From contig NZ_BAAAXG010000026.1 in assembly GCF_039535475.1 (NCBI RefSeq), positions 1,922,001 through 1,986,000 on the forward strand: DNA of 64,000 nucleotides, read 5' to 3'. A model generated the notes under the pieces. That model did no database searches. It was given only the letters and a program-made list of their open reading frames with translations, and was not told where the DNA came from. The DNA comes from Streptomyces showdoensis. Its GTDB lineage: Bacteria > Actinomycetota > Actinomycetes > Streptomycetales > Streptomycetaceae. The stretch's first letter is position 1, and each line of letters starts with the position of its first letter. Below are positions 1-64,000 of the stretch, in pieces. A program made the position numbers and the translations under genes.

Positions 1-147
1 ATCGAGCTGATCTCCACCTCGGAGATCCGCATCTCGGTCGTCACCCGCGCCGACGACGTCAACGAGGCCGTGCGCGCCGTCCACACCGCCTTCGGGCTGG
101 ACAGCGACTCGGACGAGGCCGTCGTCTACGGCGGCACCGGCCGCTGA
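1..147 (+). CDS. ask: Aspartate kinase, C-terminal end (partial)
   Basis: The window opens inside a reading frame whose last 48 residues end at a TGA at 145-147. The stretch [10 protein letters not shown] followed by a [12 protein letters not shown] end is typical of the second ACT domain of aspartate kinases. This domain carries allosteric control by lysine and threonine in the enzyme that phosphorylates aspartate at the head of the lysine/threonine/methionine/diaminopimelate pathway. The gene lies 17 nt upstream of asd, which encodes the next enzyme, so the two very likely form one operon. The catalytic domain lies outside the window. Confidence 0.9.
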
Positions 148-164
148 CCGGCGGACGTCACCGT

Positions 165-1211
165 ATGGGCGGCAAACCGACGCTCGCGGTCGTGGGAGCG
201 ACCGGGGCCGTGGGCGCGGTGCTGCTCCGGATGCTCACGCACCACGCGGACGTCTGGGGCGAGATACGACTCCTCGCCTCCTCCCGCTCGGCCGGCCGCA
301 AGCTGGCCGTGCGGGAGGAGGAGAGCGAGGTCCTCGCGCTGAGCGAGGAGAACCTGACGGGCGTCGACCTCGCGCTCTTCCTCGTGCCCGAGGACGTCGC
401 CGCGCGGTGGGCGCCGATCGCCGCCGCCAAGGGCACGGTGGTCGTGGACACCTCGACCGCCTTCCGGGCCGACCCCGACGTGCCGCTGGTGGTCCCCGAG
501 ATCAACCCGCACGCCGTACGGATCCGGCCGCGGGGCATCGTCGCGAGCCCCGGCTGCTCCACCCTGGCGCTGATCGTCGCGGTGGGCGCCCTGCACGCCG
601 AGTTCGGGCTCGCCGAGCTGGTCGTCACCGCCCAGCAGGCCGCGAGCGGCGCCGGACGGGCGGGCACGGCCGCGCTGCGCGAGCAGCTGGCCCTGGTCAC
701 CGGCGGCGAGCTCGGCACCCAGCCGGGCGACGTACGGCGGGCCGTGGGCGACCACACCGGCCCCTTCCCCGGGCCCGTCGCCCTCAACGTGCTGCCCTGG
801 TCCGGGCTGCTCGCCGCCGACGGCTGGTCCTCCGAGGAGCTGGCCGTCCGAGAGGAGACCCGCAAGGTCCTGGACCTGCCGGGGCTGCCCGTCGCGGCCA
901 CCTGCGTCCGGGTCCCCGTCGTGGCCGGGCACGCCGTCTCCGTGCACGCCCGCTTCGAACGGCCCGTCACCGTCGGCCGCGCCCACGAGATCCTGGCGAC
1001 CTCGCCCGGCGTGGTGCTGTACGACGATCCCGCCACCGGCGACTTCCCCACGCCCGCCGACGTCGTGGGCACCGACCCGGCCTGGGTGGGACGGGTGCGG
1101 CGCTCGATGGACGACGAGCGGGCCCTGGAGCTCTTCGTGTGCGCGGACAACCTGCGCAAGGGGGCCGCCCTGAACGCCCTGCAGATCGCCGAATCGATCA
1201 TCGGCGCCTAG
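165..1211 (+). CDS. asd: Aspartate-semialdehyde dehydrogenase
   Basis: This 348-residue protein would reduce aspartyl phosphate to aspartate semialdehyde with NADPH, the second step of the aspartate family pathway in the cytosol. The N-terminus has the dinucleotide-binding loop VVGATGAVG (about residues 9-17). The catalytic cysteine is in ASPGCST, where most family members have an Asn-Pro-Asn/Gly-Cys form. The signature with conserved Arg and His, CVRVPVVAGHAVS, lies near residue 245. The C-terminus DNLRKGAALNALQIAE is typical of the dimerisation region. The length is normal for the family. It starts at an ATG 17 nt after the kinase stop and is probably cotranscribed with it. Many Streptomyces carry two asd genes; I cannot tell which paralogue this is. 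Confidence 0.93.
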   Translation: MGGKPTLAVVGATGAVGAVLLRMLTHHADVWGEIRLLASSRSAGRKLAVREEESEVLALSEENLTGVDLALFLVPEDVAARWAPIAAAKGTVVVDTSTAFRADPDVPLVVPEINPHAVRIRPRGIVASPGCSTLALIVAVGALHAEFGLAELVVTAQQAASGAGRAGTAALREQLALVTGGELGTQPGDVRRAVGDHTGPFPGPVALNVLPWSGLLAADGWSSEELAVREETRKVLDLPGLPVAATCVRVPVVAGHAVSVHARFERPVTVGRAHEILATSPGVVLYDDPATGDFPTPADVVGTDPAWVGRVRRSMDDERALELFVCADNLRKGAALNALQIAESIIGA

Positions 1212-1222
1212 GGACGGGGTCC

Positions 1223-1242
1223 CGGGCCGCCGGAACGGCCCG
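1223..1242 (+). terminator. Short hairpin after asd
   Basis: A 7-bp GC-only stem (CGGGCCG with CGGCCCG) and a 6-nt loop start 11 nt after the asd stop. It has no T-tract, as is usual in actinomycetes. It is a modest candidate for the end of the ask-asd transcript. Confidence 0.45.
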
Positions 1243-1563
1243 CGAGCGTCCGCATTCCGGCCTCGCGTCACCGCTCAACTTTGTAGGATCTGTGAAGCCC
1301 TTGTGAGCAAATCGGCTTCGGATGCCTCTTGAACAGGTCAGATGTCCTGGACGACGATGCTGTTCCCTCCCCTCCGCAACCGGCGGTCGGGCAGGAGGCG
1401 TCTTCGCGTGCACCCATCACTATGTGGCCGTCCGGACAGCGCGAAGCACACCGCGAAAGCGGGGCATCGGGGGAGAACGGGTACGCATGACGACGAACGA
1501 CGCACTGTCAAAAACGGTGCCGTACGCGTACAACCCTGACGGGGGGAAGCGTGTCCAACAGGC
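1243..1563. other. Intergenic region before the sigma factor
   Basis: This stretch has lower GC than its surroundings and presumably holds the sigma factor promoter. I see no confident promoter hexamers. A small frame begins at an ATG at 1487 (57 codons, to 1660), preceded by GGGGGAGAA. It overlaps the start of the sigma factor in another frame. It could be a leader peptide or an upstream start of a frameshifted form, but I do not call it as a gene. Confidence 0.4.
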
Positions 1564-2235
1564 GTGGCAGAGGTACTCGACATCGCTGCGGTCATCCCGC
1601 TGCGCGGCACCGTGGCGCGCCCGCTCCGGCGGCCGCGCCCGGCCGGCGGCATGCCGGTGATCGCCCCCATGCCCATCAGGACCCGACCGACCGTGAACGG
1701 CATCCCGTCGCCCCGCGAGGGCACTGACGACGCGATGGCCGCCGGCACCACCGTCGACCACCTCACCGAGACCTACCGCGCCCACTACCGCTCGCTGCTC
1801 GGACTCGCCGCGCTGCTGCTCGACGACACCGCCTCCTGCGAGGACGTCGTGCAGGAGGCCTTCATCCGGGTCCACTCGGCGCGCAGCCGGGTCCGCGAGC
1901 CCGAGAAGACCCTGGCCTACCTGCGCCAGACCGTCGTCAACCTCTCGCGCTCCGCGCTGCGCCGCCGCATCCTCGGGCTGAAGCTGCTCTCCAAGCCGAT
2001 GCCCGACATGGCGAGCGCCGAGGAGGGGGCCTACGACCAGCTGGAGCGGGACGCGCTGATCAAGGCGATGCGCGGGCTCCAGCGGCGCCAGCGCGAGGTC
2101 CTGGTGCTGCGGTACTTCGCGGACATGACGGAGGCACAGGTCGCCGAGACGCTCGGGATATCCCTGGGCTCGGTGAAGGCGTACGGCTCGCGCGGGATCG
2201 CCGCGCTGCGCGTCGCGATGGAGGCGACGTCATGA
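1564..2235 (+). CDS. RNA polymerase sigma factor, ECF/SigE-like
   Basis: The frame encodes up to 223 residues from a GTG at 1564. Residues about 70-110 (YRAHYRSLLGLAALLLDD then CEDVVQEAFIRV) form sigma region 2. The segment LQRRQREVLVLRYFADM through VAETLGISLGSVKAYGSRG is region 4.2 with its helix-turn-helix. There is no region 1.1 or 3, so it belongs to the small two-domain group. The first roughly 57 residues are arginine/proline-rich and not sigma-like; an in-frame ATG at 1735 would give a tidy 166-residue protein, and no start has a good ribosome binding site. It overlaps the next gene by 4 nt (ATGA), so the membrane protein downstream is a likely regulator. Target promoters are unknown. 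Confidence 0.85.
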   Translation: MAEVLDIAAVIPLRGTVARPLRRPRPAGGMPVIAPMPIRTRPTVNGIPSPREGTDDAMAAGTTVDHLTETYRAHYRSLLGLAALLLDDTASCEDVVQEAFIRVHSARSRVREPEKTLAYLRQTVVNLSRSALRRRILGLKLLSKPMPDMASAEEGAYDQLERDALIKAMRGLQRRQREVLVLRYFADMTEAQVAETLGISLGSVKAYGSRGIAALRVAMEATS

Positions 2236-3320
2236 GCGGGCCGTCGGAAGGCGACGAGCACGGTGACCGGAACGACCTGGGCGGACGCGGAATGCTGAAC
2301 GAAGGGCCGGAACCCGGCACGGCCGACGAGCTGGCGCTGCGGCGGCTGCTCCAGGGCGCGGTGTCCGGGCTCGAACCCTCCGAGGGCACGCTGGAGCACC
2401 TGCGCCGTGCCGTGCCCGCGCGCAGGGCCCGCCGGCGGCAGGCCGTCGTCGGCATCGCCGCCGCCGTCGTCCTCGTCGGTACGGCCGTCCCGGCGTTGGT
2501 GCACGTGGCGTCCTCGGGCGGGATCAGCGCCGACAAGGCCGTCAACGCCGGTCACGGCGAGCAGGCCCAGGGCGGCACCGGCACCGAGACCGGTGTCGAG
2601 GGCGGGCAGAAGAGCCACGCGCCGCCCGCCGGGACGGCGTCCCCGGAGCAGGGCGGGACCGGGGGAGCGGGCAAGCCCAGCGTCCCGGTGCCCGGCTCGG
2701 GCGGCGAGGCCGGCACCCCGACGAGCCCGCCGGTCACCTCGCCGACCTGCGAGGCCGGCCAGCTGAGCGTCAGCGCCGTCCAGTCGGGCGCCCCCGACGC
2801 CGACGGCAAGGTGTACGGCAGCTTCCGCATCGCCAACGTCTCCGGCAAGGACTGCATGGTCGGCGGCCCGGGCCACGTGGGCTTCCAGGCCAAGGGCGCG
2901 GCGGACGCGGCGAAGATCACGGTCGTCGAGCACACCTTCGGCGACGCGGCGAACGGGCTGCCCGACCCCACCCAGGAGTCGCCGACCCTGGTGCTGACCC
3001 CGGCCAACGCGTACGAGGTGCGGTTCGCCTGGGTGCCCAGCGAGACCTGTCCCACCACGAACCCCACCCCGACGCCCACCCCGACCCCGTCCTCGGGCGG
3101 CGGCGGTCCCGCGTCCAACGGCGGCGCGACCGGCGGTTCGGCCGGCACGGGTACGACGGGCAACCCGGCGAGCGCCCAGCTCCTGACGGACGGCACCCCG
3201 GCCGACGGCAGCGTCGCCGTGACGCACACGGCGGAGGCGGGCGGCCCGGTGGCCGAGGCGACCATCCCCAACGCGTGCGCGGGCACGATCTACCGGACCG
3301 GAGTCCTGGACGCCTCCTGA
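2232..3320 (+). CDS. Single-pass membrane protein, possible partner of the sigma factor
   Basis: This 362-residue protein is translationally coupled to the sigma factor by an ATGA overlap. The first about 70 residues are cytoplasmic, with an RRALRR-like basic patch before one membrane helix near residues 75-95 (AVVGIAAAVVLVGTAVPAL). A long Gly/Pro/Thr-rich linker follows. The extracellular region contains CEAGQLSVSAVQ and RIANVSGKDCMVGGPGHVGF, resembling DUF4232-type secreted domains, with paired cysteines. Position and topology suggest an anti-sigma factor or sensor. However, the classic zinc-binding His-x3-Cys-x2-Cys anti-sigma motif is absent from the N-terminal part, so the role is inferred from context only. 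Confidence 0.72.
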   Translation: MSGPSEGDEHGDRNDLGGRGMLNEGPEPGTADELALRRLLQGAVSGLEPSEGTLEHLRRAVPARRARRRQAVVGIAAAVVLVGTAVPALVHVASSGGISADKAVNAGHGEQAQGGTGTETGVEGGQKSHAPPAGTASPEQGGTGGAGKPSVPVPGSGGEAGTPTSPPVTSPTCEAGQLSVSAVQSGAPDADGKVYGSFRIANVSGKDCMVGGPGHVGFQAKGAADAAKITVVEHTFGDAANGLPDPTQESPTLVLTPANAYEVRFAWVPSETCPTTNPTPTPTPTPSSGGGGPASNGGATGGSAGTGTTGNPASAQLLTDGTPADGSVAVTHTAEAGGPVAEATIPNACAGTIYRTGVLDAS

Positions 3321-3402
3321 GACCCCTCGGGGCACCTCAGGAGCCGGGGCCGGGAAGCCGTGAGGCCGGGGCCCGGGCTCGGGGCCCGGGCCTCCGGGGC
3401 GG

Positions 3403-4143
3403 CTACAGCCCGAGGGCGGCGTCCCGCGAGGCCTCGGCCTCGCGGCGGACCAGCCGGAACCACATGAAGAGCACGAAGCCCGCGAACACGAACCACTCGG
3501 CCGTGTAGCCCAGGTTCTGGAAGGCCTTCATGTCCAGGCTCGTGCCGGCGGCCGCCGACGCGGGCACCGGAGTGAGCCCGGCGGGGGAGTCCACGAGGGT
3601 GATCCAGGCGTCGTAGACGTCGTCCGGCACCACGTTGACCAGCGCCGCGGCGCTGATCATGCCGAGCTGCCCGGCCGGCAGCCCGCCCGCCGTGCTGACG
3701 CCCTTGGTGCCCGGGTTCTCCGAGGCCTGCAGGGCCCCGGAGACGGTGACCTCGCCGGACGGCGGGGCCGGTGCCGCGGCGCCCGCGGGCAGCCAGCCCC
3801 GGACCACCGGCAGCGCCTTGCCGCCGTCCGTCTTCAGGAGGGTGAGGACGTACGAGCCGGAGCGCCCGTCCAGGGCCCGGTCGGGGACCAGGAACTGCTC
3901 CCCGTACCGCCCGCTGGCCTGCGCGACGCGGCCCGAGGTCTCCTTGTCCACGGGCAGCAGCGAGTCCAGCGGCTCGGTGCGCTGGGTCGCCGGGTCGGGC
4001 CGCTGCTCGGCCTCCCTGTGGGAGTCGACGCGGTCCTCGAACTTGCCCAGCTGCCAGGTCCCCATGAACACGCAGAACGGGATCGCCAGCAGGACGAAGA
4101 CGTTGATCCCCCACCAGCGGGGCGTTCTCAGGAACCGGTACAC
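3403..4143 (-). CDS. SURF1 family cytochrome oxidase biogenesis protein
   Basis: This 246-residue membrane protein reads from a GTG at 4143. It has the SURF1 layout: a first helix right at the N-terminus (WWGINVFVLLAIPFCVFMGTW), a large extracytoplasmic domain with the segment LPVVRGWLPA, and a second helix near the C-terminus (WFVFAGFVLFMWFRLVRRE). SURF1 proteins assist assembly of haem-copper cytochrome c oxidase. It is followed on the same strand by nothing close and is preceded by the S9 peptidase gene 23 nt away, so the two may share a transcript. The start was chosen because the first helix begins immediately after it. Confidence 0.88.
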   Translation of the reverse strand: MYRFLRTPRWWGINVFVLLAIPFCVFMGTWQLGKFEDRVDSHREAEQRPDPATQRTEPLDSLLPVDKETSGRVAQASGRYGEQFLVPDRALDGRSGSYVLTLLKTDGGKALPVVRGWLPAGAAAPAPPSGEVTVSGALQASENPGTKGVSTAGGLPAGQLGMISAAALVNVVPDDVYDAWITLVDSPAGLTPVPASAAAGTSLDMKAFQNLGYTAEWFVFAGFVLFMWFRLVRREAEASRDAALGL

Positions 4144-4166
4144 ACCCCCACGGTACGCAAGCGGGC

Positions 4167-6110
4167 TCAGCCCTCCTGCGGCCGGGTCCCCAGGTGCCGG
4201 GCCGCGAAGGCCAGGTCCAGGGCGACCTGCTTGATCCGCTCCTCCACGACCAGCGAGCCGTGCCCCGCGTCGTACCGGTACACGTCGTGCACCGCGCCCC
4301 GGGCGGCGAGCCGGTCCACGTAGTTGTCGATCTGGCGGATCGGGCAGCGCGGGTCGTTCACACCGGCCGTGATGTGCACCGGGGCCTTCACCGCGTCCAC
4401 GTAGGTGATCGGAGAGGAGGCGGCGAACCGCTCCGGGACCTCCTCGGGCGAGCCGCCCAGCAGGGTGCGGTCCAGCGCCTTCAGGGCCTCCATCTCGTCC
4501 TCGTACGCCGTCACGTAGTCGGCGACGGGCACGGCGGCGAGACCGAGCGCCCAGTCCTCCGGCTGGGTGCCGAGGCCGAGCAGGGTGAGGTAGCCGCCCC
4601 AGGAGCCGCCGGACAGGACGAGCCGCTCCGGGTCGGCGAGGCCGCTCGCCACCGCCCAGGCGCGGACCGCGCCGATGTCCTCCAGCTCGATCAGGCCGAC
4701 CCGGTGCTTCAGCGCGTCCGTCCACTCCCGTCCGTAGCCGGTGGAGCCGCGGTAGTTCACCCGGACCACCGCGTAGCCGTGGTCGATCCAGGCGGCCGGG
4801 CCGGACGCGAAGGCGTCGCTGTCGTGCCAGGTCGGGCCGCCGTGCACCTCGAAGACCGTCGGGAACGGGCCCTCGCCCGCGGGACGCTGCACGAGCGCGT
4901 GCACCCGCCCGCCGGGGCCGTCCACCCACACGTCCTCCACGGGCACCGACGGCGGCGCCTTCGGGCCGGGCGGGTCGAGCACGACCGAGCCGTCCGTGGA
5001 CCGCACCACCGGCGGCTCGGCGGCCGAGGACCACAGGTACTCCACCGAGCCGTCCGGGCGGGCCGTCGCGCTCGACACGGAGCCGGCCGGGGTCTCCACC
5101 CGGACCAGGGCGCCGGTGCCGATCTCGTACCGCCACAGCTCGCTGCGGGCCTCGAAGCTGTGCACGACGAGGAGTCCCGAGCCGTCCGGATACCACTCGG
5201 CCGACACGTCGCCCGGCAGGTCCAGGCGCAGGTCGGTCTCGGTGCCCGTCGCCACGTCCCACAGCATCGGCTCCCAGCGGCCCCTCCGCTGGTGGCCGAC
5301 GAGCAGCCGGGTGTCGCCGTCGACCGGGGCGAAGCCGAGGACGCTCAGGCCCAGCTCCTCCGTGCCGTCCTTGGTGTCGTCGAGCTCGGCCACCACGGAG
5401 GCGTCGGCCGCGCGCAGCACCCGCACCGAGGAGTGCATCGAGTCCCCGTGCTCGGTGTGCTCGATCGCGATCAGGCCGCCGTCGTGCGACAGGTCGCCGA
5501 CCCCGGCCGACTCGCGGTGCCGGTAGATCTCCACCGGCCCGGCCGCGCCCGGCCGCAGCAGGTGGACGGTCGAGCCGTCCTCGTCCGTGGACCGGCCCAC
5601 CACGACCGTGCCGTCCCGGCCGATGGCGAGCCCGGCCGGATAGGAGGGGTCGAGCCCCGGCACCGCCGGCTCGTCGGCGCCGGAGATCACGCCGCCGTCG
5701 CCGCCCTCGGCCGGGTGGAAGGGCTGGCGCATCCACACGCCGAACTCGTCGCCGTCGGTGTCCGCGAACCACCAGATCCACTGCCCGTCGGGCGAGAGCG
5801 TGCCGTCCGTCGTCCCGTTCGGCCGGTCGGTGACCTGCCGCTGCCCGCCGGTCGCCCGGTCCCACGCGTACAGCTCGTACGTCCCCGTCGCGTTCGACAC
5901 GAACAGCGAGCGGTCCGGGGCCTCCTCGGCCCACTCGGGCAGCGAGACCCGCGGCGCGCGGAACCGCTGCTGCCAGCGCGGCGCGTCCCCGCCGCCGGCC
6001 CCGGCCCCGGCCCCGGCCCCGGCCCCGGCCCCGGTCCCCGTCCCGCTCCCGGTGCCCGCGTCGGCACCGGCCGTCCCGGTCGTGCTCTCAGTCGCCTTGC
6101 TCTCAGTCAT
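4167..6110 (-). CDS. S9 family prolyl oligopeptidase-like serine peptidase
   Basis: The 647-residue protein has an N-terminal beta-propeller region (repeated blades with ELYAWDRATGG and similar) and a C-terminal alpha/beta-hydrolase domain. The nucleophile elbow is GGSWGG (serine near residue 520). The acid is in GVNDPRCPIRQ, and the histidine is in DAGHGSLV near the C-terminus. Family members cleave oligopeptides after proline or similar residues in the cytoplasm. The first about 40 residues are a low-complexity Gly/Ala/Thr stretch encoded by a CCGGCC-type hexamer repeat at 5995-6050, so a later start is possible. ATG 6110 was chosen over the longer frame because upstream residues look like non-coding translation. 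Confidence 0.88.
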   Translation of the reverse strand: MTESKATESTTGTAGADAGTGSGTGTGAGAGAGAGAGAGGGDAPRWQQRFRAPRVSLPEWAEEAPDRSLFVSNATGTYELYAWDRATGGQRQVTDRPNGTTDGTLSPDGQWIWWFADTDGDEFGVWMRQPFHPAEGGDGGVISGADEPAVPGLDPSYPAGLAIGRDGTVVVGRSTDEDGSTVHLLRPGAAGPVEIYRHRESAGVGDLSHDGGLIAIEHTEHGDSMHSSVRVLRAADASVVAELDDTKDGTEELGLSVLGFAPVDGDTRLLVGHQRRGRWEPMLWDVATGTETDLRLDLPGDVSAEWYPDGSGLLVVHSFEARSELWRYEIGTGALVRVETPAGSVSSATARPDGSVEYLWSSAAEPPVVRSTDGSVVLDPPGPKAPPSVPVEDVWVDGPGGRVHALVQRPAGEGPFPTVFEVHGGPTWHDSDAFASGPAAWIDHGYAVVRVNYRGSTGYGREWTDALKHRVGLIELEDIGAVRAWAVASGLADPERLVLSGGSWGGYLTLLGLGTQPEDWALGLAAVPVADYVTAYEDEMEALKALDRTLLGGSPEEVPERFAASSPITYVDAVKAPVHITAGVNDPRCPIRQIDNYVDRLAARGAVHDVYRYDAGHGSLVVEERIKQVALDLAFAARHLGTRPQEG

Positions 6111-6161
6111 GCAGCCATGATGCTCCGCCCCGCCGACAAATCGTTCGCCGTGCCCGCAACC

Positions 6162-6170
6162 TGTGGATAA
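6162..6170 (-). promoter_or_regulatory. DnaA-box-like nonamer
   Basis: The + strand reads TGTGGATAA, so the - strand carries TTATCCACA, the classic DnaA binding nonamer. It sits in the 70-nt gap between the divergent S9 peptidase and methyltransferase genes. A single box may be fortuitous. Confidence 0.35.
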
Positions 6171-6180
6171 CCTCCCGGGC

Positions 6181-7011
6181 ATGTACGCACCGACCCCCGA
6201 CGACTGGCACGCGGCCAACCGCGCCCGCTGGGACGAACGCGTCCCCATCCACGTCGCCAGCGACTTCTACGACCTCGACGCCTTCCGCGCCGGCAAGGAC
6301 GCCCTGCGCGACTTCGAACTCGCGGAGGTCGGCGACGTCACCGGGCGCTCCCTGCTGCACCTCCAGTGCCACATCGGCCTGGACACCCTGTCCTGGGCCC
6401 GCCACGGCGCCTCGCGCGTCGTCGGCCTGGACTTCTCCGAGCCCGCCGTGGAGACCGCCCGGTCCCTCGCGGCCGACCTCGGCCTCACGCCGGAGCGGGC
6501 GGCGTTCGTCGCCGCCGACGCCTACGACGCGGCGGAGGCGGTGCCGGACTCCTCGTACGACATCGTCTACACCGGCGGCGGCGCGCTGTGCTGGCTGCCG
6601 GACCTCGACCGCTGGGCGGAGACGGCCGCCTCGCTGGTCGCGCCCGGCGGGTTCCTGTACGTCGCCGAGTTCCACCCGATGTCCGACTCGTTCGACGACG
6701 AGACCGCCACCCGGCTGGTCAACGACTACTTCGTGCGCGAACCGTGGGTGGACACCTCGTCCGGCACGTACGCGGACCTGGACGCCGCCACCACCCACAA
6801 CCGCAGCGTGGAGTGGGTGCACCCGGTCGGCGAGGTCGTCACGGCCCTCGCGAAGGCGGGGCTGCGCATCGAGTTCCTGCACGAGCACGACATGACGCTC
6901 TTCCCGCGCTTCGAGTCGCTCACCCGGCACGAGGACGGCTACTACCGCTTCGGGACCGACCGGCCCCGGATCCCGCTGATGTACTCGCTCAAGGCCTCGA
7001 AGGCGGCGTAG
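6181..7011 (+). CDS. Class I SAM-dependent methyltransferase
   Basis: The 276-residue protein has the Rossmann methyltransferase order. Motif I is LLHLQCHIGLDTLSWAR (about residues 55-70), with the acidic end of strand 2 in VVGLDFSE. Motif II lies around FVAADAYDA, and IVYTGGGALCWLPD is the motif IV region. The LQCHIG form replaces the usual G-x-G-x-G and is typical of a Streptomyces subgroup of unknown substrate. An in-frame GTG at 6163 could add six residues, but ATG 6181 gives the familiar MYAPTPDDWHAANR start. Its 3' end overlaps the convergent gene by 23 nt. Confidence 0.85.
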   Translation: MYAPTPDDWHAANRARWDERVPIHVASDFYDLDAFRAGKDALRDFELAEVGDVTGRSLLHLQCHIGLDTLSWARHGASRVVGLDFSEPAVETARSLAADLGLTPERAAFVAADAYDAAEAVPDSSYDIVYTGGGALCWLPDLDRWAETAASLVAPGGFLYVAEFHPMSDSFDDETATRLVNDYFVREPWVDTSSGTYADLDAATTHNRSVEWVHPVGEVVTALAKAGLRIEFLHEHDMTLFPRFESLTRHEDGYYRFGTDRPRIPLMYSLKASKAA

Positions 7012-7306
7012 CCACCGCCGCCGACGGGACCCTGATGACGGCGCGCCCGCCCGCCAGATCCACCGTGGAGCGGTGCGGCGGGGCGCCGTCCTCCTCGTCG
7101 TCGCGCATCACGAGGGAGCTCTGCCGCTCCTTGAGCTCGTTCTGCTTGCCCTGCGAGAAGGTGGCGTGCAGTTGCTCGAAGCCGGTGGAGGAGATCTGCC
7201 CCGACCGCCGCCCGCGCCCGGTGGCGCGCAGGACCTGATCGCCGAACGCGATCGCGGTCAGCAGGATCACGAGCCCCGGCAGGGTCACGAACACGGCGAA
7301 CTCCAT
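6989..7306 (-). CDS. Small single-helix membrane protein (DUF6191-like)
   Basis: This 105-residue protein begins with a membrane helix (MEFAVFVTLPGLVILLTAIAF). A basic patch TGRGRRSG and a soluble charged tail with FEQLHATFSQGKQ follow. It resembles a conserved Streptomyces family of unknown function annotated as DUF6191. The last codons overlap the tail of the convergent methyltransferase gene. No function can be assigned from sequence. Confidence 0.72.
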   Translation of the reverse strand: MEFAVFVTLPGLVILLTAIAFGDQVLRATGRGRRSGQISSTGFEQLHATFSQGKQNELKERQSSLVMRDDEEDGAPPHRSTVDLAGGRAVIRVPSAAVATPPSRP

Positions 7307-7375
7307 GCCGCCATTCTCACCCCGGCCCGGGTCCGGGGAAAGGCTCGGGCGGACCGCTCCCGCGAGGGCCCGGGC

Positions 7376-7548
7376 GAACCTGTCCCGCCGGCACCTGACC
7401 GAACCGTCCTGTCGACGCCAGACCGAACCGGTCCCGCCGGCACCTGACCGAACCGTCCTGTCGACGCCAGACCGAACCTGTCCCGCCGGCACCTGACCGA
7501 ACCGGTCCTGCCGGCACCTGACCGAACCGGTCCCGCCGGCGCTCAGAC
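7376..7548. repeat. Tandem array of 24-25 bp units overlapping a stop codon
   Basis: Seven contiguous units begin GAACC (five of 25 bp, two of 24 bp). The 24-bp type GAACCGTCCTGTCGACGCCA... occurs twice, each time between units of the 25-bp GAACCKGTCCCGCCGGCACC type. The last unit (7524-7548) contains the stop codon of the Lrp-like gene (TCA at 7543-7545). The gene's own 3' coding sequence, read as GAACCGGTCCTT from 7549, starts the next unit. The array therefore looks like copies of the gene's 3' end laid out downstream of it. There are no spacers. Confidence 0.9.
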
Positions 7549-8604
7549 GAACCGGTCCTTCCAGTGCGGCGTCCGCAGGTCCGGGCGCACGTGGTGCAGT
7601 CGGCGTCCGTCCGGCCCCAGCACCTGCGCGCCCGACTTGTGGGTCCGCAGGCTCAGCGCGGTCCCGGTGATCCGCAGCGAGGGCGCCGCCCGTTCCATCG
7701 CCGTCGTGATGTCGTGCAGCTCGCCGACCGAGCGCAGCCAGGCCCCGACGGCCAGGTTGTGGCCGCCGGTCACCGAGGTCACCAGCCGGGTCTGCCGCAG
7801 CCGCGCCATCGCCGCCGCCGTCGACGCCACCGCGAGCGAGGGCACGTCCGCTCTGATCAGCGCCCACACCGGCCGCCCCGAGAAGCGCGGCGCCGGGACG
7901 CAGTGGTGGATCAGTGTCTCGCCGCCGATCAGGGCCTCCAGCCGGCGCCGTACGGTCGACTCGCTCGCCCCGCAGGTCCGCGCCAGCTCCGCCGCGCTGC
8001 GCCGGGCGTCCCCGGCCAGCTCCAGGACCAGGGCCTCGTCGAGCTCGGTGAGCTGCTGCGTACGCCGCCGCGACACCGCGGGCCTGCCCTGCACGGGTAC
8101 CGGGGCGCCGGTCAGCTGCCGGGCCTGGCGCGGGGTCAGCTGGTCGAGCTGCCACAGGTTCCGCGCGCTGTGCACCCCGGTGACCACCTGGGTCCGCGAG
8201 CGGGTCACCCCGGGCAGCCGCTGCACCCGCAGCGACAGATAGGCGTCCAGGGCCTCCAGGTCGGGGCAGAGCACGAGCAGCACCAGGTCGGTGTCCCCGG
8301 TCACCTCGTGCACGCCCAGGGTGTACGGGTCGCCGGTCAGCTCGATCGCGGTCTCCTCGGAGCGGCCGGCCGCGCAGTCCACCTCCACCCAGGCGTACAG
8401 CGGTGCCCGGGGGCCGTGATGGCGCACCAGGAAGCCGGCCCACGCGTAACCGCCCGTCGTCAGGTGCTCCCAGCGGCGCGCGAGGGTGTCGGGGCCGGCT
8501 CCGAGAACGGCCGAAAGCTGTGTCCAGCTTGCCCGTGGGACGAGTTGCAATGCGTGGATCAGCGCCAGATCCGGCTCTCCCAGGACGGATTCCCCGGATG
8601 GCAT
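7543..8604 (-). CDS. Lrp/AsnC-family regulator with two domain sets
   Basis: The 353-residue protein is about twice the usual Lrp length. An N-terminal helix-turn-helix (LALIHALQLVPRASWTQLSAVL to WEHLTTGGY) is followed by a ligand-binding AsnC-type half with VTGDTDLVLLVLCPD. A second helix-turn-helix follows (LDEALVLELAGDARRSAAEL to STVRRRLEAL), then a second sensor half with SVTGGHNLAVGAWLRS. Such proteins sense amino acids or related metabolites and regulate neighbouring or dispersed genes. The ATG at 8604 has a good AGGAG six nt upstream. It is divergent from the large regulator at 8764, so the 159-nt gap is a likely control region for both. Confidence 0.88.
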   Translation of the reverse strand: MPSGESVLGEPDLALIHALQLVPRASWTQLSAVLGAGPDTLARRWEHLTTGGYAWAGFLVRHHGPRAPLYAWVEVDCAAGRSEETAIELTGDPYTLGVHEVTGDTDLVLLVLCPDLEALDAYLSLRVQRLPGVTRSRTQVVTGVHSARNLWQLDQLTPRQARQLTGAPVPVQGRPAVSRRRTQQLTELDEALVLELAGDARRSAAELARTCGASESTVRRRLEALIGGETLIHHCVPAPRFSGRPVWALIRADVPSLAVASTAAAMARLRQTRLVTSVTGGHNLAVGAWLRSVGELHDITTAMERAAPSLRITGTALSLRTHKSGAQVLGPDGRRLHHVRPDLRTPHWKDRFV

Positions 8605-8763
8605 GCGTCTCCTTGGTCGATTTTCGACAATGGCTTGGCCGGTTTGCTCCCGCCCCCCAGGATTTTGTCCCGGGGCATATGCATTCAAGCCGCAGCCGCG
8701 ATGCCCCGTCATGAAGTCGGGCTGAAGACACCGGACACACAGCAACGGGGCGGGCAGGGGCAG

Positions 8764-10752
8764 ATGGCGGAAACGGGGCGCCCGCTGGCGGGCCGGGAAC
8801 ACGAACTGGCGGTGCTGCGGCGCCGGATTCGCGACGGGGCGCGGTTGCTGACGCTGACCGGGCCGCCGGGCCCGCTCAAGACGCGGCTCATGCGGGAGGC
8901 GCTCCGGCGCGAGGGCATCGAGGCCATGTGGGAGCCGGCCGAACTGCTCGCCCCCGAGAACCTCCCCGCGCTCGCCCGGCTGTTGCGCCGCAGGCTCGCC
9001 GCCCCCGGGGCGCCCCGGGTCCTCGTCCTGGACGGCTGGGAGCGGCTCGGGCCCAGCGGCGCGGCCCTCGTCGCGGGCCTGCTGCGCGAGGCGCCCGCCT
9101 TCTCCCCCGGCCTCACGGTGCTGGTCACGGCCCAGCGGGCGCTGCGTCTCGCGGAGGAGGCGGTCCTGCCCGTCACCCCGACCCCGACCCGCCGGGCGGA
9201 CCGTGCCTCCGGCACCCACGGCACCCACGGCACCCACGGCCCCCAAGGCCCCCAAGGCACCCGCGACGCCGCTGGGGATGCCGGGGTCGCCGGGAACGCC
9301 GCCCCGTACGCCCCCGAAGCCGCGAGGACGGCGCAAGAGGGCGAGCTCCAGGACGGAAGGCTCCAGGACGGAAGGCTCCAGAACGGCGGGCTCCAGAACG
9401 GCGGGCTCCAAGAGGGCGGGCTCCAGGACGACGGCCCGTCCGCCGCCCAACTGGCCGCAGAACGCGGCTACCTCCGGTGCGACCCGCTCGAACGCCTCCT
9501 GTGGGAACGGATGTCCGTCTTCGAGGGCTCCTTCGGCCGCGAGGCCGTCAGCGAGGTGTGCGCCTCCGGGGCACTGCCCGCCGCCGCCGTCCTGGACGTC
9601 CTGGACCGGCTCGCCCCGCTCGCCCTGCTCCCCGTGGACGACGGCGACCCCGGCGAGGACCGCTACTGGATGCCGCCGCCGATGCGCGCGGTCGGCGCCC
9701 GCCGGCTCACCGAGCGCGGCGACCGCTGGGCCGTCGTCCTCCACCACCGGAGGTGGTGCGTGAAGGTGGCCCGGCGGGCCGCCGACTGGTGGCAGGGCGG
9801 ACGGCAGCTCGACGCCCGCGCGCTCGCCCTGCTCGAACTCCCCGACCTGGCCGCCGCCATGGACCCGACCAGCGCGCCGCTCTCGCCGGCCGACGAGGCG
9901 GACTCGGCCGTGGAGATCGCGGTCTCGCTGTGGTTCCTGTGGGTGGCCTGCGGCCGGGTCACCGAGGGCCGCTCCCGGCTGCGGCACGCGCTGGCCCTGC
10001 ACCCGGGCCCCGTACCCGCCCGCGCCCTGTGGCTCGCCGCCTACCTGGAGCTGGAGTCCGGCCACCCCGAGGACGCCGACCCGCTCCTGGTGCAGTCCTG
10101 GGCCGCGGCGGTCCGGGACGGCGACGACACGTGCCTGGCCATGCTGGCCCATCTGCGCGGTGCCACCGCCCTGTACCAGGGGCGCACGGACGCGGCGGCG
10201 GCCGAGTTCCGCGACGCCCTGGAGGGGCTCGGCGAGTACCCGGACCTCGGGCCGACCCGGCAGCTGTGCTGGACCGCGCTCGCCCTGGCCCTGGTCCGCA
10301 CGGACCCGGAGGCCGCCCAGGAGGCCCTGGACCGGGCCGATGTGCACAGCTGGGCCGGGCGGGACGTCTGGGCCGACGCCTGGGCGCACTACGCGCGCGC
10401 CGAGCTCCACTACTGGGACGGGGAGCCGGGCCGTGCCATGGAGCTGGCGACCCGCGCCCTGCGGGAGCACCTGCGGACCGGCTGCGTCTCCGGGTCGGCC
10501 TGCTCGGCTGAACTCCTCGCCCAGATGCGGATCCTGCGCGGCCGTCCCACCACCGCGGCCCGCCTGCTGGGCGCGGTCGACCTGATGCGCTCCACCGTCT
10601 TCGAGGACGGCTACCGCCCCGCGCCCTTCTGCTCCCCGTCCCGCGAGCGCAGCGAGTCGGCCCTGCGCGAGCACCTCTCCGACGGCGAACTGCGCCGGGC
10701 CTACGAGGAGGGCGCGCGGCGCGGGCTGCACGAGCTCGTCGCAGAGCCTTGA
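8764..10752 (+). CDS. Large ATPase/TPR-type regulator-like protein without a visible DNA-binding domain
   Basis: The 662-residue protein starts LAGREHELAVLRRR, the usual entry to a STAND/LuxR-type ATPase. It continues with a loop LTGPPGPLKTRL, where the Walker A glycine before the lysine is replaced by leucine. A Walker B-like LVLDGWERLG follows at about residue 90. The C-terminal half is alpha-helical, with TPR-like repeats (ALYQGRTDAAAAEFRDALEGL and similar). No C-terminal LuxR helix-turn-helix is visible. Between the two halves there is a low-complexity segment with repeated GTH and LQDGR/LQNGG units. The start at 8764 follows a GGGG-rich site; an in-frame ATG at 8701 would add 21 residues. 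It may act with the divergent Lrp-like regulator. Confidence 0.72.
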   Translation: MAETGRPLAGREHELAVLRRRIRDGARLLTLTGPPGPLKTRLMREALRREGIEAMWEPAELLAPENLPALARLLRRRLAAPGAPRVLVLDGWERLGPSGAALVAGLLREAPAFSPGLTVLVTAQRALRLAEEAVLPVTPTPTRRADRASGTHGTHGTHGPQGPQGTRDAAGDAGVAGNAAPYAPEAARTAQEGELQDGRLQDGRLQNGGLQNGGLQEGGLQDDGPSAAQLAAERGYLRCDPLERLLWERMSVFEGSFGREAVSEVCASGALPAAAVLDVLDRLAPLALLPVDDGDPGEDRYWMPPPMRAVGARRLTERGDRWAVVLHHRRWCVKVARRAADWWQGGRQLDARALALLELPDLAAAMDPTSAPLSPADEADSAVEIAVSLWFLWVACGRVTEGRSRLRHALALHPGPVPARALWLAAYLELESGHPEDADPLLVQSWAAAVRDGDDTCLAMLAHLRGATALYQGRTDAAAAEFRDALEGLGEYPDLGPTRQLCWTALALALVRTDPEAAQEALDRADVHSWAGRDVWADAWAHYARAELHYWDGEPGRAMELATRALREHLRTGCVSGSACSAELLAQMRILRGRPTTAARLLGAVDLMRSTVFEDGYRPAPFCSPSRERSESALREHLSDGELRRAYEEGARRGLHELVAEP

Positions 10753-10754
10753 CC

Positions 10755-10808
10755 GTGGGCGGTGCGGACACCGCGGGCGGTGCGGACACTGCGGGCGGCG
10801 CGGCCACC
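10755..10808. repeat. Three 18-bp tandem units after a stop codon
   Basis: Units of the type GTGGGCGGTGCGGACACC begin 2 nt after the stop of the large regulator gene and repeat three times with small changes. They end about 60 nt before the YdcF start. They read through as Gly/Ala/Thr in the frame of the next gene, so a falsely long YdcF start could be annotated from here. Confidence 0.75.
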
Positions 10809-10868
10809 GTGGGCGCGTGCCCGCCGCGGGGAGGCGGGGGTGTCGGCGGCGATGTCTACGATGAGCGC

Positions 10869-11882
10869 ATGTTCGCCTATGCCGTGTGCGCCGTGTTCCT
10901 GCTGCTCTTCGGGGTGGGTGTGCTGCGCGACCGGCGCCGCTTCAGCAACGCGGTGTACCTCGGGCTCGCCGTCACGTTCTTCGGCCTCGGCCTGCTCGCC
11001 GGCCTCGACGACGCCCCGCCCGGCGTCTCCGTGACGGTGATGGTCGTCCTGCTGCTGGTCCTCGCGCTCGGCCCGCTCGTGCTGGCCGGACTGCTGTGCG
11101 CGAACGGCGTGAAGATGGTCCGCAAGGAGGGCCGCCGCCCCTCCAACCTCCTCTCGCTCCTCGCCGGCCTCGGCATCTTCGGCGTGATGGTCCTGATGGC
11201 CGTCGCGGTGATCACCCACTCGAAGCCCCTGGGTATCGTCGTCGGCACCCTGCTGATGGTCCTGGCGTACGTCTCCTTCCTCTTCCTCTGCTTCATCGGC
11301 TACGCCTTCCTGTACGGCAGGATGCGCATCCGCCGCGACGCCGACTACGTGGTCGTCCTCGGCTCGGGCCTGATCGGCGGCCGCCGCGTGCCGCCCCTGC
11401 TCGCGAGCCGGCTGGACCGGGGCCGCCAGGTGTACGAGACGCTCGCCGCGCGCCGCGAGGTGGACCGGACGCCGGTGCTCATCACCTCCGGCGGGCAGGG
11501 CCCGGACGAGGAGCTGCCGGAGTCGCACGCCATGGCGGACTACCTGGTGGAGCGGGGCTTCCCGGAGGACCGCGTGCTGCGCGAGGACCGCTCGCGCACG
11601 ACCGAGGAGAACATGCTCTTCAGCAAGACGCTGATGGAGCGGGACCGGCCGGGCTCCGAGTGCGTGATCGTCACCAACAACTTCCACGCCTTCCGGGCCG
11701 CGCTGATGGCCCGCAAGGCGGGGGTGAACGGCCAGGTGGTGGGTTCGCCGACCGCCGCGTACTTCTGGCCGAGCGCGACCATCCGCGAGTTCGCGGCGGT
11801 CTTCCTCCAGTACCGGGCGGTGAACCTGGGCATCTGCACGGCCCTGGTGCTCCTGGGCTGCCTGGCCTGGGTCGTCAGCTGA
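10869..11882 (+). CDS. YdcF/SanA-like DUF218 membrane protein
   Basis: The 337-residue protein begins at ATG 10869 with a membrane helix (FAYAVCAVFLLLFGVGVL). Three or four further helices follow up to about residue 150. The soluble DUF218 domain starts at ADYVVVLGSGLIGGRRVPPLL and contains PVLITSGGQGPDEELPES, RTTEENMLFS and CVIVTNNFHAFRAALMARKAG. A last helix is at the C-terminus. DUF218 proteins such as SanA and ElyC act in envelope integrity and polyprenyl-phosphate metabolism. The start was set at the first membrane helix because upstream in-frame codons are repeat sequence. Confidence 0.85.
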   Translation: MFAYAVCAVFLLLFGVGVLRDRRRFSNAVYLGLAVTFFGLGLLAGLDDAPPGVSVTVMVVLLLVLALGPLVLAGLLCANGVKMVRKEGRRPSNLLSLLAGLGIFGVMVLMAVAVITHSKPLGIVVGTLLMVLAYVSFLFLCFIGYAFLYGRMRIRRDADYVVVLGSGLIGGRRVPPLLASRLDRGRQVYETLAARREVDRTPVLITSGGQGPDEELPESHAMADYLVERGFPEDRVLREDRSRTTEENMLFSKTLMERDRPGSECVIVTNNFHAFRAALMARKAGVNGQVVGSPTAAYFWPSATIREFAAVFLQYRAVNLGICTALVLLGCLAWVVS

Positions 11883-11946
11883 CGATCTCCGCCCGCCCGC
11901 CCTACGCTGGAGACGAGGGGCGGCCACGCGCGGCGGAGGCGACGTC

Positions 11947-12228
11947 ATGAGAGCTCGGCACCACTTCCACATCGACTACCGGGGCCATTCGGTCAGCGCC
12001 ACCGTCCAGACCGGCCACACCCCGGTCGTCGAGGTCCTGGTGGACGGCAAGGAGACGGGCCACGCCACGACCCGGGACGACCGCCCGGTGACGCTCCACG
12101 TCGAGCTGCCGACCGACCCGCCGACCCCGGTGACCGTCCGCGCGACCCCGGGTCCGGGAGTGCCGCGCTGCCTGCTGCTGGGCCCGGAGGACCCCGAAGG
12201 CCACGTGATGGCCCCCCGCATCTACTGA
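11947..12228 (+). CDS. Small hypothetical protein, 93 residues
   Basis: This frame has a strong GGAGG eight nt before its ATG. It encodes a soluble beta-rich protein (FHIDYRGHSVSATVQ, PVVEVLVDGKETGHA, VTLHVELPTDPPTPVTVRA), suggesting an immunoglobulin-like or lipocalin-like small fold. It has no signal peptide and no known motif. It ends 5 nt before the convergent kinase gene. Function unknown. Confidence 0.72.
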   Translation: MRARHHFHIDYRGHSVSATVQTGHTPVVEVLVDGKETGHATTRDDRPVTLHVELPTDPPTPVTVRATPGPGVPRCLLLGPEDPEGHVMAPRIY

Positions 12229-12233
12229 GCGGC

Positions 12234-13298
12234 TCAGCTGACCCAGGCCATCCCGATCAGCAGGAAGACGACGAAGGCGATCGCCCCGGCGACCGCGGCG
12301 GTCCTGCGCGGCCGCCGCCGCGAGATCTTGGCCAGCGGGTTCTCGGCCGGAGGCTGCGCCCGCCGGGACCGGGGCGCGGCCACGGGGGCGGTCCGGGGCG
12401 GGGGCGGCACCGGCGCGTGATGCTGCGGCCGCTGGGGTACGGGCGGGGGCGGGGGCGGGGGCACCGCCTGCGGCAGCGGCAGCGGCTGGTCCCGCCAGGC
12501 CCCGGAGGAGAACCACTCGGCGATGGCCTGCGCCGCCGGTCGCTGCTCGGGCTGCTTGGCGAGCAGCGACAGCAGGAAGGTCTCGAACGCGGCCGGCATC
12601 GCGACGCCGACCTGCCGCGGCGGCGCCGGCGGGGTGTCGATGTGCTGGTAGAGCAGGGCCGTCGCGGTGTCCCCGCGGAACGGCGGCTGCCCGGTGAGCA
12701 GTTGGTAGAGCACGCAGCCGAGCGAGTACACGTCGGAGGCCGGCGAGGCGGGCTGCCCCAGGGCCCGCTCGGGCGCGAGGTAGAGCCCGGTGCCGACGAT
12801 CTGCCCCGTGGTGGTGAGCGCGGCCGAGGGGTCGTCCACGAAGCGGGCGATGCCGAAGTCGGCCAGCTTCACCGTCCCGTCGGCGTCCCGCAGCAGGTTC
12901 CCCGGCTTGATGTCCCGGTGCACCACGCCCTGCCGGTGGGCGGCGGCGAGCCCGGCCGCCGCGTGCGCGGCGACGGTCGCGACCTGCTCGGGCGCCAGCA
13001 CCGGAGCCTGCCCCCGGTCCCCGGCGAGGCTGTCCCCGTGGACCAGCTCCATGACGAGGTACAGCTTGCCGTCCCAGGTGCCGAAGTCGAAGACCCCGAC
13101 CACGTGCGGATGGCTCAGCCGCGCCGCGGTCTGGGCCTCCATCCGGAACCGGTCCGCCGCCGACGGGTCGTGTTCGTGACCGAGCATCAACTTCACGGCC
13201 ACGTCCCGCCCGAGGACCTCGTCGGTCGCCCGCCACACCTCGCCCATGCCGCCACGCCCGACACACATGTGGAGCCGATATCGGTCCGCGACCAGCAC
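12234..13298 (-). CDS. Membrane-anchored Ser/Thr protein kinase (Hanks/PknB type)
   Basis: This 354-residue protein reads from a GTG at 13298. The kinase domain fills residues 1-270: glycine loop VGRGGMGEVWRA, the VAIK-equivalent lysine in DVAVKLM, catalytic loop HRDIKPGNLL, DFGIARF, and the APE-equivalent LAPERA. A Pro-rich juxtamembrane segment of about 60 residues follows, then a single helix at the extreme C-terminus (AVAGAIAFVVFLLIGMAWV) with almost no extracellular part. It therefore lacks a PASTA-like sensor and must take its input from inside the cell or through partners. Nothing nearby identifies a substrate. Confidence 0.92.
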   Translation of the reverse strand: MLVADRYRLHMCVGRGGMGEVWRATDEVLGRDVAVKLMLGHEHDPSAADRFRMEAQTAARLSHPHVVGVFDFGTWDGKLYLVMELVHGDSLAGDRGQAPVLAPEQVATVAAHAAAGLAAAHRQGVVHRDIKPGNLLRDADGTVKLADFGIARFVDDPSAALTTTGQIVGTGLYLAPERALGQPASPASDVYSLGCVLYQLLTGQPPFRGDTATALLYQHIDTPPAPPRQVGVAMPAAFETFLLSLLAKQPEQRPAAQAIAEWFSSGAWRDQPLPLPQAVPPPPPPPVPQRPQHHAPVPPPPRTAPVAAPRSRRAQPPAENPLAKISRRRPRRTAAVAGAIAFVVFLLIGMAWVS

Positions 13299-13386
13299 TT
13301 GAGACCCACCCTTCTTCTCGACGCCCCATCGTAGAGCCGCCCCCTGAGGGGACCTCAGGCCGGGGACGGGCGCGGGCCCGGTGGCC

Positions 13387-13806
13387 CTACAGGGCGAGCA
13401 GCGCCCGCCCCGCGAACCGGGGGTCGCTCAACGGGCGCAGCGCGAGGCGCACGAGCGCCAGCGGGTTGTCGTCGCCGGCGACCCGGTTGGCGCTGAGCTC
13501 GTCGCAGGCCGCGCACTGGTGGATGAGCAGCCACTCGCCGTCCTCCCGCACCGACATGCCCAGCGCCTCCATGCGCCCCCGGCACGGCGAGGCCCGGTCG
13601 CCGGGTATGCGCCGGTCGACGTGGAGGCTGGCCAGGCAGGTGGGGCAGTGGTTGCGATGGGCGGTGCCGGGCGCGTCGAGGGGCACGTCGAGCCGGCAGC
13701 CGACGCACCGGAAGGCACCGCCGGTCCGCCGGAAGGCGCCGCCGGTGTGCCGGAGGACGTCCTTGTGCCGCTGCGGCCGGCCCGTCCGCTTCGTGCGCCG
13801 CGGCAT
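13387..13806 (-). CDS. RNHCP-domain zinc-ribbon protein, copy 2
   Basis: The 139-residue protein carries the RNHCP family signature: CVGC at about residue 34, RNHCPTCLASLHVD, GDRASPCRGRM, then LIHQCAACDELSANRVAGDDN. Eight cysteines in CxxC-type pairs imply two zinc sites. The family has no assigned function. It starts at the ATG at 13806, which shares one base with the stop of the gene upstream (TGATG), so translation is coupled. The two neighbours are paralogues. The N-terminal RHTGGAFRRTGGAFR shows a short internal duplication. Confidence 0.85.
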   Translation of the reverse strand: MPRRTKRTGRPQRHKDVLRHTGGAFRRTGGAFRCVGCRLDVPLDAPGTAHRNHCPTCLASLHVDRRIPGDRASPCRGRMEALGMSVREDGEWLLIHQCAACDELSANRVAGDDNPLALVRLALRPLSDPRFAGRALLAL

Positions 13807-14153
13807 CAGAGGGCCCCGAACGCTTCGAGCGGGAACGGCGGTTGCGCCAGTGGGCGGACCGCCACGCGCATCAGGACGAGCGGATTGTCGTCCGCGCGCA
13901 CGGGGTTCGAGGTGAGCTCGTCGCAGCGTACGCAGCGGTGGATCACCCGCCAGTCGCCGCCGTGCGGCACGGCGACGGCGATGGGGGACATCCGCCCCTC
14001 GCACGCCTCGCCGGCGTGCCGCGACTGCAGACAGGACGGGCAGTGGTCGCGCCGCGCCCCGTCGGGGCCGTACGCGGAGACGGTCAGACCGCACCACGCG
14101 CAGGCGGAGGTGCCGGTCGTGGGGGTGGGGGTGCTGTCGGAGGTGTGGGACAC
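13806..14153 (-). CDS. RNHCP-domain zinc-ribbon protein, copy 1
   Basis: The 115-residue protein has ACAWCGLTVS, RRDHCPSCLQSRHAG, CEGRM and VIHRCVRCDELTSNPVRADDN, matching the RNHCP pattern of its downstream neighbour motif for motif. Arg-Asp-His-Cys-Pro replaces the eponymous Arg-Asn-His-Cys-Pro. It is the first gene of a two-gene coupled unit, and the pair clearly arose by tandem duplication. No target or partner is visible. Confidence 0.85.
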   Translation of the reverse strand: MSHTSDSTPTPTTGTSACAWCGLTVSAYGPDGARRDHCPSCLQSRHAGEACEGRMSPIAVAVPHGGDWRVIHRCVRCDELTSNPVRADDNPLVLMRVAVRPLAQPPFPLEAFGAL

Positions 14154-14400
14154 CCGGTGCTCCTTGCCGAGAAGTGGTTCACGAAGGCAAGAGCAGGCCG
14201 AGCGGCTTCGGCGAAGCTCGCGTTATGCGAAGGGACGAGGCGCGCTCGGCGCGGTCCGGGACATCAAGACACCCCATTCGGGCCCGTGGGCCCTCGGCGA
14301 GAAGGGAACGACTCCCCACAAGCTAACAACGCCCGCCACGAGGAACCACCGATTTTCCGCCCCGGGGGGGCACGGCCCCGTCCCTCCCCCGGAAACCACT

Positions 14401-14436
14401 CAGGTGCCTGATCCGATTGCTCGGATCAGGCACCTG
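14401..14436. terminator. Perfect 16-bp hairpin
   Basis: CAGGTGCCTGATCCGA and its exact complement flank a TTGC loop. It lies 75 nt beyond the end of the broken secreted-protein gene (which reads leftwards) and is its likely terminator. There are no other features between 14154 and 14510 that I can name. Confidence 0.75.
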
Positions 14437-14510
14437 ACCTGGTCCTACGGCTGCGGGGTGGCGGGCGGGGCGACCCGGGCGGGGCCGGCCTCCGCCGCGC
14501 GTCGGCCGTG

Positions 14511-14906
14511 TCAGGGGGTGTGCAGCACGTCCAGGTTGGTCGTCTTCGCGCAGATCGCGAAGGCCTGGAGCGTTCCCGGGTTGTTGGGGTCGCTGTTGGT
14601 GGCGTAAGCCCACCACGTCTCCGAGCCGACCGGCCGGCTCGCCGCGAGGTTGTAGCGCTGGACGTACGAGTTCCCGGCCTTCACCTCGGCTCCGCCGCCG
14701 GTGAGGACCTGACCGGCCGGACACTTGGCCGAGGCCGCCGCGTCGCCGGCGTAGCCGTTGCCGGGCGACGCGGGAAGCGTGACGATCTGGCCGTAGACGA
14801 TGTTCATCGTCTACGAGCTGTCGGCCGTGGCGAAGCCGGCCGAGCTGACGAGCAGGGTGGCAGTCGCCGCAGCCACGAGGCCGTACTTCATCGCGCGCTT
14901 GACCAC
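14511..14906 (-). pseudogene. Secreted small protein gene interrupted by an amber codon
   Basis: A GTG at 14906, six nt after AGGAG, starts MVKRAMKYGLVAAATATLL and continues as a clear signal peptide ending near GFATADSS. The frame then meets TAG at 14811-14813. Two codons later the same frame continues as a 98-residue domain (IVYGQIVTLPASPGNG, CPAGQVLTGGG, AICAKTTNLDVLHTP) that looks like an exported protein with one disulphide. The stop lies inside a perfect 10-bp hairpin (14792-14815). Either the gene is broken, the stop is read through, or an internal ATG at 14807 makes a cytoplasmic fragment. Confidence 0.7.
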
Positions 14907-15060
14907 TGAAGTCTCCTTGATCTTCGTCGAGGGGGAGCTCTTGCGCTCACCGGGACTCGCTTCACAGATTCCGCAGTGGGTTCGATTTGCGTACGTTCGT
15001 ACCGTTGTTTCACTTGTACGTGATCAAGCCGGCGGTTCGTGTGGACGGAAACGCGAGAAA

Positions 15061-15099
15061 GCCAGAAGGCCCTCACCGAATCGGTAAGGGCCTTCTGGC
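15061..15099. terminator. Strong hairpin after tRNA-Pro
   Basis: A 13-bp stem (GCCAGAAGGCCCT with AGGGCCTTCTGGC), one mismatch, four more pairs and a three-nt loop lie just beyond the 3' end of the tRNA gene, which reads leftwards. Confidence 0.8.
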
Positions 15100-15113
15100 C
15101 TGCTACTCAGCTG

Positions 15114-15187
15114 TCGGGGTGGCGGGATTTGAACCCACGACCTCTTCGTCCCGAACGAAGCGCGCTGCCAAGCTGCGCTACACCCCG
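15114..15187 (-). tRNA. tRNA-Pro (anticodon CGG)
   Basis: Read on the - strand this 74-nt sequence folds as a cloverleaf. The acceptor CGGGGTG pairs with CACCCCG. The D arm contains AGCGCAGCTTGGCAGCGC, the anticodon arm is CTTCG-TTCGGGA-CGAAG with anticodon CGG, and the T arm has GGTTCAAATCC. The discriminator base is A and the CCA end is not encoded. It reads CCG proline codons. Confidence 0.96.
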
Positions 15188-15225
15188 ATGTCGCTGCTCT
15201 GTTCTTCACGTCGCGGCGACATCGA

Positions 15226-15912
15226 TTACTTTAGCCCACCCGCGCCCAGAGACGAAATCCGTTCCCCGCGCCCCACCAGGGACGGCCGGACGCGGTCCAC
15301 GGCGACGAGCAGCAGACCCAGCGCGTAGAAGGCCAGGCCCAGGACGACGGCGTTGAGCAGGACGCCCGCGTACCCGTGGGCGGTGACGTCGATGAAGGGG
15401 TACGTGTAGCGGGTCGGCGTGTCGGGGGAGACGAGGGCGCCCCGGACCAGGGCGAAGACCAGGTAGGCGCCGGGGGCCGCCAGCCACTGGGCGGCGTGGC
15501 GCCAGCGGAGGGCGCCGGGGCGGGTGAGGAGGAGCCAGTCGAGGGCCACGCCGATCGGGGTGACGGTGTGCAGCAGCTGGTTGGCGACGGCCCTGGCGCC
15601 GGTGAGCCGGGCGATCGCGGCGGACTCGTTGAACTCGCTCGCCGCGTTGTCCAGGACCAGGTGGAAGACGAGCCCGACCACCGCGATGCACAGCAGCACC
15701 CCGCCGGTCCACGGCGCGGGCAGCGGCGGGCGGCGCGTCCAGGCGCGGACGGCGCCCCAGCCGAGGACGACGGCGACGGCGGTGTTCGACCAGATCGTGA
15801 AGAAGCTGAAGACGACGAGGGGGTTCCCCTCGACGCACTCGATCACGATGCCGGTGACCGCGGCCAGGGCGAGCAGGCCGCGGAACAGGGCGGTGACGAC
15901 GGTGTTCGGCAT
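15226..15912 (-). CDS. Pr6Pr family membrane protein
   Basis: The 228-residue protein has six or seven predicted membrane helices (LFRGLLALAAVTGIVIECV, WTGGVLLCIAVVGLVFHLVL, AAPGAYLVFALVRGALV and others). It carries the FFTIWSNTAVAV segment and conserved HTVTPIG and TYPFIDV motifs of the Pr6Pr family (FAR-17a/AIG1-like). Function is not established for bacterial members. The ATG at 15912 precedes the first helix. The 5' flank is a tandem-repeat array shared with the phosphoesterase 3' flank. Confidence 0.82.
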   Translation of the reverse strand: MPNTVVTALFRGLLALAAVTGIVIECVEGNPLVVFSFFTIWSNTAVAVVLGWGAVRAWTRRPPLPAPWTGGVLLCIAVVGLVFHLVLDNAASEFNESAAIARLTGARAVANQLLHTVTPIGVALDWLLLTRPGALRWRHAAQWLAAPGAYLVFALVRGALVSPDTPTRYTYPFIDVTAHGYAGVLLNAVVLGLAFYALGLLLVAVDRVRPSLVGRGERISSLGAGGLK

Positions 15913-15930
15913 GGACGCCACCGTATGCGC

Positions 15931-16061
15931 CGTACGGCGTCCGTACGGCGTCCGTACGGCGTCAGGCGGACCGTGCCGGGCGGACCGCGTCACACGGACC
16001 GCGTCGGGCGGAGCGCGTCGGCCGGACCGCGTCGGCCGGACCGCGTCGGGCGTACGGGACC
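15931..16061. repeat. Tandem arrays of 11-bp and 14-bp units
   Basis: Three exact 11-bp units CGTACGGCGTC occupy 15931-15963. Six or seven degenerate 14-bp units of the type GGCCGGACCGCGTC follow to about 16061. The array ends 8 nt from the stop codon of the phosphoesterase gene (16069-16071), and the sequence around the stop resembles a decayed unit. It fills the whole gap between that gene and the Pr6Pr gene. Confidence 0.85.
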
Positions 16062-16068
16062 GGCCGGA

Positions 16069-17007
16069 TCAGCCGCGGGCCGTCAGCGTCAGCAGGGTCG
16101 CCTCCGGCGGGCAGGCGAAGCGGACCGGGGTGAAGCGGTTGGTGCCGCAGCCGGCCGAGACGTGCAGGTACGAGGTGCGGCCGTCGACCGTGTGGGTGGA
16201 GAGGCCCTTCACCCGCTCGGTGTCCAGGTCGCAGTTGGTGACCAGGGCCCCGTAGAAGGGGATGCACAGCTGCCCGCCGTGGGTGTGGCCGGCGAGCAGC
16301 AGCTCGTAGCCGTCCGCGGTGAACGCGTCCAGCGACCGGAGGTACGGCGCGTGCACCACGCCCACCGTGAAGTCGGCGTCCCGGTCGGGCCCGCCCGCGA
16401 CCCGCTCGTACCGGTCCCGCTTGATGTGCGGGTCGTCGACGCCGGTGAAGGCGAGGTCGACGCCGGGCAGCTTCAGCCGGCCGCGGGTGTTGGTCAGGTT
16501 CACCCAGCCCGCCGCGTCGAACGCGTCCCGCAGCCCCTCCCAGGGGTTGTGGACGGCGCCCACCACCGGCGGGTTGCCGTTGAGGCCGTGCCGGCCCTGG
16601 ACCTTCTCCTTCAGGTAGAGCGCGGGGTTGCGCAGCCGCGGCCCGTAGTAGTCGTTGGAGCCGAAGACGTACACCCCCGGGAACTCCATCAGCGGGCCCA
16701 GCGCGTCGAGCACCTCGGGCACGGCGTTCGGGTCGGAGAGGTTGTCGCCGGTGTTCACGACGAAGTCCGGGCGCAGCCCGGCCAGCGACTGGAGCCAGGC
16801 GCGCTTCTTGTTCTGGCCGCTCACCATGTGGATGTCGGAGACCTGGAGGACCCGCAGGTCGCGCATGCCCCGGGGCAGCACCGGGACGGTCACCCGGCGG
16901 AGCCGGAACGAGCGGGCTTCGAAGCCCGCCGCGTAGACGATGCCGGCCGCTGCCGTCGCCGTGAGGCCTGCCGTGATCTTCAGGGGGATCCCGTACCGTG
17001 CGCGCAT
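16069..17007 (-). CDS. Membrane-anchored metallophosphoesterase
   Basis: The 312-residue protein has an N-terminal membrane helix (KITAGLTATAAAGIVYAAGF). A calcineurin-like phosphoesterase domain follows, with motifs in order: VLQVSDIHMV, VVNTGDNL, FGSNDYY (in place of GNHD), VVHAPY and LLAGHTHGGQ. These bind two metal ions. The domain probably lies outside the membrane. The ATG at 17007 follows AAGGGG. Substrate unknown; family members hydrolyse phosphoesters including UDP-sugars and nucleotides. Confidence 0.86.
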   Translation of the reverse strand: MRARYGIPLKITAGLTATAAAGIVYAAGFEARSFRLRRVTVPVLPRGMRDLRVLQVSDIHMVSGQNKKRAWLQSLAGLRPDFVVNTGDNLSDPNAVPEVLDALGPLMEFPGVYVFGSNDYYGPRLRNPALYLKEKVQGRHGLNGNPPVVGAVHNPWEGLRDAFDAAGWVNLTNTRGRLKLPGVDLAFTGVDDPHIKRDRYERVAGGPDRDADFTVGVVHAPYLRSLDAFTADGYELLLAGHTHGGQLCIPFYGALVTNCDLDTERVKGLSTHTVDGRTSYLHVSAGCGTNRFTPVRFACPPEATLLTLTARG

Positions 17008-17081
17008 CCCCTTATCGTCGCAGACCCGATGGGCGGAAATGCGCGGGCGGTCGGGGTCCGGCACCTGACACACTTGGACCC

Positions 17082-17546
17082 ATGACCACGCTGAAGGACA
17101 AGCTCAAGGACGACCTCAACGCCGCGATCAGGGAGCGCGACGAGCTGCGCTCCTCCACCCTGCGGCTGACCATCACCGCCATCACCAAGGAGGAGGTCGC
17201 GGGCAAGACCAAGCGCGAGCTCTCCGACGACGAGGTGCAGACGGTGATCGCCAAGGAGGCGAAGAAGCGCCGCGAGGCCGCGGAGGCCTTCGCCCAGGGC
17301 GACCGTCCCGAGCAGGCCGCCCGGGAGCGTCTGGAGGGCGAGATCCTCGACGCGTACCTGCCCAAGCAGCTCTCCGACGACGAGCTGGAGGCCGTCGTGG
17401 CCGCCGCCGTCGAGGAGGCGAAGGCCGCCGGTGCCGAGGGTCCGCGGGCCATGGGCGCCGTCATGAAGATCGTCAACCCCAAGGTCGCCGGCCAGGCGGA
17501 GGGCGGGCGGGTCGCCGCCACCGTGAAGCGGCTCCTCGCCGGCTGA
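17082..17546 (+). CDS. GatB/YqeY domain-containing protein
   Basis: The 154-residue helical protein matches the YqeY family over its full length: LKDDLNAAIRERDELRSSTLRLTITAI, EVQTVIAKEAKKRREAAEAF, YLPKQLSDDELEAVV and AMGAVMKIVNPKVAGQAEGG. YqeY resembles the tRNA-binding tail of the GatB amidotransferase subunit. Its cellular role is not settled. It is divergent from the phosphoesterase gene and convergent with the PBP gene. Confidence 0.88.
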   Translation: MTTLKDKLKDDLNAAIRERDELRSSTLRLTITAITKEEVAGKTKRELSDDEVQTVIAKEAKKRREAAEAFAQGDRPEQAARERLEGEILDAYLPKQLSDDELEAVVAAAVEEAKAAGAEGPRAMGAVMKIVNPKVAGQAEGGRVAATVKRLLAG

Positions 17547-17568
17547 CCCGGCCTACGGGCGTACGCGC

Positions 17569-17623
17569 ACAGAGAAGAGGGGCGGCCCTCCCGGAATCCG
17601 GGAGGGCCGCCCCTCTTCTCTGT
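17569..17623. terminator. Bidirectional 26-bp hairpin
   Basis: A perfect 26-bp inverted repeat with a 3-nt loop (AAT) separates the convergent YqeY and PBP genes. It starts ACAGAGAAGAGGGGCGG and ends with the exact complement. Its symmetry suits termination from both sides. Confidence 0.88.
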
Positions 17624-17675
17624 CACGCGTCGGCGCCGGAGGTCCGGCGCCGGGCGTCGGTGCCGGACAGCGCCG

Positions 17676-19925
17676 CTATCCGTGCCCGCCGCCGCGTCCG
17701 CCCCCGCCGCCCCCGCGGCCGTTCGTGCCGCCGATCAGGTCCGGCGGGATGGTGATGCCGCCCGGCAGGGTGGTGCCGCCGGGGCGCTGGCCGCCCGGCT
17801 TGTTGTCGTCGCCGGGGCGCTTGTTCTTGTCCTTCTCCTTGTCCTCCGGCTGGGCGCCGCGAGGAACGGTGATCGGGACGAAGCCCGGCGTCTCAGAGGC
17901 GTCGAGCGCCCCCGTCATCGCGATCTTCCAGATCGGGCCCGGGAGGCAGCCGCCGCAGACCTTGTCGTAGTACTGGCCGCCGATGGTGATGTCGTACATC
18001 GAGGTCTTCTCGCCGACGTCGTCACCGACCCACACCGCGGTGGACAGGTTCGGCGTGTAGCCGACGAACCAGGCGTCCTTGCGGTCGTTGGTCGTACCCG
18101 TCTTGCCCGCGTTGTCGCGGTCGCTCAGACCGGCCCGGGTACCCGTGCCGTCCTCGACGACGCCCTTGAGCATCTGGTTGACGGTGTCCGCGGTCTTCTC
18201 GGTCATCGCCCGCGAGCACTCGGTCTGCGGGACCTTCAGCTTCTGGCCGTTGGCCGTGGTGATCGACTCGATGGCGACGGGCGTGCAGTAGGTGCCGCGG
18301 TTGGCGAAGGTCGCGTAGACCGCCGCCATGTCGAGCGGGGTGGACTCCTGGCCGCCGAGGGTGATGGAGGGGAGCTCCTTCAGCTTCTTGCCGAGCTCCT
18401 TCTCGTACCCCATCTTCTTCGCCATCTGGACCGTCTCGCAGAGCCCGGTCATCTGCTCGAGCTGCGCGAAGTAGGTGTTGATGGACTTGCCGAGCGCGCT
18501 GGTCATGTCCCAGCTGCCGGCCTCGGACTGCATCTCGTTCTGCAGGTCCCAGTTGCCGCCGCCCGACGGGCCGCCCGCGCAGGTGCTGTACGAGTTCATC
18601 GGCACCGAGATCTTCCACGGCGTCGAGAAGGACTGGGCCGGGCTCAGCCCCTTCTCCAGGGCCGCCGCGGCCGTGATCGGCTTGAAGGTCGAGCCGACCT
18701 GGAAGCCGTACGTCGTGCCGCCCATCTTCTTGCCGACGGCGAGGTTGAGCGTCGTCTGGTGCAGCTTCTGGTCGAGGCCGTACGGGCGGGACTGGCCCAT
18801 CGACAGGATCTTGCCGCTGTTGGGCTGGACCTGGACCACCGAGGCGGCGACCTTGTCGTCCTTGTCGATCTTGGCGACGGCGGCCTCGTTGGCGGCGGCC
18901 TGGGCGCGCGGGTCGAGCGTGGTGCGGATGGTGAGACCACCCAGGTTCCACAGCTTCTGGCGCTCCTCGGAGGTCTTGCCGAAGACCGGGTCGTTGAGGA
19001 TCGTCTTGCGGACGTAGTCGCAGAAGAAGCCGGCGCCGTCCACGGCGGTGATGCAGCCGTTCTTCGGCGTCTTCACCTTCAGCTTGATCGGGGTGGCCTT
19101 CGCCTGGTCGGCCTCCGCCTGGCTGATGTCCCGCACGTCGGCCATGCGCTGGAGGACGATGTTGCGCCGCTTGGTCGCCTCCTGGATGTCGTTGACCGGG
19201 TCGTAGCGGCTCGGCGACTGGACGAGGCCGGCCATCATGGCGGACTCGGCGAGCGTGAGGTCGGCGGCCGGCTTCGAGAAGTACCGCTGCGAGGCGGCCT
19301 CGATGCCGTAGGCCTGCTGCCCGAAGAACGTGATGTTGAGGTAGTTCTCCAGGATCTTCTTCTTGCCGAGCTCCTCCTCGACCTGGATCGCGAACTTCAG
19401 CTCGCGCACCTTGCGGCCCAGGGTCTGCTGGGTGGCCTGCGCGACCTTCTCGGGGTCGTCGCCCGCCTCCTCGACGAAGACGTTCTTCACGTACTGCTGC
19501 GTCAGCGTGGAGGCGCCCTGCGACACCCCGCCCGACTGCGCGTTGCGGTTGATGGCGCGCAGCACGCCCTTGAGGTCGATCGCGCCGTGCTCGTAGAAGC
19601 GAGAGTCCTCGATCGCGACGATCGCCTTCTGCATGTACGGCGAGATCTTCTCGATCGGCACGACCTTGCGGTCACGCGAGTACACGGTGGCGATGTGGCC
19701 GCCCTGCGAGTCGAGGATGTTGGTGCGCTGACTCAGCGGCGGCGTCTTCAGGTTGGACGGGATCTCGTCGAATCCCTCGACCGTGCCCTTCGCCGCCAGC
19801 CCGAGCGCTCCGGCCGCGGGCAGGGCGATGCCTGCCAGCACGGCTCCGGAGAGCACACTGACACCGAGGAACTTGGCGGCCTGCTGGGTCCCGGTCAGAC
19901 CTCCGCCCGAGCGCTTCTTTGCCAT
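17676..19925 (-). CDS. Bifunctional class A penicillin-binding protein
   Basis: The 749-residue protein has a short cytoplasmic tail, a signal-anchor helix (residues about 19-45), a GT51 glycosyltransferase domain and a transpeptidase domain. Glycosyltransferase motifs are EDSRFYEHG (Glu106) and GASTLTQQYVKN (137-148). Transpeptidase motifs are STFK (Ser412), SIN (481-483) and KTG (608-610). The C-terminus is a Pro/Gly-rich tail. It polymerises and cross-links peptidoglycan at the membrane. The gene is normally divergent from wblA in Streptomyces; here the IS islet lies between them. The ATG at 19925 begins a basic MAKKRSGGG start. Confidence 0.94.
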   Translation of the reverse strand: MAKKRSGGGLTGTQQAAKFLGVSVLSGAVLAGIALPAAGALGLAAKGTVEGFDEIPSNLKTPPLSQRTNILDSQGGHIATVYSRDRKVVPIEKISPYMQKAIVAIEDSRFYEHGAIDLKGVLRAINRNAQSGGVSQGASTLTQQYVKNVFVEEAGDDPEKVAQATQQTLGRKVRELKFAIQVEEELGKKKILENYLNITFFGQQAYGIEAASQRYFSKPAADLTLAESAMMAGLVQSPSRYDPVNDIQEATKRRNIVLQRMADVRDISQAEADQAKATPIKLKVKTPKNGCITAVDGAGFFCDYVRKTILNDPVFGKTSEERQKLWNLGGLTIRTTLDPRAQAAANEAAVAKIDKDDKVAASVVQVQPNSGKILSMGQSRPYGLDQKLHQTTLNLAVGKKMGGTTYGFQVGSTFKPITAAAALEKGLSPAQSFSTPWKISVPMNSYSTCAGGPSGGGNWDLQNEMQSEAGSWDMTSALGKSINTYFAQLEQMTGLCETVQMAKKMGYEKELGKKLKELPSITLGGQESTPLDMAAVYATFANRGTYCTPVAIESITTANGQKLKVPQTECSRAMTEKTADTVNQMLKGVVEDGTGTRAGLSDRDNAGKTGTTNDRKDAWFVGYTPNLSTAVWVGDDVGEKTSMYDITIGGQYYDKVCGGCLPGPIWKIAMTGALDASETPGFVPITVPRGAQPEDKEKDKNKRPGDDNKPGGQRPGGTTLPGGITIPPDLIGGTNGRGGGGGGRGGGHG

Positions 19926-20221
19926 GGGGGCAGCCTAATCCGTAGTGATGAGCGAACCGTAGGAGCAGGGGCTTCTCGGAGCGTTCGAGTACCAGACCGT
20001 GACATCCAGGTGCAGCCGGGCCTGTGGAGGCCTCAACGTAGATCGGTGCGCGGTCGTGGTGCTCAGGGTGGTGGCGGTCACGTGGGCGCCGGGCGGATGC
20101 CTGAGTGTGCCCAGGCTTCGAAGCCTAAGAACAGAGCGGCGGCGGCCGGCGCCTTCGTGGCCGCCACCACCTGCTGTTGTTTTCGTTCGTTGATTTCGTG
20201 GTGCGAGTCCGCCGCACGGTG
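19926..20221. other. PBP upstream region
   Basis: This stretch is the presumed promoter region of the PBP gene and one side of the insertion junction. I see no convincing gene. A CTTCGAAG palindrome lies at about 20116-20123, and the segment at 20170-20200 is unusually T-rich (TTGTTTTCGTTCGTTG). The left edge of the IS110-type element must lie near 20200-20230. Confidence 0.4.
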
Positions 20222-20229
20222 ACCTCTTA

Positions 20230-20407
20230 ATACGCCCGAGCCGCCCGAGCTCCCGCATAGACCGAGGCCCGTGGGGTGCGCTGGTGCCACGAACGGCTAG
20301 TGAGGTGGCGGCCCGACCGTGGTGCGGTCGAGGCCTGGGATTAGGTCGCTGCGTGGCCCGCATGCGCTCGTGACCAGCGCAAACGTCGAACTCTGGGGAG
20401 GGGAACC
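20230..20407 (+). ncRNA. Candidate bridge RNA region of the IS110 element
   Basis: IS110-group elements encode a structured bridge RNA in the non-coding end upstream of the transposase. This segment has that position and obvious structure: GGCCCGACCG (20310-20319) pairs with CGGTCG and GGCC (20325-20335) across one bulged A, and further GC stems lie on both sides. The target- and donor-binding loops cannot be assigned without aligning related copies. This is inference from position and folding. Confidence 0.45.
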
Positions 20408-21638
20408 TTGATCTACTGCGGAATCGACTGGGCGGAACGAACCCACGACGTCGCCCTGGTCGACGACACCGGCCAGCTGCTCGCCAAGCGGCACATCACC
20501 GACGACGCGGCCGGCTACAAGATCCTGCTGGAACTGCTCGCCGAGTACGGCGACACCGCCGAGAATCCGATCCTGGCGGGGATCGAGACCTCCCGCGGCC
20601 TGCTCGTCGCGGTGCTGCGGACCGGCACGCGCAAGGTGTTCGCGATCAACCCGATGGCCGCCGCCCGCTACCGCGACCGGCACAGCGTCTCGCGCAAGAA
20701 GTCCGACCCCGGCGACGCCCTCGTCCTCGCCAACATCCTCCGCACCGACATGCACGCCCACCGGGCCCTGCCCGACGACAGCGACCTCGGCCGCGCGATC
20801 GCAGTCCTCGCCCGCGCTCAGCAGGATTCCCTCTGGAACCGGCAGCAGCTCGCCAACCAGCTCCGGTCCCTGCTGCGCGAGTACTACCCCGCCGCCCTGG
20901 CCGCCTTCGCCGCCTGGACCAACGGGCTGTGCCGTCCCGAGGCCCGCGAGCTCCTCAAGACGGCCCGACCCCGTCCCGGGCCGCGCGCCTGACCCGCACC
21001 CAGATCCAGGCCGCGCTCAAGCGCGCCGGCCGCCAGCGTGGCATCGAAGCCGAGGCCGAACGCCTTCGCGAGGCCTTCCGCGCGGAGTGGGCCCACCAGC
21101 CGCCGCTGGTCGAGGACGCGCTCGGCAAGCAGATGCTCGCGCTCCTCATCCAGCTGGGCGCCGCCTGCACCGCAGCCGACCAGCTCGCCGAAGCAGTCGA
21201 AGAGGCATTCCCTCAGCACCCGGACGCCGAGATCCTGCTGAGCTTCCCCGGGCTCGGCATCCAGCTCGCCGCCCGCGTCCTGGCCGAGATCGGCGACGAC
21301 CGCACCCGCTTCGCCGACGCCCGCGGCCTGAAGGTCTACGCCGGCTCCTCACCCATCACCCGTGCCTCCGGCAAGAAGTCCGCCATCACCAGACGCTGGG
21401 TGAAGAACGACCGGCTCAACCACGCCGGCTACCTCTGGGCCTTCGCCTCACGTCCACCGGGGCCAACGCCCACTACCGGCGCCGACGCGAACAAGGCGAC
21501 TGGCACGCGGCCGCGCAGCGCAACCTCTTCAACCGCATGATCGGCCAGCTCTACCACTGCCTCCAGAAACGCGAGCTCTTCGAGGAGCAGTCCGCGTTCC
21601 GCTCATCGCCCTCGGCGGCAGAAGCAGTAGCGGCGTGA
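20408..21638 (+). pseudogene. IS110-family transposase with two frameshifts
   Basis: The protein starts at a TTG behind GGGGAGGGG. It opens MIYCGIDWAERTHDVALVDD (first catalytic Asp) and has RKKSDPGDALVLANILR in the RuvC-like DEDD domain. That frame stops at 20992. The C-terminal part continues in a second frame with SFPGLGIQLAARVLAEIGDD and ITRASGKKSAITRRW, the Transposase_20 region with its catalytic serine. Near 21450 it switches to a third frame that ends GDWHAAAQRNLFNRMIGQLY. Both switches have the same sense (net loss of two or gain of one base), at GC-rich stretches. The gene is most likely dead. Confidence 0.85.
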
Positions 21639-21707
21639 CCGTCGAAGGCTGCGTTCCAGCGCCTGGAGGAGGACGCGACCACATGTGGTGGATGCGACGA
21701 TCCCGAT

Positions 21708-22067
21708 GTGAACGCACCTGACGAGCTGCCCTCGGTTGAGAGGGCATTCATGCTCAACGCCATGGAGATCGACATCCTGCCCGGCGTCCGTGGCGACCTG
21801 GAGGAACCGTTGTCATCCGGACCCTCCGCGGAGCTGACCCCCGTCGTTCTGTCTCTCGTCGACAGGGGCTGGGTCGAGGTCTGCCGTGTCATTCCCTGGA
21901 CTGCTCCCGACGGAAGCACTGGCTTTCAGCCCGGCGCGCCTATCGCGCGGGGCGACCTGCCAGTGCTTCTGGCCGATGACGACAACTGGGAGTACCCCGA
22001 CAGCGGCGAGTGGATCGGCTGTCTGACCCTGACACTGACCGAGGAGGGGCGGCAGATTCCCTGGTGA
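21708..22067 (+). CDS. Hypothetical protein, 119 residues
   Basis: A GTG at 21708 starts this soluble acidic protein (ELPSVERAFMLNAMEIDILPG, VVLSLVDRGWVEVCRVIPW, DNWEYPDSGEWIGCLTLTLT). The middle could be a winged-helix-like segment, but no family is recognised. It lies directly behind the transposase and 4 nt before another unknown gene, so the two form a small operon carried in the insertion islet. Codon use is less GC-biased than in the neighbouring core genes. An origin as cargo or as an immunity-type pair is possible but unproven. Confidence 0.6.
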   Translation: MNAPDELPSVERAFMLNAMEIDILPGVRGDLEEPLSSGPSAELTPVVLSLVDRGWVEVCRVIPWTAPDGSTGFQPGAPIARGDLPVLLADDDNWEYPDSGEWIGCLTLTLTEEGRQIPW

Positions 22068-22071
22068 GGCA

Positions 22072-22410
22072 GTGGCCAGGAAGCTGGCGGCAGCCGATCA
22101 TTCGCGCATGAGACCCGAAGTGCAGGCGTTCGTCGCCGACGGCCCGCTTCCTGACTGGGACGCGAGCGAAGAAGAGATCGCCCGGCGCGACCAGCAGCTC
22201 CGCGCGATTCACGGGCCGGTCACCGGAGAAGAAGCCCGAGCGCTCGTCTCCTGCTTCGGCCCCGACGACTGCTACGGCGTCGCCTGGACGCTCCTCCACC
22301 TCATCGAGACGGGCCCGAACCCCGTCCTGACCACCGACCCCGGACCGGACGCCAACGAGTGGCACCAGCGCCTCTACGGCCGCGCCGTGAACGGAGGACT
22401 CATCCCCTGA
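22072..22410 (+). CDS. Hypothetical protein, 112 residues
   Basis: This GTG-started frame follows the previous gene by 4 nt. The protein is soluble and acidic: MRPEVQAFVADGPLPDWDAS, EEIARRDQQLRAIHGPVTGEEARAL, YGVAWTLLHLIETGP, WHQRLYGRAVNGG. It has no membrane helix or known motif. An internal ATG at 22108 (MRPEVQ) is an alternative start. With its neighbour it forms an orphan pair between the IS110 remnant and wblA. Confidence 0.58.
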   Translation: MARKLAAADHSRMRPEVQAFVADGPLPDWDASEEEIARRDQQLRAIHGPVTGEEARALVSCFGPDDCYGVAWTLLHLIETGPNPVLTTDPGPDANEWHQRLYGRAVNGGLIP

Positions 22411-22789
22411 GCTTGACGGCATAGCAACGTGAGGTGTCTACGTTCTCATTCGCCGGACACACGTATATGCCTTGGCCTAAGCTGCTCTCAACTGTCACAG
22501 CAGTGTGGTCTCGCATCAAGACCCGTGCGTGACGTCGGTGTGAAATCCCGTGTACCCGAAGCGCGGGAACTTCATGCCCGAATTCGGCCCATGTCCGATA
22601 GGGGCGTTATGTCCTCGGGTCACTCCCCTGGGTGATCTGACGCGTACGCATAGTCCGTTCGGACCATTCAAGATTGGGCCCGAAGGGGGTGTTGCGCTGT
22701 GCCCACCTTCCGTAACGTCCCAACTGGCAGCGGTGAATATGCCGCTACCGCCGTGGGGGAGCCTCGATTCGGGAGAGGACGGCGCCGGT
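22411..22789 (+). promoter_or_regulatory. Upstream region of wblA
   Basis: This gene-free 379-nt stretch is AT-richer than the rest of the window and is the likely native wblA promoter and leader region. It contains an inverted element GGTCACTCCCCTGGGTGATC at 22618-22637 (TCAC/GTGA arms). A short in-frame extension upstream of the wblA ATG can be translated but is not protein-like. I cannot place the transcription start. Confidence 0.5.
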
Positions 22790-23134
22790 ATGGGCTGGGT
22801 AGCTGACTGGAGTGCGCAGGCGGCCTGCCGCACTACCGATCCGGATGAACTTTTCGTGCAGGGAGCGGCGCAGAACAGGGCGAAGGCGGTGTGCACCGGA
22901 TGCCCGGTGCGGACCGAGTGCCTCGCCGACGCCCTCGACAACCGTGTGGAATTCGGCGTGTGGGGCGGCATGACGGAGCGCGAGCGCCGCGCCCTGCTGC
23001 GCCGCCGGCCGACCGTCACCTCGTGGCGCCGGCTCCTGGAGACCGCGCGTACCGAGTACGAGCGGGGCGCGGGCCTGCTGCCCGTGGCGATGGACGACGA
23101 CGCGACGTACGAGACGTACGCGGCGGTGGGCTAG
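22790..23134 (+). CDS. wblA: WhiB-family developmental regulator WblA
   Basis: The 114-residue protein starts MGWVADWSAQAACRTTDPDE and has the four [4Fe-4S] cysteines of the WhiB family at 13, 35, 38 and 44 (C...CTGC...C). The GVWGG turn is at 56-60, followed by the basic tail ERRALLRRRPTVTSWRR. It matches the Streptomyces WblA sequence as I know it almost throughout. WblA controls the switch from aerial growth to sporulation and represses antibiotic pathways in several species. ATG 22790 was chosen because upstream codons do not look coding; GGGAGAGGA lies about 10 nt before it. Confidence 0.95.
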   Translation: MGWVADWSAQAACRTTDPDELFVQGAAQNRAKAVCTGCPVRTECLADALDNRVEFGVWGGMTERERRALLRRRPTVTSWRRLLETARTEYERGAGLLPVAMDDDATYETYAAVG

Positions 23135-23163
23135 GACCGGTCAGGTCCGCGGCCCGGGTCAGG

Positions 23164-24525
23164 CTACGAGGGCATCCGACCCGTCGTCAGACGGTCACCG
23201 ATGGCCCGCAGACCGGCGAGGTCGTGCACATCGCCGGGCAGAGCGGCCACTTCGGCGACCGCCACCTCGGGATGGAGCGCGGTGAAGCGATCGCGCGTGC
23301 GCTGTTCGCGTGCGAGCACCTGCATCCGCTCGGCATGGAGACGGAGCAGTCCTGCGGTGAGCTGCTGGACATCCGCGTCCGCCTCGGCTGTGGGGGCAGC
23401 CTCGGACGCGGGCGGTACGGCGGCGGTGGCGAGGTCTGCGGCGGGATCCGCAGGCGGGTCGGGCAGAGGGTCCGGCTCGGGGGCTGACATCTCGGGGGCG
23501 GTGGCCCGGGGGCCACGCCCAGCAGTCTTCCCGCCCCCCTGATCCACAATGCGCCCCTCGTCAAGATTTTCCGCGGCGGCCCGCGCCCGCTCGGCCGACA
23601 GCCGGGCGGCGCCGCTGGCGTGGACGCGGTTGATGACGAGACCGGCCAGCGGCATCTCCTCCGCGGCCAGCCGCTCCACGAAGTACGCCGCCTCGCGCAG
23701 CGCGTCCCGCTCCGGCGTCGCCACCACGAGGAAGGCCGTGCCCGGCGCCTGGAGGAGCCGGTACGTGGCGTCCGCGCGGGTGCGGAAGCCGCCGAACATC
23801 GTGTCCATCGCGGCCACGAAGGTCTGCACGTCCTTCAGGAACTGGCCGCCGAGCAGCTTCCCCAGCGTCCCCGTCATCATCGACATGCCGACGTTGAGGA
23901 ACTTCATCCCGGCCCGGCCGCCCACCTTCGCGGGAGCCATCAACAGCTTGATGAACTTCCCGTCCAGGAAGGAGCCGAGCCGCTTCGGCGCGTCCAGGAA
24001 GTCCAGCGCCGACCGGGACGGCGGGGTGTCGACCACGATCAGGTCCCACTCGTCCCGGGCCCGCAGCTGGCCCAGCTTCTCCATCGCCATGTACTCCTGC
24101 GTACCGGCGAACCCGGCCGACAGGGACTGGTAGAAGGGGTTCTCCAGGATCGCCCGGGCCCGGTCGGCGTCCGCGTGCGCCTCGACGATCTCGTCGAAGG
24201 TCCGCTTCATGTCGAGCATCATCGCGTGCAGCTCGCCCCCGTCGGAGCCCTTGATGCCCTCGACCTTGCGCGGCACGTTGTCCAGCGAGTCGATCCCCAT
24301 CGACTGGGCGAGCCGCCGCGCCGGGTCGATCGTGAGCACCACGACCCGCCGGCCGCGCTCCGCCGCCCGCACGCCGAGCGCCGCCGCGGTCGTCGTCTTG
24401 CCGACGCCGCCCGCGCCGCAGCACACGATGATGCGGGTGGCCGGGTCGTCGATCAGCGGGTCGAGCTCCAGGACGGGGACCGCGTCGAGACCGTTCGCCG
24501 CCGCGGCCTTCTGCGCCTCCGTCAC
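23164..24525 (-). CDS. ArsA/Get3-family ATPase, longer member
   Basis: The 453-residue protein has the P-loop CCGAGGVGKTTTAAAL (Lys43), the switch LTIDPARRLAQSMG, and a DTPPSRSALDFLDAP region with NRVHASGAAR later. The last about 130 residues are Pro/Ala-rich linker plus a helical tail (HAERMQVLAREQRTRDRF). ArsA/Get3 proteins are dimeric ATPases that move membrane proteins or oxyanions; no arsenite cysteines or ArsB neighbour are seen. It overlaps the end of the second ArsA-like gene by 4 nt (ATGA) and forms a conserved actinobacterial pair next to wblA. Confidence 0.86.
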   Translation of the reverse strand: MTEAQKAAAANGLDAVPVLELDPLIDDPATRIIVCCGAGGVGKTTTAAALGVRAAERGRRVVVLTIDPARRLAQSMGIDSLDNVPRKVEGIKGSDGGELHAMMLDMKRTFDEIVEAHADADRARAILENPFYQSLSAGFAGTQEYMAMEKLGQLRARDEWDLIVVDTPPSRSALDFLDAPKRLGSFLDGKFIKLLMAPAKVGGRAGMKFLNVGMSMMTGTLGKLLGGQFLKDVQTFVAAMDTMFGGFRTRADATYRLLQAPGTAFLVVATPERDALREAAYFVERLAAEEMPLAGLVINRVHASGAARLSAERARAAAENLDEGRIVDQGGGKTAGRGPRATAPEMSAPEPDPLPDPPADPAADLATAAVPPASEAAPTAEADADVQQLTAGLLRLHAERMQVLAREQRTRDRFTALHPEVAVAEVAALPGDVHDLAGLRAIGDRLTTGRMPS

Positions 24526-25484
24526 GCGCCCACCCCTTGCCTCCGCAGTTCCTTCGCCAGCCGGTAGAGACCGGCGATGTCCGCCCCGTCCCCCAGGAAG
24601 GGGAGTTCGTACGCCGGCACCCCGATGCCGTCCAGCACCTCGCGCTGGGCCCGCTCCAGCTCCACCCGCTGGGCGTGCTCCGCCGCCTGCTCCAGGAGCG
24701 GCTCGACCAGCTTCGTGCCGCCCGTCACACCTGCCGCCGCCAGGGTGGCGGCGATGGCGGCGCGGTGGTCGCCGGAGGCGGCCCGTACCGCCGCCTCGTC
24801 CAGGACGTGCGGGCGGACCATGTTCACGATGGCGCGGCCGACTGGCAGTTCGGCGGCGCGCAGCTCCGCGATGCCGTCCGCGGTCTCCTGGACGGGCATC
24901 TCCTCCAGGAGGGTCACCAGGTGCACCGCCGTGTCCGGGGACTTCAGGAAGCGCATGATCGCCTGGGCCTGGTTGTGTATCGGGCCGATCCGGGCCAGCC
25001 CCGCCACCTCGTCGTTCACGTTGAGGAAGCGGGTGATGCGGCCGGTCGGCGGGGCGTCCATCACCACGTAGTCGTAGGTGAAGCCGCCCTGCTTCTCGCG
25101 CCGGCGCACCGCCTCGCAGGCCTTGCCGGTCAGCAGCACGTCCCGGACGCCCGGGGCTATCGTCGTCGCGAAGTCGATCGCGCCGAGCTTCTTCAGGGCC
25201 CGCCCCGCGCTGCCCAGCTTGTAGAACATCTGCAGGTAGTCGAGGAGGGCGCGCTCGGCGTCGATGGCCAGGGCGAACACCTCGCCGCCACCGGGCGCGA
25301 CGGCGATCTTGCGCTCCTCGTACGGCAGCGGCTCCGTCTCGAAGATCTGCGCGATGCCCTGTCTGCCCTCGACCTCCACGAGAAGGGTGCGCTTGCCCTC
25401 GGTCGCGAGGGCGAGCGCGAGTGCGGCGGCGACCGTGGTCTTACCGGTACCGCCCTTGCCGCTGACGACCTGGAGCCTGCTCAC
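24522..25484 (-). CDS. ArsA/Get3-family ATPase, shorter member
   Basis: From a GTG at 25484 this gene encodes 320 residues opening MSRLQVVSGKGGTGKTTVAA, the deviant Walker A (Lys15) of the SIMIBI class. The switch II region is VVMDAPPTGRITRFLN. The product should dimerise with itself or with its partner encoded downstream. Translational coupling (ATGA, 24522-24525) argues for a heteromeric machine. The cargo is unknown. The upstream 170 nt contain GACCC/CACCC short repeats (about 25548-25590). Confidence 0.86.
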   Translation of the reverse strand: MSRLQVVSGKGGTGKTTVAAALALALATEGKRTLLVEVEGRQGIAQIFETEPLPYEERKIAVAPGGGEVFALAIDAERALLDYLQMFYKLGSAGRALKKLGAIDFATTIAPGVRDVLLTGKACEAVRRREKQGGFTYDYVVMDAPPTGRITRFLNVNDEVAGLARIGPIHNQAQAIMRFLKSPDTAVHLVTLLEEMPVQETADGIAELRAAELPVGRAIVNMVRPHVLDEAAVRAASGDHRAAIAATLAAAGVTGGTKLVEPLLEQAAEHAQRVELERAQREVLDGIGVPAYELPFLGDGADIAGLYRLAKELRRQGVGA

Positions 25485-25661
25485 GCCTTCGAGCCTAACC
25501 ACTGCCGGCCCGGCCCAATCAGAGGGCCGCCCCGGAGAAGACCCCGACCCGACCCCGACCCGACCCCCACCCGACCCCCACCCGACCCCGAGACGGCCGC
25601 CGGGGTCCCGGCGGGGGCCGCCCCGGCGGGTCCGCGCTCCGGCAGCGGCTACAGTCGGCTC

Positions 25662-25820
25662 ATGACCAAGTGGGAGTACGCGACTGTGCCGCTGCTGGTG
25701 CACGCGACGAAGCAGATTCTGGACACCTGGGGCGAGGACGGCTGGGAGCTCGTCCAGGTCGTGCCCGGGCCGAACAACCCCGAGCAGCTCGTGGCCTACC
25801 TGAAGCGGGCCAAGTCGTGA
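25662..25820 (+). CDS. DUF4177-type small protein, 52 residues
   Basis: The very short protein TKWEYATVPLLVHATKQILD then WGEDGWELVQVVPGP is a complete DUF4177 unit, a family whose pattern is a WEY start and a GWELV core. It ends in a GTGA overlap with the next gene (RidA family), so the two are coupled. Function unknown; the position is conserved in Streptomyces as I recall. Confidence 0.85.
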   Translation: MTKWEYATVPLLVHATKQILDTWGEDGWELVQVVPGPNNPEQLVAYLKRAKS

Positions 25821-26287
25821 GCGGGGCCGTCGAGGCGAAGCTCGCCGAGCTGGGCCTGACCCTGCCGGAGGTCGTGCCGCCGCTGGCCGCCTACCAGCCG
25901 GCCGTGCAGTCGGGCGTGTACGTCTACACCTCGGGCCAGCTCCCGATGGTGGCGGGCAAGCTGCCCGTCACCGGCAAGGTCGGCGCCGAGGTCACGGCCG
26001 AGGAGGCCAAGGAGCTCGCGGCCACCTGCGCGCTGAACGCGCTCGCGGCCGTGAAGTCGGTCGCCGGTGACCTCGACCGCATCAAGCGGGTCGTGAAGGT
26101 CGTCGGCTTCGTCGCCTCCGCCAGCGACTTCACCGGGCAGCCGGGCGTCATCAACGGCGCCAGCGAGCTCCTCGGCGCCGTCCTCGGCGACAAGGGCGTG
26201 CACGCGCGCAGCGCCGTCGGCGTCGCCGTGCTCCCGCTCGACGCGCCCGTCGAGGTCGAGGTCCAGGTCGAGCTCGTCGAGGCCTGA
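25817..26287 (+). CDS. RidA/YjgF family protein
   Basis: The 156-residue protein has the RidA layout. VYVYTSGQLPMVAGKLPVTGKVG is followed by TCALNALAAVKSVAGDLDRIKRVVKVVGFV and ends VEVEVQVELVEA. RidA proteins deaminate reactive enamine/imine intermediates. The active-site arginine of the RidA archetype is not clear in the C-terminal part (HARSAVGVAVLPLDAPVEVE), which places it in the longer Rid subgroup. The GTG start at 25817 overlaps the stop of the DUF4177 gene. Confidence 0.85.
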   Translation: MSGAVEAKLAELGLTLPEVVPPLAAYQPAVQSGVYVYTSGQLPMVAGKLPVTGKVGAEVTAEEAKELAATCALNALAAVKSVAGDLDRIKRVVKVVGFVASASDFTGQPGVINGASELLGAVLGDKGVHARSAVGVAVLPLDAPVEVEVQVELVEA

Positions 26288-26436
26288 CGCCCCTCCCCGG
26301 GGCATCCCACCCCGCATCCCCGTGTCCCCGCGTCCCCGCGACGCGGGCGATCGCAGAGCCGGTTCTCCACAGGTGGTTCTCCACAGGTGGAGGATCGGCT
26401 CTCGTGCATTCCGATGCTTGCGCATAGCATCCGGCC

Positions 26437-27315
26437 ATGTCGAATGGTCAGTCGAATGGTCAGTGGTACCCACCGGAATGGCCCGACCGCATCCGCGCCC
26501 TCGCCGCCGGTGAGCTGGTCCCCGCCACACCCAGGCGGGCCGCCACCGTGCTCCTCCTGAAGGACGGTGCCGAGGGCCCCGCCGTGCACATGCTGCGACG
26601 GCGCGCCTCCATGGCCTTCGCGGGCGGGGCGTACGCGTATCCCGGCGGCGGCGTCGACCCCCGGGACGAGCACCCGGTGCGCTGGGCCGGGCCCTCCCGC
26701 GAGGAGTGGGCGGCCCGCCTCGGCCTCGCCGACCCCGCGCAGGCCCAGGCCGTCGTCTGCGCCGCCGTGCGCGAGACGTACGAGGAGGCGGGCGTGCTGC
26801 TCGCCGGGGAGACGCCCGACAGCGTGGTCGGCGACACCACCGGGGACGAGTGGGAGAAGGACCGGGCGGCGCTGGTCGCCCGCGAGCTCTCCTTCGCCGA
26901 CTTCCTCGACCGGCGCGGGCTCGTGCTGCGCTCCGACCTGCTCGGCGCGTGGGCCCGCTGGATCACGCCCGAGTTCGAGCCCCGGCGCTACGACACCTGG
27001 TTCTTCGTGGCGGCCCTCCCGGCCGGCCAGCGCACCCGCAACGCTTCGACCGAGGCGGACCGCACCGTCTGGATCCGCCCGGCGGACGCGGCGGCCGGCT
27101 ACGACCGGGGCGAGCTGACGATGATGCCGCCGACCATCTCGACCCTGCGCGGTCTCGAGCGGTTCGGCACGGCGGGCGAGGCCCTCGCGGCGGCCGGGGG
27201 ACAGGACCTGACGCCGGTCCTGGCGCAGGCCCGCCTCGACGGCGACGAGCTGGTCCTGAGCTGGCCTGGGCACGACGAGTTCACCAAGCACATCCCGGCG
27301 GGGGGCGCCTCGTGA
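26437..27315 (+). CDS. NUDIX hydrolase
   Basis: The 292-residue protein contains an expanded Nudix box. GGGVDPRDE is followed, after an insert of about 35 residues, by AAVRETYEEAGVLL, with the REXXEEXG metal-binding helix near residue 110. The middle holds WARWITPEFEPRRYDTWFFVA, typical of the larger family resembling NUDT19 (acyl-CoA diphosphatases). It probably cleaves a nucleoside diphosphate linked to a large moiety. It overlaps the MBL gene by a GTGA, giving a conserved two-gene unit. Confidence 0.87.
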   Translation: MSNGQSNGQWYPPEWPDRIRALAAGELVPATPRRAATVLLLKDGAEGPAVHMLRRRASMAFAGGAYAYPGGGVDPRDEHPVRWAGPSREEWAARLGLADPAQAQAVVCAAVRETYEEAGVLLAGETPDSVVGDTTGDEWEKDRAALVARELSFADFLDRRGLVLRSDLLGAWARWITPEFEPRRYDTWFFVAALPAGQRTRNASTEADRTVWIRPADAAAGYDRGELTMMPPTISTLRGLERFGTAGEALAAAGGQDLTPVLAQARLDGDELVLSWPGHDEFTKHIPAGGAS

Positions 27316-28142
27316 GCTCCGCCGCCGACCTGCCCGGGCAGCCGCGAGGCGCCGTCGTCTCTGGGCCGGCGACGGCCCGCGCGGTGAACGTCCTGGCGCC
27401 GAACCCCTCGGCGATGACCCTGGACGGCACCAACACCTGGATCGTCGCGGAACCCGACTCCGACCTCGCGGTCGTCATCGACCCGGGCCCGCTCGACGAG
27501 GGCCACCTGCGGCGGGTCGTGGAGACCGCCGAGAAGCTGGGCAAGCGCATCGGGCTCACGCTGCTCACCCACGGGCACCCGGACCACGCCGAGGGCGCCG
27601 TGCGCTTCGCCGAGCTGACCCGGAGCGCGGTGCGGGCCCTCGACCCCGCGCTGCGGCTCGGCGACGAGGGCCTCGCCGCGGGCGACGTGATCACGACCGG
27701 AGGGCTCGAACTGCGGGTCGTCGCGACACCCGGGCACACCTCCGACTCGCTCTCCTTCCACCTCCCGGCCGACCGGGCGGTGCTGACGGGCGACACCGTC
27801 CTGGGGCGCGGCACGACGATGGTGGCCCACCCCGACGGGCGGCTCGGGGAGTACCTGGACTCGCTGCGGCGGCTCCGCTCGCTCACCGTCGACGACGGGG
27901 TGCACACGGTCCTGCCGGGGCACGGCCCGGTCCTGGAGGACGCCCAGGGTGCCGTGGAGTTCTACCTGGCGCACCGCGCGAGCCGCCTCGCGCAGGTGGA
28001 GACGGCCGTCGAGGGCGGTGCCCGGACGGCCCCGGAGATCGTCGCCCAGGTGTACGCGGCGGTGGACCGCTCCCTCTGGCCGGCCGCCGAGCTCTCCGTA
28101 CGGGCGCAGCTGGACTATCTGAAGGAGCGCGGTCTGATCTGA
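27312..28142 (+). CDS. Metallo-beta-lactamase-fold hydrolase (LACTB2/glyoxalase-like)
   Basis: The 276-residue protein carries THGHPDHAEG (zinc ligands), VVATPGHTSDSLSF, LTGDTVLGRGTTMV and VLPGHGPVLEDA in the expected order. A C-terminal helical domain (IVAQVYAAVDRSLWPAAELSVRAQLDYL) is typical of LACTB2-like nucleases and hydrolases. GTG 27312 overlaps the NUDIX stop. The substrate could be RNA or a thioester; the sequence does not decide. Confidence 0.88.
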   Translation: MSSAADLPGQPRGAVVSGPATARAVNVLAPNPSAMTLDGTNTWIVAEPDSDLAVVIDPGPLDEGHLRRVVETAEKLGKRIGLTLLTHGHPDHAEGAVRFAELTRSAVRALDPALRLGDEGLAAGDVITTGGLELRVVATPGHTSDSLSFHLPADRAVLTGDTVLGRGTTMVAHPDGRLGEYLDSLRRLRSLTVDDGVHTVLPGHGPVLEDAQGAVEFYLAHRASRLAQVETAVEGGARTAPEIVAQVYAAVDRSLWPAAELSVRAQLDYLKERGLI

Positions 28143-28149
28143 TCCGGGG

Positions 28150-28255
28150 GCCGGAGGCCGGGGGACGGGAGACGGGAGACGGGGCCGGTCCGGAGTCGCG
28201 GGCCACCGTGCTCCCCGGGCCCCGGGCCCCGGGCCCCGGGCCCCGGGGCGCACGG
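28150..28255. repeat. Low-complexity G/C repeats after the MBL gene
   Basis: GGGAGAC-type heptamers (about 28158-28182) and five CCCCGGG-type heptamers (about 28215-28250) follow within 110 nt of the stop. They are simple repeats in the gap before the SPFH gene and could fold strongly. Confidence 0.6.
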
Positions 28256-28347
28256 TCCGGTCCGTCAGGGACGCCCCGCAACCGGGCGGCTTCGGCGGAT
28301 GTCTTACGCTCCGCGTACATCCGGCCATAGCTCCTGGGGGGAAGCCC

Positions 28348-29232
28348 GTGTTCGTCCTTGCCATCCTGTTGGTCATAGCCGCAGTGGTGCTCTACATCGT
28401 CGGTCGCGTCAACGACTCCGGAGGCCTCAAGTTCGGAGGCCTCGGCGCCCTGATCGCCGGCCTCTTCTCGCTGATCGTGAGCATGACGTACGTGATCAGC
28501 GCGTACGAGGTCGGCGTCCCGGTCGCCTTCGGCAAGGTCGGCTCGCCGATGTCCTCCGGGATGCACATGAAGTCGCCGTTCACCGACGTCACGACCTTCT
28601 CGACGCGCCCCGTGGACCTCAACCTCTCCGACAAGGACGTGGTCGAGGTCCGCTCCTCGCAGGGCGGCGTGATGTACGCCGAGGTCACCGTGAAGTGGGC
28701 GGTGCACCCCTCCAAGGCCGTCGAGCTCTACAAGCTGGCCGGCAGCGAGGACGCCATCCAGCAGCGCCTCGTCTACCCGGACAGCCGTGAGATCGTCCGC
28801 AACGTCTTCGCCCGCTACAGCAGCGAGCAGGGGTACGCCTCCGACCGCGAGAAGATCAACGCGGAGATCGCCCGCCTGATCAAGGAGCGCCTGGCCCCGC
28901 GCGGCATCGACGTCACCACGGTCAACCTGCGCAACGTGAAGCCCTCGGACGCGCTCCAGGGCCAGATCGACCGCAAGATCCAGCAGCAGCAGGCCACCGA
29001 GCGGGCCCTGGAGGCCGCCCGTACGGCGAAGGCGGAGTCCGACCGGCGCCGCATCGAGGCCGAGGGCATCGCGCGCGCCAACAAGATCCTCAACGACTCG
29101 CTGACCGACAAGGTCCTCATGAACCAGTGCATCGACGCGTACAAGGAGGCCGCCGCCAAGAACCCGGTCTACGCGGTGCCCTGCGGCGGGGGCGGCTCGA
29201 ACCCGCTGATCGTGGACGGCACGAAGCGCTAG
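28348..29232 (+). CDS. SPFH/band-7 domain membrane protein
   Basis: The 294-residue protein has two N-terminal membrane helices (FVLAILLVIAAVVLYIVG and GGLGALIAGLFSLIVSMTYV). A band-7 domain follows (GVPVAFGKVGSPMSSGMH, VTVKWAVHP, EKINAEIARLIKERLAPRGI, VNLRNVKPS). A coiled coil (QQQQATERALEAARTAKAES) precedes a short tail. Prohibitin/flotillin-type proteins form membrane microdomain rings. The gene starts at a GTG with GGGGGAAG just upstream. Its stop region seeds the array downstream. Confidence 0.87.
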   Translation: MFVLAILLVIAAVVLYIVGRVNDSGGLKFGGLGALIAGLFSLIVSMTYVISAYEVGVPVAFGKVGSPMSSGMHMKSPFTDVTTFSTRPVDLNLSDKDVVEVRSSQGGVMYAEVTVKWAVHPSKAVELYKLAGSEDAIQQRLVYPDSREIVRNVFARYSSEQGYASDREKINAEIARLIKERLAPRGIDVTTVNLRNVKPSDALQGQIDRKIQQQQATERALEAARTAKAESDRRRIEAEGIARANKILNDSLTDKVLMNQCIDAYKEAAAKNPVYAVPCGGGGSNPLIVDGTKR

Positions 29233-29470
29233 GACCCGTCCGGCGTACGAAGCGCAGGACCAGTCCGGCGTACGAAGCGCCAGGACCCTTCCGCGCACGA
29301 GGCGCCAGGACCCTTCCGCGCACGAGGCGCCAGGACCCGTCCGCGCACGAGGCGCCAGGACCGTCCGCGCACGAAGCGCCAGGACCGTCCGCGCACGAAG
29401 CGCCAGGACCGTCCGCGCACGAAGCGCCAGGACCGTCCGCGCACGAAGCGCCAGGACCGTCCGCGTACGA
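29218..29470. repeat. Ten-unit 24-26 bp array starting at the SPFH stop codon
   Basis: The first unit (29218-29241) is the last four codons, the TAG stop (29230-29232) and nine following bases of the SPFH gene: GGCACGAAGCGCTAGGACCC... . The later units keep ACGAAGCGCCAGGACC with the stop disrupted (TAG to CAG). Units at 29367-29462 are four identical 24-mers. There are no spacers. The array ends at the terminator shared with crp. Confidence 0.93.
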
Positions 29471-29472
29471 AA

Positions 29473-29507
29473 GAGGGGGCCGCCCGGTCGAACCGGGCGG
29501 CCCCCTC
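29473..29507. terminator. Hairpin between SPFH gene and crp
   Basis: A perfect 16-bp stem (GAGGGGGCCGCCCGGT and complement) with loop CGA sits between the repeat array and the convergent crp gene, and can serve both. Confidence 0.85.
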
Positions 29508-29525
29508 CGTGTCGGTGTGCCGCGA

Positions 29526-30200
29526 CTAGCGCGAGCGCTTCGCGAGGCGCTCGACGTCCAGCAGGATCACGGCGCGGGCCTCCAGGCGCAGCCAGCCGCG
29601 CTGGGCGAAGTCGGCGAGCGCCTTGTTGACCGTCTCGCGGGAGGCGCCGACCAGCTGGGCCAGCTCTTCCTGGGTGAGGTCGTGGACGACGTGGATGCCC
29701 TCCTCGGACTGCACGCCGAAGCGGCGCGACAGGTCGAGGAGCGCGCGGGCGACACGGCCCGGGACGTCGGAGAAGACCAGGTCGGACATCTGGTCGTTGG
29801 TCTTGCGGAGCCGGCGGGCGACGGCGCGCAGCAGGGCGCTGGCCACCTCGGGGCGGGCGTTCAGCCAGGGCTGGAGGTCGCCGTGGCCGAGGCCGAGCAG
29901 CTTGACCTCGGTCAGCGCGGTCGCGGTGGCGGTGCGCGGGCCCGGGTCGAAGAGGGACAGCTCGCCGATCAGCTCGCCGGGGCCGAGGACCGCCAGCATG
30001 TTCTCGCGCCCGTCCGGCGAGGTGCGGTGCAGCTTCACCTTGCCCTCGGTGACCACGTAGAGGCGGTCGCCCGGGTCGCCCTCGTGGAACAGCGCATCGC
30101 CACGGGCGAGCGTCGCCTCACTCATCGAGGCGCGCAGCTCGGCGGCCTGCTCGTCGTCGAGCGCCGCGAACAGCGGGGCACGTCGCAGAACGTCGTCCAC
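29526..30200 (-). CDS. crp: Crp/Fnr-family transcriptional regulator
   Basis: The 224-residue protein begins MDDVLRRAPLFAALDDEQ. It has a cyclic-nucleotide-binding domain with LYVVTEGKVKLHRTS and the phosphate-binding cassette GELIGELSLFDPGPRTATATA. A C-terminal winged helix-turn-helix (TQEELAQLVGASRETVNKAL) lies near residues 175-195. This matches the Streptomyces cAMP receptor protein, a global regulator of germination, development and antibiotic production. The GTG start follows GGAGA. A likely binding site for the protein lies in its own promoter (30224-30239). Confidence 0.92.
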   Translation of the reverse strand: MDDVLRRAPLFAALDDEQAAELRASMSEATLARGDALFHEGDPGDRLYVVTEGKVKLHRTSPDGRENMLAVLGPGELIGELSLFDPGPRTATATALTEVKLLGLGHGDLQPWLNARPEVASALLRAVARRLRKTNDQMSDLVFSDVPGRVARALLDLSRRFGVQSEEGIHVVHDLTQEELAQLVGASRETVNKALADFAQRGWLRLEARAVILLDVERLAKRSR

Positions 30201-30223
30201 GTGTTCTCTCCTATGTCGACCTC

Positions 30224-30239
30224 AGTGCGATCAATCACA
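30224..30239. promoter_or_regulatory. Candidate Crp box upstream of crp
   Basis: AGTGCGATCAATCACA matches the TGTGA-N6-TCACA pattern at 8 of 10 defined positions, with a perfect right half. It lies 24 nt before the crp start codon and about 105 nt from the divergent nth gene, so it could serve autoregulation or control of nth. Inferred from motif only. Confidence 0.5.
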
Positions 30240-30344
30240 ACAAGTTTGACTCACCGGACGGCCTTTCCGTACGTCAGGGGCCCGATTGGGTCGTGATCGG
30301 TACCGCACGGGGCGGATGTCGGTGGCGGCGCCTAGGCTGGCCGG

Positions 30345-31526
30345 GTGTCCAACTCGCCGGTGAGAGCACAGGCCAAGGGGGCTGGAAGAGTGCCGGACGA
30401 AGGTAATTCCGCCGTGGGCGAACACGGCGTGTCGAAACAGACGAAAGCGACGAAACGCGCAGCGGTGAAGCGGTCCGGGGCGAAGGCGAAGGCGACGGCG
30501 GCGGAGTCCGCGGGTCCGGAGGCCGCGGCCAAGCCCGCCAAGGCCGCGGCGAAGGCAGTGAAGGCCGTGACGAACCCCGCCAAGGCCGCGGCGAAGCCCG
30601 TGAAGGCCGCGCCCGAGCCCGCCAAGGCCACGACGAAGCCGGCAAAGGCCGCGGCGAAGCCCGCGAAGGCCGCGAAAGCCGTCACGAAGGCCGCGGAGCC
30701 GGTCGACGGCGCCGCGAAGCCGGTGAAGGCCGTCGTGAAGCCCGCCAAGGCGACCAGGCCCGAGTCGCACCTCGCCATGGTGCGGAGGGCCAGGAAGATC
30801 AACCGGGAGCTCGCCGAGGTCTACCCGTACGCCCATCCCGAGCTCGACTTCCGCAATCCCTTCGAGCTCCTGGTCGCCACGGTCATGTCGGCGCAGACCA
30901 CCGACCTGCGGGTCAACCAGACCACCCCGGCGCTCTTCGCGAAGTACCCGACCCCCGAGGACCTGGCCGCCGCCGTCCCCGAGGAGGTCGAGGAGCTGAT
31001 CCGTCCGACCGGGTTCTTCCGCGCCAAGACCAAGTCGATCATGGGCCTGGCCGCCGCCCTCCGGGACGACTTCGGGGGCGAGGTCCCCGGCCGCCTGGAG
31101 GACCTGGTCACCCTGCCCGGCGTCGGCCGCAAGACCGCCTTCGTCGTCCTCGGCAACGCCTATGGAGTGCCCGGCATCACCGTGGACACCCACTTCATGC
31201 GGCTCGCCCGCCGCTGGAAGTGGACCGAGCAGGAGGACCCGGTGAAGATCGAGGCGGAAGTCGCCGGGATCTTCCCGAAGAGCGAGTGGACGATGCTCTC
31301 GCACCGGGTGATCTTCCACGGCCGCCGCATCTGCCACGCCCGCAAGCCCGCCTGCGGCGCCTGCCCGATCACCCACCTCTGCCCCGCGTACGGGGAGGGC
31401 GAGACGGACCCGGAGAAGGCGAAGAAGCTCCTGAAGTACGAGAAGGGCGGCTTCCCGGGCCAGCGGCTCAACCCGCCCCCGGACTATCCCGGCCGCCCTG
31501 CTCCGCCGCTGGGCGCGAGCTCGTGA
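30345..31526 (+). CDS. nth: Endonuclease III with a Lys/Ala-rich N-terminal tail
   Basis: The protein is up to 393 residues, against about 220 for the usual enzyme. Residues about 145-365 form the repair glycosylase/AP lyase. The helix-hairpin-helix [14 protein letters not shown] contains the catalytic lysine, and [11 protein letters not shown] the catalytic aspartate. The [4Fe-4S] cluster cysteines are C-x6-C-x2-C-x5-C in [17 protein letters not shown]. The first about 140 residues are repeated AAKPAKA/KAVKA motifs resembling histone H1 tails. It removes oxidised pyrimidines from DNA. The start is uncertain: GTG 30345 has no good ribosome site, and a GTG at 30390 follows GGAAGA. Confidence 0.9.
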
Positions 31527-31573
31527 GGGAACGAACCCACACTCCGATCGCGTTGTGAACCACGGGGGTGCCT

Positions 31574-32272
31574 ATGACGCGCACTGGTGAAGAGATCCAC
31601 GGAACGGGCGGGCTGATCAGCGGTGCCGGCCTGCCGGACTGGCTGGCACCCGTCGAGAGGGCCGCGCGAACGGTCGCGCCCGAGCAGCTCAGCCGCTTCC
31701 TGCCGCCCGCGAACGGGGCGGGCCGGCAGTCCGCCGTGCTCATCCTCTTCGGCGAGGGCGAGCGCGGCCCCGAGCTGCTGCTCATGGAGCGCGCCGGCAC
31801 CCTCCGCTCGCACGCCGGGCAGCCCTCCTTCCCGGGCGGCGCCCTCGACCCCGAGGACGGCGACCCGGCCGACGGCGGCCTGCTGCGGGCCGCGCTGAGG
31901 GAGGCGCGGGAGGAGACCGGCCTCGACCCCTCCGGCGTCCAGCTCTTCGGCGTGCTGCCCCGGCTCTACATCCCGGTGAGCGGCTTCGTGGTCACCCCCG
32001 TGCTCGGCTGGTGGCGGGCCCCCACCCCGGTCGGGGTCGTCGACCCCGCCGAGACCGCCCGGGTCTTCACCGTCCCCGTGGCGGATCTCACGGACCCCGC
32101 GAACCGCGCGACCTCGCTCCACCCGAGCGGTCACACGGGCCCCGCGTTCCTCGTCGAATCGGCCCTGGTCTGGGGTTTCACCGCCGGCGTGATCGACCGG
32201 ATCCTGCACTACTCGGGCTGGGAGCGCCCCTGGGACCGGTCGAAGCAGGTCCCGCTCGACTGGCGCTCATGA
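31574..32272 (+). CDS. CoA-type NUDIX pyrophosphohydrolase
   Basis: The 232-residue protein contains LLLMERAGTLRSHAGQPSFP, the NuCoA motif preceding the Nudix box, then GGALDPEDGD and ALREAREETGLDP. Such enzymes hydrolyse CoA and derivatives to phosphopantetheine and ADP. ATG 31574 was chosen because GGGGG lies 5 nt upstream; a GTG two codons earlier is possible. It sits 47 nt after nth and may share its transcript. Confidence 0.88.
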   Translation: MTRTGEEIHGTGGLISGAGLPDWLAPVERAARTVAPEQLSRFLPPANGAGRQSAVLILFGEGERGPELLLMERAGTLRSHAGQPSFPGGALDPEDGDPADGGLLRAALREAREETGLDPSGVQLFGVLPRLYIPVSGFVVTPVLGWWRAPTPVGVVDPAETARVFTVPVADLTDPANRATSLHPSGHTGPAFLVESALVWGFTAGVIDRILHYSGWERPWDRSKQVPLDWRS

Positions 32273-32319
32273 CAGGCTGACCCCGGTCGACCGAAGACGA
32301 ATCTGCGAGGCTATTGACG

Positions 32320-33519
32320 GTGAACGTGCTGGACATCATCTTGCTGCTCGCCGCCGTGTGGTTCGCGATCATCGGTTACCGCCAGGGATTCGTGGTCGGC
32401 ATCCTGTCGGTCGTCGGGTTCCTCGGCGGCGGTCTCGTCGCCGTGCTGCTGCTCCCGGTCATCTGGAACGCCCTGACCGACCACAGCCAGGTCACCACGA
32501 CGGCGACCGTGATCTTCGTGATCGTGGTCATCGTCTGCGCCTCGGTCGGCCAGGCCTTCACCACCCACCTCGGCAACAAGCTCCGCCGGCACATCACCTG
32601 GTCGCCCGCGCGCGCCCTGGACGCCACCGGCGGCGCCCTGGTCAACGTGGTGGCGATGCTCCTCGTGGCCTGGCTGCTCGGCTCCGCGCTCGCGCGCACC
32701 GCGATGCCTACGGTGGGCAAGGAGGTACGCAACTCCCGGGTACTGCTCGGGGTCGAGCAGTTGATGCCCGATCAGGCGTCCACCTGGTTCACCAACTTCA
32801 CCTCGACGCTCGCGCAGAACGGCTTCCCCCAGGTCTTCAGCCCGTTCGCGAACGAGCCCATCACCGAGGTCCGGCCGCCCGACCCGGCGCTCGCCGGCAG
32901 CCCGGTCGCCGACCGCGCGCAGCGCTCCATCGTCAAGGTCGTCGGCACCGCGCCGAGCTGCGGAAAGGTCCTCGAAGGCACCGGCTTCGTCTTCGCCGAC
33001 CGCCGGGTCATGACCAACGCCCACGTCGTCGGCGGGGTCGACGAGCCGACCGTGCAGATAGGCGGCGAGGGCAAGCTCTACGACGCCAAGGTCGTGCTCT
33101 ACGACTGGAAGCGCGACATCGCCGTGCTCGACGTGCCGGACCTCGACGCCAAGCCGCTCCGCTTCACCGACGAGGACGCCCACAGCGGCGACAGCGCCAT
33201 CGTGGCCGGCTTCCCGGAGAACGGCGCCTACGACGTCCGCTCCGCCCGCGTCCGCGGCCGGATCAGCGCCAAGGGCCCCGACATCTACCACCGCGGCGAG
33301 GTGCGCAGGGACGTGTACTCGCTGTACGCGACGGTCCGTCAGGGCAACTCCGGCGGCCCGCTGCTCACCCCGGAGGGCGAGGTGTACGGCGTGATCTTCG
33401 CCCGCTCCCTCGACGACGCCGACACCGGCTACGCGCTGACGGTCGACGAGATCAAGGGCGACATCGCCCAGGGCCGCGCCGCCAACCAGCAGGTCGACAC
33501 CCAGGGGTGCGCCCTGTAA
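32320..33519 (+). CDS. MarP-family membrane serine protease
   Basis: The 399-residue protein has four N-terminal membrane helices of the CvpA/colicin V type (VLDIILLLAAVWFAIIGYRQG, FVVGILSVVGFLGGGLVAVLLL, TATVIFVIVVIVCAS, GALVNVVAMLLVAWLLG). A periplasmic chymotrypsin-like domain follows, with His in TNAHVVGG, Asp in KRDIAVLDV and Ser in RQGNSGGPLL. The homologue in Mycobacterium tuberculosis, MarP, is needed for acid and oxidative stress tolerance. The GTG at 32320 (MNVLDII) was preferred to the TTG two codons upstream because it fits the family start and has GAGG about 9 nt upstream. Confidence 0.92.
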   Translation: MNVLDIILLLAAVWFAIIGYRQGFVVGILSVVGFLGGGLVAVLLLPVIWNALTDHSQVTTTATVIFVIVVIVCASVGQAFTTHLGNKLRRHITWSPARALDATGGALVNVVAMLLVAWLLGSALARTAMPTVGKEVRNSRVLLGVEQLMPDQASTWFTNFTSTLAQNGFPQVFSPFANEPITEVRPPDPALAGSPVADRAQRSIVKVVGTAPSCGKVLEGTGFVFADRRVMTNAHVVGGVDEPTVQIGGEGKLYDAKVVLYDWKRDIAVLDVPDLDAKPLRFTDEDAHSGDSAIVAGFPENGAYDVRSARVRGRISAKGPDIYHRGEVRRDVYSLYATVRQGNSGGPLLTPEGEVYGVIFARSLDDADTGYALTVDEIKGDIAQGRAANQQVDTQGCAL

Positions 33520-33543
33520 GGCCGGTCCGCCGGAACAGGGGTG

Positions 33544-33567
33544 ACGGCGGGCCCGGGGGCCCGCCGT
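33544..33567. terminator. Hairpin after marP
   Basis: ACGGCGGGCC and GGCCCGCCGT form a perfect 10-bp stem around CGGG, 25 nt after the marP stop. Confidence 0.7.
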
Positions 33568-33896
33568 GCGCGTGAGGATGACCGCCCCGCGTACGAGGGC
33601 GCCCCGTCCTACGTACGGGGATGGCGCAGCCGGGCCGAGACCCAGCGGGCCCTGCGTCGCAGGATGCGCGAGATGCCCACGTCCCGCGCGGGGTGCGCGT
33701 GGCCGTGCTCTCGTGTGCCGCCCCCTTGCGGGGCCTCCGGGCCGCCGATCGAGCGGCGGTCGCGTGCGGTGTCACCGTAGTCGTGCGTCCAGCCCATACC
33801 GGGACGTCTGCCCGGGGCCCAAGGTCGGTAACCGCCCGGGGGGCCGCCAATTGGCGTATGCGCGGGGCACATGGCAGTTCGATGAACTCCTGCGCG
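33568..33896. other. Region without a confident gene
   Basis: Several overlapping short frames exist. One (33541-33780, +) contains a protein-like stretch RPAYEGAPSYVRGWRSRAET then a basic helix and could be a gene remnant. None has a ribosome site or full-length character. I call no gene here. Confidence 0.4.
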
Positions 33897-34865
33897 TCAG
33901 CGGTCCGGTTCGGGGTCCTTCAGCCAGTTGACGAGCTCCGTGGAGAACGCCGCCGGGTCCTCCTCGTGGGGGAAGTGCCCGAGGCCGTCGAAGAGCCGCC
34001 AGCGGTACGGCGCCTCCACATACTGCCCGGAACCGGCCGCGCTACGCGTCCGCATCACCGGGTCGAGCGAGCCGTGCAGGTGCAGCGTGGGCACCCGCAC
34101 CGGCCGCTTCATGCGCCGGTTGAACTGCACCCCGTCGGGCCGGGCCAGGGAGCGCACCATCCAGCGGTACGGCTCGATCGAGCAGTGCGCCGTGGACGGG
34201 ATGCGCATCGCTCGCCGGTAGACCTCGATCGCCTCGTCGTCCGCGGCCGACCGGGGGTTCGGCCCGGACCAGTCCTCGATCAGCCGGCCCACCAGCGCCG
34301 CGTCGTCCGCGACGAGCTGACGCTCCGGCAGCCACGGGCGCTGGAAGCCCCACACGTGGGAACCGGCACGGGACTGCGCGAAGTCCGAGAGCATCGCCGA
34401 GCGCCAGCGCCGCGGGTGGGGCATCGAGGACACCACCAGGCGGCGCACCAGCTTCGGCCGCATCACGGCCGCCGTCCAGGCGAGGTAGCCGCCCAGGTCG
34501 TGGCCGACGAGCGCCGCGTCGGGCTCGCCGAGCGAGCGGATCACGCCGGTGATGTCGAGGGCCAGGTTGGCCGGGTCGTAACCCCGCGGCGTGCGGTCGC
34601 TGCCGCCCACGCCCCGCAGGTCCATCGCCACGGCCCGGAAACCGGCCTCGGCGAGCACGGGCAGCTGGTGGCGCCAGGTCCACCAGAACTGCGGGAAGCC
34701 GTGCAGCAGCAGGACCAGCGGGCCGTCGCCCATCTCCGCGATGTGGAAGCGGGCACCGTTGGCCGCCACGTCGCGGTGGGTCCACGGTCCCTCGATCCGC
34801 ACCGGACCTCCGGTGCCGGGCCCGCTTCCGGTGCCGCTGCCGTTGCTGCTCTCAGGGACGGTCAT
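33897..34865 (-). CDS. Alpha/beta-fold hydrolase, epoxide hydrolase-like
   Basis: The 322-residue protein shows LLLHGFPQFWWTWRHQ (oxyanion region), nucleophile elbow LVGHDLGGYLAW with aspartate as nucleophile, and LHLHGSLDPVM and GLGHFPHEE for the acid and the histidine. An Asp nucleophile in GHDxGG together with HGFPxxW points to epoxide hydrolases or haloalkane dehalogenases rather than esterases. The N-terminal 20 residues are a Gly/Ser/Thr-rich run. It overlaps the upstream holin-like gene by 4 nt. Confidence 0.88.
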   Translation of the reverse strand: MTVPESSNGSGTGSGPGTGGPVRIEGPWTHRDVAANGARFHIAEMGDGPLVLLLHGFPQFWWTWRHQLPVLAEAGFRAVAMDLRGVGGSDRTPRGYDPANLALDITGVIRSLGEPDAALVGHDLGGYLAWTAAVMRPKLVRRLVVSSMPHPRRWRSAMLSDFAQSRAGSHVWGFQRPWLPERQLVADDAALVGRLIEDWSGPNPRSAADDEAIEVYRRAMRIPSTAHCSIEPYRWMVRSLARPDGVQFNRRMKRPVRVPTLHLHGSLDPVMRTRSAAGSGQYVEAPYRWRLFDGLGHFPHEEDPAAFSTELVNWLKDPEPDR

Positions 34866-35326
34866 GCAGACGAGCGTGCCACAACAGCGGCCTTGTCCTG
34901 CGCCGCGGCGTCGGCCGGGCGGGGGTGCGGCTTGACGTTCTGCATGATCGCGGCGGTCTGCTTGGCCGAGGCGATGGACTTCTCCGGCGGCTTCACCTTG
35001 CGGAACTTGGCGTAGGCCACGAGCCCGAGCAGCACCGCGAGCAGCACGTTCGCCGCGAAGGAGAGCAGGAAGCAGACCGAGATGTGCCAGTGGCTCCAGG
35101 CCTGGATGCCGTAGGCGAGCGCGAAGCTCAGCAGCGGCAGCGAGAAGAGCAGCACCACGACGGCCACCAGACCGGCCGCGCTGCCCATCGCCCCGCGCTT
35201 GACGTCCTGCTTGATCTCCGCCTTCGCCAGGGCGATCTCGTCGTGCACCAGCGCGGACATCTCGGCGGTCGCCGAGGCGACCAGCTGACCGAGGCTGCGC
35301 TCGGCTCCGTCGAACGGGTCGCTCAT
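34862..35326 (-). CDS. Phage holin-family (holin-X-like) membrane protein
   Basis: The 154-residue protein starts with an amphipathic segment (LGQLVASATAEMSALVHDEIALAKAEIKQDVKRG). Two helices follow (GLVAVVVLLFSLPLLSFALAYG and ISVCFLLSFAANVLLAVLLGLVAY), then a charged tail. It matches the actinobacterial holin-X/DUF1469 pattern, widespread in chromosomes without prophages. The name reflects membership only; no lytic role is implied. Coupled by ATGA to the hydrolase gene. Confidence 0.85.
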   Translation of the reverse strand: MSDPFDGAERSLGQLVASATAEMSALVHDEIALAKAEIKQDVKRGAMGSAAGLVAVVVLLFSLPLLSFALAYGIQAWSHWHISVCFLLSFAANVLLAVLLGLVAYAKFRKVKPPEKSIASAKQTAAIMQNVKPHPRPADAAAQDKAAVVARSSA

Positions 35327-35364
35327 CGCTGCTCCCTCTTCTCCTGTAACGGTCCGACCTCAGA

Positions 35365-36774
35365 TCATGCCGGACGGTCGGCCTCGTCGCGCGATGCCCC
35401 CGCCAGTTGGGCGCGCTGTCGGTGTTCCGCGGCCTTCTTCTCGTAGATCTCCGCCATCCGCAGATGGAACTCGGGGTTGTGCTCCTCGTACACGTCAGGG
35501 ATGCCGTCGTGGTCCTCGTCGCGCTCCTCGTCCGCGATGAGCGCCTGGTACTTGCGGACCCGCAGCTTCAGCAGCACGGAGGCGAGCACGGCGGCGATCA
35601 GGGAGCCGACCAGGACCGAGGCCTTCACCTCCTCCATCAGCGCGGGGTCGTCGATGAAGGCCAGTTCGCCGATGAGCAGCGAGACGGTGAAGCCGATGCC
35701 GGCGAGCGAGGCGACGGCGAAGACGTCCGGCCAGGCCAGGTCGGGGTTGAGCGAGGCCCTGGTGAAGCGGGCGGCGAGCCAGGTGCCGCCGAAGATGCCG
35801 ACGGCCTTGCCGACGACGAGGCCGAGCACGACGCCGAGGGTGACGGGCTGGGTGAAGACGTCGCCGAGGGCGCCGCCGGAGACCGTGACGCCGGCGGAGA
35901 ACAGGGCGAACAGCGGCACGGCCAGACCGGCGGAGATCGGCCGGACCAGGTGCTCGATGTGCTCGCCGGGGGAGTGCTCCTCGCCCTCCCGGGTGGTGCA
36001 GCGCAGCATCAGGCCCATGGCGACGCCGGCGATGGTGGCGTGGACGCCGCTGTTGTACATCAGGCCCCAGATGACCAGGGCGAGCGGGACGTAGACGTAC
36101 CAGCCGCGCACGCCCTTGCGCAGCAGCAGCCAGAAGACGACGAGGCCGGCGAAGGCGCCGCCGAGGGCGGCGAAGTTCAGGTCGCCGGTGAAGAAGACCG
36201 CGATGATCAGGATGGCGAACAGGTCGTCGACGACGGCGAGGGTGAGCAGGAAGGCGCGCAGGGCCGAGGGCAGCGAGGTGCCGATCACGGCGAGGACGGC
36301 GAGCGCGAAGGCGATGTCCGTGGCGGTGGGCACCGCCCAGCCGTCGAGGCTGCCGTCCCCGGCCACGTTGACCAGCGTGTAGACCAGGGCGGGCACGGCC
36401 ATGCCGCAGACTGCGGCGATCACCGGGAGCGCGGCGGCCTTGGGGTCGCGCAGCTCGCCCGCGACGAGCTCGCGCTTGAGCTCGATGCCCGCGACGAAGA
36501 AGAAGATCGCGAGCAGGCCGTCGGCCGCCCAGTGCTGGATCGACAGGTCGAGGCCGAGGGCGGCCGGGCCTATGTGGAAGTCCCGGATGGCCGCGTAGCT
36601 GTCCTTCAGGGGCGTGTTGGCCCAGATGAGCGCGGCGATGGCGGCGAGCAGCAGGAGCACGCCGCCGACGGTCTCGGTGCGCAGCGCGTCGGCGATGTAG
36701 CGGCGCTCGGGGAGCGACAGCCGGCCGAGGAACCTGCGGTCGGTGGGGGTGGGGGTGGGCGCGGGCGCGGGCAC
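35365..36774 (-). CDS. nhaA: Na+/H+ antiporter NhaA
   Basis: The 469-residue protein has about 11-12 helices. Family landmarks are IFFFVAGIELKRELV, VPTATDIAFALAVLAVIG (equivalent of E. coli Asp133) and LLTLAVVDDLFAILIIAVF (Asp163/Asp164 pair). It exchanges sodium for protons across the membrane. After the last helix there is a 60-residue hydrophilic tail containing DEERDEDHDGIPDVYEEHN, resembling an EF-hand-type loop. GTG 36774 was chosen since GGAGG lies 8 nt upstream; a longer ATG start at 36810 lacks one. Confidence 0.92.
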   Translation of the reverse strand: MPAPAPTPTPTDRRFLGRLSLPERRYIADALRTETVGGVLLLLAAIAALIWANTPLKDSYAAIRDFHIGPAALGLDLSIQHWAADGLLAIFFFVAGIELKRELVAGELRDPKAAALPVIAAVCGMAVPALVYTLVNVAGDGSLDGWAVPTATDIAFALAVLAVIGTSLPSALRAFLLTLAVVDDLFAILIIAVFFTGDLNFAALGGAFAGLVVFWLLLRKGVRGWYVYVPLALVIWGLMYNSGVHATIAGVAMGLMLRCTTREGEEHSPGEHIEHLVRPISAGLAVPLFALFSAGVTVSGGALGDVFTQPVTLGVVLGLVVGKAVGIFGGTWLAARFTRASLNPDLAWPDVFAVASLAGIGFTVSLLIGELAFIDDPALMEEVKASVLVGSLIAAVLASVLLKLRVRKYQALIADEERDEDHDGIPDVYEEHNPEFHLRMAEIYEKKAAEHRQRAQLAGASRDEADRPA

Positions 36775-37009
36775 GGTGAGAACCTCCGGTCGGTGGGCAG
36801 GGCGAAGCACATGCCGACCAGACTTCCCGGCGCACCTAGGTGTTCTTGTCGCGTCACTGACGCGGTCCTTACTTTACCTAACGACGCGCGGTGGTGTCCG
36901 GCGATCTTCACTTTAGGTGCATAACAGGACGCGGGCACGTGAGCGGAGCGACCTGTGGACAACCGTCTCCCCCGTGCTCCCGGCGGCTCCCCAGCCTGTG
37001 GACAACGCG
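36775..37009. promoter_or_regulatory. nhaA upstream region with a palindrome and two DnaA boxes
   Basis: No gene is seen. The palindrome CGCGTCA-C-TGACGCG lies at 36850-36864, and an AT-rich stretch CTTACTTTACCTAAC follows at about 36868-36882, likely promoter elements for nhaA. Two perfect nonamers TGTGGACAA (TTGTCCACA on the - strand) lie at 36954-36962 and 36997-37005, the preferred Streptomyces DnaA box. Confidence 0.5.
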
Positions 37010-37046
37010 AAGGCGCCCGCCCCGCGGTGCGCGGGGCGGGCGCCTT
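37010..37046. terminator. 17-bp hairpin after acs
   Basis: A perfect 17-bp GC-rich stem with loop GTG lies 16 nt beyond the acs stop (acs reads leftwards). Confidence 0.85.
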
Positions 37047-37062
37047 CGGCCTGTGCCGGGGC

Positions 37063-39018
37063 TCAGTCCTCGCTGGAGGCGGCCGGCAGCTTGGTCTGGA
37101 TGAGGTCCATGACCGAGGAGTCCGTCAGGGTGGTGACGTCGCCCAGCTCGCGGTTCTCGGCGACGTCCCGCAGCAGGCGGCGCATGATCTTGCCGGAGCG
37201 GGTCTTGGGCAGCTCGGCCACCGGCAGGACGCGCTTGGGCTTGGCGATCGGGCCGAGGGTCTTGCCGACGTGGTTGCGCAGCTCGGCGACGAGGGCCTCG
37301 TCCTCGCTGGCCGTGCCGCGCAGGATCACGAAGGCGACGATGGCCTGGCCGGTGGTCTCGTCGGCGGCGCCGACCACGGCGGCCTCGGCGACGGCCGGGT
37401 GGGAGACCAGCGCGGACTCGACCTCGGTGGTGGAGATGTTGTGGCCGGAGACGAGCATGACGTCGTCGACCCGGCCGAGCAGCCAGATGTCGCCGTCCTC
37501 GTCCTTCTTCGCGCCGTCGCCGGCGAAGTACTTGCCCTCGAAGCGGGACCAGTAGGTGTCGATGAACCGCTGGTCGTCGCCCCAGATGGTGCGGAGCATC
37601 GACGGCCACGGCTCGGTGAGGACCAGGTAGCCGCCGCCCCCGTTCGGGACCTCGTTCGCCTCGTCGTCGACGACGGTGGCGGAGATGCCGGGCAGCGCGC
37701 GCTGGGCCGAGCCGGGCTTGGTCTCCGTGACGCCGGGCAGCGGAGCGATCATCATCGCGCCGGTCTCGGTCTGCCACCAGGTGTCCACGATCGGGCAGTT
37801 GTCGGCACCGATCTGCTTGCGGTACCACATCCACGCCTCGGGGTTGATCGGCTCGCCGACGGAGCCGAGGACGCGCAGCGAGGACAGGTCGAACTTGGCG
37901 GGGATCTCGTCGCCCCACTTCATGAACATCCGGATCGCGGTCGGCGCCGTGTAGAAGATGCTGACCTTGTACTTCTGGATGATCTCCCAGAAGCGCCCCT
38001 GGTGCGGGGTGTCCGGGGTGCCCTCGTACATGACCTGGGTGGCACCGTTGGCCAGCGGGCCGTACACGATGTACGAGTGGCCGGTGACCCAGCCGATGTC
38101 GGCCGTGCACCAGTAGACGTCGGTCTCCGGCTTGAGGTCGAAGACGGCGTGGTGGGTGTACGCGGCCTGGGTGAGGTAGCCGCCGGAGGTGTGCAGGATG
38201 CCCTTCGGCTTCCCGGTGGTGCCGGAGGTGTAGAGGATGAAGAGCGGGTGCTCCGCCTCGAAGGCCTCCGGGGTGTGCTCGGCGGACTGGCGGGCGACGA
38301 TGTCGTCCCACCAGACGTCGCGGCCCTCGGTGAAGGCGGTCTCCTGGCCGGTGCGGCGGACCACCAGGACGTGCTCGACCTGCGGACAGCGGGCGACGGC
38401 CTCGTCGATCGCCGGCTTGAGCGCGGAGGGCTTGCCGCGGCGGTAGCCGCCGTCGGCGGTGACGACCAGCTTGGCGTCGGCGTCCTGGATGCGGGAGGCG
38501 ACGGCGTCGGCCGAGAAGCCGCCGAAGACGACCGAGTGGGCGGCGCCGATGCGGGCGCAGGCCAGCATGGTGATGGCCGCCTCGGGGATCATCGGCAGGT
38601 AGACGGCGACCCGGTCGCCCTTGCCGACGCCCAGCTCGGTCAGCGCGTTGGCCGCCTTGGAGACCTCGTCCTTGAGCTCGGCGTAGGTGATCGACCGGCT
38701 GTCGCCGGGCTCGCCCTCGAAGTGGATGGCGACGCGGTCGCCGTTGCCGGCCTCGACGTGGCGGTCCACGCAGTTGTACGCGACGTTGAGCTCGCCGTCG
38801 GCGAACCACTTGGCGAACGGCGGGTTCGACCAGTCGAGGGTCTCGGTCGGCTCGGTGGCCCAGGAGAGCCGCTTGGCCTGCTCGGCCCAGAAGCCCAGCC
38901 TGTCCGCCTTGGCCTGCTCGTAGGCCTCCGCCGTCACGTTGGCGTCCGCGGCCAGCGCGGCCGGCGGCGCGAAGCGGCGCTCTTCCTTGAGCAGATTGGC
39001 CAAGGATTCGTTGCTCAC
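37063..39018 (-). CDS. acs: Acetyl-CoA synthetase
   Basis: The 651-residue protein has the AMP-forming ligase motifs [15 protein letters not shown] (P-loop), [12 protein letters not shown], and the catalytic lysine region RSGKIMRR near the C-terminus, a well-known acetylation site. The N-terminal [16 protein letters not shown] is specific for acetyl-CoA synthetases. It activates acetate for central metabolism. GTG 39018 ([10 protein letters not shown]) follows GGGAG by 5 nt and matches the usual Streptomyces start; the ATG four codons earlier overlaps that site. Confidence 0.95.
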
Positions 39019-39146
39019 GACATCTCCCATTTCCCAGGGCGTCCCTATGTGCCTGTGTGTCCCGTGTCATAGCTCATCAGGCGGATGCCCGGGTGACAAG
39101 AGCCTCTGGGCAATTGGTTTAGACCTGTGAGGCGACATGCGGAAGC

Positions 39147-39181
39147 GGCCCCCGCTCCCCGAGCGGAGGGGAGCGGGGGCC
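39147..39181. terminator. Hairpin after the SulP-carbonic anhydrase gene
   Basis: GGCCCCCGCTCCCC pairs with GGGGAGCGGGGGCC around a 7-nt loop, 33 nt past the stop of the leftward gene. Confidence 0.82.
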
Positions 39182-39213
39182 ACACACTTTCACGCGCGAA
39201 CGGAACGAATGGT

Positions 39214-41658
39214 TCAGGACGCGCGGGCGACGCCGCCGACCGCCAGCGGGACGGCCTGCGAACCCGCCCCCGGGGGGACCTGGTTGAACACGTCGTCGTA
39301 GCTGTGCACCTCGTCGGTGCCGGCCAGCAGATACGCCTGGGCCTCGCCCACGTGGAAGTACATCCCGTGCAGCGTCAGCGTGCCGTCGGCGAGCCGCCGG
39401 GCCACCGGCTCGTACGCCCGCAGGTGCTCCAGCTGCTGCACCACGTTGGTCAGGCAGAGCTGCTCGACCGCGTCGGCCGGCAGCCGGCCCGCGATCCTCG
39501 CCCAGGCGTGCCGGCGGCTCGCCATCCGCTCCAGACTCGGCCGGCCGTGCCTCAGCCAGCGGCGCAACGGGCTCGGCGGGTCGTCGGGGCGGCTGCCGAG
39601 CAGCGCCTGCATCGCTCCGCAGCCGGAGTGGCCGCAGACCGTGATCGACTCGACCCGCAGCACGTCCACCGCGTACTCGATCGCGGCCGCCACGGAGTCG
39701 TCTCCGCTCTCCTCGCCCGGCAGCGGCACCAGGTTGCCCACGTTGCGCACGGTGAACAGGTCGCCCGGGCCGCTGGACGTGATCATGCTCGTGACCAGCC
39801 GGGAGTCGGCGCAGGTCAGGAAGAGCTGGGAGGGACGCTGCCCCTCCCGGGCCAGCCGGGCCAGCTCGTCGCGGACCAGCGGGGCCGTGTTCCGCTGGAA
39901 CGCGCCGATGCCGCTGGCCAGCCGCTGCCCGGTGGTCCCGGCGGTGTCGTCGGCCGGGGGCTGCTCGCCGCACTGGTGGTTGCGCCAGGGCGTCCAGGGG
40001 CGGCAGCAGGAGTGGCCGCCCACCGCGTGCGCGCCCGAGCGGGCGGAGGGGCTTCCGGCCCCCGTCTCGGCTCCGGCGTCCGCGCCATGCCGTCCGGCCT
40101 GGGCGGGCTCGGCGATCCGGCCGCCGCCGGGGCCGGTCGTCTCCACCGTGCCGCCGTGGGCGACATGGCCGGACTGCCAGTCGTGCAGCGCCTCGAACGC
40201 CGCGTGGTCCATGAACGAGCCGTCCAGCTCCACCACCGCGTCGGTGCCCGGCGGGATCTGGTGCAGGGCCCGGCTCAGCCGGGGCACGGCGAGGAAGGTC
40301 AACTGGCCCCGGATGCGGACCACCTGTCGCCCGTCCCGCTCCTCGTGGGTGATCCGGGTCCGGGCCAGCCGGTGCATGGCGACGGCGACCGCCACCGCGA
40401 TCCCGAGGGCCACGCCCTCCAGGATGCCGATGAACACCACCCCGGCCAACGTCACCACGTACACCAGGACTTCACGGTGACGGGTGACCGAGCGGATGTG
40501 GGTGATGCTGACCATCTGGACGCCGACGACCATCACCAGGGCGGCCAGCGCGGGCAGCGGGATGAGGTCCAGGACGGGGACGAGCAGCAGGGCGGCGAGC
40601 ACGATCCACAGGCCGTGCAGCATCGAGGAGTGGCGGCTGACCGCGCCCGCCGACACGTTCGCCACGCTGCGCACCGCGACGCCGGCGACCGGCAGGCCGC
40701 CGAGCGCCCCCGAGACCATGTTCGCGGCGCCCTGGCCCGCGAGCTCGCGGTCGAGCCGGGAGCGCGGGGCCGTGGTGCCGGTGTCGAAGGCGCGCTTCGC
40801 CGCCAGCTTGTCCACGGCGACCGCGGACAGCAGCGACTGCACGCTGGTGACCAGCGTGATCGTGAGCACGCCGGCCGCGATCCCGAGGACCGGGCCCTCC
40901 GGCAGGCCGGGCAGGGCGTGGCTGCTCCAGGAGGGCAGGTCGACCCGGGGCACGCCGAGCCCGGCGAACGAGGCGACGGCCGTGGCGGCGGCCACCGCGG
41001 CGAGCGCGGCGGGCGCCTTGCGCAGGATCCGTCCCGTACGGCCGGGCAGCCGCGGCCAGAGCAGCAGCAGCGCGACGGTGAGGCCGCTGACGACGAGCGC
41101 GGCGGCGGACGCGTGCGCGAGCTGGGCGGGCAGGCCGAGGGCGTTGTCCACGGCGGAGCTGTGGGGGGTGCCGCCGAGCACGATGTGCAGCTGCGCGAGG
41201 GCGATGGTGACGCCGATGCCCGCGAGCATCCCGTGCACGATGGCGGGCGAGACGGCGAGCGCGGACCGGGCCACCCGCAGGGCGGAGAGGCCGAGTTGGG
41301 CGAGTCCGGCGAGGACCGTGATGGCGCAGGTGGTGCGCCAGCCGTAGCGCTGGATCAGCTCGGCGGTGACCACGGTCAGGCCGGCGGCGGGGCCGCTGAC
41401 CTGGAGCGGCGAGCCACCGAGGCGGCCGGCGACGATGCCGCCGACGGCGGCGGCCACCAGGCCGGCCTGGAGCGGGGCGCCGGTGGCGAGGGCGATGCCC
41501 AGGGAGAGCGGCAGGGCGATCAGGAAGACGGCGATCGAGGCGGAGAAGTCGGCGCCCGCGATGCGGAAGCGGCGGGGCGGCCCGTCCGGCGGGCCGTGCG
41601 GCCGCTGGACGCGGGGCCGGGTCGTGGTGGTCGTGCGGGCAGGGGGGCAGAGGGTCAT
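39214..41658 (-). CDS. SulP transporter fused to a beta-carbonic anhydrase
   Basis: The 814-residue protein has a SulP membrane domain of about 11-14 helices (residues about 35-415, entry ADFSASIAVFLIALPLSLGIALATG). A STAS domain follows (GQLTFLAVPRLSRALHQIPP, VVELDGSFMDHAAFEALHDW). A linker containing HSCCRPWTPWRNHQCGE leads to a complete beta-carbonic anhydrase with zinc ligands in CADSRL and CGHSGCGAM. Such fusions are thought to carry bicarbonate (or sulphate) with direct CO2/HCO3- conversion at the inner face. The ATG at 41658 has GGAGGAGAC upstream. The CA zinc ligands appear intact. Confidence 0.93.
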   Translation of the reverse strand: MTLCPPARTTTTTRPRVQRPHGPPDGPPRRFRIAGADFSASIAVFLIALPLSLGIALATGAPLQAGLVAAAVGGIVAGRLGGSPLQVSGPAAGLTVVTAELIQRYGWRTTCAITVLAGLAQLGLSALRVARSALAVSPAIVHGMLAGIGVTIALAQLHIVLGGTPHSSAVDNALGLPAQLAHASAAALVVSGLTVALLLLWPRLPGRTGRILRKAPAALAAVAAATAVASFAGLGVPRVDLPSWSSHALPGLPEGPVLGIAAGVLTITLVTSVQSLLSAVAVDKLAAKRAFDTGTTAPRSRLDRELAGQGAANMVSGALGGLPVAGVAVRSVANVSAGAVSRHSSMLHGLWIVLAALLLVPVLDLIPLPALAALVMVVGVQMVSITHIRSVTRHREVLVYVVTLAGVVFIGILEGVALGIAVAVAVAMHRLARTRITHEERDGRQVVRIRGQLTFLAVPRLSRALHQIPPGTDAVVELDGSFMDHAAFEALHDWQSGHVAHGGTVETTGPGGGRIAEPAQAGRHGADAGAETGAGSPSARSGAHAVGGHSCCRPWTPWRNHQCGEQPPADDTAGTTGQRLASGIGAFQRNTAPLVRDELARLAREGQRPSQLFLTCADSRLVTSMITSSGPGDLFTVRNVGNLVPLPGEESGDDSVAAAIEYAVDVLRVESITVCGHSGCGAMQALLGSRPDDPPSPLRRWLRHGRPSLERMASRRHAWARIAGRLPADAVEQLCLTNVVQQLEHLRAYEPVARRLADGTLTLHGMYFHVGEAQAYLLAGTDEVHSYDDVFNQVPPGAGSQAVPLAVGGVARAS

Positions 41659-41951
41659 GTTCCCGTCTCCTCCGGGGCAGCGTGGTCGCGGCTCGTGCGG
41701 GGTGCAGCGGCGGGACACCGAGAGACGCCGTACGGCACGACGGACGTGACGCTCCGGATGACTCTCGGTAAATGAATGGTAATGGGGAGTAAAGACTCCG
41801 GCATTATTTTCGGGGCAAATAGGGCAATGAATCACCGGATCCGGTGACAGAACGCATCCATGCCGCTTGTCGTTGACGCTCCTCGGTCGCTCTGGTGCGA
41901 CGTTGACGCCGCTTGTACGGAAATCCGAGGATCCGAGGAGAGGTGGGGCGG
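41659..41951. promoter_or_regulatory. Divergent promoter region with a 16-bp palindrome
   Basis: The region between the divergent SulP-CA and lipoprotein genes is AT-rich at 41770-41830. It contains the perfect palindrome TCACCGGATCCGGTGA at 41832-41847. GTTGACG occurs twice (about 41872 and 41901), resembling -35 elements for the rightward gene. The palindrome is a candidate operator. Confidence 0.5.
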
Positions 41952-43256
41952 ATGTCAGCCGCCGGGAGAAGGAACCCTGTCCGTGCGTCCAGGAGGACGC
42001 TCGCCGTCGGCGCCCTCGCCGTCGCCCTGACCGCAGGCCTGGCCGGCTGCTCGGGCTCCGGCGACACGGCCCAGCAGGGCGCGCGGGGCGGTGCGGGCGC
42101 CAAGAAGGCGCCGGCCGCGGCCCCGCAGAGCGCGACGCGGCTGATCGGCGACGGCTCGACCGCCTTCACCGGGAACCAGCCGGACCAGCCGGTCTGGGAA
42201 CGCCTGAAGCCGGGTCAGCAGCCACCGCAGTTCGTGGTGTTCTCCTGGGACGGCGCCGGCGAGGACAGCCAGAAGCTCTTCTCCCACTTCCGCAAGGTGG
42301 GCAAGCGCTACGGCGCGAAGATGACGTACTTCCTCAGCGGCGTCTACCTCCTGCCGGAGTCCAAGCGCGAGATGTACGACCCGCCGCAGCACTCCCCGGG
42401 CCGCTCCGACATCGGCTTCAACGACGTCGAGGGCATCCGCGACACCGTGCGCGAGCTGCGCGGGGCCTGGGAGGAGGGCAACGAGGTCGGCACGCACTTC
42501 AACGGGCACTTCTGCGGCAAGGACGGGGGCGTCGGCACCTGGTCGGTCGAGGAGTGGAAGAGCGAGATCAACCAGGCCAAGTCCTTCGTCAAGAACTGGA
42601 AGACGAACGCCGGACTGAAGGGCGAGAAGCCGCTCCCCTTCGACTACGACAAGGAGCTCGTCGGCGCCCGCACCCCCTGCCTGGAGGGCCGCAAGAACTT
42701 CGTGCAGGCCGCGGCGCAGATGGGCTTCCGCTACGACACCAGCGGCGTCAACGACCAGATCTGGCCCAAGAAGGACCTGGGCCTCTGGGACCTGTCGATG
42801 CAGCTCGTCCCCGTCCCGGGCCGCGCCTTCCAGACGCTCTCGATGGACTACAACTTCCTGGTGAACCAGTCCGGTACGACGCAGGGCGACCCGTCCCAGC
42901 ACGAGTACTGGGGCAACCAGATGCGTGACGGCCTGGTGCAGGCCTTCGAGCGCTCGTACCGGGGCAACCGCGCGCCGCTGATCATCGGCAACCACTTCGA
43001 GTCCTGGAACGGCGGCACGTACATGCGCGCCATCGAGGACACCATCGCCACGGTCTGCGTGCAGAAGGACGTCAAGTGCGTCTCCTTCCGCCAGCTCGCC
43101 GACTGGCTCGACGCCCAGGACCCGGACGTCGTCGCCAAGCTCCGCACCCTGAAGGTGGGCGAGGCCCCGCAGGCCGGCTGGAAGGCCTTCCTGACCCCCC
43201 AGCCGGCCGCCCCCGCGGGCGCCCCGGCCGCGGTCAAGCCGGCTGCACGGCACTGA
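41952..43256 (+). CDS. Polysaccharide deacetylase-like lipoprotein
   Basis: The 434-residue protein has a basic start and a lipoprotein signal with lipobox LAGC near residue 33, so it should be tethered outside the membrane. The body resembles the NodB deacetylase fold. FSWDGAGED is in the place of the catalytic TFDDG, EVGTHFNGHFCG supplies the His-x3-His metal ligands, and GARTPCLEGR stands for the RxP motif. IIGNHFESWNGG lies near the end. It may act on cell-wall or capsular sugars. The ATG follows GAGGAGAGG. The TFDDG change makes activity uncertain. Confidence 0.78.
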   Translation: MSAAGRRNPVRASRRTLAVGALAVALTAGLAGCSGSGDTAQQGARGGAGAKKAPAAAPQSATRLIGDGSTAFTGNQPDQPVWERLKPGQQPPQFVVFSWDGAGEDSQKLFSHFRKVGKRYGAKMTYFLSGVYLLPESKREMYDPPQHSPGRSDIGFNDVEGIRDTVRELRGAWEEGNEVGTHFNGHFCGKDGGVGTWSVEEWKSEINQAKSFVKNWKTNAGLKGEKPLPFDYDKELVGARTPCLEGRKNFVQAAAQMGFRYDTSGVNDQIWPKKDLGLWDLSMQLVPVPGRAFQTLSMDYNFLVNQSGTTQGDPSQHEYWGNQMRDGLVQAFERSYRGNRAPLIIGNHFESWNGGTYMRAIEDTIATVCVQKDVKCVSFRQLADWLDAQDPDVVAKLRTLKVGEAPQAGWKAFLTPQPAAPAGAPAAVKPAARH

Positions 43257-43266
43257 ACCCTTCGGA

Positions 43267-43312
43267 CAGTACGAACCCGGGGTCGACCTGCGCCGCCAGG
43301 TCGGCCCCGGTC
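43267..43312 (-). repeat. 46-bp copy of the 3' coding end of the next gene
   Basis: Bases 43267-43312 are identical to 43443-43488, which encode TGADLAAQVDPGFVL near the C-terminus of the MinD/CooC-like ATPase. The copy starts 10 nt after the lipoprotein stop and lies 97 nt beyond the ATPase stop. It continues in frame for a few codons to its own stop, so the 3' end of the gene has been duplicated downstream of itself. Confidence 0.9.
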
Positions 43313-43409
43313 CCCTCTTCTCCTGCTCCCCTCGCACCGCTCGGCGCCGGGGCGCCTCCCGGGCTTCGGGGCGCTGCGCCGGACTCCGTCCGCCGGTGGG
43401 GGCGGCGAG

Positions 43410-44396
43410 TCAGCTCGGCTGCGGTACGGCCAGGCGCTCGTCCAGTACGAACCCGGGGTCGACCTGCGCCGCCAGGTCGGCCCCGGTCTTCGCGTTGCCC
43501 CAGCTCTCCGCGTTCTTCAGGTGGAAGTGGACCATCTGGCGCGTGTAGCGCTCCCAGTCGCGGTGGGCGTACGAGTCGTCCGCCGCGTTCTGCAGGGCCT
43601 GCAGGGCCATGCGGTTGGCGGCTTCCAGGAGTTCGAAGCGGGGCGGGCGGCCCTTCTCCATGGAGCGGACCCAGTCGGAGTGGCCGACCGTCACCAGCAG
43701 GTCGTCGCCGACCTCGGCGCGCAGGAACTCCACGTCGTCCGCGCCCTGCACCTTGTTGCCGACCACGCGCAGCGCGACGCCGAAGTCCCGCGCGTACTCC
43801 TTGTACTGGCGGTAGACGGAGACGCCCTTGCGGGTCGGTTCGGCGACCAGGAAGGTCATGTCGAAGCGGGTGAACAGGCCCGAGGCGAAGGAGTCCGAGC
43901 CCGCGGTCATGTCGACCACCACGTACTCGTCGGCCCCGTCCACCAGGTGGTTCAGGCACAGCTCCACGGCGCCGACCTTCGAGTGGTAACACGCCACGCC
44001 GAGGTCCGACTCGGTGAACGGACCGGTCGCCATCAGCCGGATCCCGCCGTCGTCGAGCGGTACGGAACGGGCGCAGGCCTCGTAGACGGGGTTCTCCTCG
44101 CGGACCCGGAGCAGCCGCGAGCCCTCCCCGGGCGGAGTCGTCTTGATCATCGTGTCGGAGGAGGTGATCCGCGGGTTGGAACCCCGCAGGTACTCCTTGA
44201 TCAGCGGCAGGTGCGCGCCCATCGCGGGCAGCGCGGCGGCCTCGTCGTCGGAGAGGCCGAGCGCCGCCCCGAGGTGCTGGTTGATGTCGGCGTCCACCGC
44301 GACGACCGGGGCCCCGGCGGCGGCGAGGTGTCGGATGAAGAGCGAGGACAGCGTGGTCTTGCCGCTGCCGCCCTTCCCCACGAAAGCGATCTTCAT
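43410..44396 (-). CDS. MinD/CooC-like P-loop ATPase
   Basis: The 328-residue protein opens MKIAFVGKGGSGKTTLSSLF, the deviant Walker A of the SIMIBI class. DADINQHLG and VVVDMTAGSDSFASGLFTRF (switch II) follow. It resembles CooC-type ATPases that load metal centres and MinD-type positioning ATPases. The gene lies in the stretch leading to the tad locus. The ATG at 44396 has AGGTGA upstream; a GTG at 44402 is equally possible. Function is inferred from fold alone. Confidence 0.82.
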   Translation of the reverse strand: MKIAFVGKGGSGKTTLSSLFIRHLAAAGAPVVAVDADINQHLGAALGLSDDEAAALPAMGAHLPLIKEYLRGSNPRITSSDTMIKTTPPGEGSRLLRVREENPVYEACARSVPLDDGGIRLMATGPFTESDLGVACYHSKVGAVELCLNHLVDGADEYVVVDMTAGSDSFASGLFTRFDMTFLVAEPTRKGVSVYRQYKEYARDFGVALRVVGNKVQGADDVEFLRAEVGDDLLVTVGHSDWVRSMEKGRPPRFELLEAANRMALQALQNAADDSYAHRDWERYTRQMVHFHLKNAESWGNAKTGADLAAQVDPGFVLDERLAVPQPS

Positions 44397-44498
44397 GTTC
44401 ACCTAGGGTAGTGGTTCCCTCGCACCACGTGGTCGAAGTGCGTGAAGAAGACCACTCCAAGGTGGGGCGACGGTCCGGGGCGCGTAGCCTCCCTACTT

Positions 44499-45317
44499 AT
44501 GAGTACGCACGCCTCTGACCCCCTGGCCGCCCTCGGCTCCCTGCCGGGCGTCGCCGACTCGGTGGACTCCGTACGCAAGGCCGTCGACCGGGTCTACGGC
44601 CACCGTGTGATGCGCCGCCGCAGCAACGAGATCACCTCCGAGGCGGCCCTGCGCGGGGCGCGCGGCTCGGCCGCCCTGTCGGGCGCCGACTGGGCCCTGG
44701 AGGAGGTCCGCCGGCGCACCGACTTCAGCGGCGACGAGGAGGCCCGCACGATCGGAGCCGCCCTGCGGCTCGGCGCGGAGTGCGGCCAGCTCCTGTCCAT
44801 CTGGCGGCAGTCCCCGCTGCGGGTGCTCGCCCGGCTGCACCTGGTCGCCGAGGGCGACCCGCGCGACACGACGGGCCGGCCGCGCCAGGCGGGCGAGCCG
44901 GTCGACGAGCCGCTGATCGAGGCACCGCTGCCGGACCCGGCCGAGGTCTCGGGGCGGCTCGACGGCCTCGCCGACCTGATCATCGCGGGCGGCAGCGCCC
45001 CGGCCCTGGTGACCGCCGCCGTGGTGCACGGCGAGCTGCTCGCCCTGCGCCCCTTCACCTCGCGCAACGGCCTGATCGCGCGCGCCGCCGAGCGGATCGT
45101 GCTGATCGGCAGCGGACTGGACCCGAAGGCGATCTGCCCGGCCGAGGTCGGCCACGCCGAGCTGGGGCGGGCGGCGTACGTCGCCGCCTTCGAGGGGTAC
45201 CTCTCGGGCACCCCGGAGGGCGTGGGCGCCTGGATCACGCACTGCGGGCGCGCGGTGGAGCTGGGGGTGCGGGAGTCGACGGCCGTCTGCGAGGCGCTGC
45301 AGCGCGGCGCGGCCTGA
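44499..45317 (+). CDS. Degenerate Fic-like protein
   Basis: The 272-residue alpha-helical protein contains LALRPFTSRNGLIARAAERI, which aligns with the Fic AMP-transferase motif HPFxxGNGRxxR but lacks the catalytic His and the GNGR core. The N-terminal TSEAALRGARGSAALSGADW resembles the region preceding Fic domains. Database names such as oxidoreductase would not be supported by anything visible. It is divergent from the ATPase and may be a structural or regulatory relic of the Fic fold. Confidence 0.65.
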   Translation: MSTHASDPLAALGSLPGVADSVDSVRKAVDRVYGHRVMRRRSNEITSEAALRGARGSAALSGADWALEEVRRRTDFSGDEEARTIGAALRLGAECGQLLSIWRQSPLRVLARLHLVAEGDPRDTTGRPRQAGEPVDEPLIEAPLPDPAEVSGRLDGLADLIIAGGSAPALVTAAVVHGELLALRPFTSRNGLIARAAERIVLIGSGLDPKAICPAEVGHAELGRAAYVAAFEGYLSGTPEGVGAWITHCGRAVELGVRESTAVCEALQRGAA

Positions 45318-45353
45318 CGGTCCGAAGGCCCGGTCCGGGCCCGGACATGGGTT

Positions 45354-45382
45354 GCGGCGGTACCAAGGAGCGGTACCGCCGC
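45354..45382. terminator. 11-bp hairpin after the Fic-like gene
   Basis: GCGGCGGTACC and GGTACCGCCGC flank a 7-nt loop, 37 nt after the stop. Confidence 0.8.
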
Positions 45383-45637
45383 TGGCACGTCTACCCAGTT
45401 ACCAAGCGTCCTCGATATGTGCCCATCAGGCGGGGAACTTTGCCCGTCGCCTGGTGCGGCTGGCCCTTAATCGAAGGGTCGACGTCGCGTGGGTGCCAGG
45501 TTTCTGTGCTTAGGTCCGTGGGGCCGTGATGCTCAACAGGTGATCCTCTCGGATGTCCTAGGTCTCGCGGGCCTGCTTCCTTTCTACTCCTGTCCGGGAG
45601 GAAGCGAAAGTCCTGACTCCGCTTCTTTGCTTTCGTC
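45383..45637. other. Gene-free stretch
   Basis: This 255-nt stretch between convergent genes is lower in GC than its neighbours. It contains GAAGCGAAAGTCC... with a matching GCTTC near 45602-45625, a weak stem. Frames here are short and not protein-like. Nothing can be named. Confidence 0.35.
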
Positions 45638-46528
45638 TCAAATCCGGGCAAAGCGATCGGCAAGTGCGGTGGCCTTGGCTGCCTGGGCCGCCTGCGCGAG
45701 CGCGGCCTGCTTGCGGCGGCTGGCGTACCAGACGAGCCCCGCGGTGGCGGCCGCCGCTCCCACGGCCGCCGCGGCGACCAGAGCCGGGCGGGGCGGCATG
45801 CGGAACTCGGGCAGTCGCTGCTTGAGCCGGACGGGCTTGTCGAAGACGAGCACCGGCCAGTCCCGGGCCGTCGCCTCGCGCCGCAGGGTCCGGTCGGGGT
45901 TCACGGCGTACGGGTGGCCCACCGACTCCAGCATCGGCAGGTCGGTCGCCGAGTCGCTGTACGCGTAACAGCGGGAGAGGTCGTAGCCCTCCGACTCCGC
46001 GAGCTCCCGGACCGCCTCGGCCTTGGTCGGGCCGTACGCGTAGTACTCCACCTCGCCGGTGAAGCAGCCGTCCTCCCCGACCACCATCCGGGTGGCGACG
46101 ACCCGGTCGGCGCCCAGCATCTCTCCGATCGGCTCGACCACCTCCGCACCCGAGGTCGAGACGATCACGACGTCCCGGCCGGCGGCGTGGTGGCCCTCGA
46201 TGAGCGAGGCGGCCTCGTCGTAGATGATCGGGTCGATCAGGTCGTGCAGGGTCTCGGCGACGAGCTCCTTGACCTGTGCGACGTTCCAGCCTTTGCAGAG
46301 CGCGGAAAGGTATTCGCGCATCCGCTCCATCTGGTCGTGATCGGCTCCGCCCACCAGGAACACGAACTGGATGTAGGCCGTCCGCAGCGCGGCACGGCGG
46401 CTGATCAGTCCGCCCCGGTAGAAGGACTTGCTGAAGGTCAGCGTCGAGGACTTCGCAATGACCGTCTTGTCCAGGTCAAAGAAGGCGGCTGCGCGCGGCA
46501 TCGAGTGGTTTTCCACGAGCCCGAGCAT
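45638..46528 (-). CDS. HAD-IB family phosphatase with a C-terminal membrane helix
   Basis: The 296-residue protein has HAD motifs: AAAFFDLDKTVIAKSS (nucleophile Asp), VVIVSTSGAEVVEPIG (motif II Ser/Thr), the lysine region PTKAEAVRELA and AYSDSATDLPMLESVGHPYAVNP (motif IV). This is the SerB/CicA-like IB group. The end carries a helix (ALVAAAAVGAAAATAGLVWYA) and a basic tail, so it is membrane attached. It is divergent from the pilus operon, as is common in actinomycetes. A GTG at 46516 is an alternative start. Confidence 0.86.
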   Translation of the reverse strand: MLGLVENHSMPRAAAFFDLDKTVIAKSSTLTFSKSFYRGGLISRRAALRTAYIQFVFLVGGADHDQMERMREYLSALCKGWNVAQVKELVAETLHDLIDPIIYDEAASLIEGHHAAGRDVVIVSTSGAEVVEPIGEMLGADRVVATRMVVGEDGCFTGEVEYYAYGPTKAEAVRELAESEGYDLSRCYAYSDSATDLPMLESVGHPYAVNPDRTLRREATARDWPVLVFDKPVRLKQRLPEFRMPPRPALVAAAAVGAAAATAGLVWYASRRKQAALAQAAQAAKATALADRFARI

Positions 46529-46979
46529 AGGTGCCCGCCATTCGGCGTACGCTGGGGCGCGTGGGTTTGCCTGAGAAGGCTCTCGGGTACACCATGGAAG
46601 TCACGGATCGTTCGCGACCGTGCTAACCCGGACCGGCTCCTCCCCCCCCGAGTCGGCCGGAGAGACGACCCCCGCTCTCCCCCCCGGCGGGGGTCGTCGC
46701 ATGTCCGGACGCGTTTTCGTCCGATGTTCCACCACTTTCGCGCCTCCCTTCGACCCGTGCCCCGGCGAGGGCCGGGCGGGCATGTGCACCCTCATTTCGC
46801 TACTCAGCGTAGTCGGCGTGCTGCTCTCCGGGCAGTCCCGGTTTGGGTGGCGAAGTTATTCACAACCCCCGGGTTATCCACAGTTTTCGAGCAAGATCCA
46901 CACGATTTCCGAGTCGGCGTCACGGTGATTCCGGCCGCGAACTTCGCGGACCGCAGGATTCACGTGAGGGGTGTGTGCC
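46529..46979. other. Upstream region of the tad operon
   Basis: No gene is seen. A hairpin with an 11-bp stem (GACGACCCCCG and complement) lies at 46664-46698. Two DnaA-type nonamers, TTATTCACA (46856-46864) and TTATCCACA (46874-46882), lie 18 nt apart in an AT-rich island at 46850-46915. The tad operon promoter is probably at 46900-46970. Confidence 0.45.
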
Positions 46980-48245
46980 GTGGAGGGATCGAAGGCTTCC
47001 GGAACGCCGGCGGGTGCCGGACCGGGATCGGGCTCGGGATCCGACCTGGGATCGGGCTCGGGAACGGGTCTGGGATCGGGCTCGGGAACGGGTCTGGGAA
47101 CGGGCTCGGGAACGGGTGGGGAGAAAGGCCGGGGCGGGAGCGCGGGCGGCGGTGCGCGGCCGGGGCGGGGAGCCGGGGACGGAGGGGCCCGGCCGCCGCG
47201 GCCGCTGATCGTGACCGAGGACCTCGCGCTCCTCGACGACCTGCTGCGGCTGTGCGCCGCGGCCGGTGCCGACGCCGAGGTGCACCACACCGTGCCCGAG
47301 CGCGGCGGCTGGACCGACCCGCCGCTCGTCCTCGTCGGCGACGACGCCGCGGCCCGCTGCCGCGGCGCCACCCGCAGGCCGGGCGTGCTGCTCGTCGGCC
47401 GCGACCCCGACGACCCGGGCGTGTGGCGGCGCGCCGTCGAGCTCGGCGCGGACGACGTGCTGATCCTCCCCGGCGACGAGACCCGGCTGGTCGACCGGAT
47501 CGCCGACGCGGCCGAGGGGGTCGGCAGGCAGGCGCTGACCGTCGGCGTCATCGGGGGACGCGGGGGTGCGGGGGCCTCGACCCTCGCCTGCGCCCTCGCG
47601 CTCGCCGCCGCGAGGGCCGGGCGGCGCACCCTGCTCGTCGACGGCGACCCGCTCGGCGGCGGACTCGACGTGCTGCTCGGTGGGGAGCGGGCCGAAGGGC
47701 GGCGCTGGCCCGACTTCGCCGCCTCGAAGGGCCGGGTGGCCGGCGGAGCCCTGGAGGAGTCGCTGCCCTCGGTGCGGGGGCTCAGGGTGCTCAGCTGGGA
47801 CCGCGGCGACTCGGTGAGCGTGCCGCCCGCGGCCATGCGCTCGGTGCTCGCCGCGGCCCGTCGGCGTGGCGGGGTGGTCGTGGTCGATCTGCCCCGCCGG
47901 GTCGACGGCGCGGTCGCCGAGGCCCTCGCCCAGCTCGACCTCGGACTGCTGCTGGTCCCCGGCGAGTTGCGGGCGGTCGCCGCCGCGCACCGGGTGGCCT
48001 CGACGGTCGGGATGGTGCTGCGGGACCTGCGCGCGGTGGTCCGCGGGCCGTATGCGCCCGGGCTCGACGAGCGGTGGATCGCCGACGCCCTGCGGCTCCC
48101 CCTCGCGGGTGAACTCCCCTACGACCCCGGGCTCTCGGCGGCACGGGACGGCGATCCGCCGCCGGGTGCCGACGCCCGTGGCGGGCTCGCCCGCTTCTGC
48201 ACCGCGTTCTGGGAGCGGGTCCTCGTGCCGGAGCGTGCGGCATGA
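46980..48245 (+). CDS. CpaE/TadZ-like (Ssd-type) ATPase of the pilus locus
   Basis: The 421-residue protein begins with a 60-residue Gly/Ser/Thr run encoded by GGATCGGGCTCGGGAACGGG-type repeats. A receiver-like domain follows (LIVTEDLALLDDLLRLC, RRPGVLLVGRDPDDPG), then a ParA-like domain with VGVIGGRGGAGASTLA (P-loop lacking the canonical GKT) and VVVVDLPRRVDGAVAEAL. TadZ/CpaE proteins place the pilus secretion machine at the pole or septum; the actinobacterial version is called Ssd. GTG 46980 was chosen with AGGGG 8 nt upstream. It is the first gene of the operon. Confidence 0.82.
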   Translation: MEGSKASGTPAGAGPGSGSGSDLGSGSGTGLGSGSGTGLGTGSGTGGEKGRGGSAGGGARPGRGAGDGGARPPRPLIVTEDLALLDDLLRLCAAAGADAEVHHTVPERGGWTDPPLVLVGDDAAARCRGATRRPGVLLVGRDPDDPGVWRRAVELGADDVLILPGDETRLVDRIADAAEGVGRQALTVGVIGGRGGAGASTLACALALAAARAGRRTLLVDGDPLGGGLDVLLGGERAEGRRWPDFAASKGRVAGGALEESLPSVRGLRVLSWDRGDSVSVPPAAMRSVLAAARRRGGVVVVDLPRRVDGAVAEALAQLDLGLLLVPGELRAVAAAHRVASTVGMVLRDLRAVVRGPYAPGLDERWIADALRLPLAGELPYDPGLSAARDGDPPPGADARGGLARFCTAFWERVLVPERAA

Positions 48246-49423
48246 GCGGGGCGGGGCTGCTCGAAGCGGTGCGGCAGCGGCTCGCCGAGAGCGGTGCGGA
48301 GCCGACCCCGGCACGGGTCGCCGCCGCGCTGCGGGCGCAGGGGAGGCTGCTCGGGGATTCCGAAGTGCTCGGCGCGGCGGAGGAGTTGCGGAGCGAGCTG
48401 GTCGGCACGGGCCCGCTGGAGCCGCTGCTCGCCGACCCGCGCGTCACAGACGTGCTGGTCTCGGCGCCCGACCGGGTCTGGGTGGACCGGGGCGCGGGCC
48501 TCGAACCGACCCGGGTGACGTTCCCGGACGCCGCGGCGGTACGGCGCCTCGCGCAGCGGCTCGCGGCCGTGGCAGGGCGCCGGCTCGACGACGCCAGGCC
48601 CTGGGTGGACGCGCGCCTGCCGGACGGCACCCGGATGCACGCCGTCCTGCCGCCTGTCGCGGTCGGTTCGACCTGTCTCTCGCTGCGGGTGGTGCGGCCG
48701 AGGGCCTTCTCCGTGGCGGAGCTGGCCGAGGCCGGCACCGTCCCGCCGGGCGGCGCGCCGCTGCTGCGGGCGCTGGTCGAGGCCCGGGTCTCCTTCCTCG
48801 TCAGCGGGGGCACGGGATCGGGCAAGACGACCCTGCTGTCCACGCTGCTCGGTCTGGTGGGTGAGCGGGAGCGGATCGTCATCGCCGAGGACTCGGCCGA
48901 ACTGCGCCCCGACCACCCGCACGTGGTGCGCCTGGAGGCCCGCCCGCCCAATCAGGAGGGAGCCGGTTCGGTGACCCTGCGGGACCTGGTGCGGCAGGCG
49001 CTGCGGATGCGGCCGGACCGGCTGGTGGTCGGCGAGGTCAGGGGCCCCGAGGCGGTCGACCTGCTGGCCGCCCTCAACACGGGTCACGAGGGCGGCTGCG
49101 GCACCGTCCACGCCAACACCGCCGCCGACGTCCCGGCCCGACTGGAGGCCCTCGGCACGGCCGCGGGGCTCGACCGGGCCGCCCTGCACAGCCAGTTGGG
49201 CGCCGGACTCTCCGCGGTGCTGCACCTGGTGCGGGACCGGTCGGGGCGGCGGCGCATCGCCGAGGTGCACGTCCTCGCGCGGGACCGGGAGGGGCTGGTG
49301 GTGACGGTGCCCGCGCTGTCCTGGGCGGTGGACGGGTTCCGGCGGGAGCGGGGCTGGGAGCGGCTGGCGTCGCTGATCGGAAGAGCCGTGACGACGCCGA
49401 CGGGCGAGGAGGCAGCGCGATGA
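48242..49423 (+). CDS. tadA: TadA/CpaF secretion ATPase
   Basis: The 393-residue protein has the CpaF order: an N-terminal helical part (ELVGTGPLEPLLADPRVTDVLV), Walker A SGGTGSGKTTLLS, IVIAEDSAELRP (Walker B/Asp box), RPDRLVVGEVRGPEA and the His box TGHEGGCGTVHANTA. It powers Flp pilus assembly from the cytoplasmic face. It overlaps the upstream gene by ATGA and the next one by ATGA. Confidence 0.93.
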   Translation: MSGAGLLEAVRQRLAESGAEPTPARVAAALRAQGRLLGDSEVLGAAEELRSELVGTGPLEPLLADPRVTDVLVSAPDRVWVDRGAGLEPTRVTFPDAAAVRRLAQRLAAVAGRRLDDARPWVDARLPDGTRMHAVLPPVAVGSTCLSLRVVRPRAFSVAELAEAGTVPPGGAPLLRALVEARVSFLVSGGTGSGKTTLLSTLLGLVGERERIVIAEDSAELRPDHPHVVRLEARPPNQEGAGSVTLRDLVRQALRMRPDRLVVGEVRGPEAVDLLAALNTGHEGGCGTVHANTAADVPARLEALGTAAGLDRAALHSQLGAGLSAVLHLVRDRSGRRRIAEVHVLARDREGLVVTVPALSWAVDGFRRERGWERLASLIGRAVTTPTGEEAAR

Positions 49424-50310
49424 CGGCGATGACGGCGATGACGCCGATGACGGTGATCACGGGTGGTGCCGCGGCGCAGGGGGCGGCGGTGCTGTGCGCG
49501 GGAGGCGCGCTCTGGTGGACGGCCGAGCGGGAGCGGGCGCTCCGCCGGGCTCGGGCGGTCCTGGCGGTGCCCGGCGGAGGTGCTGCGGCCTGGCCGGCGG
49601 CCTTCGGGCGGTGGCGGGAGGCGGCCCGGGGGCGGCCCGAGTGGCTGTGCCTGCCCCTGGCGGCCCTGCTCGGGCTGCTCGGGGGCTCGCTCCTGCCGCT
49701 GCTCGTGGGGGCGGTGGCGGTGCCGCTGGTGGGACGACGGCTGCGGGCGGCCGGGGCCCGGCGGGAGCGGGGGGCGCGCGGCGACGGGGTGGTGGCCCTG
49801 TGCGGGGCGGTCGCGGGCGAGCTGAGAGCAGGGTGGCAGCCCGCGCAGGCCCTCGCGTTCGCCGCCCGCACGACGGGGGCGCTGGGCGGGCAGGAGGCGG
49901 CGGTCGTGGCGGCGGCCCGGTTCGGCGGGGACGTGCCGGAGGCGCTGCGGCGGGCGGCGCGGCGGGACGGCGCCGACGGGCTCGCGGGGATGGCGGCCTG
50001 CTGGCAGGTGGCGGTGGACGGTGGCGCGGGCCTGGCCGCGGGGCTCGACCGCCTGGAGGCGTCCCTGCGGGCCCACCGGGACCAGCGGGAGCGGCTGCGG
50101 GCCCAGTTGGCCGGGGCCTGGGCGACGGTCGTGGTCCTCGCGGTGCTGCCGGTCGCCGGACTGGGGCTGGGGGCCGCGCTCGGCGCGCGACCGCTGCGGG
50201 TGCTGCTGCACACCCCGGCCGGGCTCGGCTGTCTGGTCGTCGGCGGGGCTCTGGAAGCCCTGGGCCTGTGGTGGGCGGCCCGGATCGTGCGCCGAGGGGA
50301 GGAGGCATGA
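49420..50310 (+). CDS. tadB: TadB-like inner membrane platform protein
   Basis: The 296-residue protein has two N-terminal and two C-terminal helix groups (PLAALLGLLGGSLLPLLVGAVAV, TVVVLAVLPVAGLGLGAALG) flanking a GspF-type domain (VVALCGAVAGELRAGWQPAQAL, ACWQVAVDGGAGLAAGLDRL). The start is repeated: ATGACGGCG-like 9-mers give four in-frame ATGs from 49420, so the exact N-terminus is unclear. Confidence 0.87.
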   Translation: MTAMTAMTPMTVITGGAAAQGAAVLCAGGALWWTAERERALRRARAVLAVPGGGAAAWPAAFGRWREAARGRPEWLCLPLAALLGLLGGSLLPLLVGAVAVPLVGRRLRAAGARRERGARGDGVVALCGAVAGELRAGWQPAQALAFAARTTGALGGQEAAVVAAARFGGDVPEALRRAARRDGADGLAGMAACWQVAVDGGAGLAAGLDRLEASLRAHRDQRERLRAQLAGAWATVVVLAVLPVAGLGLGAALGARPLRVLLHTPAGLGCLVVGGALEALGLWWAARIVRRGEEA

Positions 50311-51062
50311 CGGTGGTGCTCGTGGTGCTCTGCGCCGTGGCGTGGGCGGCGGGCACGGCGGCCGACCGGCGCCGCGAGCGGCGGCTGCGCCTCCGCGTCG
50401 CGGCCCTGCTCGCGGCGGGGCAGGAGCCCGAGCCGGCGCGGCGGCGGCGCCCTTCGCTCCCGCCTCGGTTGCGGGCCTGGGCGGTGCCCTGCGCTGCGGG
50501 GCTCGGCGCGTACGCGCTGATCGGCGGGGTGGCGGGCCTGGTGGCCGGGCTCGGCACCGCCTGGGCGCTGCGCCGCATGCGGGCCCGGCGCCCCTCGGGC
50601 GCCTCGCCGGAGGACGCCGAGACCGTTCGTCAGCTCCCGCTGGCCGCCGATCTGTTGGCGGCCTGCGCCTCGGCCGGTGCCGGACCGGGGGAGTCGGCGG
50701 AGGCGGTGGGCCGGTCGTTGGGCGGACCCGTCGGCGAGCGCCTGATCCGTACGGCGGCCGAGCTGAGGCTGGGCGGCGAACCGGCTGAGGTGTGGCGGAG
50801 GTTCGGCGCGATACCGGGTGCGGAGGGGCTGGCCCGATGCCTGGAGCGGGCCGCCTCCTCCGGGGCGCCTGCGGCCGAGGCCGTGGCCCGGCACGCCGAG
50901 GGCCTGCGGGCGGCCCGGGCCCGCGAGGCGTCCGCCCGGGCGCAGCGGGCGCAGGTGCTGATCACCGCACCGGTGGGGCTCTGCTTCCTGCCCGCGTTCC
51001 TGGCGGTGGGGGTCGCCCCGGTGGTCATCGGCCTGGCGACCGGGCTGCTCGGCGGCGGGTGA
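50307..51062 (+). CDS. tadC: TadC-like inner membrane platform protein
   Basis: The 251-residue protein, coupled to tadB by ATGA, has the GspF-type segments LPLAADLLAACASAGAGPGESAEAVGR and AAELRLGGEPAEVWRRFGAI. Its helices are at the N-terminus and middle (VVLVVLCAVAWAAGTAA, CAAGLGAYALIGGVAGLVAGL) and the C-terminus (VLITAPVGLCFLPAFLAVGVAPVVIGL). TadB and TadC form the platform for pilus extrusion. Confidence 0.88.
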   Translation: MTVVLVVLCAVAWAAGTAADRRRERRLRLRVAALLAAGQEPEPARRRRPSLPPRLRAWAVPCAAGLGAYALIGGVAGLVAGLGTAWALRRMRARRPSGASPEDAETVRQLPLAADLLAACASAGAGPGESAEAVGRSLGGPVGERLIRTAAELRLGGEPAEVWRRFGAIPGAEGLARCLERAASSGAPAAEAVARHAEGLRAARAREASARAQRAQVLITAPVGLCFLPAFLAVGVAPVVIGLATGLLGGG

Positions 51063-51424
51063 GCGGGACGGCGGAGGCGGGCGGCTCGGAGGCGATGAAC
51101 GGGATGGGCGGAACGAAAACGATGAACGGGTCGAAAGGGATGAACGCGATGAACGGGACGAAGGAGTCGTGGGTGATGCGGATGGCGACGAGGCGGGCGG
51201 TGGACCTGGTGAAGGTCGGCACGTTCAGGACGGTTCTGCACGGCTGGTGGCGGGTCCGCCGGGCGGCGACGCGGCAGGACGCGGGCATGAGCACCACGGA
51301 GTACGCGATGGGCACGATCGCCGCGGCGGCGTTCGCGGCCGTGCTCTACAAGGTGCTCACCAGCGGGGCGGTCGCCAAGGCCCTGGAGTCGGTGATCGGG
51401 AGGGCACTCGATGCGCCGTTCTGA
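51059..51424 (+). CDS. DUF4244 Flp-pilin-like protein
   Basis: The 121-residue protein is read from GTG 51059 (GTGA overlap). It has a long N-terminal region with repeated MNG/MNA units, then a membrane-like hydrophobic pilin segment after the sequence GMSTTEYAMGTIAAAAFAAVL. The G|MSTTEYA site fits a type IV prepilin cleavage with Glu at +5. This is the pilin subunit of the locus in actinomycetes. No prepilin peptidase gene is in the window. Confidence 0.85.
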   Translation: MSGTAEAGGSEAMNGMGGTKTMNGSKGMNAMNGTKESWVMRMATRRAVDLVKVGTFRTVLHGWWRVRRAATRQDAGMSTTEYAMGTIAAAAFAAVLYKVLTSGAVAKALESVIGRALDAPF

Positions 51425-51767
51425 CCGGGGTTCGGTGACCGCGGAGACCGCGGTCGCGCTGCCCGCCCTGGTGCTGTTCACCGCGGCCCTGCTGTGGGCC
51501 CTGGGAGCGGCCGGGGCGCAGATCCGGTGCGTGGACGCGGCCCGGGCCGGTGCGCGGGCGGTGGCCCGTTCGGAGCCGGTCGCGGCTGCGGAGGCGGCGG
51601 CGCGGGCCGCCGCCCCGGACGGCGCCAGGGTCACCGTGGCACGGTCGGGCGAGCTGTGGCGGGTGACGGTGGAGGCGTCCGCGCCCGGGCCCGGCGGCCT
51701 CGGGCTGACCCTGCGGGCGGGGGCGGCTGCGCTCGCCGAGGACACGGTGGGGGCGGTGGTGCCGTGA
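51411..51767 (+). CDS. TadE-like pseudopilin
   Basis: The 118-residue protein has the TadE start DRGSVTAETAVALPALVLF, with the Glu at the fifth position of the cleaved pilin-like helix, then a helix (AALLWALGAAGAQIRCVDAARAGARA). It overlaps the pilin gene by 14 nt. TadE-type minor pseudopilins support pilus formation. Confidence 0.87.
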   Translation: MRRSDRGSVTAETAVALPALVLFTAALLWALGAAGAQIRCVDAARAGARAVARSEPVAAAEAAARAAAPDGARVTVARSGELWRVTVEASAPGPGGLGLTLRAGAAALAEDTVGAVVP

Positions 51768-52366
51768 GGAGCGACGACCGGGGAGCGGCGACCGTGTGGA
51801 CGGCGTTCGCGGCCTGCGCCCTGTGCGTGGTGTTCGGGGCCGTACTCGCGCTGGGGCAGGCGGTGGCCGCCAGGCACCGGGCCGGCGGGGCGGCCGACCT
51901 CGCGGCGCTCGCCGCGGCCGACCGGGCGCTGTGGGGCGAGGCGGACGCCTGCGCGATCGCGGTGCGGGTGGCGGCCGCCCAGGGGGCCGCGGTGGTCCGC
52001 TGCCGGGTCGGCGAGGACATCGCGGACGTCACCGCCCGGGTGACGTCCGGGCCGTGGACACCCGAGGTCAGGTCCCGCGCCGGCCCACCCGGCCCGACGG
52101 GCCTCCCGGCGGCCCTCCCGGGTCTTACGGGACCGGAGGTCCCACCTCCAGGTCCGGAGCCGGAGCTCGACCCTCCGGGGCCGGGGGTCCATCCCCCGGT
52201 CCGGTCCGGGGATCCGTCCCCGGTCCGGGGATCCATCCCCCCGGTCCGGTCCGGGGATCCGTCCCCGGTCCGGGGATCCATCCCCCCGGTCCGGTCCGGG
52301 GATCCGTCCCCGGTCCGGGGATCCATCTCCCCGGTCCGGTCCGGTGATCCGTCCCCGATCCGGTGA
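51764..52366 (+). CDS. TadE/Rv3654c-like protein with a repeat-encoded tail
   Basis: The 200-residue protein opens DDRGAATVWTAFAACALCVVFG and continues AAADLAALAAADRALWGEADA-like, fitting the Rv3654c group. The last about 80 residues are Pro-rich; from about residue 145 they consist of four 15-residue repeats of PVRSGDPSPVRGSIP encoded by the 45-bp array at 52196-52420. The family usually ends near residue 120, so the gene has run into a downstream repeat array and acquired a new C-terminus. GTG 51764 overlaps the preceding stop. Confidence 0.78.
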   Translation: MRSDDRGAATVWTAFAACALCVVFGAVLALGQAVAARHRAGGAADLAALAAADRALWGEADACAIAVRVAAAQGAAVVRCRVGEDIADVTARVTSGPWTPEVRSRAGPPGPTGLPAALPGLTGPEVPPPGPEPELDPPGPGVHPPVRSGDPSPVRGSIPPVRSGDPSPVRGSIPPVRSGDPSPVRGSISPVRSGDPSPIR

Positions 52367-52420
52367 TCCATCCCCCTGGTCCGGTCCGGGGACCCGCCCC
52401 TGGCCCGGGGATCAGTCCCC
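52196..52420. repeat. Five-unit 45-bp array overlapping the helicase stop codon
   Basis: Units start at 52196, 52241, 52286, 52331 and 52376, exactly 45 bp apart, each with CCGGTCCGGTCCGGGG and two GGATCC palindromic blocks. The fifth unit (52376-52420) contains the stop codon of the leftward helicase gene (TCA at 52412-52414). A partial related unit precedes the array at about 52151. The 45-bp length is a multiple of three, so the array codes on the + strand. Confidence 0.92.
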
Positions 52421-54892
52421 CTGGTCCTGGGACCCCTCCTCCGGCTCCGGAGCACCGCGCAGCAGTTCCGTGAGCAGGCGGACCGCGCCTCGTTTGTGGA
52501 GGGGGTCGTTGCCGTTGCCGCACTTGGGGGACTGGATGCAGGAGGGGCAGCCGGACTCGCACTCGCAGGAGGCGATGGCCTCGCGGGTGGCGGACAGCCA
52601 GGCGCGGGCGGTGTGGAAGGCGCGTTCGGCGAAGCCGGCGCCGCCGGGGTGGCCGTCGTAGACGAAGACGGTCGGGAGCAGCGTGTCGGGGTGGAGCGGG
52701 ACGGAGACCCCGCCGATGTCCCAGCGGTCGCAGGTGGCGAAGAGCGGCAGCATGCCGATGGAGGCGTGTTCGGCGGCGTGCAGGGCGCCGCCGAGGATCT
52801 CCGGGTTGATCCGGGCGGCGTCGAGCTGGTCCTCGGTGACCGTCCACCACACGGCCCGGGTGCGCAGGGTGCGGGGCGGCAGGTCCAGCTTGCTCTCGCC
52901 GAGCACCTCGCCGGTGATCAGGCGGCGGCGGAGGAAGGAGACGACCTGGTTGGTGACCTCGACGGAGCCGTAGCAGAGGCGGCCGGCGCCCCAGGGGATC
53001 TCGGTGTCGGTGGACAGGACGGAGAGGGAGGTGGTGTCGCGGGCGGTGGTCGAGTAGGGCGGGTTCGCCTCCTCGACGAGGGCCACGGAGTCCTTGAGGT
53101 CGAGCTCGCGGACCAGATAGGTGCGGCCCTGGTGGAGGTGGACGGCGCCCTCGTGGACGGAGGCGTGGGAGGCGGCCTCGTCGACCGTGCCGAGCAGCCG
53201 GCCGGTGCCGGACTCGACGATGCGGACGGGGCTGCCGCCGCCGCCCCGGATGTCGGTGAGGTCGGCGGCCCGCTCCCGGCGGGTCCAGTACCAGCCGGTG
53301 GAACGGCGGCGCAGCAGGCCGGCCGACTCCAGCTGGGGCAGCAGGTCGGGCACGGCGGGGCCGAAGAGCGGGAGGTCGGCCTCGGTCAGGGGGAGCTCCG
53401 CGGCGGCGGCGCACAGATGGGGGGCGAGGACGTAGGGGTTGTCGGGGTCCAGGACCGTCGACTCCACCGGGCGGCGGAAGATCGCCTCGGGGTGGTGGAC
53501 CAGGTAGGTGTCCAGCGGGTCGTCGCGGGCGACCAGGATCGCGAGGGCGCCCTCGCCCGAGCGGCCGGCGCGGCCCGCCTGCTGCCACAGGGAGGCGCGG
53601 GTGCCGGGGTAGCCGGCGATGACGACGGCGTCGAGGCCCGAGACGTCCACGCCCAGCTCCAGGGCGGTCGTGGCGGCCAGGCCGAGGAGCTCGCCCGAGT
53701 GGAGGGCGTGCTCCAGGGCGCGGCGCTCCTCGGGCAGGTAGCCGCCCCGGTAGGCGGCGACCCGGCGGGCGAGGGAGCGGTCGACCTCGGCGAGGCGCTC
53801 CTGGGCGATCACCGAGATCAGTTCGGCGCCGCGCCGGGAGCGGACGAAGGCGACCGAGCGCACGCCCTGGACCGTGAGGTCGGTGAGCAGGTCGGCGGTC
53901 TCGGCGGTGGCGGTGCGCCGGACCGGGGCGCCCTGCTCGCCGTGGAGCTCGGTGAGCGGCGGCTCCCACAGGGCGAAGACCAGTTCGCCGCGCGGGGAGG
54001 CGTCGTCGGAGACCTGGGTGACGGGCAGGCCGGTGAGGCGGCCGGCGGCGCGGGCGGGGTCGGCGGAGGTGGCCGAGGCGAGGAGGAAGACGGGGTCGGC
54101 GCCGTACCGGGCGCAGACGCGGCGGAGACGGCGCAGCACCTGGGCGACGTGCGAGCCGAAGACGCCCCGGTAGGTGTGGCACTCGTCGATGACGACGTAG
54201 CGCAGGGAGCGCAGGAAGGAGGACCACCTGGGGTGGGACGGGAGGATGCCCCGGTGCAGCATGTCGGGGTTGGTGAGGACGTAGTTCGCGTACTGGCGGA
54301 CCCACTCGCGTTCCTCGACCGGGGTGTCGCCGTCGTAGACGGCGGCCCGGACGCGGTTGCCGAGCGGGGCGGCGAGTTCCCTTACGGCGCGGCGCTGGTC
54401 GGCGGCGAGCGCCTTGGTGGGCGCCAGGTACAGGGCGGTGGCGCCGCGCCCGTTGGCGGCCTCGGAGCCGTCCAGGAGGGTGGACAGGACGGGGGTGAGG
54501 TAGGCGAGCGACTTGCCCGAGGCGGTTCCTGTGGCGATCACCACGGAAGTGCCGTCCAGGGCGTGCTCGGCGGCTTCGGCCTGATGGGCCCAGGGGTGCT
54601 CGATCCCGGCGGCCTGGATGGCGTTGATCACTTCCGCGCGGATGCGGTGAGGCCAGACGGCATGACGGCCCTCTCGGGCGGGCAGATGCTCCGTATGGGT
54701 GATGCGCGCGGCCCGGCTCTCGCCTGTGGAGAGCCGGTCCAGGATCTGACCGGGAGAGGGGCGGTTGCCCGTCTCCCCGGCGGGTCGGCGGGGGCGGTGA
54801 TTCTTGGCCATCGGCATCGAGTGTGTCACCGGCGTGACGGACAATGCTTCCAAGGCGTCGTGCATGGCAGTCGGTAAGTGATTGAATGCCAT
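52412..54892 (-). CDS. MrfA/YprA-type DEAD-box helicase
   Basis: The 826-residue protein has ATGTASGKSLAYL (motif I), VVIDECHTYRGVFGSHVA (motif II, DECH variant), TSADPARAAGRLTG (motif III) and QQAGRAGRSGEGALAI (motif VI). A C-terminal DUF1998-type zinc module follows with CECESGCPSCIQSPKCGNGNDPLHK. MrfA/Hrq1-like helicases act in DNA repair, including mitomycin cross-link repair in Bacillus. From the ATG at 54892, codon 6 is TTA, the codon read by bldA tRNA in Streptomyces. It is divergent from bldG. A longer frame to 55024 looks non-coding. Confidence 0.9.
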   Translation of the reverse strand: MAFNHLPTAMHDALEALSVTPVTHSMPMAKNHRPRRPAGETGNRPSPGQILDRLSTGESRAARITHTEHLPAREGRHAVWPHRIRAEVINAIQAAGIEHPWAHQAEAAEHALDGTSVVIATGTASGKSLAYLTPVLSTLLDGSEAANGRGATALYLAPTKALAADQRRAVRELAAPLGNRVRAAVYDGDTPVEEREWVRQYANYVLTNPDMLHRGILPSHPRWSSFLRSLRYVVIDECHTYRGVFGSHVAQVLRRLRRVCARYGADPVFLLASATSADPARAAGRLTGLPVTQVSDDASPRGELVFALWEPPLTELHGEQGAPVRRTATAETADLLTDLTVQGVRSVAFVRSRRGAELISVIAQERLAEVDRSLARRVAAYRGGYLPEERRALEHALHSGELLGLAATTALELGVDVSGLDAVVIAGYPGTRASLWQQAGRAGRSGEGALAILVARDDPLDTYLVHHPEAIFRRPVESTVLDPDNPYVLAPHLCAAAAELPLTEADLPLFGPAVPDLLPQLESAGLLRRRSTGWYWTRRERAADLTDIRGGGGSPVRIVESGTGRLLGTVDEAASHASVHEGAVHLHQGRTYLVRELDLKDSVALVEEANPPYSTTARDTTSLSVLSTDTEIPWGAGRLCYGSVEVTNQVVSFLRRRLITGEVLGESKLDLPPRTLRTRAVWWTVTEDQLDAARINPEILGGALHAAEHASIGMLPLFATCDRWDIGGVSVPLHPDTLLPTVFVYDGHPGGAGFAERAFHTARAWLSATREAIASCECESGCPSCIQSPKCGNGNDPLHKRGAVRLLTELLRGAPEPEEGSQDQGD

Positions 54893-54971
54893 CGCGGCCG
54901 GCGTTCCGTCCCGTGACTCCGCACGGGAGTTCCGAGGGACGGCCGCTCGATAGCTAGGTGCTGGAGGACCC

Positions 54972-55325
54972 GTGGACCTGTCTCTGTCGACTCGCACTGT
55001 GCCCGGCCCGTCTGGCGACCGCACGGTCGTCGAGGTCGGTGGCGAGATTGATGTGTATACCGCGCCTAAGCTGCGCGAGCAGTTGGTCGAGTTGGTGAAC
55101 GACGGCAGCTACCACCTGGTTGTCGACATGGAAGGCGTGGACTTCCTCGACTCGACCGGCCTCGGCGTGCTGGTGGGCGGTCTGAAGCGCGTACGTGCGC
55201 ACGAGGGATCGCTGCGTCTGGTGTGCAACCAGGAGCGCATCCTGAAGATCTTCCGGATCACCGGACTCACCAAGGTGTTCCCGATTCACACCTCGGTCGA
55301 AGAGGCCGTCAACGCGGCCGACTGA
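54972..55325 (+). CDS. bldG: BldG anti-sigma factor antagonist
   Basis: The 117-residue STAS protein matches Streptomyces BldG nearly throughout. The phosphorylation site is in [12 protein letters not shown] (Ser61 here). Compared with the S. coelicolor protein as I recall it, four extra residues (PGPS) follow RTV near residue 11. BldG is needed for aerial growth and antibiotic production and is controlled by phosphorylation by an anti-sigma kinase. The GTG start follows GGAGG. It is followed 54 nt later by the partner gene. Confidence 0.96.
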
Positions 55326-55379
55326 GGCCGAGGAGACGTCTTCGCCCCGTGCAGCCGTCCAGAATCCCAGGGGAATCGC

Positions 55380-55838
55380 ATGGCCACCGTTGAACTCCTC
55401 TTCAGTGCCCAGCCCGAGCACGTCCGCACGGCCCGTCTCGTGGCCGCCGCGGTCGCACGCCGGGCAGGTGTGGACGAGGCGGTCCTCGACGAGGTCAGAC
55501 TCGCCGTCGGCGAGGCGTGTTCCCGTGCGGTCGGGCTGCACCGCAGCAACGGTGTCACCACCCCCGTCCGGGTCGTGCTGACCGAGGAGGAGAAGACCTT
55601 CTCCATCGAGGTCGGCGACGAGGTGCCCGGCGCGGGCGTGGCGGCCGCGGACGCCGCCGGTGTGCCCGGTGCGCGGGACTCGGCCCCGGCCGAGGAGTTC
55701 GACGACGCCGACGGCGAGGACGAGATGGGCCTCGCGGTGATCCGCGGGCTCGTCGACGACGTGGAGGTGAGCGCCGGCGAGGACGGCGGCACCATCCGCA
55801 TGAGCTGGCCGGCCAACCCGGACGCCGCTTTCGCCTGA
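55380..55838 (+). CDS. RsbW-like ATP-binding anti-sigma factor
   Basis: The 152-residue protein has a GHKL ATPase/RsbW outline: VELLFSAQPEHVRTARLVAAAVARRAG, then EVRLAVGEACSRAVGLHRS in the N-box position and MGLAVIRGLVDDVEV in the G-box area. The usual N-box Asn (in ACTNAV) is replaced by Arg, and the G1/G2 glycine loops are poor. It therefore may bind ATP weakly or not at all. Its position next to bldG strongly suggests it is the BldG partner anti-sigma factor. The acidic insert DDADGEDE is distinctive. Confidence 0.86.
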   Translation: MATVELLFSAQPEHVRTARLVAAAVARRAGVDEAVLDEVRLAVGEACSRAVGLHRSNGVTTPVRVVLTEEEKTFSIEVGDEVPGAGVAAADAAGVPGARDSAPAEEFDDADGEDEMGLAVIRGLVDDVEVSAGEDGGTIRMSWPANPDAAFA

Positions 55839-55886
55839 TCAGGCCGCGGCACCAGGACCGGACGATCCCGGCCGCCCCGAGACGGA

Positions 55887-55919
55887 GAGAAGAGGCCCTG
55901 CCCCGCAGGGCCTCTTCTC
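55887..55919. terminator. Hairpin after the anti-sigma gene
   Basis: GAGAAGAGGCCCTG and its complement flank CCCCG, followed by GTTCC; it ends the bldG operon. Confidence 0.85.
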
Positions 55920-56094
55920 GTTCCCCGGGCCGTTCCCCGGGCCGTTCGCCGGGCCGTTCGCCGGGCCGATCCCGGGGCCGTTCCCTGATCCCTGATCGTT
56001 CCCCGGACGGTTGCCCGAGCCGCTCCCCGGCCCCTTCCCCGGGCCGATCCCCGCACCATTTCCCACCCATTCCCACCCATTCCCGCCCGTGGGC
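55920..56094. repeat. Tandem 12-bp units upstream of hppA
   Basis: Eleven or more 12-mers of the form GTTCCCCGGGCC, with substitutions, run from the terminator to about 56066. Three CCCATTCCCA-type units follow. The array separates the terminator from the hppA promoter region (56095-56238), which is otherwise gene-free. Confidence 0.85.
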
Positions 56095-56238
56095 CGGCCG
56101 CCAATGGTCCGGTCGCATTACCGCATTCGGCGGTACTTATGAGGTATTCGGGAATTACCATTGCGGCTACCCGTTTCGTGCGGGTTTCCCTCCTTAGAAT
56201 CCGTCCTGTCCTGACCTCGCGAACGTCAAGGAGGACGA

Positions 56239-58593
56239 ATGGCGGGTCTTGCCGCCGCGGTGCTCACCCAGGAGAACCGCGTCATCGTGATCGGCGTCGC
56301 GGCCGTGGCGCTCGCGGCGCTGGTCGTGGCCCGGCTCCTCGTCCGCCAGGTGCTGGCGGCCGGCGAGGGCACGGAATCCATGAAGAAGATCGCGGCCGCC
56401 GTCCAGGAGGGCGCCAACGCCTATCTCGCCCGGCAGCTGCGCACCATCGGCGTCTTCGCCGTCGTGGTGTTCTTCCTGTTGTTCCTGCTGCCCGCCGACA
56501 ACTGGTCGCAGCGGGCCGGACGCTCTCTGTTCTTCCTGGTGGGCGCGCTTTTCTCGGCGACCACCGGATATCTCGGCATGCGACTCGCCGTGCGCGCGAA
56601 CGTGAGGGTCGCGGCGGCGGCCAGGGAGGCCACGCCCGGCCCGGGCGAACCGGAGCGCGACCTGACGGATGTGGCCCACCGCGCGATGAAGATCGCGTTT
56701 CGTACGGGTGGCGTGGTCGGCATGTGCACGGTCGGCCTCGGCCTGCTCGGGGCCTCCTGCGTCGTCCTCGTCTACGCCGCCGACGCGCCCAAGGTCCTGG
56801 AGGGATTCGGGCTCGGGGCGGCGCTCATCGCGATGTTCATGCGGGTGGGCGGCGGCATCTTCACCAAGGCCGCCGACGTCGGTGCCGACCTCGTCGGCAA
56901 GGTCGAGCAGGGCATCCCCGAGGACGACCCGCGCAACGCCGCCACCATCGCCGACAACGTGGGCGACAACGTCGGCGACTGCGCGGGCATGGCCGCCGAC
57001 CTCTTCGAGTCGTACGCCGTGACGCTGGTCGCCGCCCTCATCCTCGGCAAGGCCGCCTTTGGCGACGTGGGCCTCGCCTTCCCGCTGATGGTGCCCGCGA
57101 TCGGCGTCCTGACCGCGATGATCGGGATCTTCGCGGTCGCCCCGCGGCGCACCGACCGCAGCGGCATGACCGCCATCAACCGGGGCTTCTTCCTCTCCGC
57201 GGTGATCTCGCTCGCCCTGGTCGCCGTCGTCGCCTTCGCCTACCTCCCGTCCTCCTACGCCGACCTCGAAGGCGTCACCGATCCCGGCATCCCCACCCAC
57301 GGCGGCGACCCGCGGGTCCTCGCCCTGGTCGCGGTCGCCATCGGCATCGTGCTGGCCGCGCTGATCCAGCAGCTCACCGGCTACTTCACCGAGACCGGCC
57401 GGCGTCCGGTCCGGGACATCGGGAAGTCCTCGCTGACCGGCCCCGCCACCGTGGTCCTGGCCGGCGTCTCCATCGGCCTGGAGTCCGCCGTCTACACGGC
57501 GCTGCTGATCGGCCTCGCCGTCTACGGGGCGTTCCTGCTCGGCGGCGCCTCCATCATGCTGGCGCTGTTCGCCATCGCCCTCGCGGGCACCGGGCTGCTC
57601 ACCACCGTCGGGGTGATCGTGGCCATGGACACCTTCGGCCCGGTCTCCGACAACGCCCAGGGCATCGCCGAGATGTCCGGCGACGTCCAGGGCGCGGGCG
57701 CGCAGGTCCTCACCGACCTCGACGCCGTCGGCAACACCACCAAGGCGATCACCAAGGGCATCGCCATCGCCACCGCCGTGCTCGCCGCGGCGGCGCTCTT
57801 CGGCTCCTACCGCGACGCCATCGCCGGCTCGGTCGCCGACGTCGGGGCGAAGGTCACCGAGACGAACCTGTCCATGGACATCTCCCAGCCCAACAACCTG
57901 TTCGGGATGGTGCTCGGCGCCTCGGTCGTCTTCCTGTTCTCCGGACTCGCCATCAACGCCGTGTCCCGGTCGGCCGGTGCGGTGGTCTACGAGGTGCGGC
58001 GGCAGTTCCGCGAGCACCCCGGGATCATGAACCACACCGAGCAGCCCGAGTACGGACGGGTCGTCGACATCTGCACCAAGGACGCGCTGCGCGAACTCGC
58101 CACGCCCGGACTGCTCGCCGTCCTCGCGCCGATCGCGGTCGGCTTCTCGCTCGGGGTCGGCGCGCTCGGCTCGTACCTCGCCGGGGCGATCGCCACCGGT
58201 GCGCTGATGGCCGTCTTCCTGGCCAACTCCGGTGGCGCCTGGGACAACGCGAAGAAGCTGGTCGAGGACGGGCACCACGGCGGCAAGGGCAGCCCGGCCC
58301 ATGCGGCGACCGTCATCGGCGACACGGTCGGCGACCCGTTCAAGGACACCGCGGGGCCCGCGATCAACCCGCTGCTGAAGGTGATGAACCTGGTCGCGCT
58401 GCTGATCGCGCCCGCCGTGGTGCAGTTCAGCTACGGGGACGACGCCAGTGGCGGGCTGCGGGCGTTGGTCGCCGTCCTCGCGCTGGTCGTCATCGTGGGC
58501 GCGGTCCGGTTCTCCAAGCGGCGTTCGGTGGCCGTGGACGACGGATCGGCGGAGCGGAACGGGTCGTCGCGGGACGCGACGGTGACGCCGTAG
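56239..58593 (+). CDS. hppA: Membrane H+-pumping pyrophosphatase
   Basis: The 784-residue protein has about 16 helices and the pyrophosphatase core: DVGADLVGKVEQGIPEDDPR, ATIADNVGDNVGDCAGMAAD and DNAKKLVEDG with further Asp sites. It couples PPi hydrolysis to proton pumping. The segment AVGNTTKAITKG carries lysine at the K+-sensing position (A in K+-dependent enzymes), so it should be the K+-independent type. The ATG is 8 nt after AAGGAGGA. Confidence 0.94.
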   Translation: MAGLAAAVLTQENRVIVIGVAAVALAALVVARLLVRQVLAAGEGTESMKKIAAAVQEGANAYLARQLRTIGVFAVVVFFLLFLLPADNWSQRAGRSLFFLVGALFSATTGYLGMRLAVRANVRVAAAAREATPGPGEPERDLTDVAHRAMKIAFRTGGVVGMCTVGLGLLGASCVVLVYAADAPKVLEGFGLGAALIAMFMRVGGGIFTKAADVGADLVGKVEQGIPEDDPRNAATIADNVGDNVGDCAGMAADLFESYAVTLVAALILGKAAFGDVGLAFPLMVPAIGVLTAMIGIFAVAPRRTDRSGMTAINRGFFLSAVISLALVAVVAFAYLPSSYADLEGVTDPGIPTHGGDPRVLALVAVAIGIVLAALIQQLTGYFTETGRRPVRDIGKSSLTGPATVVLAGVSIGLESAVYTALLIGLAVYGAFLLGGASIMLALFAIALAGTGLLTTVGVIVAMDTFGPVSDNAQGIAEMSGDVQGAGAQVLTDLDAVGNTTKAITKGIAIATAVLAAAALFGSYRDAIAGSVADVGAKVTETNLSMDISQPNNLFGMVLGASVVFLFSGLAINAVSRSAGAVVYEVRRQFREHPGIMNHTEQPEYGRVVDICTKDALRELATPGLLAVLAPIAVGFSLGVGALGSYLAGAIATGALMAVFLANSGGAWDNAKKLVEDGHHGGKGSPAHAATVIGDTVGDPFKDTAGPAINPLLKVMNLVALLIAPAVVQFSYGDDASGGLRALVAVLALVVIVGAVRFSKRRSVAVDDGSAERNGSSRDATVTP

Positions 58594-58674
58594 GCCCGCG
58601 TCCGCCCGTCCGGCCGTGGGCTCCGTCTGCTTCCGGCCGCCGCGGCTCCGGCCGCGCGTGACGCGCCGTCAAAG

Positions 58675-58714
58675 CAGGGGCGGACGTCCCGTTCTGACGT
58701 GACGTCCGCCCCTG
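58675..58714. terminator. Hairpin after hppA
   Basis: CAGGGGCGGACGTC pairs with GACGTCCGCCCCTG around a 12-nt loop, 81 nt after the stop. Confidence 0.82.
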
Positions 58715-58826
58715 TCTGCTTGGTGCAAACGACTGCAATATCGGATGAATCGGTCCCACGAACGGTGGAAGTCACCCGTCCGGCGTGTATGTTCCGGGGC
58801 CGAGAGCCTTGGAAGGGACCGATCCG

Positions 58827-59450
58827 GTGAACAAGAAGCTTGCGGCCGCGCTGTCCGGCGGTGCGGTACTGGTGCTCGCGCTGTCGGGTTGCAGCGACGA
58901 CAAGGGCGACAAGGTGAACGACTGGGCCAAGACGTTCTGCGACCAGGCGCAGCCGCAGATCCAGAAGCGGGCCGACGCGAACCAGCTGATCATCTCCACG
59001 GCGGCCGACAGCAAGCCCGTCACGATCAAGGCCGCCGACTCGAAGGCCTTCGCCGACATCGCCGCCGCCGACCGCGCGCTGGCCAAGGCCGTCGAGAGCG
59101 CCGGGGCGCCGCCCGTCGACAACGGCGAGAAGGTCCAGCAGGACGCCATCAAGGAGCTCAACGCCACGGCCGTGGCCTACGAGGGCCTGAAGAAGCAGGT
59201 CGACGCGCTGGACACGTCGAACCAGCAGAAGTTCGCCGACGGCCTGAAGGTCGTCTCCGAGAACCTCGGCAAGATCCAGAACATGGACCAGGACGCCGTC
59301 GCCAAGCTCCAGGCCGGCGAACTCGGCCAGGCCATGGCCAAGCAGCCGGGCTGCCAGACCCCGTCCGCCTCCCCGAAGCCGGGCGCCCCGGCCTCCCCGA
59401 AGACGGACTCCACCCCGGTCACCAAGTCGACCGCCTCGCCCAAGCCGTAG
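58827..59450 (+). CDS. Small helical lipoprotein
   Basis: The 207-residue protein starts at GTG 58827 with MNKKLAAALSGGAVLVLALS and lipobox LSGC. A helical domain follows (KTFCDQAQPQIQKRADANQL, ADRALAKAVESAGAPP, YEGLKKQVDALDTSNQQKFA) and a Pro/Ser/Thr-Lys-rich tail (SASPKPGAPASPKT). It belongs to a Streptomyces family of unknown function. An upstream in-frame ATG at 58785 lies before a signal peptide and is less likely. Confidence 0.82.
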   Translation: MNKKLAAALSGGAVLVLALSGCSDDKGDKVNDWAKTFCDQAQPQIQKRADANQLIISTAADSKPVTIKAADSKAFADIAAADRALAKAVESAGAPPVDNGEKVQQDAIKELNATAVAYEGLKKQVDALDTSNQQKFADGLKVVSENLGKIQNMDQDAVAKLQAGELGQAMAKQPGCQTPSASPKPGAPASPKTDSTPVTKSTASPKP

Positions 59451-59466
59451 CGGGGCCACGGGCCGT

Positions 59467-59505
59467 GTGCGGGCCGGTCCGGCGCATCGCCGGGCCGGCC
59501 CGCAC
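59467..59505. terminator. 17-bp hairpin after the lipoprotein gene
   Basis: GTGCGGGCCGGTCCGGC pairs with GCCGGGCCGGCCCGCAC (one G-U) around a 5-nt loop. Confidence 0.83.
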
Positions 59506-59552
59506 GCCGTCGTTGGCGGCCGTTGTCGGTGGCGCCCGTCACAATGGGGCAC

Positions 59553-61088
59553 GTGAGTACGACCAGCACGACCCCCAGCCTCCCGGTGCCCACGCACGCC
59601 GTCCGACTGCGCGAGGCACTGCTCGCCGCCGACTTCACCGCCGACGGTCTGCTCGACCTGCTCGGCGCGCAGGCCTATGCCGCGCTCGCCCGCAGCGAGA
59701 CCGTGCCCGCCCTCCGGGCGACCCGCGGGGACTCCCCGCTGGAGACCCTCGTCCGCCTCTTCCTGCTCCAGCGGTCCGTGGCGCACGAGCGGGCCGCCGC
59801 GGCGCTGCCCCTGGCGGAGGCGCTCGCCGACGGCTGGGTCGTCCGCGAGGACGACACCGTGCTCGCCACCGTCGACGTACGGCCGTACGGCGGGCCGGAC
59901 GGCGAGGACTGGTTCATCGTCTCCGACCTCGGCTGCGCTGTCGGCGGGGCCGGCGGCATCGGGAAGAAGGACGAGGGAGTCGTGCTCGGCGTCGGCGGGG
60001 CCTCCACCACCCTCGCCGGCATCACCGTCCGCACCCCCGTCGCCACCGCCCTCGACCTCGGCACCGGCTCCGGCATCCAGGCGCTGCACGCCGCCCAGCA
60101 CGCCACCCTGGTCACCGCGACCGACCTCAACCCGCGGGCCCTCGACTTCACCCGGCTCACCCTCGCCCTCTCCGGGGCCCGGGGCGCCGAGCTGCTGACC
60201 GGTTCGCTCTTCGAGCCGGTCGACGGCGACACGTACGACCTGATCGTCTCCAACCCGCCGTTCGTGATCTCCCCGGGCGCCGGGCTCACCTACCGGGACG
60301 GCGGCATGGGCGGCGACGACCTGTGCCGCACGCTCGTCCAGGAGGCCGGCGAGCGGCTCAACGACGGCGGATACGCCCAGTTCCTCGCCAACTGGCAGCA
60401 CGTCGAGGGCGAGGAGTGGCAGGACCGGCTGCGCTCCTGGGTGCCGCGCGGCTGCGACGCGTGGATCGTGCAGCGCGAGGTCCAGGACGTCACCCAGTAC
60501 ACCGAGCTGTGGCTGCGCGACAGCGGCGACCACCGCGGCGACCCGGACGCGTACCGGGAGGCGTACGGGCGCTGGCTCGACGAGTTCGAGGCCCGCAAGA
60601 CCAAGGGGATCGGCTTCGGCTGGATCACCCTGCGCAAGAGCGCGGCCGTCGCCGCCGGCCAGGCCGAGCCGTCGATCGTCCTGGAGGAGTGGCCGCACCC
60701 CGTCGAGCAGCCCCTCGGCGACACCGTACGCGCCCACTTCGAGCGCCAGGACTACCTGCGCGGCCGGGACGACGCGGCGCTGCTCGCCGACCGCTTCGCC
60801 CTCGCACCCGAGGTCGTCCAGGAGCAGGTCGGCCTGCCCGGCGCCGAGGACCCCGAGCACGTGCTGCTCCGCCAGAACCGCGGGATGCGCCGGGCCACCC
60901 GGGTGGACCACGTGGCGGCCGGCTTCGCGGGCGTCTGCGACGGCACGCTGAGCGCCGGGCGGATCCTCGACGCCATCGGCCAGCTGACCGGCGAGGACCC
61001 GGTCCTGCTGCGGGACCGCACCCCGCAGGCGATCCGGCTGCTGGTGGAGGAGGGCTTCCTGCTGCCGGTGACCGACGACGCCGGCTGA
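59553..61088 (+). CDS. SAM-dependent methyltransferase with N-terminal and C-terminal extra domains
   Basis: The 511-residue protein has motif I ALDLGTGSGIQALHAA, acidic loop VTATDLNPRALDFTRL and the amino-methyltransferase signature LIVSNPPFVISPG (NPPF), typical of methyltransferases acting on amide or exocyclic amine nitrogens. An N-terminal helical domain of about 150 residues and a C-terminal winged domain of about 130 residues are outside the core. GTG 59553 was chosen because upstream codons are not protein-like. Substrate unknown. Confidence 0.82.
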   Translation: MSTTSTTPSLPVPTHAVRLREALLAADFTADGLLDLLGAQAYAALARSETVPALRATRGDSPLETLVRLFLLQRSVAHERAAAALPLAEALADGWVVREDDTVLATVDVRPYGGPDGEDWFIVSDLGCAVGGAGGIGKKDEGVVLGVGGASTTLAGITVRTPVATALDLGTGSGIQALHAAQHATLVTATDLNPRALDFTRLTLALSGARGAELLTGSLFEPVDGDTYDLIVSNPPFVISPGAGLTYRDGGMGGDDLCRTLVQEAGERLNDGGYAQFLANWQHVEGEEWQDRLRSWVPRGCDAWIVQREVQDVTQYTELWLRDSGDHRGDPDAYREAYGRWLDEFEARKTKGIGFGWITLRKSAAVAAGQAEPSIVLEEWPHPVEQPLGDTVRAHFERQDYLRGRDDAALLADRFALAPEVVQEQVGLPGAEDPEHVLLRQNRGMRRATRVDHVAAGFAGVCDGTLSAGRILDAIGQLTGEDPVLLRDRTPQAIRLLVEEGFLLPVTDDAG

Positions 61089-61156
61089 CCGACGGCGCCG
61101 GCTGACCGACGGCGCCGGCTGACCGACGGCGCCGGCTGACCGACGACGCCGGCTGG
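61072..61156. repeat. Five-unit 17-bp array starting at the methyltransferase stop
   Basis: Unit 1 (61072-61088) is CCGACGACGCCGGCTGA, the last codons plus stop TGA of the gene. Units 2-4 are exact CCGACGGCGCCGGCTGA copies at 17-bp steps. Unit 5 ends CTGG, losing the stop. Because 17 is not a multiple of three, the copies rotate frame, yet each keeps a TGA. Confidence 0.94.
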
Positions 61157-61518
61157 CGGCCGCAGCAGCCCGCCGGGGCCGGCGCCGCCCGCCCCGGCAC
61201 CTGCCGTGCACCCCGGGCCCTGACACCCGCCCCGGATCCGGGGCCCTGACACCCGCCCCGGATCCCGGCGCCGCCTCCGCCCCGCCGGGATCCGCGCCCC
61301 CCCGGGGCTTCGTCCGAGGGGAACTTCCGATGGGAACTTCCGACGGGAACTTCCGATGGGAACTGACGGTCGGTGAGGTGACGAAGAAGGCCGGACGCAC
61401 GGGGAAGTACCGGCCATCCTCGTGAAACCGTCCGGTGCCCTCCGCGCCGTTCACCGGGAATTCGCCCTGCTGACGTCGTGGGGTGCCAGCCTCGGCTCCG
61501 GGAGCCGGAGACGGCACG
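61157..61518. other. Gene-free region with further short repeats
   Basis: Two near-identical 25-bp units start with GGGCCCTGACACCCGCC (about 61216 and 61241). Three GGGAACTTCCGATG-type 14-mers follow at about 61318-61362. There is no gene. The 3' part presumably carries the promoter of the small membrane protein gene. Confidence 0.5.
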
Positions 61519-61737
61519 GTGACGGAACGGGGTACGGGCATGGAGAGCGGGCCGGCGATCTTCGCGGGAGGGGCGTTCACGCTGTTCGGGGCCGCACTGC
61601 TGGTGTGGACGGGGGTCCGGGTGGCGCAGGGCGAGCCCGTCGCGCTCGGCGTCGCGCCGCGGCCCGCCGCGGTCCTCGCGGGCCTCTTCGGCGCGGCCTC
61701 CCTGCTTCTCGGGATCTGGTGCTTCGGGCGTCCGTGA
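61519..61737 (+). CDS. Small two-helix membrane protein, 72 residues
   Basis: From a GTG at 61519 with GGAG eight nt upstream, the protein has two helices (GPAIFAGGAFTLFGAALLVWTG and PAAVLAGLFGAASLLLGIWCF) and a short basic link. No function. It precedes topA by 234 nt. Confidence 0.7.
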   Translation: MTERGTGMESGPAIFAGGAFTLFGAALLVWTGVRVAQGEPVALGVAPRPAAVLAGLFGAASLLLGIWCFGRP

Positions 61738-61971
61738 GGGTGCCCCGGTACGAGTCCCGCCCCGCCGGTCCGGCAGTCCGGGCGGCAGGAAGGGCAGGAG
61801 TCGGGTTACCGTTCGAGTGGCCGTTGCGGGCTTTCGCCGTTTGACACGGGGGCGGGTTGTACCGTCACACTCCGCAGCGACGGCAGTGTCACCTTGTGCC
61901 GCTGCCGTGCGTGCCAGCGCCGTACGTACGCAGTACGTGCCGGAGAGCGTCGACCGGAGAGAAGAGCGAAG

Positions 61972-64000
61972 TTGTCCCCGACCAGCGAGACCGCACAGGG
62001 CGGCCGCCGACTCGTCATCGTCGAGTCGCCTGCCAAGGCGAAGACGATCAAGGGCTACCTCGGCCCCGGCTACGTCGTCGAGGCGAGCGTCGGGCACATC
62101 CGCGACCTCCCGAGCGGCGCCGCCGAGGTGCCCGAGAAGTACACCGGCGAGGTGCGCCGCCTCGGCGTCGACGTCGACCATGACTTCCAGCCCATCTATG
62201 TCGTCAACGCCGACAAGAAGGCGCAGGTCAGGAAGCTCAAGGAGCTGCTGGCCGAGTCCGACGAGCTCTTCCTCGCCACCGATGAGGACCGCGAGGGCGA
62301 GGCCATCGCGTGGCACCTCCAGGAAGTCCTGAAGCCGAAGGTCCCGGTCCACCGGATGGTCTTCCACGAGATCACCAAGGACGCGATCCAGCAGGCCGTC
62401 GCCAACCCGCGCGAGCTGAACAAGCGGATGGTCGACGCCCAGGAGACCCGCCGCATCCTCGACCGGCTGTACGGCTACGAGGTCTCGCCGGTCCTGTGGA
62501 AGAAGGTCATGCGGGGCCTGTCCGCGGGCCGCGTCCAGTCCGTCGCGACCCGGCTCGTCGTCGAGCGCGAGCGCGAGCGGATCGCCTTCCGCTCGGCCGA
62601 GTACTGGGACCTCACCGGAACCTTCTCCACCGGCCGGGCCGGCGACCCCTCCGACCCGTCGTCCCTGGTCGCGCGCCTCGCGACGGTCGACGGCAAGCGG
62701 GTCGCGCAGGGCCGTGACTTCGGCGCCGACGGCCGCCTGAAGACCGAGAACGTGCTCCACCTCGACGAGGAGAAGGCCCGCGCGCTGGCCGCCTCCCTCG
62801 CCGACACGCGCTTCGCCGTCCGCTCGGTCGAGTCGAAGCCGTACCGCCGCTCCCCGTACGCCCCCTTCCGCACCACGACCCTCCAGCAGGAGGCGAGCCG
62901 GAAGCTGGGCTTCGGTGCGAAGGCGACCATGCAGGTGGCGCAGAAGCTGTACGAGAACGGCTTCATCACCTACATGCGTACGGACTCCACGATCCTGTCC
63001 GACACGGCCGTCGGTGCGGCCCGTGCACAGGTCACGCAGCTCTACGGCGCCGACTACCTGCCGGAGAAGCCGCGCGTCTACGCCGGCAAGGTCAAGAACG
63101 CCCAGGAGGCGCACGAGGCGATTCGTCCTTCGGGTGATCGTTTCCGCACCCCCGCGGAGACCGGGCTGACCGGCGACCAGTTCCGGCTCTACGAGCTGAT
63201 CTGGAAGCGCACCGTCGCCTCCCAGATGAAGGACGCGACCGGCAACTCCGTCACCGTGAAGATCGCCGGCGCCGCCGCCGACGGCCGTGACACCGAGTTC
63301 TCCGCCTCCGGCAAGACGATCACCTTCCACGGCTTCATGAAGGCGTACGTCGAGGGCGCCGACGACCCGAACGCCGAGCTCGACGACCGCGAGCGGCGCC
63401 TGCCGCAGGTCTCCGAGGGCGACGCGCTCGCCGCCGAGGAGATCACCGCGGACGGCCACGCGACCAAGCCGCCGGCCCGCTACACCGAGGCCAGCCTGGT
63501 CAAGGAGCTCGAAGAGCGCGAGATCGGCCGCCCGTCGACGTACGCCTCGATCATCGGCACCATCCTCGACCGCGGCTACGTCTTCAAGAAGGGGACGGCG
63601 CTCGTGCCGTCGTTCCTCTCCTTCGCCGTCGTCAACCTCCTGGAGAAGCACTTCGGGCGGCTCGTCGACTACGACTTCACCGCCCGGATGGAGGACGACC
63701 TCGACCGCATCGCGCGCGGCGAGGCCCAGGCGGTGCCGTGGCTGAAGCGTTTCTACTTCGGTGAGGGCGGCGGCTCCGGCGAGGGCGGCGCGGCGGACGC
63801 CGGCAACGGCGACGGCGACCACCTCGGCGGGCTGAAGGAGCTGGTCACCGACCTCGGCGCCATCGACGCCCGGGAGATCTCCTCCTTCCCCGTCGGCGAC
63901 GGCATCGTGCTGCGCGTCGGCCGCTACGGCCCGTACGTCGAGCGCGGCGAGAAGGACCAGGAAGGCCACCAGCGCGCCGACGTCCCCGAGGACCTCGCGC
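61972..64000 (+). CDS. topA: DNA topoisomerase I, N-terminal part (partial)
   Basis: A TTG start behind GGAGAGAAG opens MSPTSETAQGGRRLVIVESP, the Streptomyces TopA N-terminus. The TOPRIM acidic residues are in VIVESPAKA and ATDEDREGEA. The active-site tyrosine is in NGFITYMRTDST. The 5Y-CAP regions follow (LKELEEREIGRPSTYASII-like). The gene runs off the window at 64000. It relaxes negative supercoils and is essential in Streptomyces, where it has a long Lys-rich tail that lies outside this window. Confidence 0.95.
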   Translation, partial: MSPTSETAQGGRRLVIVESPAKAKTIKGYLGPGYVVEASVGHIRDLPSGAAEVPEKYTGEVRRLGVDVDHDFQPIYVVNADKKAQVRKLKELLAESDELFLATDEDREGEAIAWHLQEVLKPKVPVHRMVFHEITKDAIQQAVANPRELNKRMVDAQETRRILDRLYGYEVSPVLWKKVMRGLSAGRVQSVATRLVVERERERIAFRSAEYWDLTGTFSTGRAGDPSDPSSLVARLATVDGKRVAQGRDFGADGRLKTENVLHLDEEKARALAASLADTRFAVRSVESKPYRRSPYAPFRTTTLQQEASRKLGFGAKATMQVAQKLYENGFITYMRTDSTILSDTAVGAARAQVTQLYGADYLPEKPRVYAGKVKNAQEAHEAIRPSGDRFRTPAETGLTGDQFRLYELIWKRTVASQMKDATGNSVTVKIAGAAADGRDTEFSASGKTITFHGFMKAYVEGADDPNAELDDRERRLPQVSEGDALAAEEITADGHATKPPARYTEASLVKELEEREIGRPSTYASIIGTILDRGYVFKKGTALVPSFLSFAVVNLLEKHFGRLVDYDFTARMEDDLDRIARGEAQAVPWLKRFYFGEGGGSGEGGAADAGNGDGDHLGGLKELVTDLGAIDAREISSFPVGDGIVLRVGRYGPYVERGEKDQEGHQRADVPEDLA

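Follow-up and report, generated by a model that had tools for sequence, protein, structure and literature searches.

Why do tandem arrays in a Streptomyces genome repeatedly sit on the stop codon of a gene? In the window, a stretch of 64,000 nucleotides from Streptomyces showdoensis, four arrays each enclose the stop of a called gene, and a sequence-only reading had offered two explanations, a process that copies gene 3' ends or slippage combined with selection against gene disruption. The analysis favours the latter: with a probability of roughly 0.83, these arrays are locus-private minisatellites produced by slippage and tolerated at stops by a selection filter.

Stop-covering arrays of the window

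The four arrays were delimited with TRF and by inspection of the sequence, and the flanking genes with a gene caller and domain searches. Array 1 (7375-7558, minus strand; period 25 bp, about 7.4 copies, with higher-order periods of 49 and 74 bp) runs from the stop (TGA, 7543-7545) of a minus-strand gene with AsnC/Lrp-type domains (7543-8604; Pfam PF13404 and PF01037) toward the next minus-strand gene (6989-7306). Array 2 (29219-29471, plus strand; 24-bp unit, 10.3 copies) carries in its first unit the TAG (29230-29232) of an SPFH/Band_7 gene (28384-29232, plus strand; PF01145) and lies between this stop and a terminator-like hairpin that ends it (29473-29507, plus strand; fold of 29466-29516 at -42.1 kcal/mol, z -6.5). 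Array 3 (52181-52427, minus strand; 45-bp unit, 5.5 copies) extends downstream of the stop (TGA, 52412-52414, inside the array) of a DEAD-box helicase gene with an MZB domain (52412-54631, minus strand; TIGR03817). Array 4 (61064-61155, plus strand; 17-bp unit, 5.5 copies) includes the TGA (61086-61088) of a DUF7059 methyltransferase gene (59544-61088, plus strand). The sequence-only reading had placed the stop in the terminal unit at all four loci; all four arrays do include it, but in array 4 it falls in the second unit, the overlap with the gene being 25 bp against a period of 17 bp, so that the first unit is coding and the stop may itself be a product of this array.

Two further loci belong to this picture. 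TRF reports a fifth stop-covering array (51041-51112, plus strand; 37-bp unit, 1.9 copies) between the called genes 50307-51062 and 51104-51424, which also covers the start of the second gene; in total, five of the 12 mostly noncoding arrays with a score of at least 80 in the window cover a stop. The locus previously taken for a single copy of a stop region (43267/43443) is instead a 51-bp direct repeat (43262-43312 and 43438-43488, copies 96% alike) whose genic copy is separated by 25 bp from the stop downstream of it (43410-43412); the stop codons of the called genes on either side fall in neither copy, and what was duplicated is a coding piece.

The units are G+C-rich in consensus, match one another at 80, 93, 91 and 96% in arrays 1 to 4, respectively, and contain private substitutions. 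They are also private to their loci. In genome-wide pattern searches all five matches to the unit of array 2, all four to a 28-bp part of the unit of array 3 and all four to the unit of array 4 fell inside the respective array, while the unit of array 1 had one match outside its locus, with two mismatches and within the control count. Neither these searches nor the TRF consensus units revealed any sequence common to units of different loci. A mobile element and a common repeat element are thus both rejected as the source, in agreement with the previous view that the differing units are not copies of one such element. With head-to-tail units within about 10-100 bp (periods 17, 24, 25 and 45), private to each locus and locally derived, the latter shown at 29219 only, the arrays share these properties with bacterial minisatellites of the VNTR type.

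Stops, starts and the reading frame

The asymmetry between stops and starts is real and recurs in relatives. It was counted in a pooled set of 2.46 Mb, made up of the S. showdoensis genome and stretches of 20 congeners, using TRF arrays with a score of at least 80 and repeating the counts at 60 or more; periods below 10 bp or above TRF's limit of 200 were left out, as were arrays 50 to 99.9% coding (two) or without a called gene on both sides (four), the corresponding numbers at 60 or more being five partly coding and ten. In this set, the 108 arrays that are mostly noncoding extend over 32 stops but only one start. In 450 kb of Nonomuraea, 35 arrays cover seven stops and no start. There are 36 arrays in the 66.8 kb of convergent gaps, compared to nine in the 119.2 kb of divergent ones. 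When compared with the annotation of an IS-rich plasmid stretch, the gene caller found 19 of 34 complete annotated genes, with all 19 stops right and seven of the 19 starts exact; because so few starts were exact, the start-side counts were redone on starts whose position is pinned by an in-frame stop further upstream, and an array lay within 60 bp of 5/418 pinned starts, compared to 92/2100 stops and 23/2100 starts overall. On the start side of the helicase gene, an array was present in one of 80 named genomes.

How far this departs from chance depends on the null. A fitting one lets a unit extend across a gene end only where this leaves the reading frame intact. With equal overhang tolerance at both gene ends, 19.8 stops and 7.7 starts are expected in the pooled set, and 14.9 and 5.7 in the S. 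showdoensis genome (12.0 and 4.7 with a wider allowed range). With overhang allowed at stops only and uniform placement in the gap, 21.0 stop-covering arrays are expected and 31 observed in the pooled set (p = 0.004), against 15.8 and 19 in the S. showdoensis genome alone (p = 0.18) and 5.2 and 12 in the relatives alone (p < 0.001). The earlier statement that chance placement at stops is unlikely therefore stands relative to start codons, but much less so relative to frame tolerance.

The frame itself leaves a clear mark on the periods. At a score of at least 80, all 120 coding arrays of the pooled set have periods divisible by three, as compared to 7 of 31 stop-spanning arrays and 43 of 108 noncoding ones; in Nonomuraea, the figures are 20/20 for coding and 20/35 for noncoding arrays. 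As the noncoding multiples of three exceed one third, some arrays counted as noncoding may sit in missed genes. Additionally, in 30 of the 32 stop overlaps the array reaches into the gene by no more than one period (+2 bp), which indicates that the stop was already present when the unit was copied.

The positions of the array edges give a less uniform picture. Pooled edge density is 0.88 per 1000 end-bp over the stop (0.69 with the longer best period), 0.89 at -2 to 10 bp past it, 0.68 at 11-25 bp and about 0.5 up to 90 bp, while the start side shows 0.01-0.30. The S. showdoensis genome has 0.62-0.80 over the stop versus 1.07 just past it, and the relatives 0.84-1.03 versus 0.47 (13 and 3 arrays). 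Coding arrays with a score of at least 60 cover the two gene ends about equally, with 1.1% near stops and 0.91% near starts at 100-160 bp and 1.29% and 1.22% at 50-100 bp; at 80 or more, the pooled set shows a 1.6- to 1.9-fold excess of them near stops (0.77% on the 3' side versus 0.41% on the 5' side at 100-160 bp). Given the edge excess over the stop in relatives, this lean of the higher-scoring coding arrays and the exceeded uniform null, a mild mutation bias of tandem duplications toward 3' ends is possible.

Origin of the arrays and rival explanations

At 29.2 kb, among 28 relatives that keep the end of the SPFH gene, none has an array over its stop: in one set of 20, no array is found and the C-terminus reads VDG[TS]KR in 19 and VDTKK in one, and two of the eight further relatives have another array downstream. 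Most of the array-free relatives share the C-terminus up to and including its final codon, and a like hairpin follows the stop in all 20 of the first set, as judged by eye rather than by folding. In the nearest relative (G382), CACGAAG stands at the end of the gene and TACGGAAG ahead of the hairpin. Because array-free relatives keep the same gene end, array 2 is, on sequence comparison, derived from the gene's own 3' end. The claim that the other units are copies of a gene 3' end applies at 29219, except that those units do not retain the TAG but read CAG or have lost one base. Among the helicase 3' ends of the 80 named genomes, five have a stop-spanning array, 18 one downstream, 41 none and 16 one inside the tail, these last all with periods that are multiples of three.

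In the proposed mechanism, short direct repeats of about 5 bp are misaligned during slipped-strand replication or in an equivalent way, and the resulting arrays go on to gain and lose units. A signature of slippage between short direct repeats, namely an array that exceeds whole copies by a short flanking repeat, is found in 43 two-copy arrays, which extend on average 6.0 bp (median 5) beyond two copies, compared to 1.0 bp in simulated blunt duplications (1047 of 1500 detected); the extra bases could partly be remnants of a third copy. Such misalignments would happen all along the chromosome. Inside a gene, only tandem duplications with a unit length divisible by three would be kept, and those arising close to a promoter or start codon would mostly be lost, presumably through selection. 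A stop-spanning unit of any length, in contrast, would be harmless, because the ribosome meets the original last codons and the stop first and the copies come after. At 29.2 kb, with the terminator about 25 bp past the stop, a 24-bp unit sparing both gene and terminator would have to cover the stop, and the array would then have expanded between the two. The arrays themselves would have no function. The frame rule, the extra bases of two-copy arrays and the array-free relatives with the same gene end all support this combination of slippage with selection against gene disruption.

A dedicated process that copies 3' ends, for instance by re-replicating them locally or by reverse-transcribing terminated transcripts, would start arrays at stops and would account for the stop/start disparity, the array-rich convergent gaps, the edge excess in relatives and the 3' tilt of coding arrays at 80 or more. 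It is nevertheless highly improbable: the stop itself is not favoured over the positions just past it in the S. showdoensis genome or the pooled set, coding arrays at 60 or more are alike near both gene ends, and frame-keeping arrays also arise within genes. Such a process is not needed to explain the pattern. Just as improbable is the idea that arrays invade a gene and generate its stop, with a non-triplet period shifting the frame until the array itself supplies a stop codon. Array 4 would fit, and the C-terminal tails of the genes at arrays 1, 3 and 4 differ from those of their relatives, but an overlap exceeding one period, which this predicts, is found in only 2 of 32 cases, leading to its rejection as a general cause, and the conserved C-terminus at 29.2 kb also speaks against it.

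A function of the arrays, for example in transcription termination or the protection of mRNA 3' ends by tandem hairpins, is hardly more probable. The arrays are concentrated in 3' gaps, and a stretch of about two units of array 3 folds somewhat more stably than shuffled sequence (z -2.5); however, the relatives examined lack the 29.2-kb array yet keep the hairpin, the units share no sequence, and arrays 1, 3 and 4 outdo shuffled sequence in folding by a mild margin at best (z -0.4 to -2.5), in scores that repeats inflate. The chance of an assembly artefact is negligible, even with the genome in 29 contigs: no sign of such an error was seen, the units carry private substitutions, and the pattern recurs in the stretches of the 20 congeners and in a record deposited as complete, so that an artefact of one assembly is rejected. 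More room is left for the idea that, besides being subject to the selection filter, Streptomyces gene 3' ends receive extra duplication input connected with termination hairpins or with transcription that converges there; although doubtful, it would make stop-spanning minisatellites markers of where replication meets transcription ends.

Relation to known repeat systems

If slippage and a selection filter suffice, a striking pattern is accounted for without a new mechanism, and the arrays record how selection treats small duplications in nature, which keep the frame within genes, are unconstrained at stops and are rare at starts. Stop-spanning arrays might also serve as fast strain-typing markers in Streptomyces. 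A literature search, with most subscription journals outside its scope, found no paper that counts stop versus start overlap of minisatellites and, on stop codons and tandem repeats in Streptomyces, nothing on point beyond the papers cited here.

Mycobacterial interspersed repetitive units (MIRU) are likewise tandem units between genes, but they form one sequence family, whereas the units described here are unrelated between loci. A parallel among bacterial intergenic minisatellites is given by the rnc-fpg1 repeats of Mycobacterium tuberculosis, which vary among strains and likewise consist of direct repeats, tens of bp long and in tandem, downstream of a gene, with array-free relatives keeping a short gap; they start 40 bp after the stop, whereas the Streptomyces arrays include it (PMC2734929). 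The TAACTGA heptads of Beggiatoaceae are one conserved 7-bp unit used genome-wide and placed mostly before start codons (PMC4679880), whereas here each locus has its own unit, none of the four arrays has a TRF period of 7 bp, and starts are avoided. Borg tandem repeats (PMC9879509) differ in having perfect, A-enriched units, those of Streptomyces being imperfect (80-96% matches) and G+C-rich, and they resemble the present arrays in their unique units, likely arising from local sequence, in their flanking partial repeats and in the frame-keeping periods found inside genes.

Stop codons inside tandem arrays

Four arrays in the window, which belongs to a genome of 8.5 Mb in 29 contigs, have the stop codon of the flanking gene inside, as both TRF and reading of the sequence bore out: array 1 (7375-7558, period 25) at the gene of an AsnC/Lrp-type regulator, array 2 (29219-29471, period 24) at that of an SPFH/Band_7 protein, array 3 (52181-52427, period 45) at that of a DEAD-box helicase with an MZB domain (TIGR03817), and array 4 (61064-61155, period 17) at that of a DUF7059 methyltransferase. 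The sequence-only reading held that the units are not copies of one mobile element, and a genome pattern search agrees, since for arrays 2-4 every match to the unit pattern falls at the array's own locus; the unit of array 1 has one further match with 2 mismatches, no more than the control count. The fifth locus, described there as a single copy of a stop region, is instead a 51-bp direct repeat (43262-43312 and 43438-43488, spacing 176 bp) excluding the stop; one copy is intergenic and lies 5 bp beyond the plus-strand gene's stop, the other is inside the minus-strand gene.

The window has other repeats as well. The gap behind array 4 (61184-61364) holds three with different units (19 bp in 2.7 copies, 26 bp in two perfect copies and 13 bp in four), and the called gene at 30465-31526 contains internal 21/42/63-bp repeats (30520-30751) of frame-keeping period. 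Within the 45-bp unit of array 3, two 14-mers (GGGGATCCATCCCC and a variant) are nearly self-complementary, which could allow a series of small hairpins along the array; a fold of about two units gives z -2.5. Several methyltransferase relatives have in common a stretch starting right at the stop (corresponding to position 61089 onward). A search allowing 3 mismatches did not find it in the window, apart from three weak matches scattered elsewhere; judging from this comparison, the 3' flank seems to have changed in this genome.

Coverage of stops and starts

Arrays were detected by TRF, and genes were called with a frame-specific Markov model, in 80 stretches of 20 kb from contig NZ_BAAAXG010000026.1 plus the window (1.66 Mb) and in 40 equally long stretches taken from 20 congeners (2.46 Mb pooled). 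Congener stretches were handled identically with the own genome's gene model, and genes were missed there, as the called coding fraction of 0.78 indicates. Counted arrays were mostly noncoding, with a called gene on either side and a score of at least 80 (also at least 60). At the higher threshold, 32 stops lie within the 108 pooled arrays, against 1 start (own genome: 78 arrays, 19 and 1; relatives: 30 arrays, 13 and 0), and at the lower one 189 arrays cover 53 and 2. On an IS-rich plasmid stretch the caller recovered 19 of 34 annotated genes, with all 19 stops right and 7 of 19 starts exact; when only starts fixed by an in-frame stop upstream are used, the contrast persists, with an array within 60 bp at 5/418 starts versus 92/2100 stops. 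Array counts are 36 in 66.8 kb of convergent gaps and 9 in 119.2 kb of divergent gaps. An exception to this paucity lies just upstream of the window (L016, a sampled stretch, 18470-18738), where a 12-bp unit is repeated 22.4 times with 99% matches in a divergent gap.

A null model with equal overhang at both gene ends predicts 19.8 stops and 7.7 starts. Under a second null, in which overhang is tolerated at stops only and placement within the gap is uniform, 21.0 stop-covering arrays are expected and 31 observed (p 0.004), so tolerance explains much of the stop excess, not all. The relatives also exceed this second null (5.2 expected, 12 observed, p <0.001); in the own genome the difference is not significant (15.8 and 19, p 0.18).

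Frame, array edges and the source of the units

The pattern at gene ends is real, and its best account, to which we give a probability of about 0.83, is slippage between short direct repeats together with what selection tolerates. Periods are divisible by three in 120/120 arrays wholly within called genes at score at least 80 (294/309 at 60), in 43/108 noncoding arrays and in 7/31 stop-spanning ones; the rule within genes is partly built in, because a frame-breaking array would terminate the called gene. Such an array should overlap by more than one period before the stop, and 30 of 32 stop overlaps do not exceed one period, the exceptions being an overlap of 25 bp at period 17 (the array at 61064) and one of 18 bp at period 14.

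The SPFH gene also supports this account. The 28 relatives examined, comprising 20 of the nearest 22 listed and 8 from another search that include the remaining two, have no stop-covering array. The 20 have no array of score at least 55 beginning within 300 bp and keep the gene end (VDG[TS]KR in 19, VDTKK in 1), with a hairpin, judged by eye, within tens of bp in all; two of the 8 carry another downstream array (L088, two 31-bp copies 40 bp past the stop; L094, a 12-bp array 6 bp past it). The own hairpin (-42.1 kcal/mol, z -6.5), whose core is also present in the nearest relative, G382, comes after a run of ten 24-bp units. Both the gene end (29220) and the sequence directly before the hairpin (29466) contain the motif [CT]ACGAA, the corresponding places in G382 reading CACGAAG and TACGGAAG; misalignment between two such repeats would give a stop-covering unit. 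Likewise, 43 two-copy noncoding arrays extend 6.0 bp beyond two copies, against 1.0 bp in simulated blunt duplications, which agrees with misalignment between short repeats.

The alternative, a process copying 3' ends, is not supported by the combined edge profile. Pooled edge density (score at least 80, per 1000 end-bp) is 0.88 across the stop with the mean smallest period as zone width (0.89 in a separate count), or 0.69 with the mean best period, and 0.89 at -2..10 bp. Farther out it falls to 0.68 at 11-25 bp, 0.49 as far as 90 bp and 0.39 past that, with 0.01 to 0.30 on the start side; the 25 bp around the stop are denser than the remaining gap, and the stop codon is no special site when both samples are combined. 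The samples differ at the stop, with 0.62-0.80 against 1.07 past it in the own genome and 0.84-1.03 against 0.47 in the relatives (13 and 3 arrays), which slightly weakens the slippage-selection reading and strengthens that of a 3' bias. Pooled coding coverage at score at least 60 argues against a 3' mutation bias (near stops and starts, 1.29% and 1.22% at 50-100 bp, 1.1% and 0.91% at 100-160 bp), and at 80 it leaves room for one (0.74% and 0.47%; 0.77% and 0.41%). An extra 3'-end input of tandem duplications on top of the selection filter is improbable.

Recurrence and known cases

The nearest named helicase relatives are Streptomyces, which suggests that this genome is one too. For the best 80 of 580 relatives, from named genomes, the scan took in the 150 bp leading up to the stop and the 200 bp following it (score at least 60; the gene end of L305 contains a run of N, and L271 and L318 have little or no flank). 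Arrays occur in 39: 5 stop-spanning, 16 in the tail, all with periods a multiple of three, and 18 downstream, with units differing between relatives by eye. On the start side, where a simple rule defined the starts, 1 of the 80 has an array, about 200 bp upstream. One helicase tail (L288:4213-4383) carries 9.5 copies of a frame-keeping 18-bp unit encoding a GAGSTE-type repeat. A separate congener set, which may overlap in species, has stop-spanning arrays in 2/29 helicase and 1/29 methyltransferase relatives. Outside the genus, 450 kb of Nonomuraea gerenzanensis (caller retrained) hold 35 noncoding arrays covering 7 stops and 0 starts, with periods divisible by three in 20/20 coding and also 20/35 noncoding arrays.

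Mycobacterium tuberculosis has a variable array after rnc, absent from the compared mycobacteria outside its complex (PMC2734929), and heptad repeats overlapping stops are described, multiples of three being said to prevail within genes (PMC4679880). The individual elements are thus already known, and the present count brings them together.
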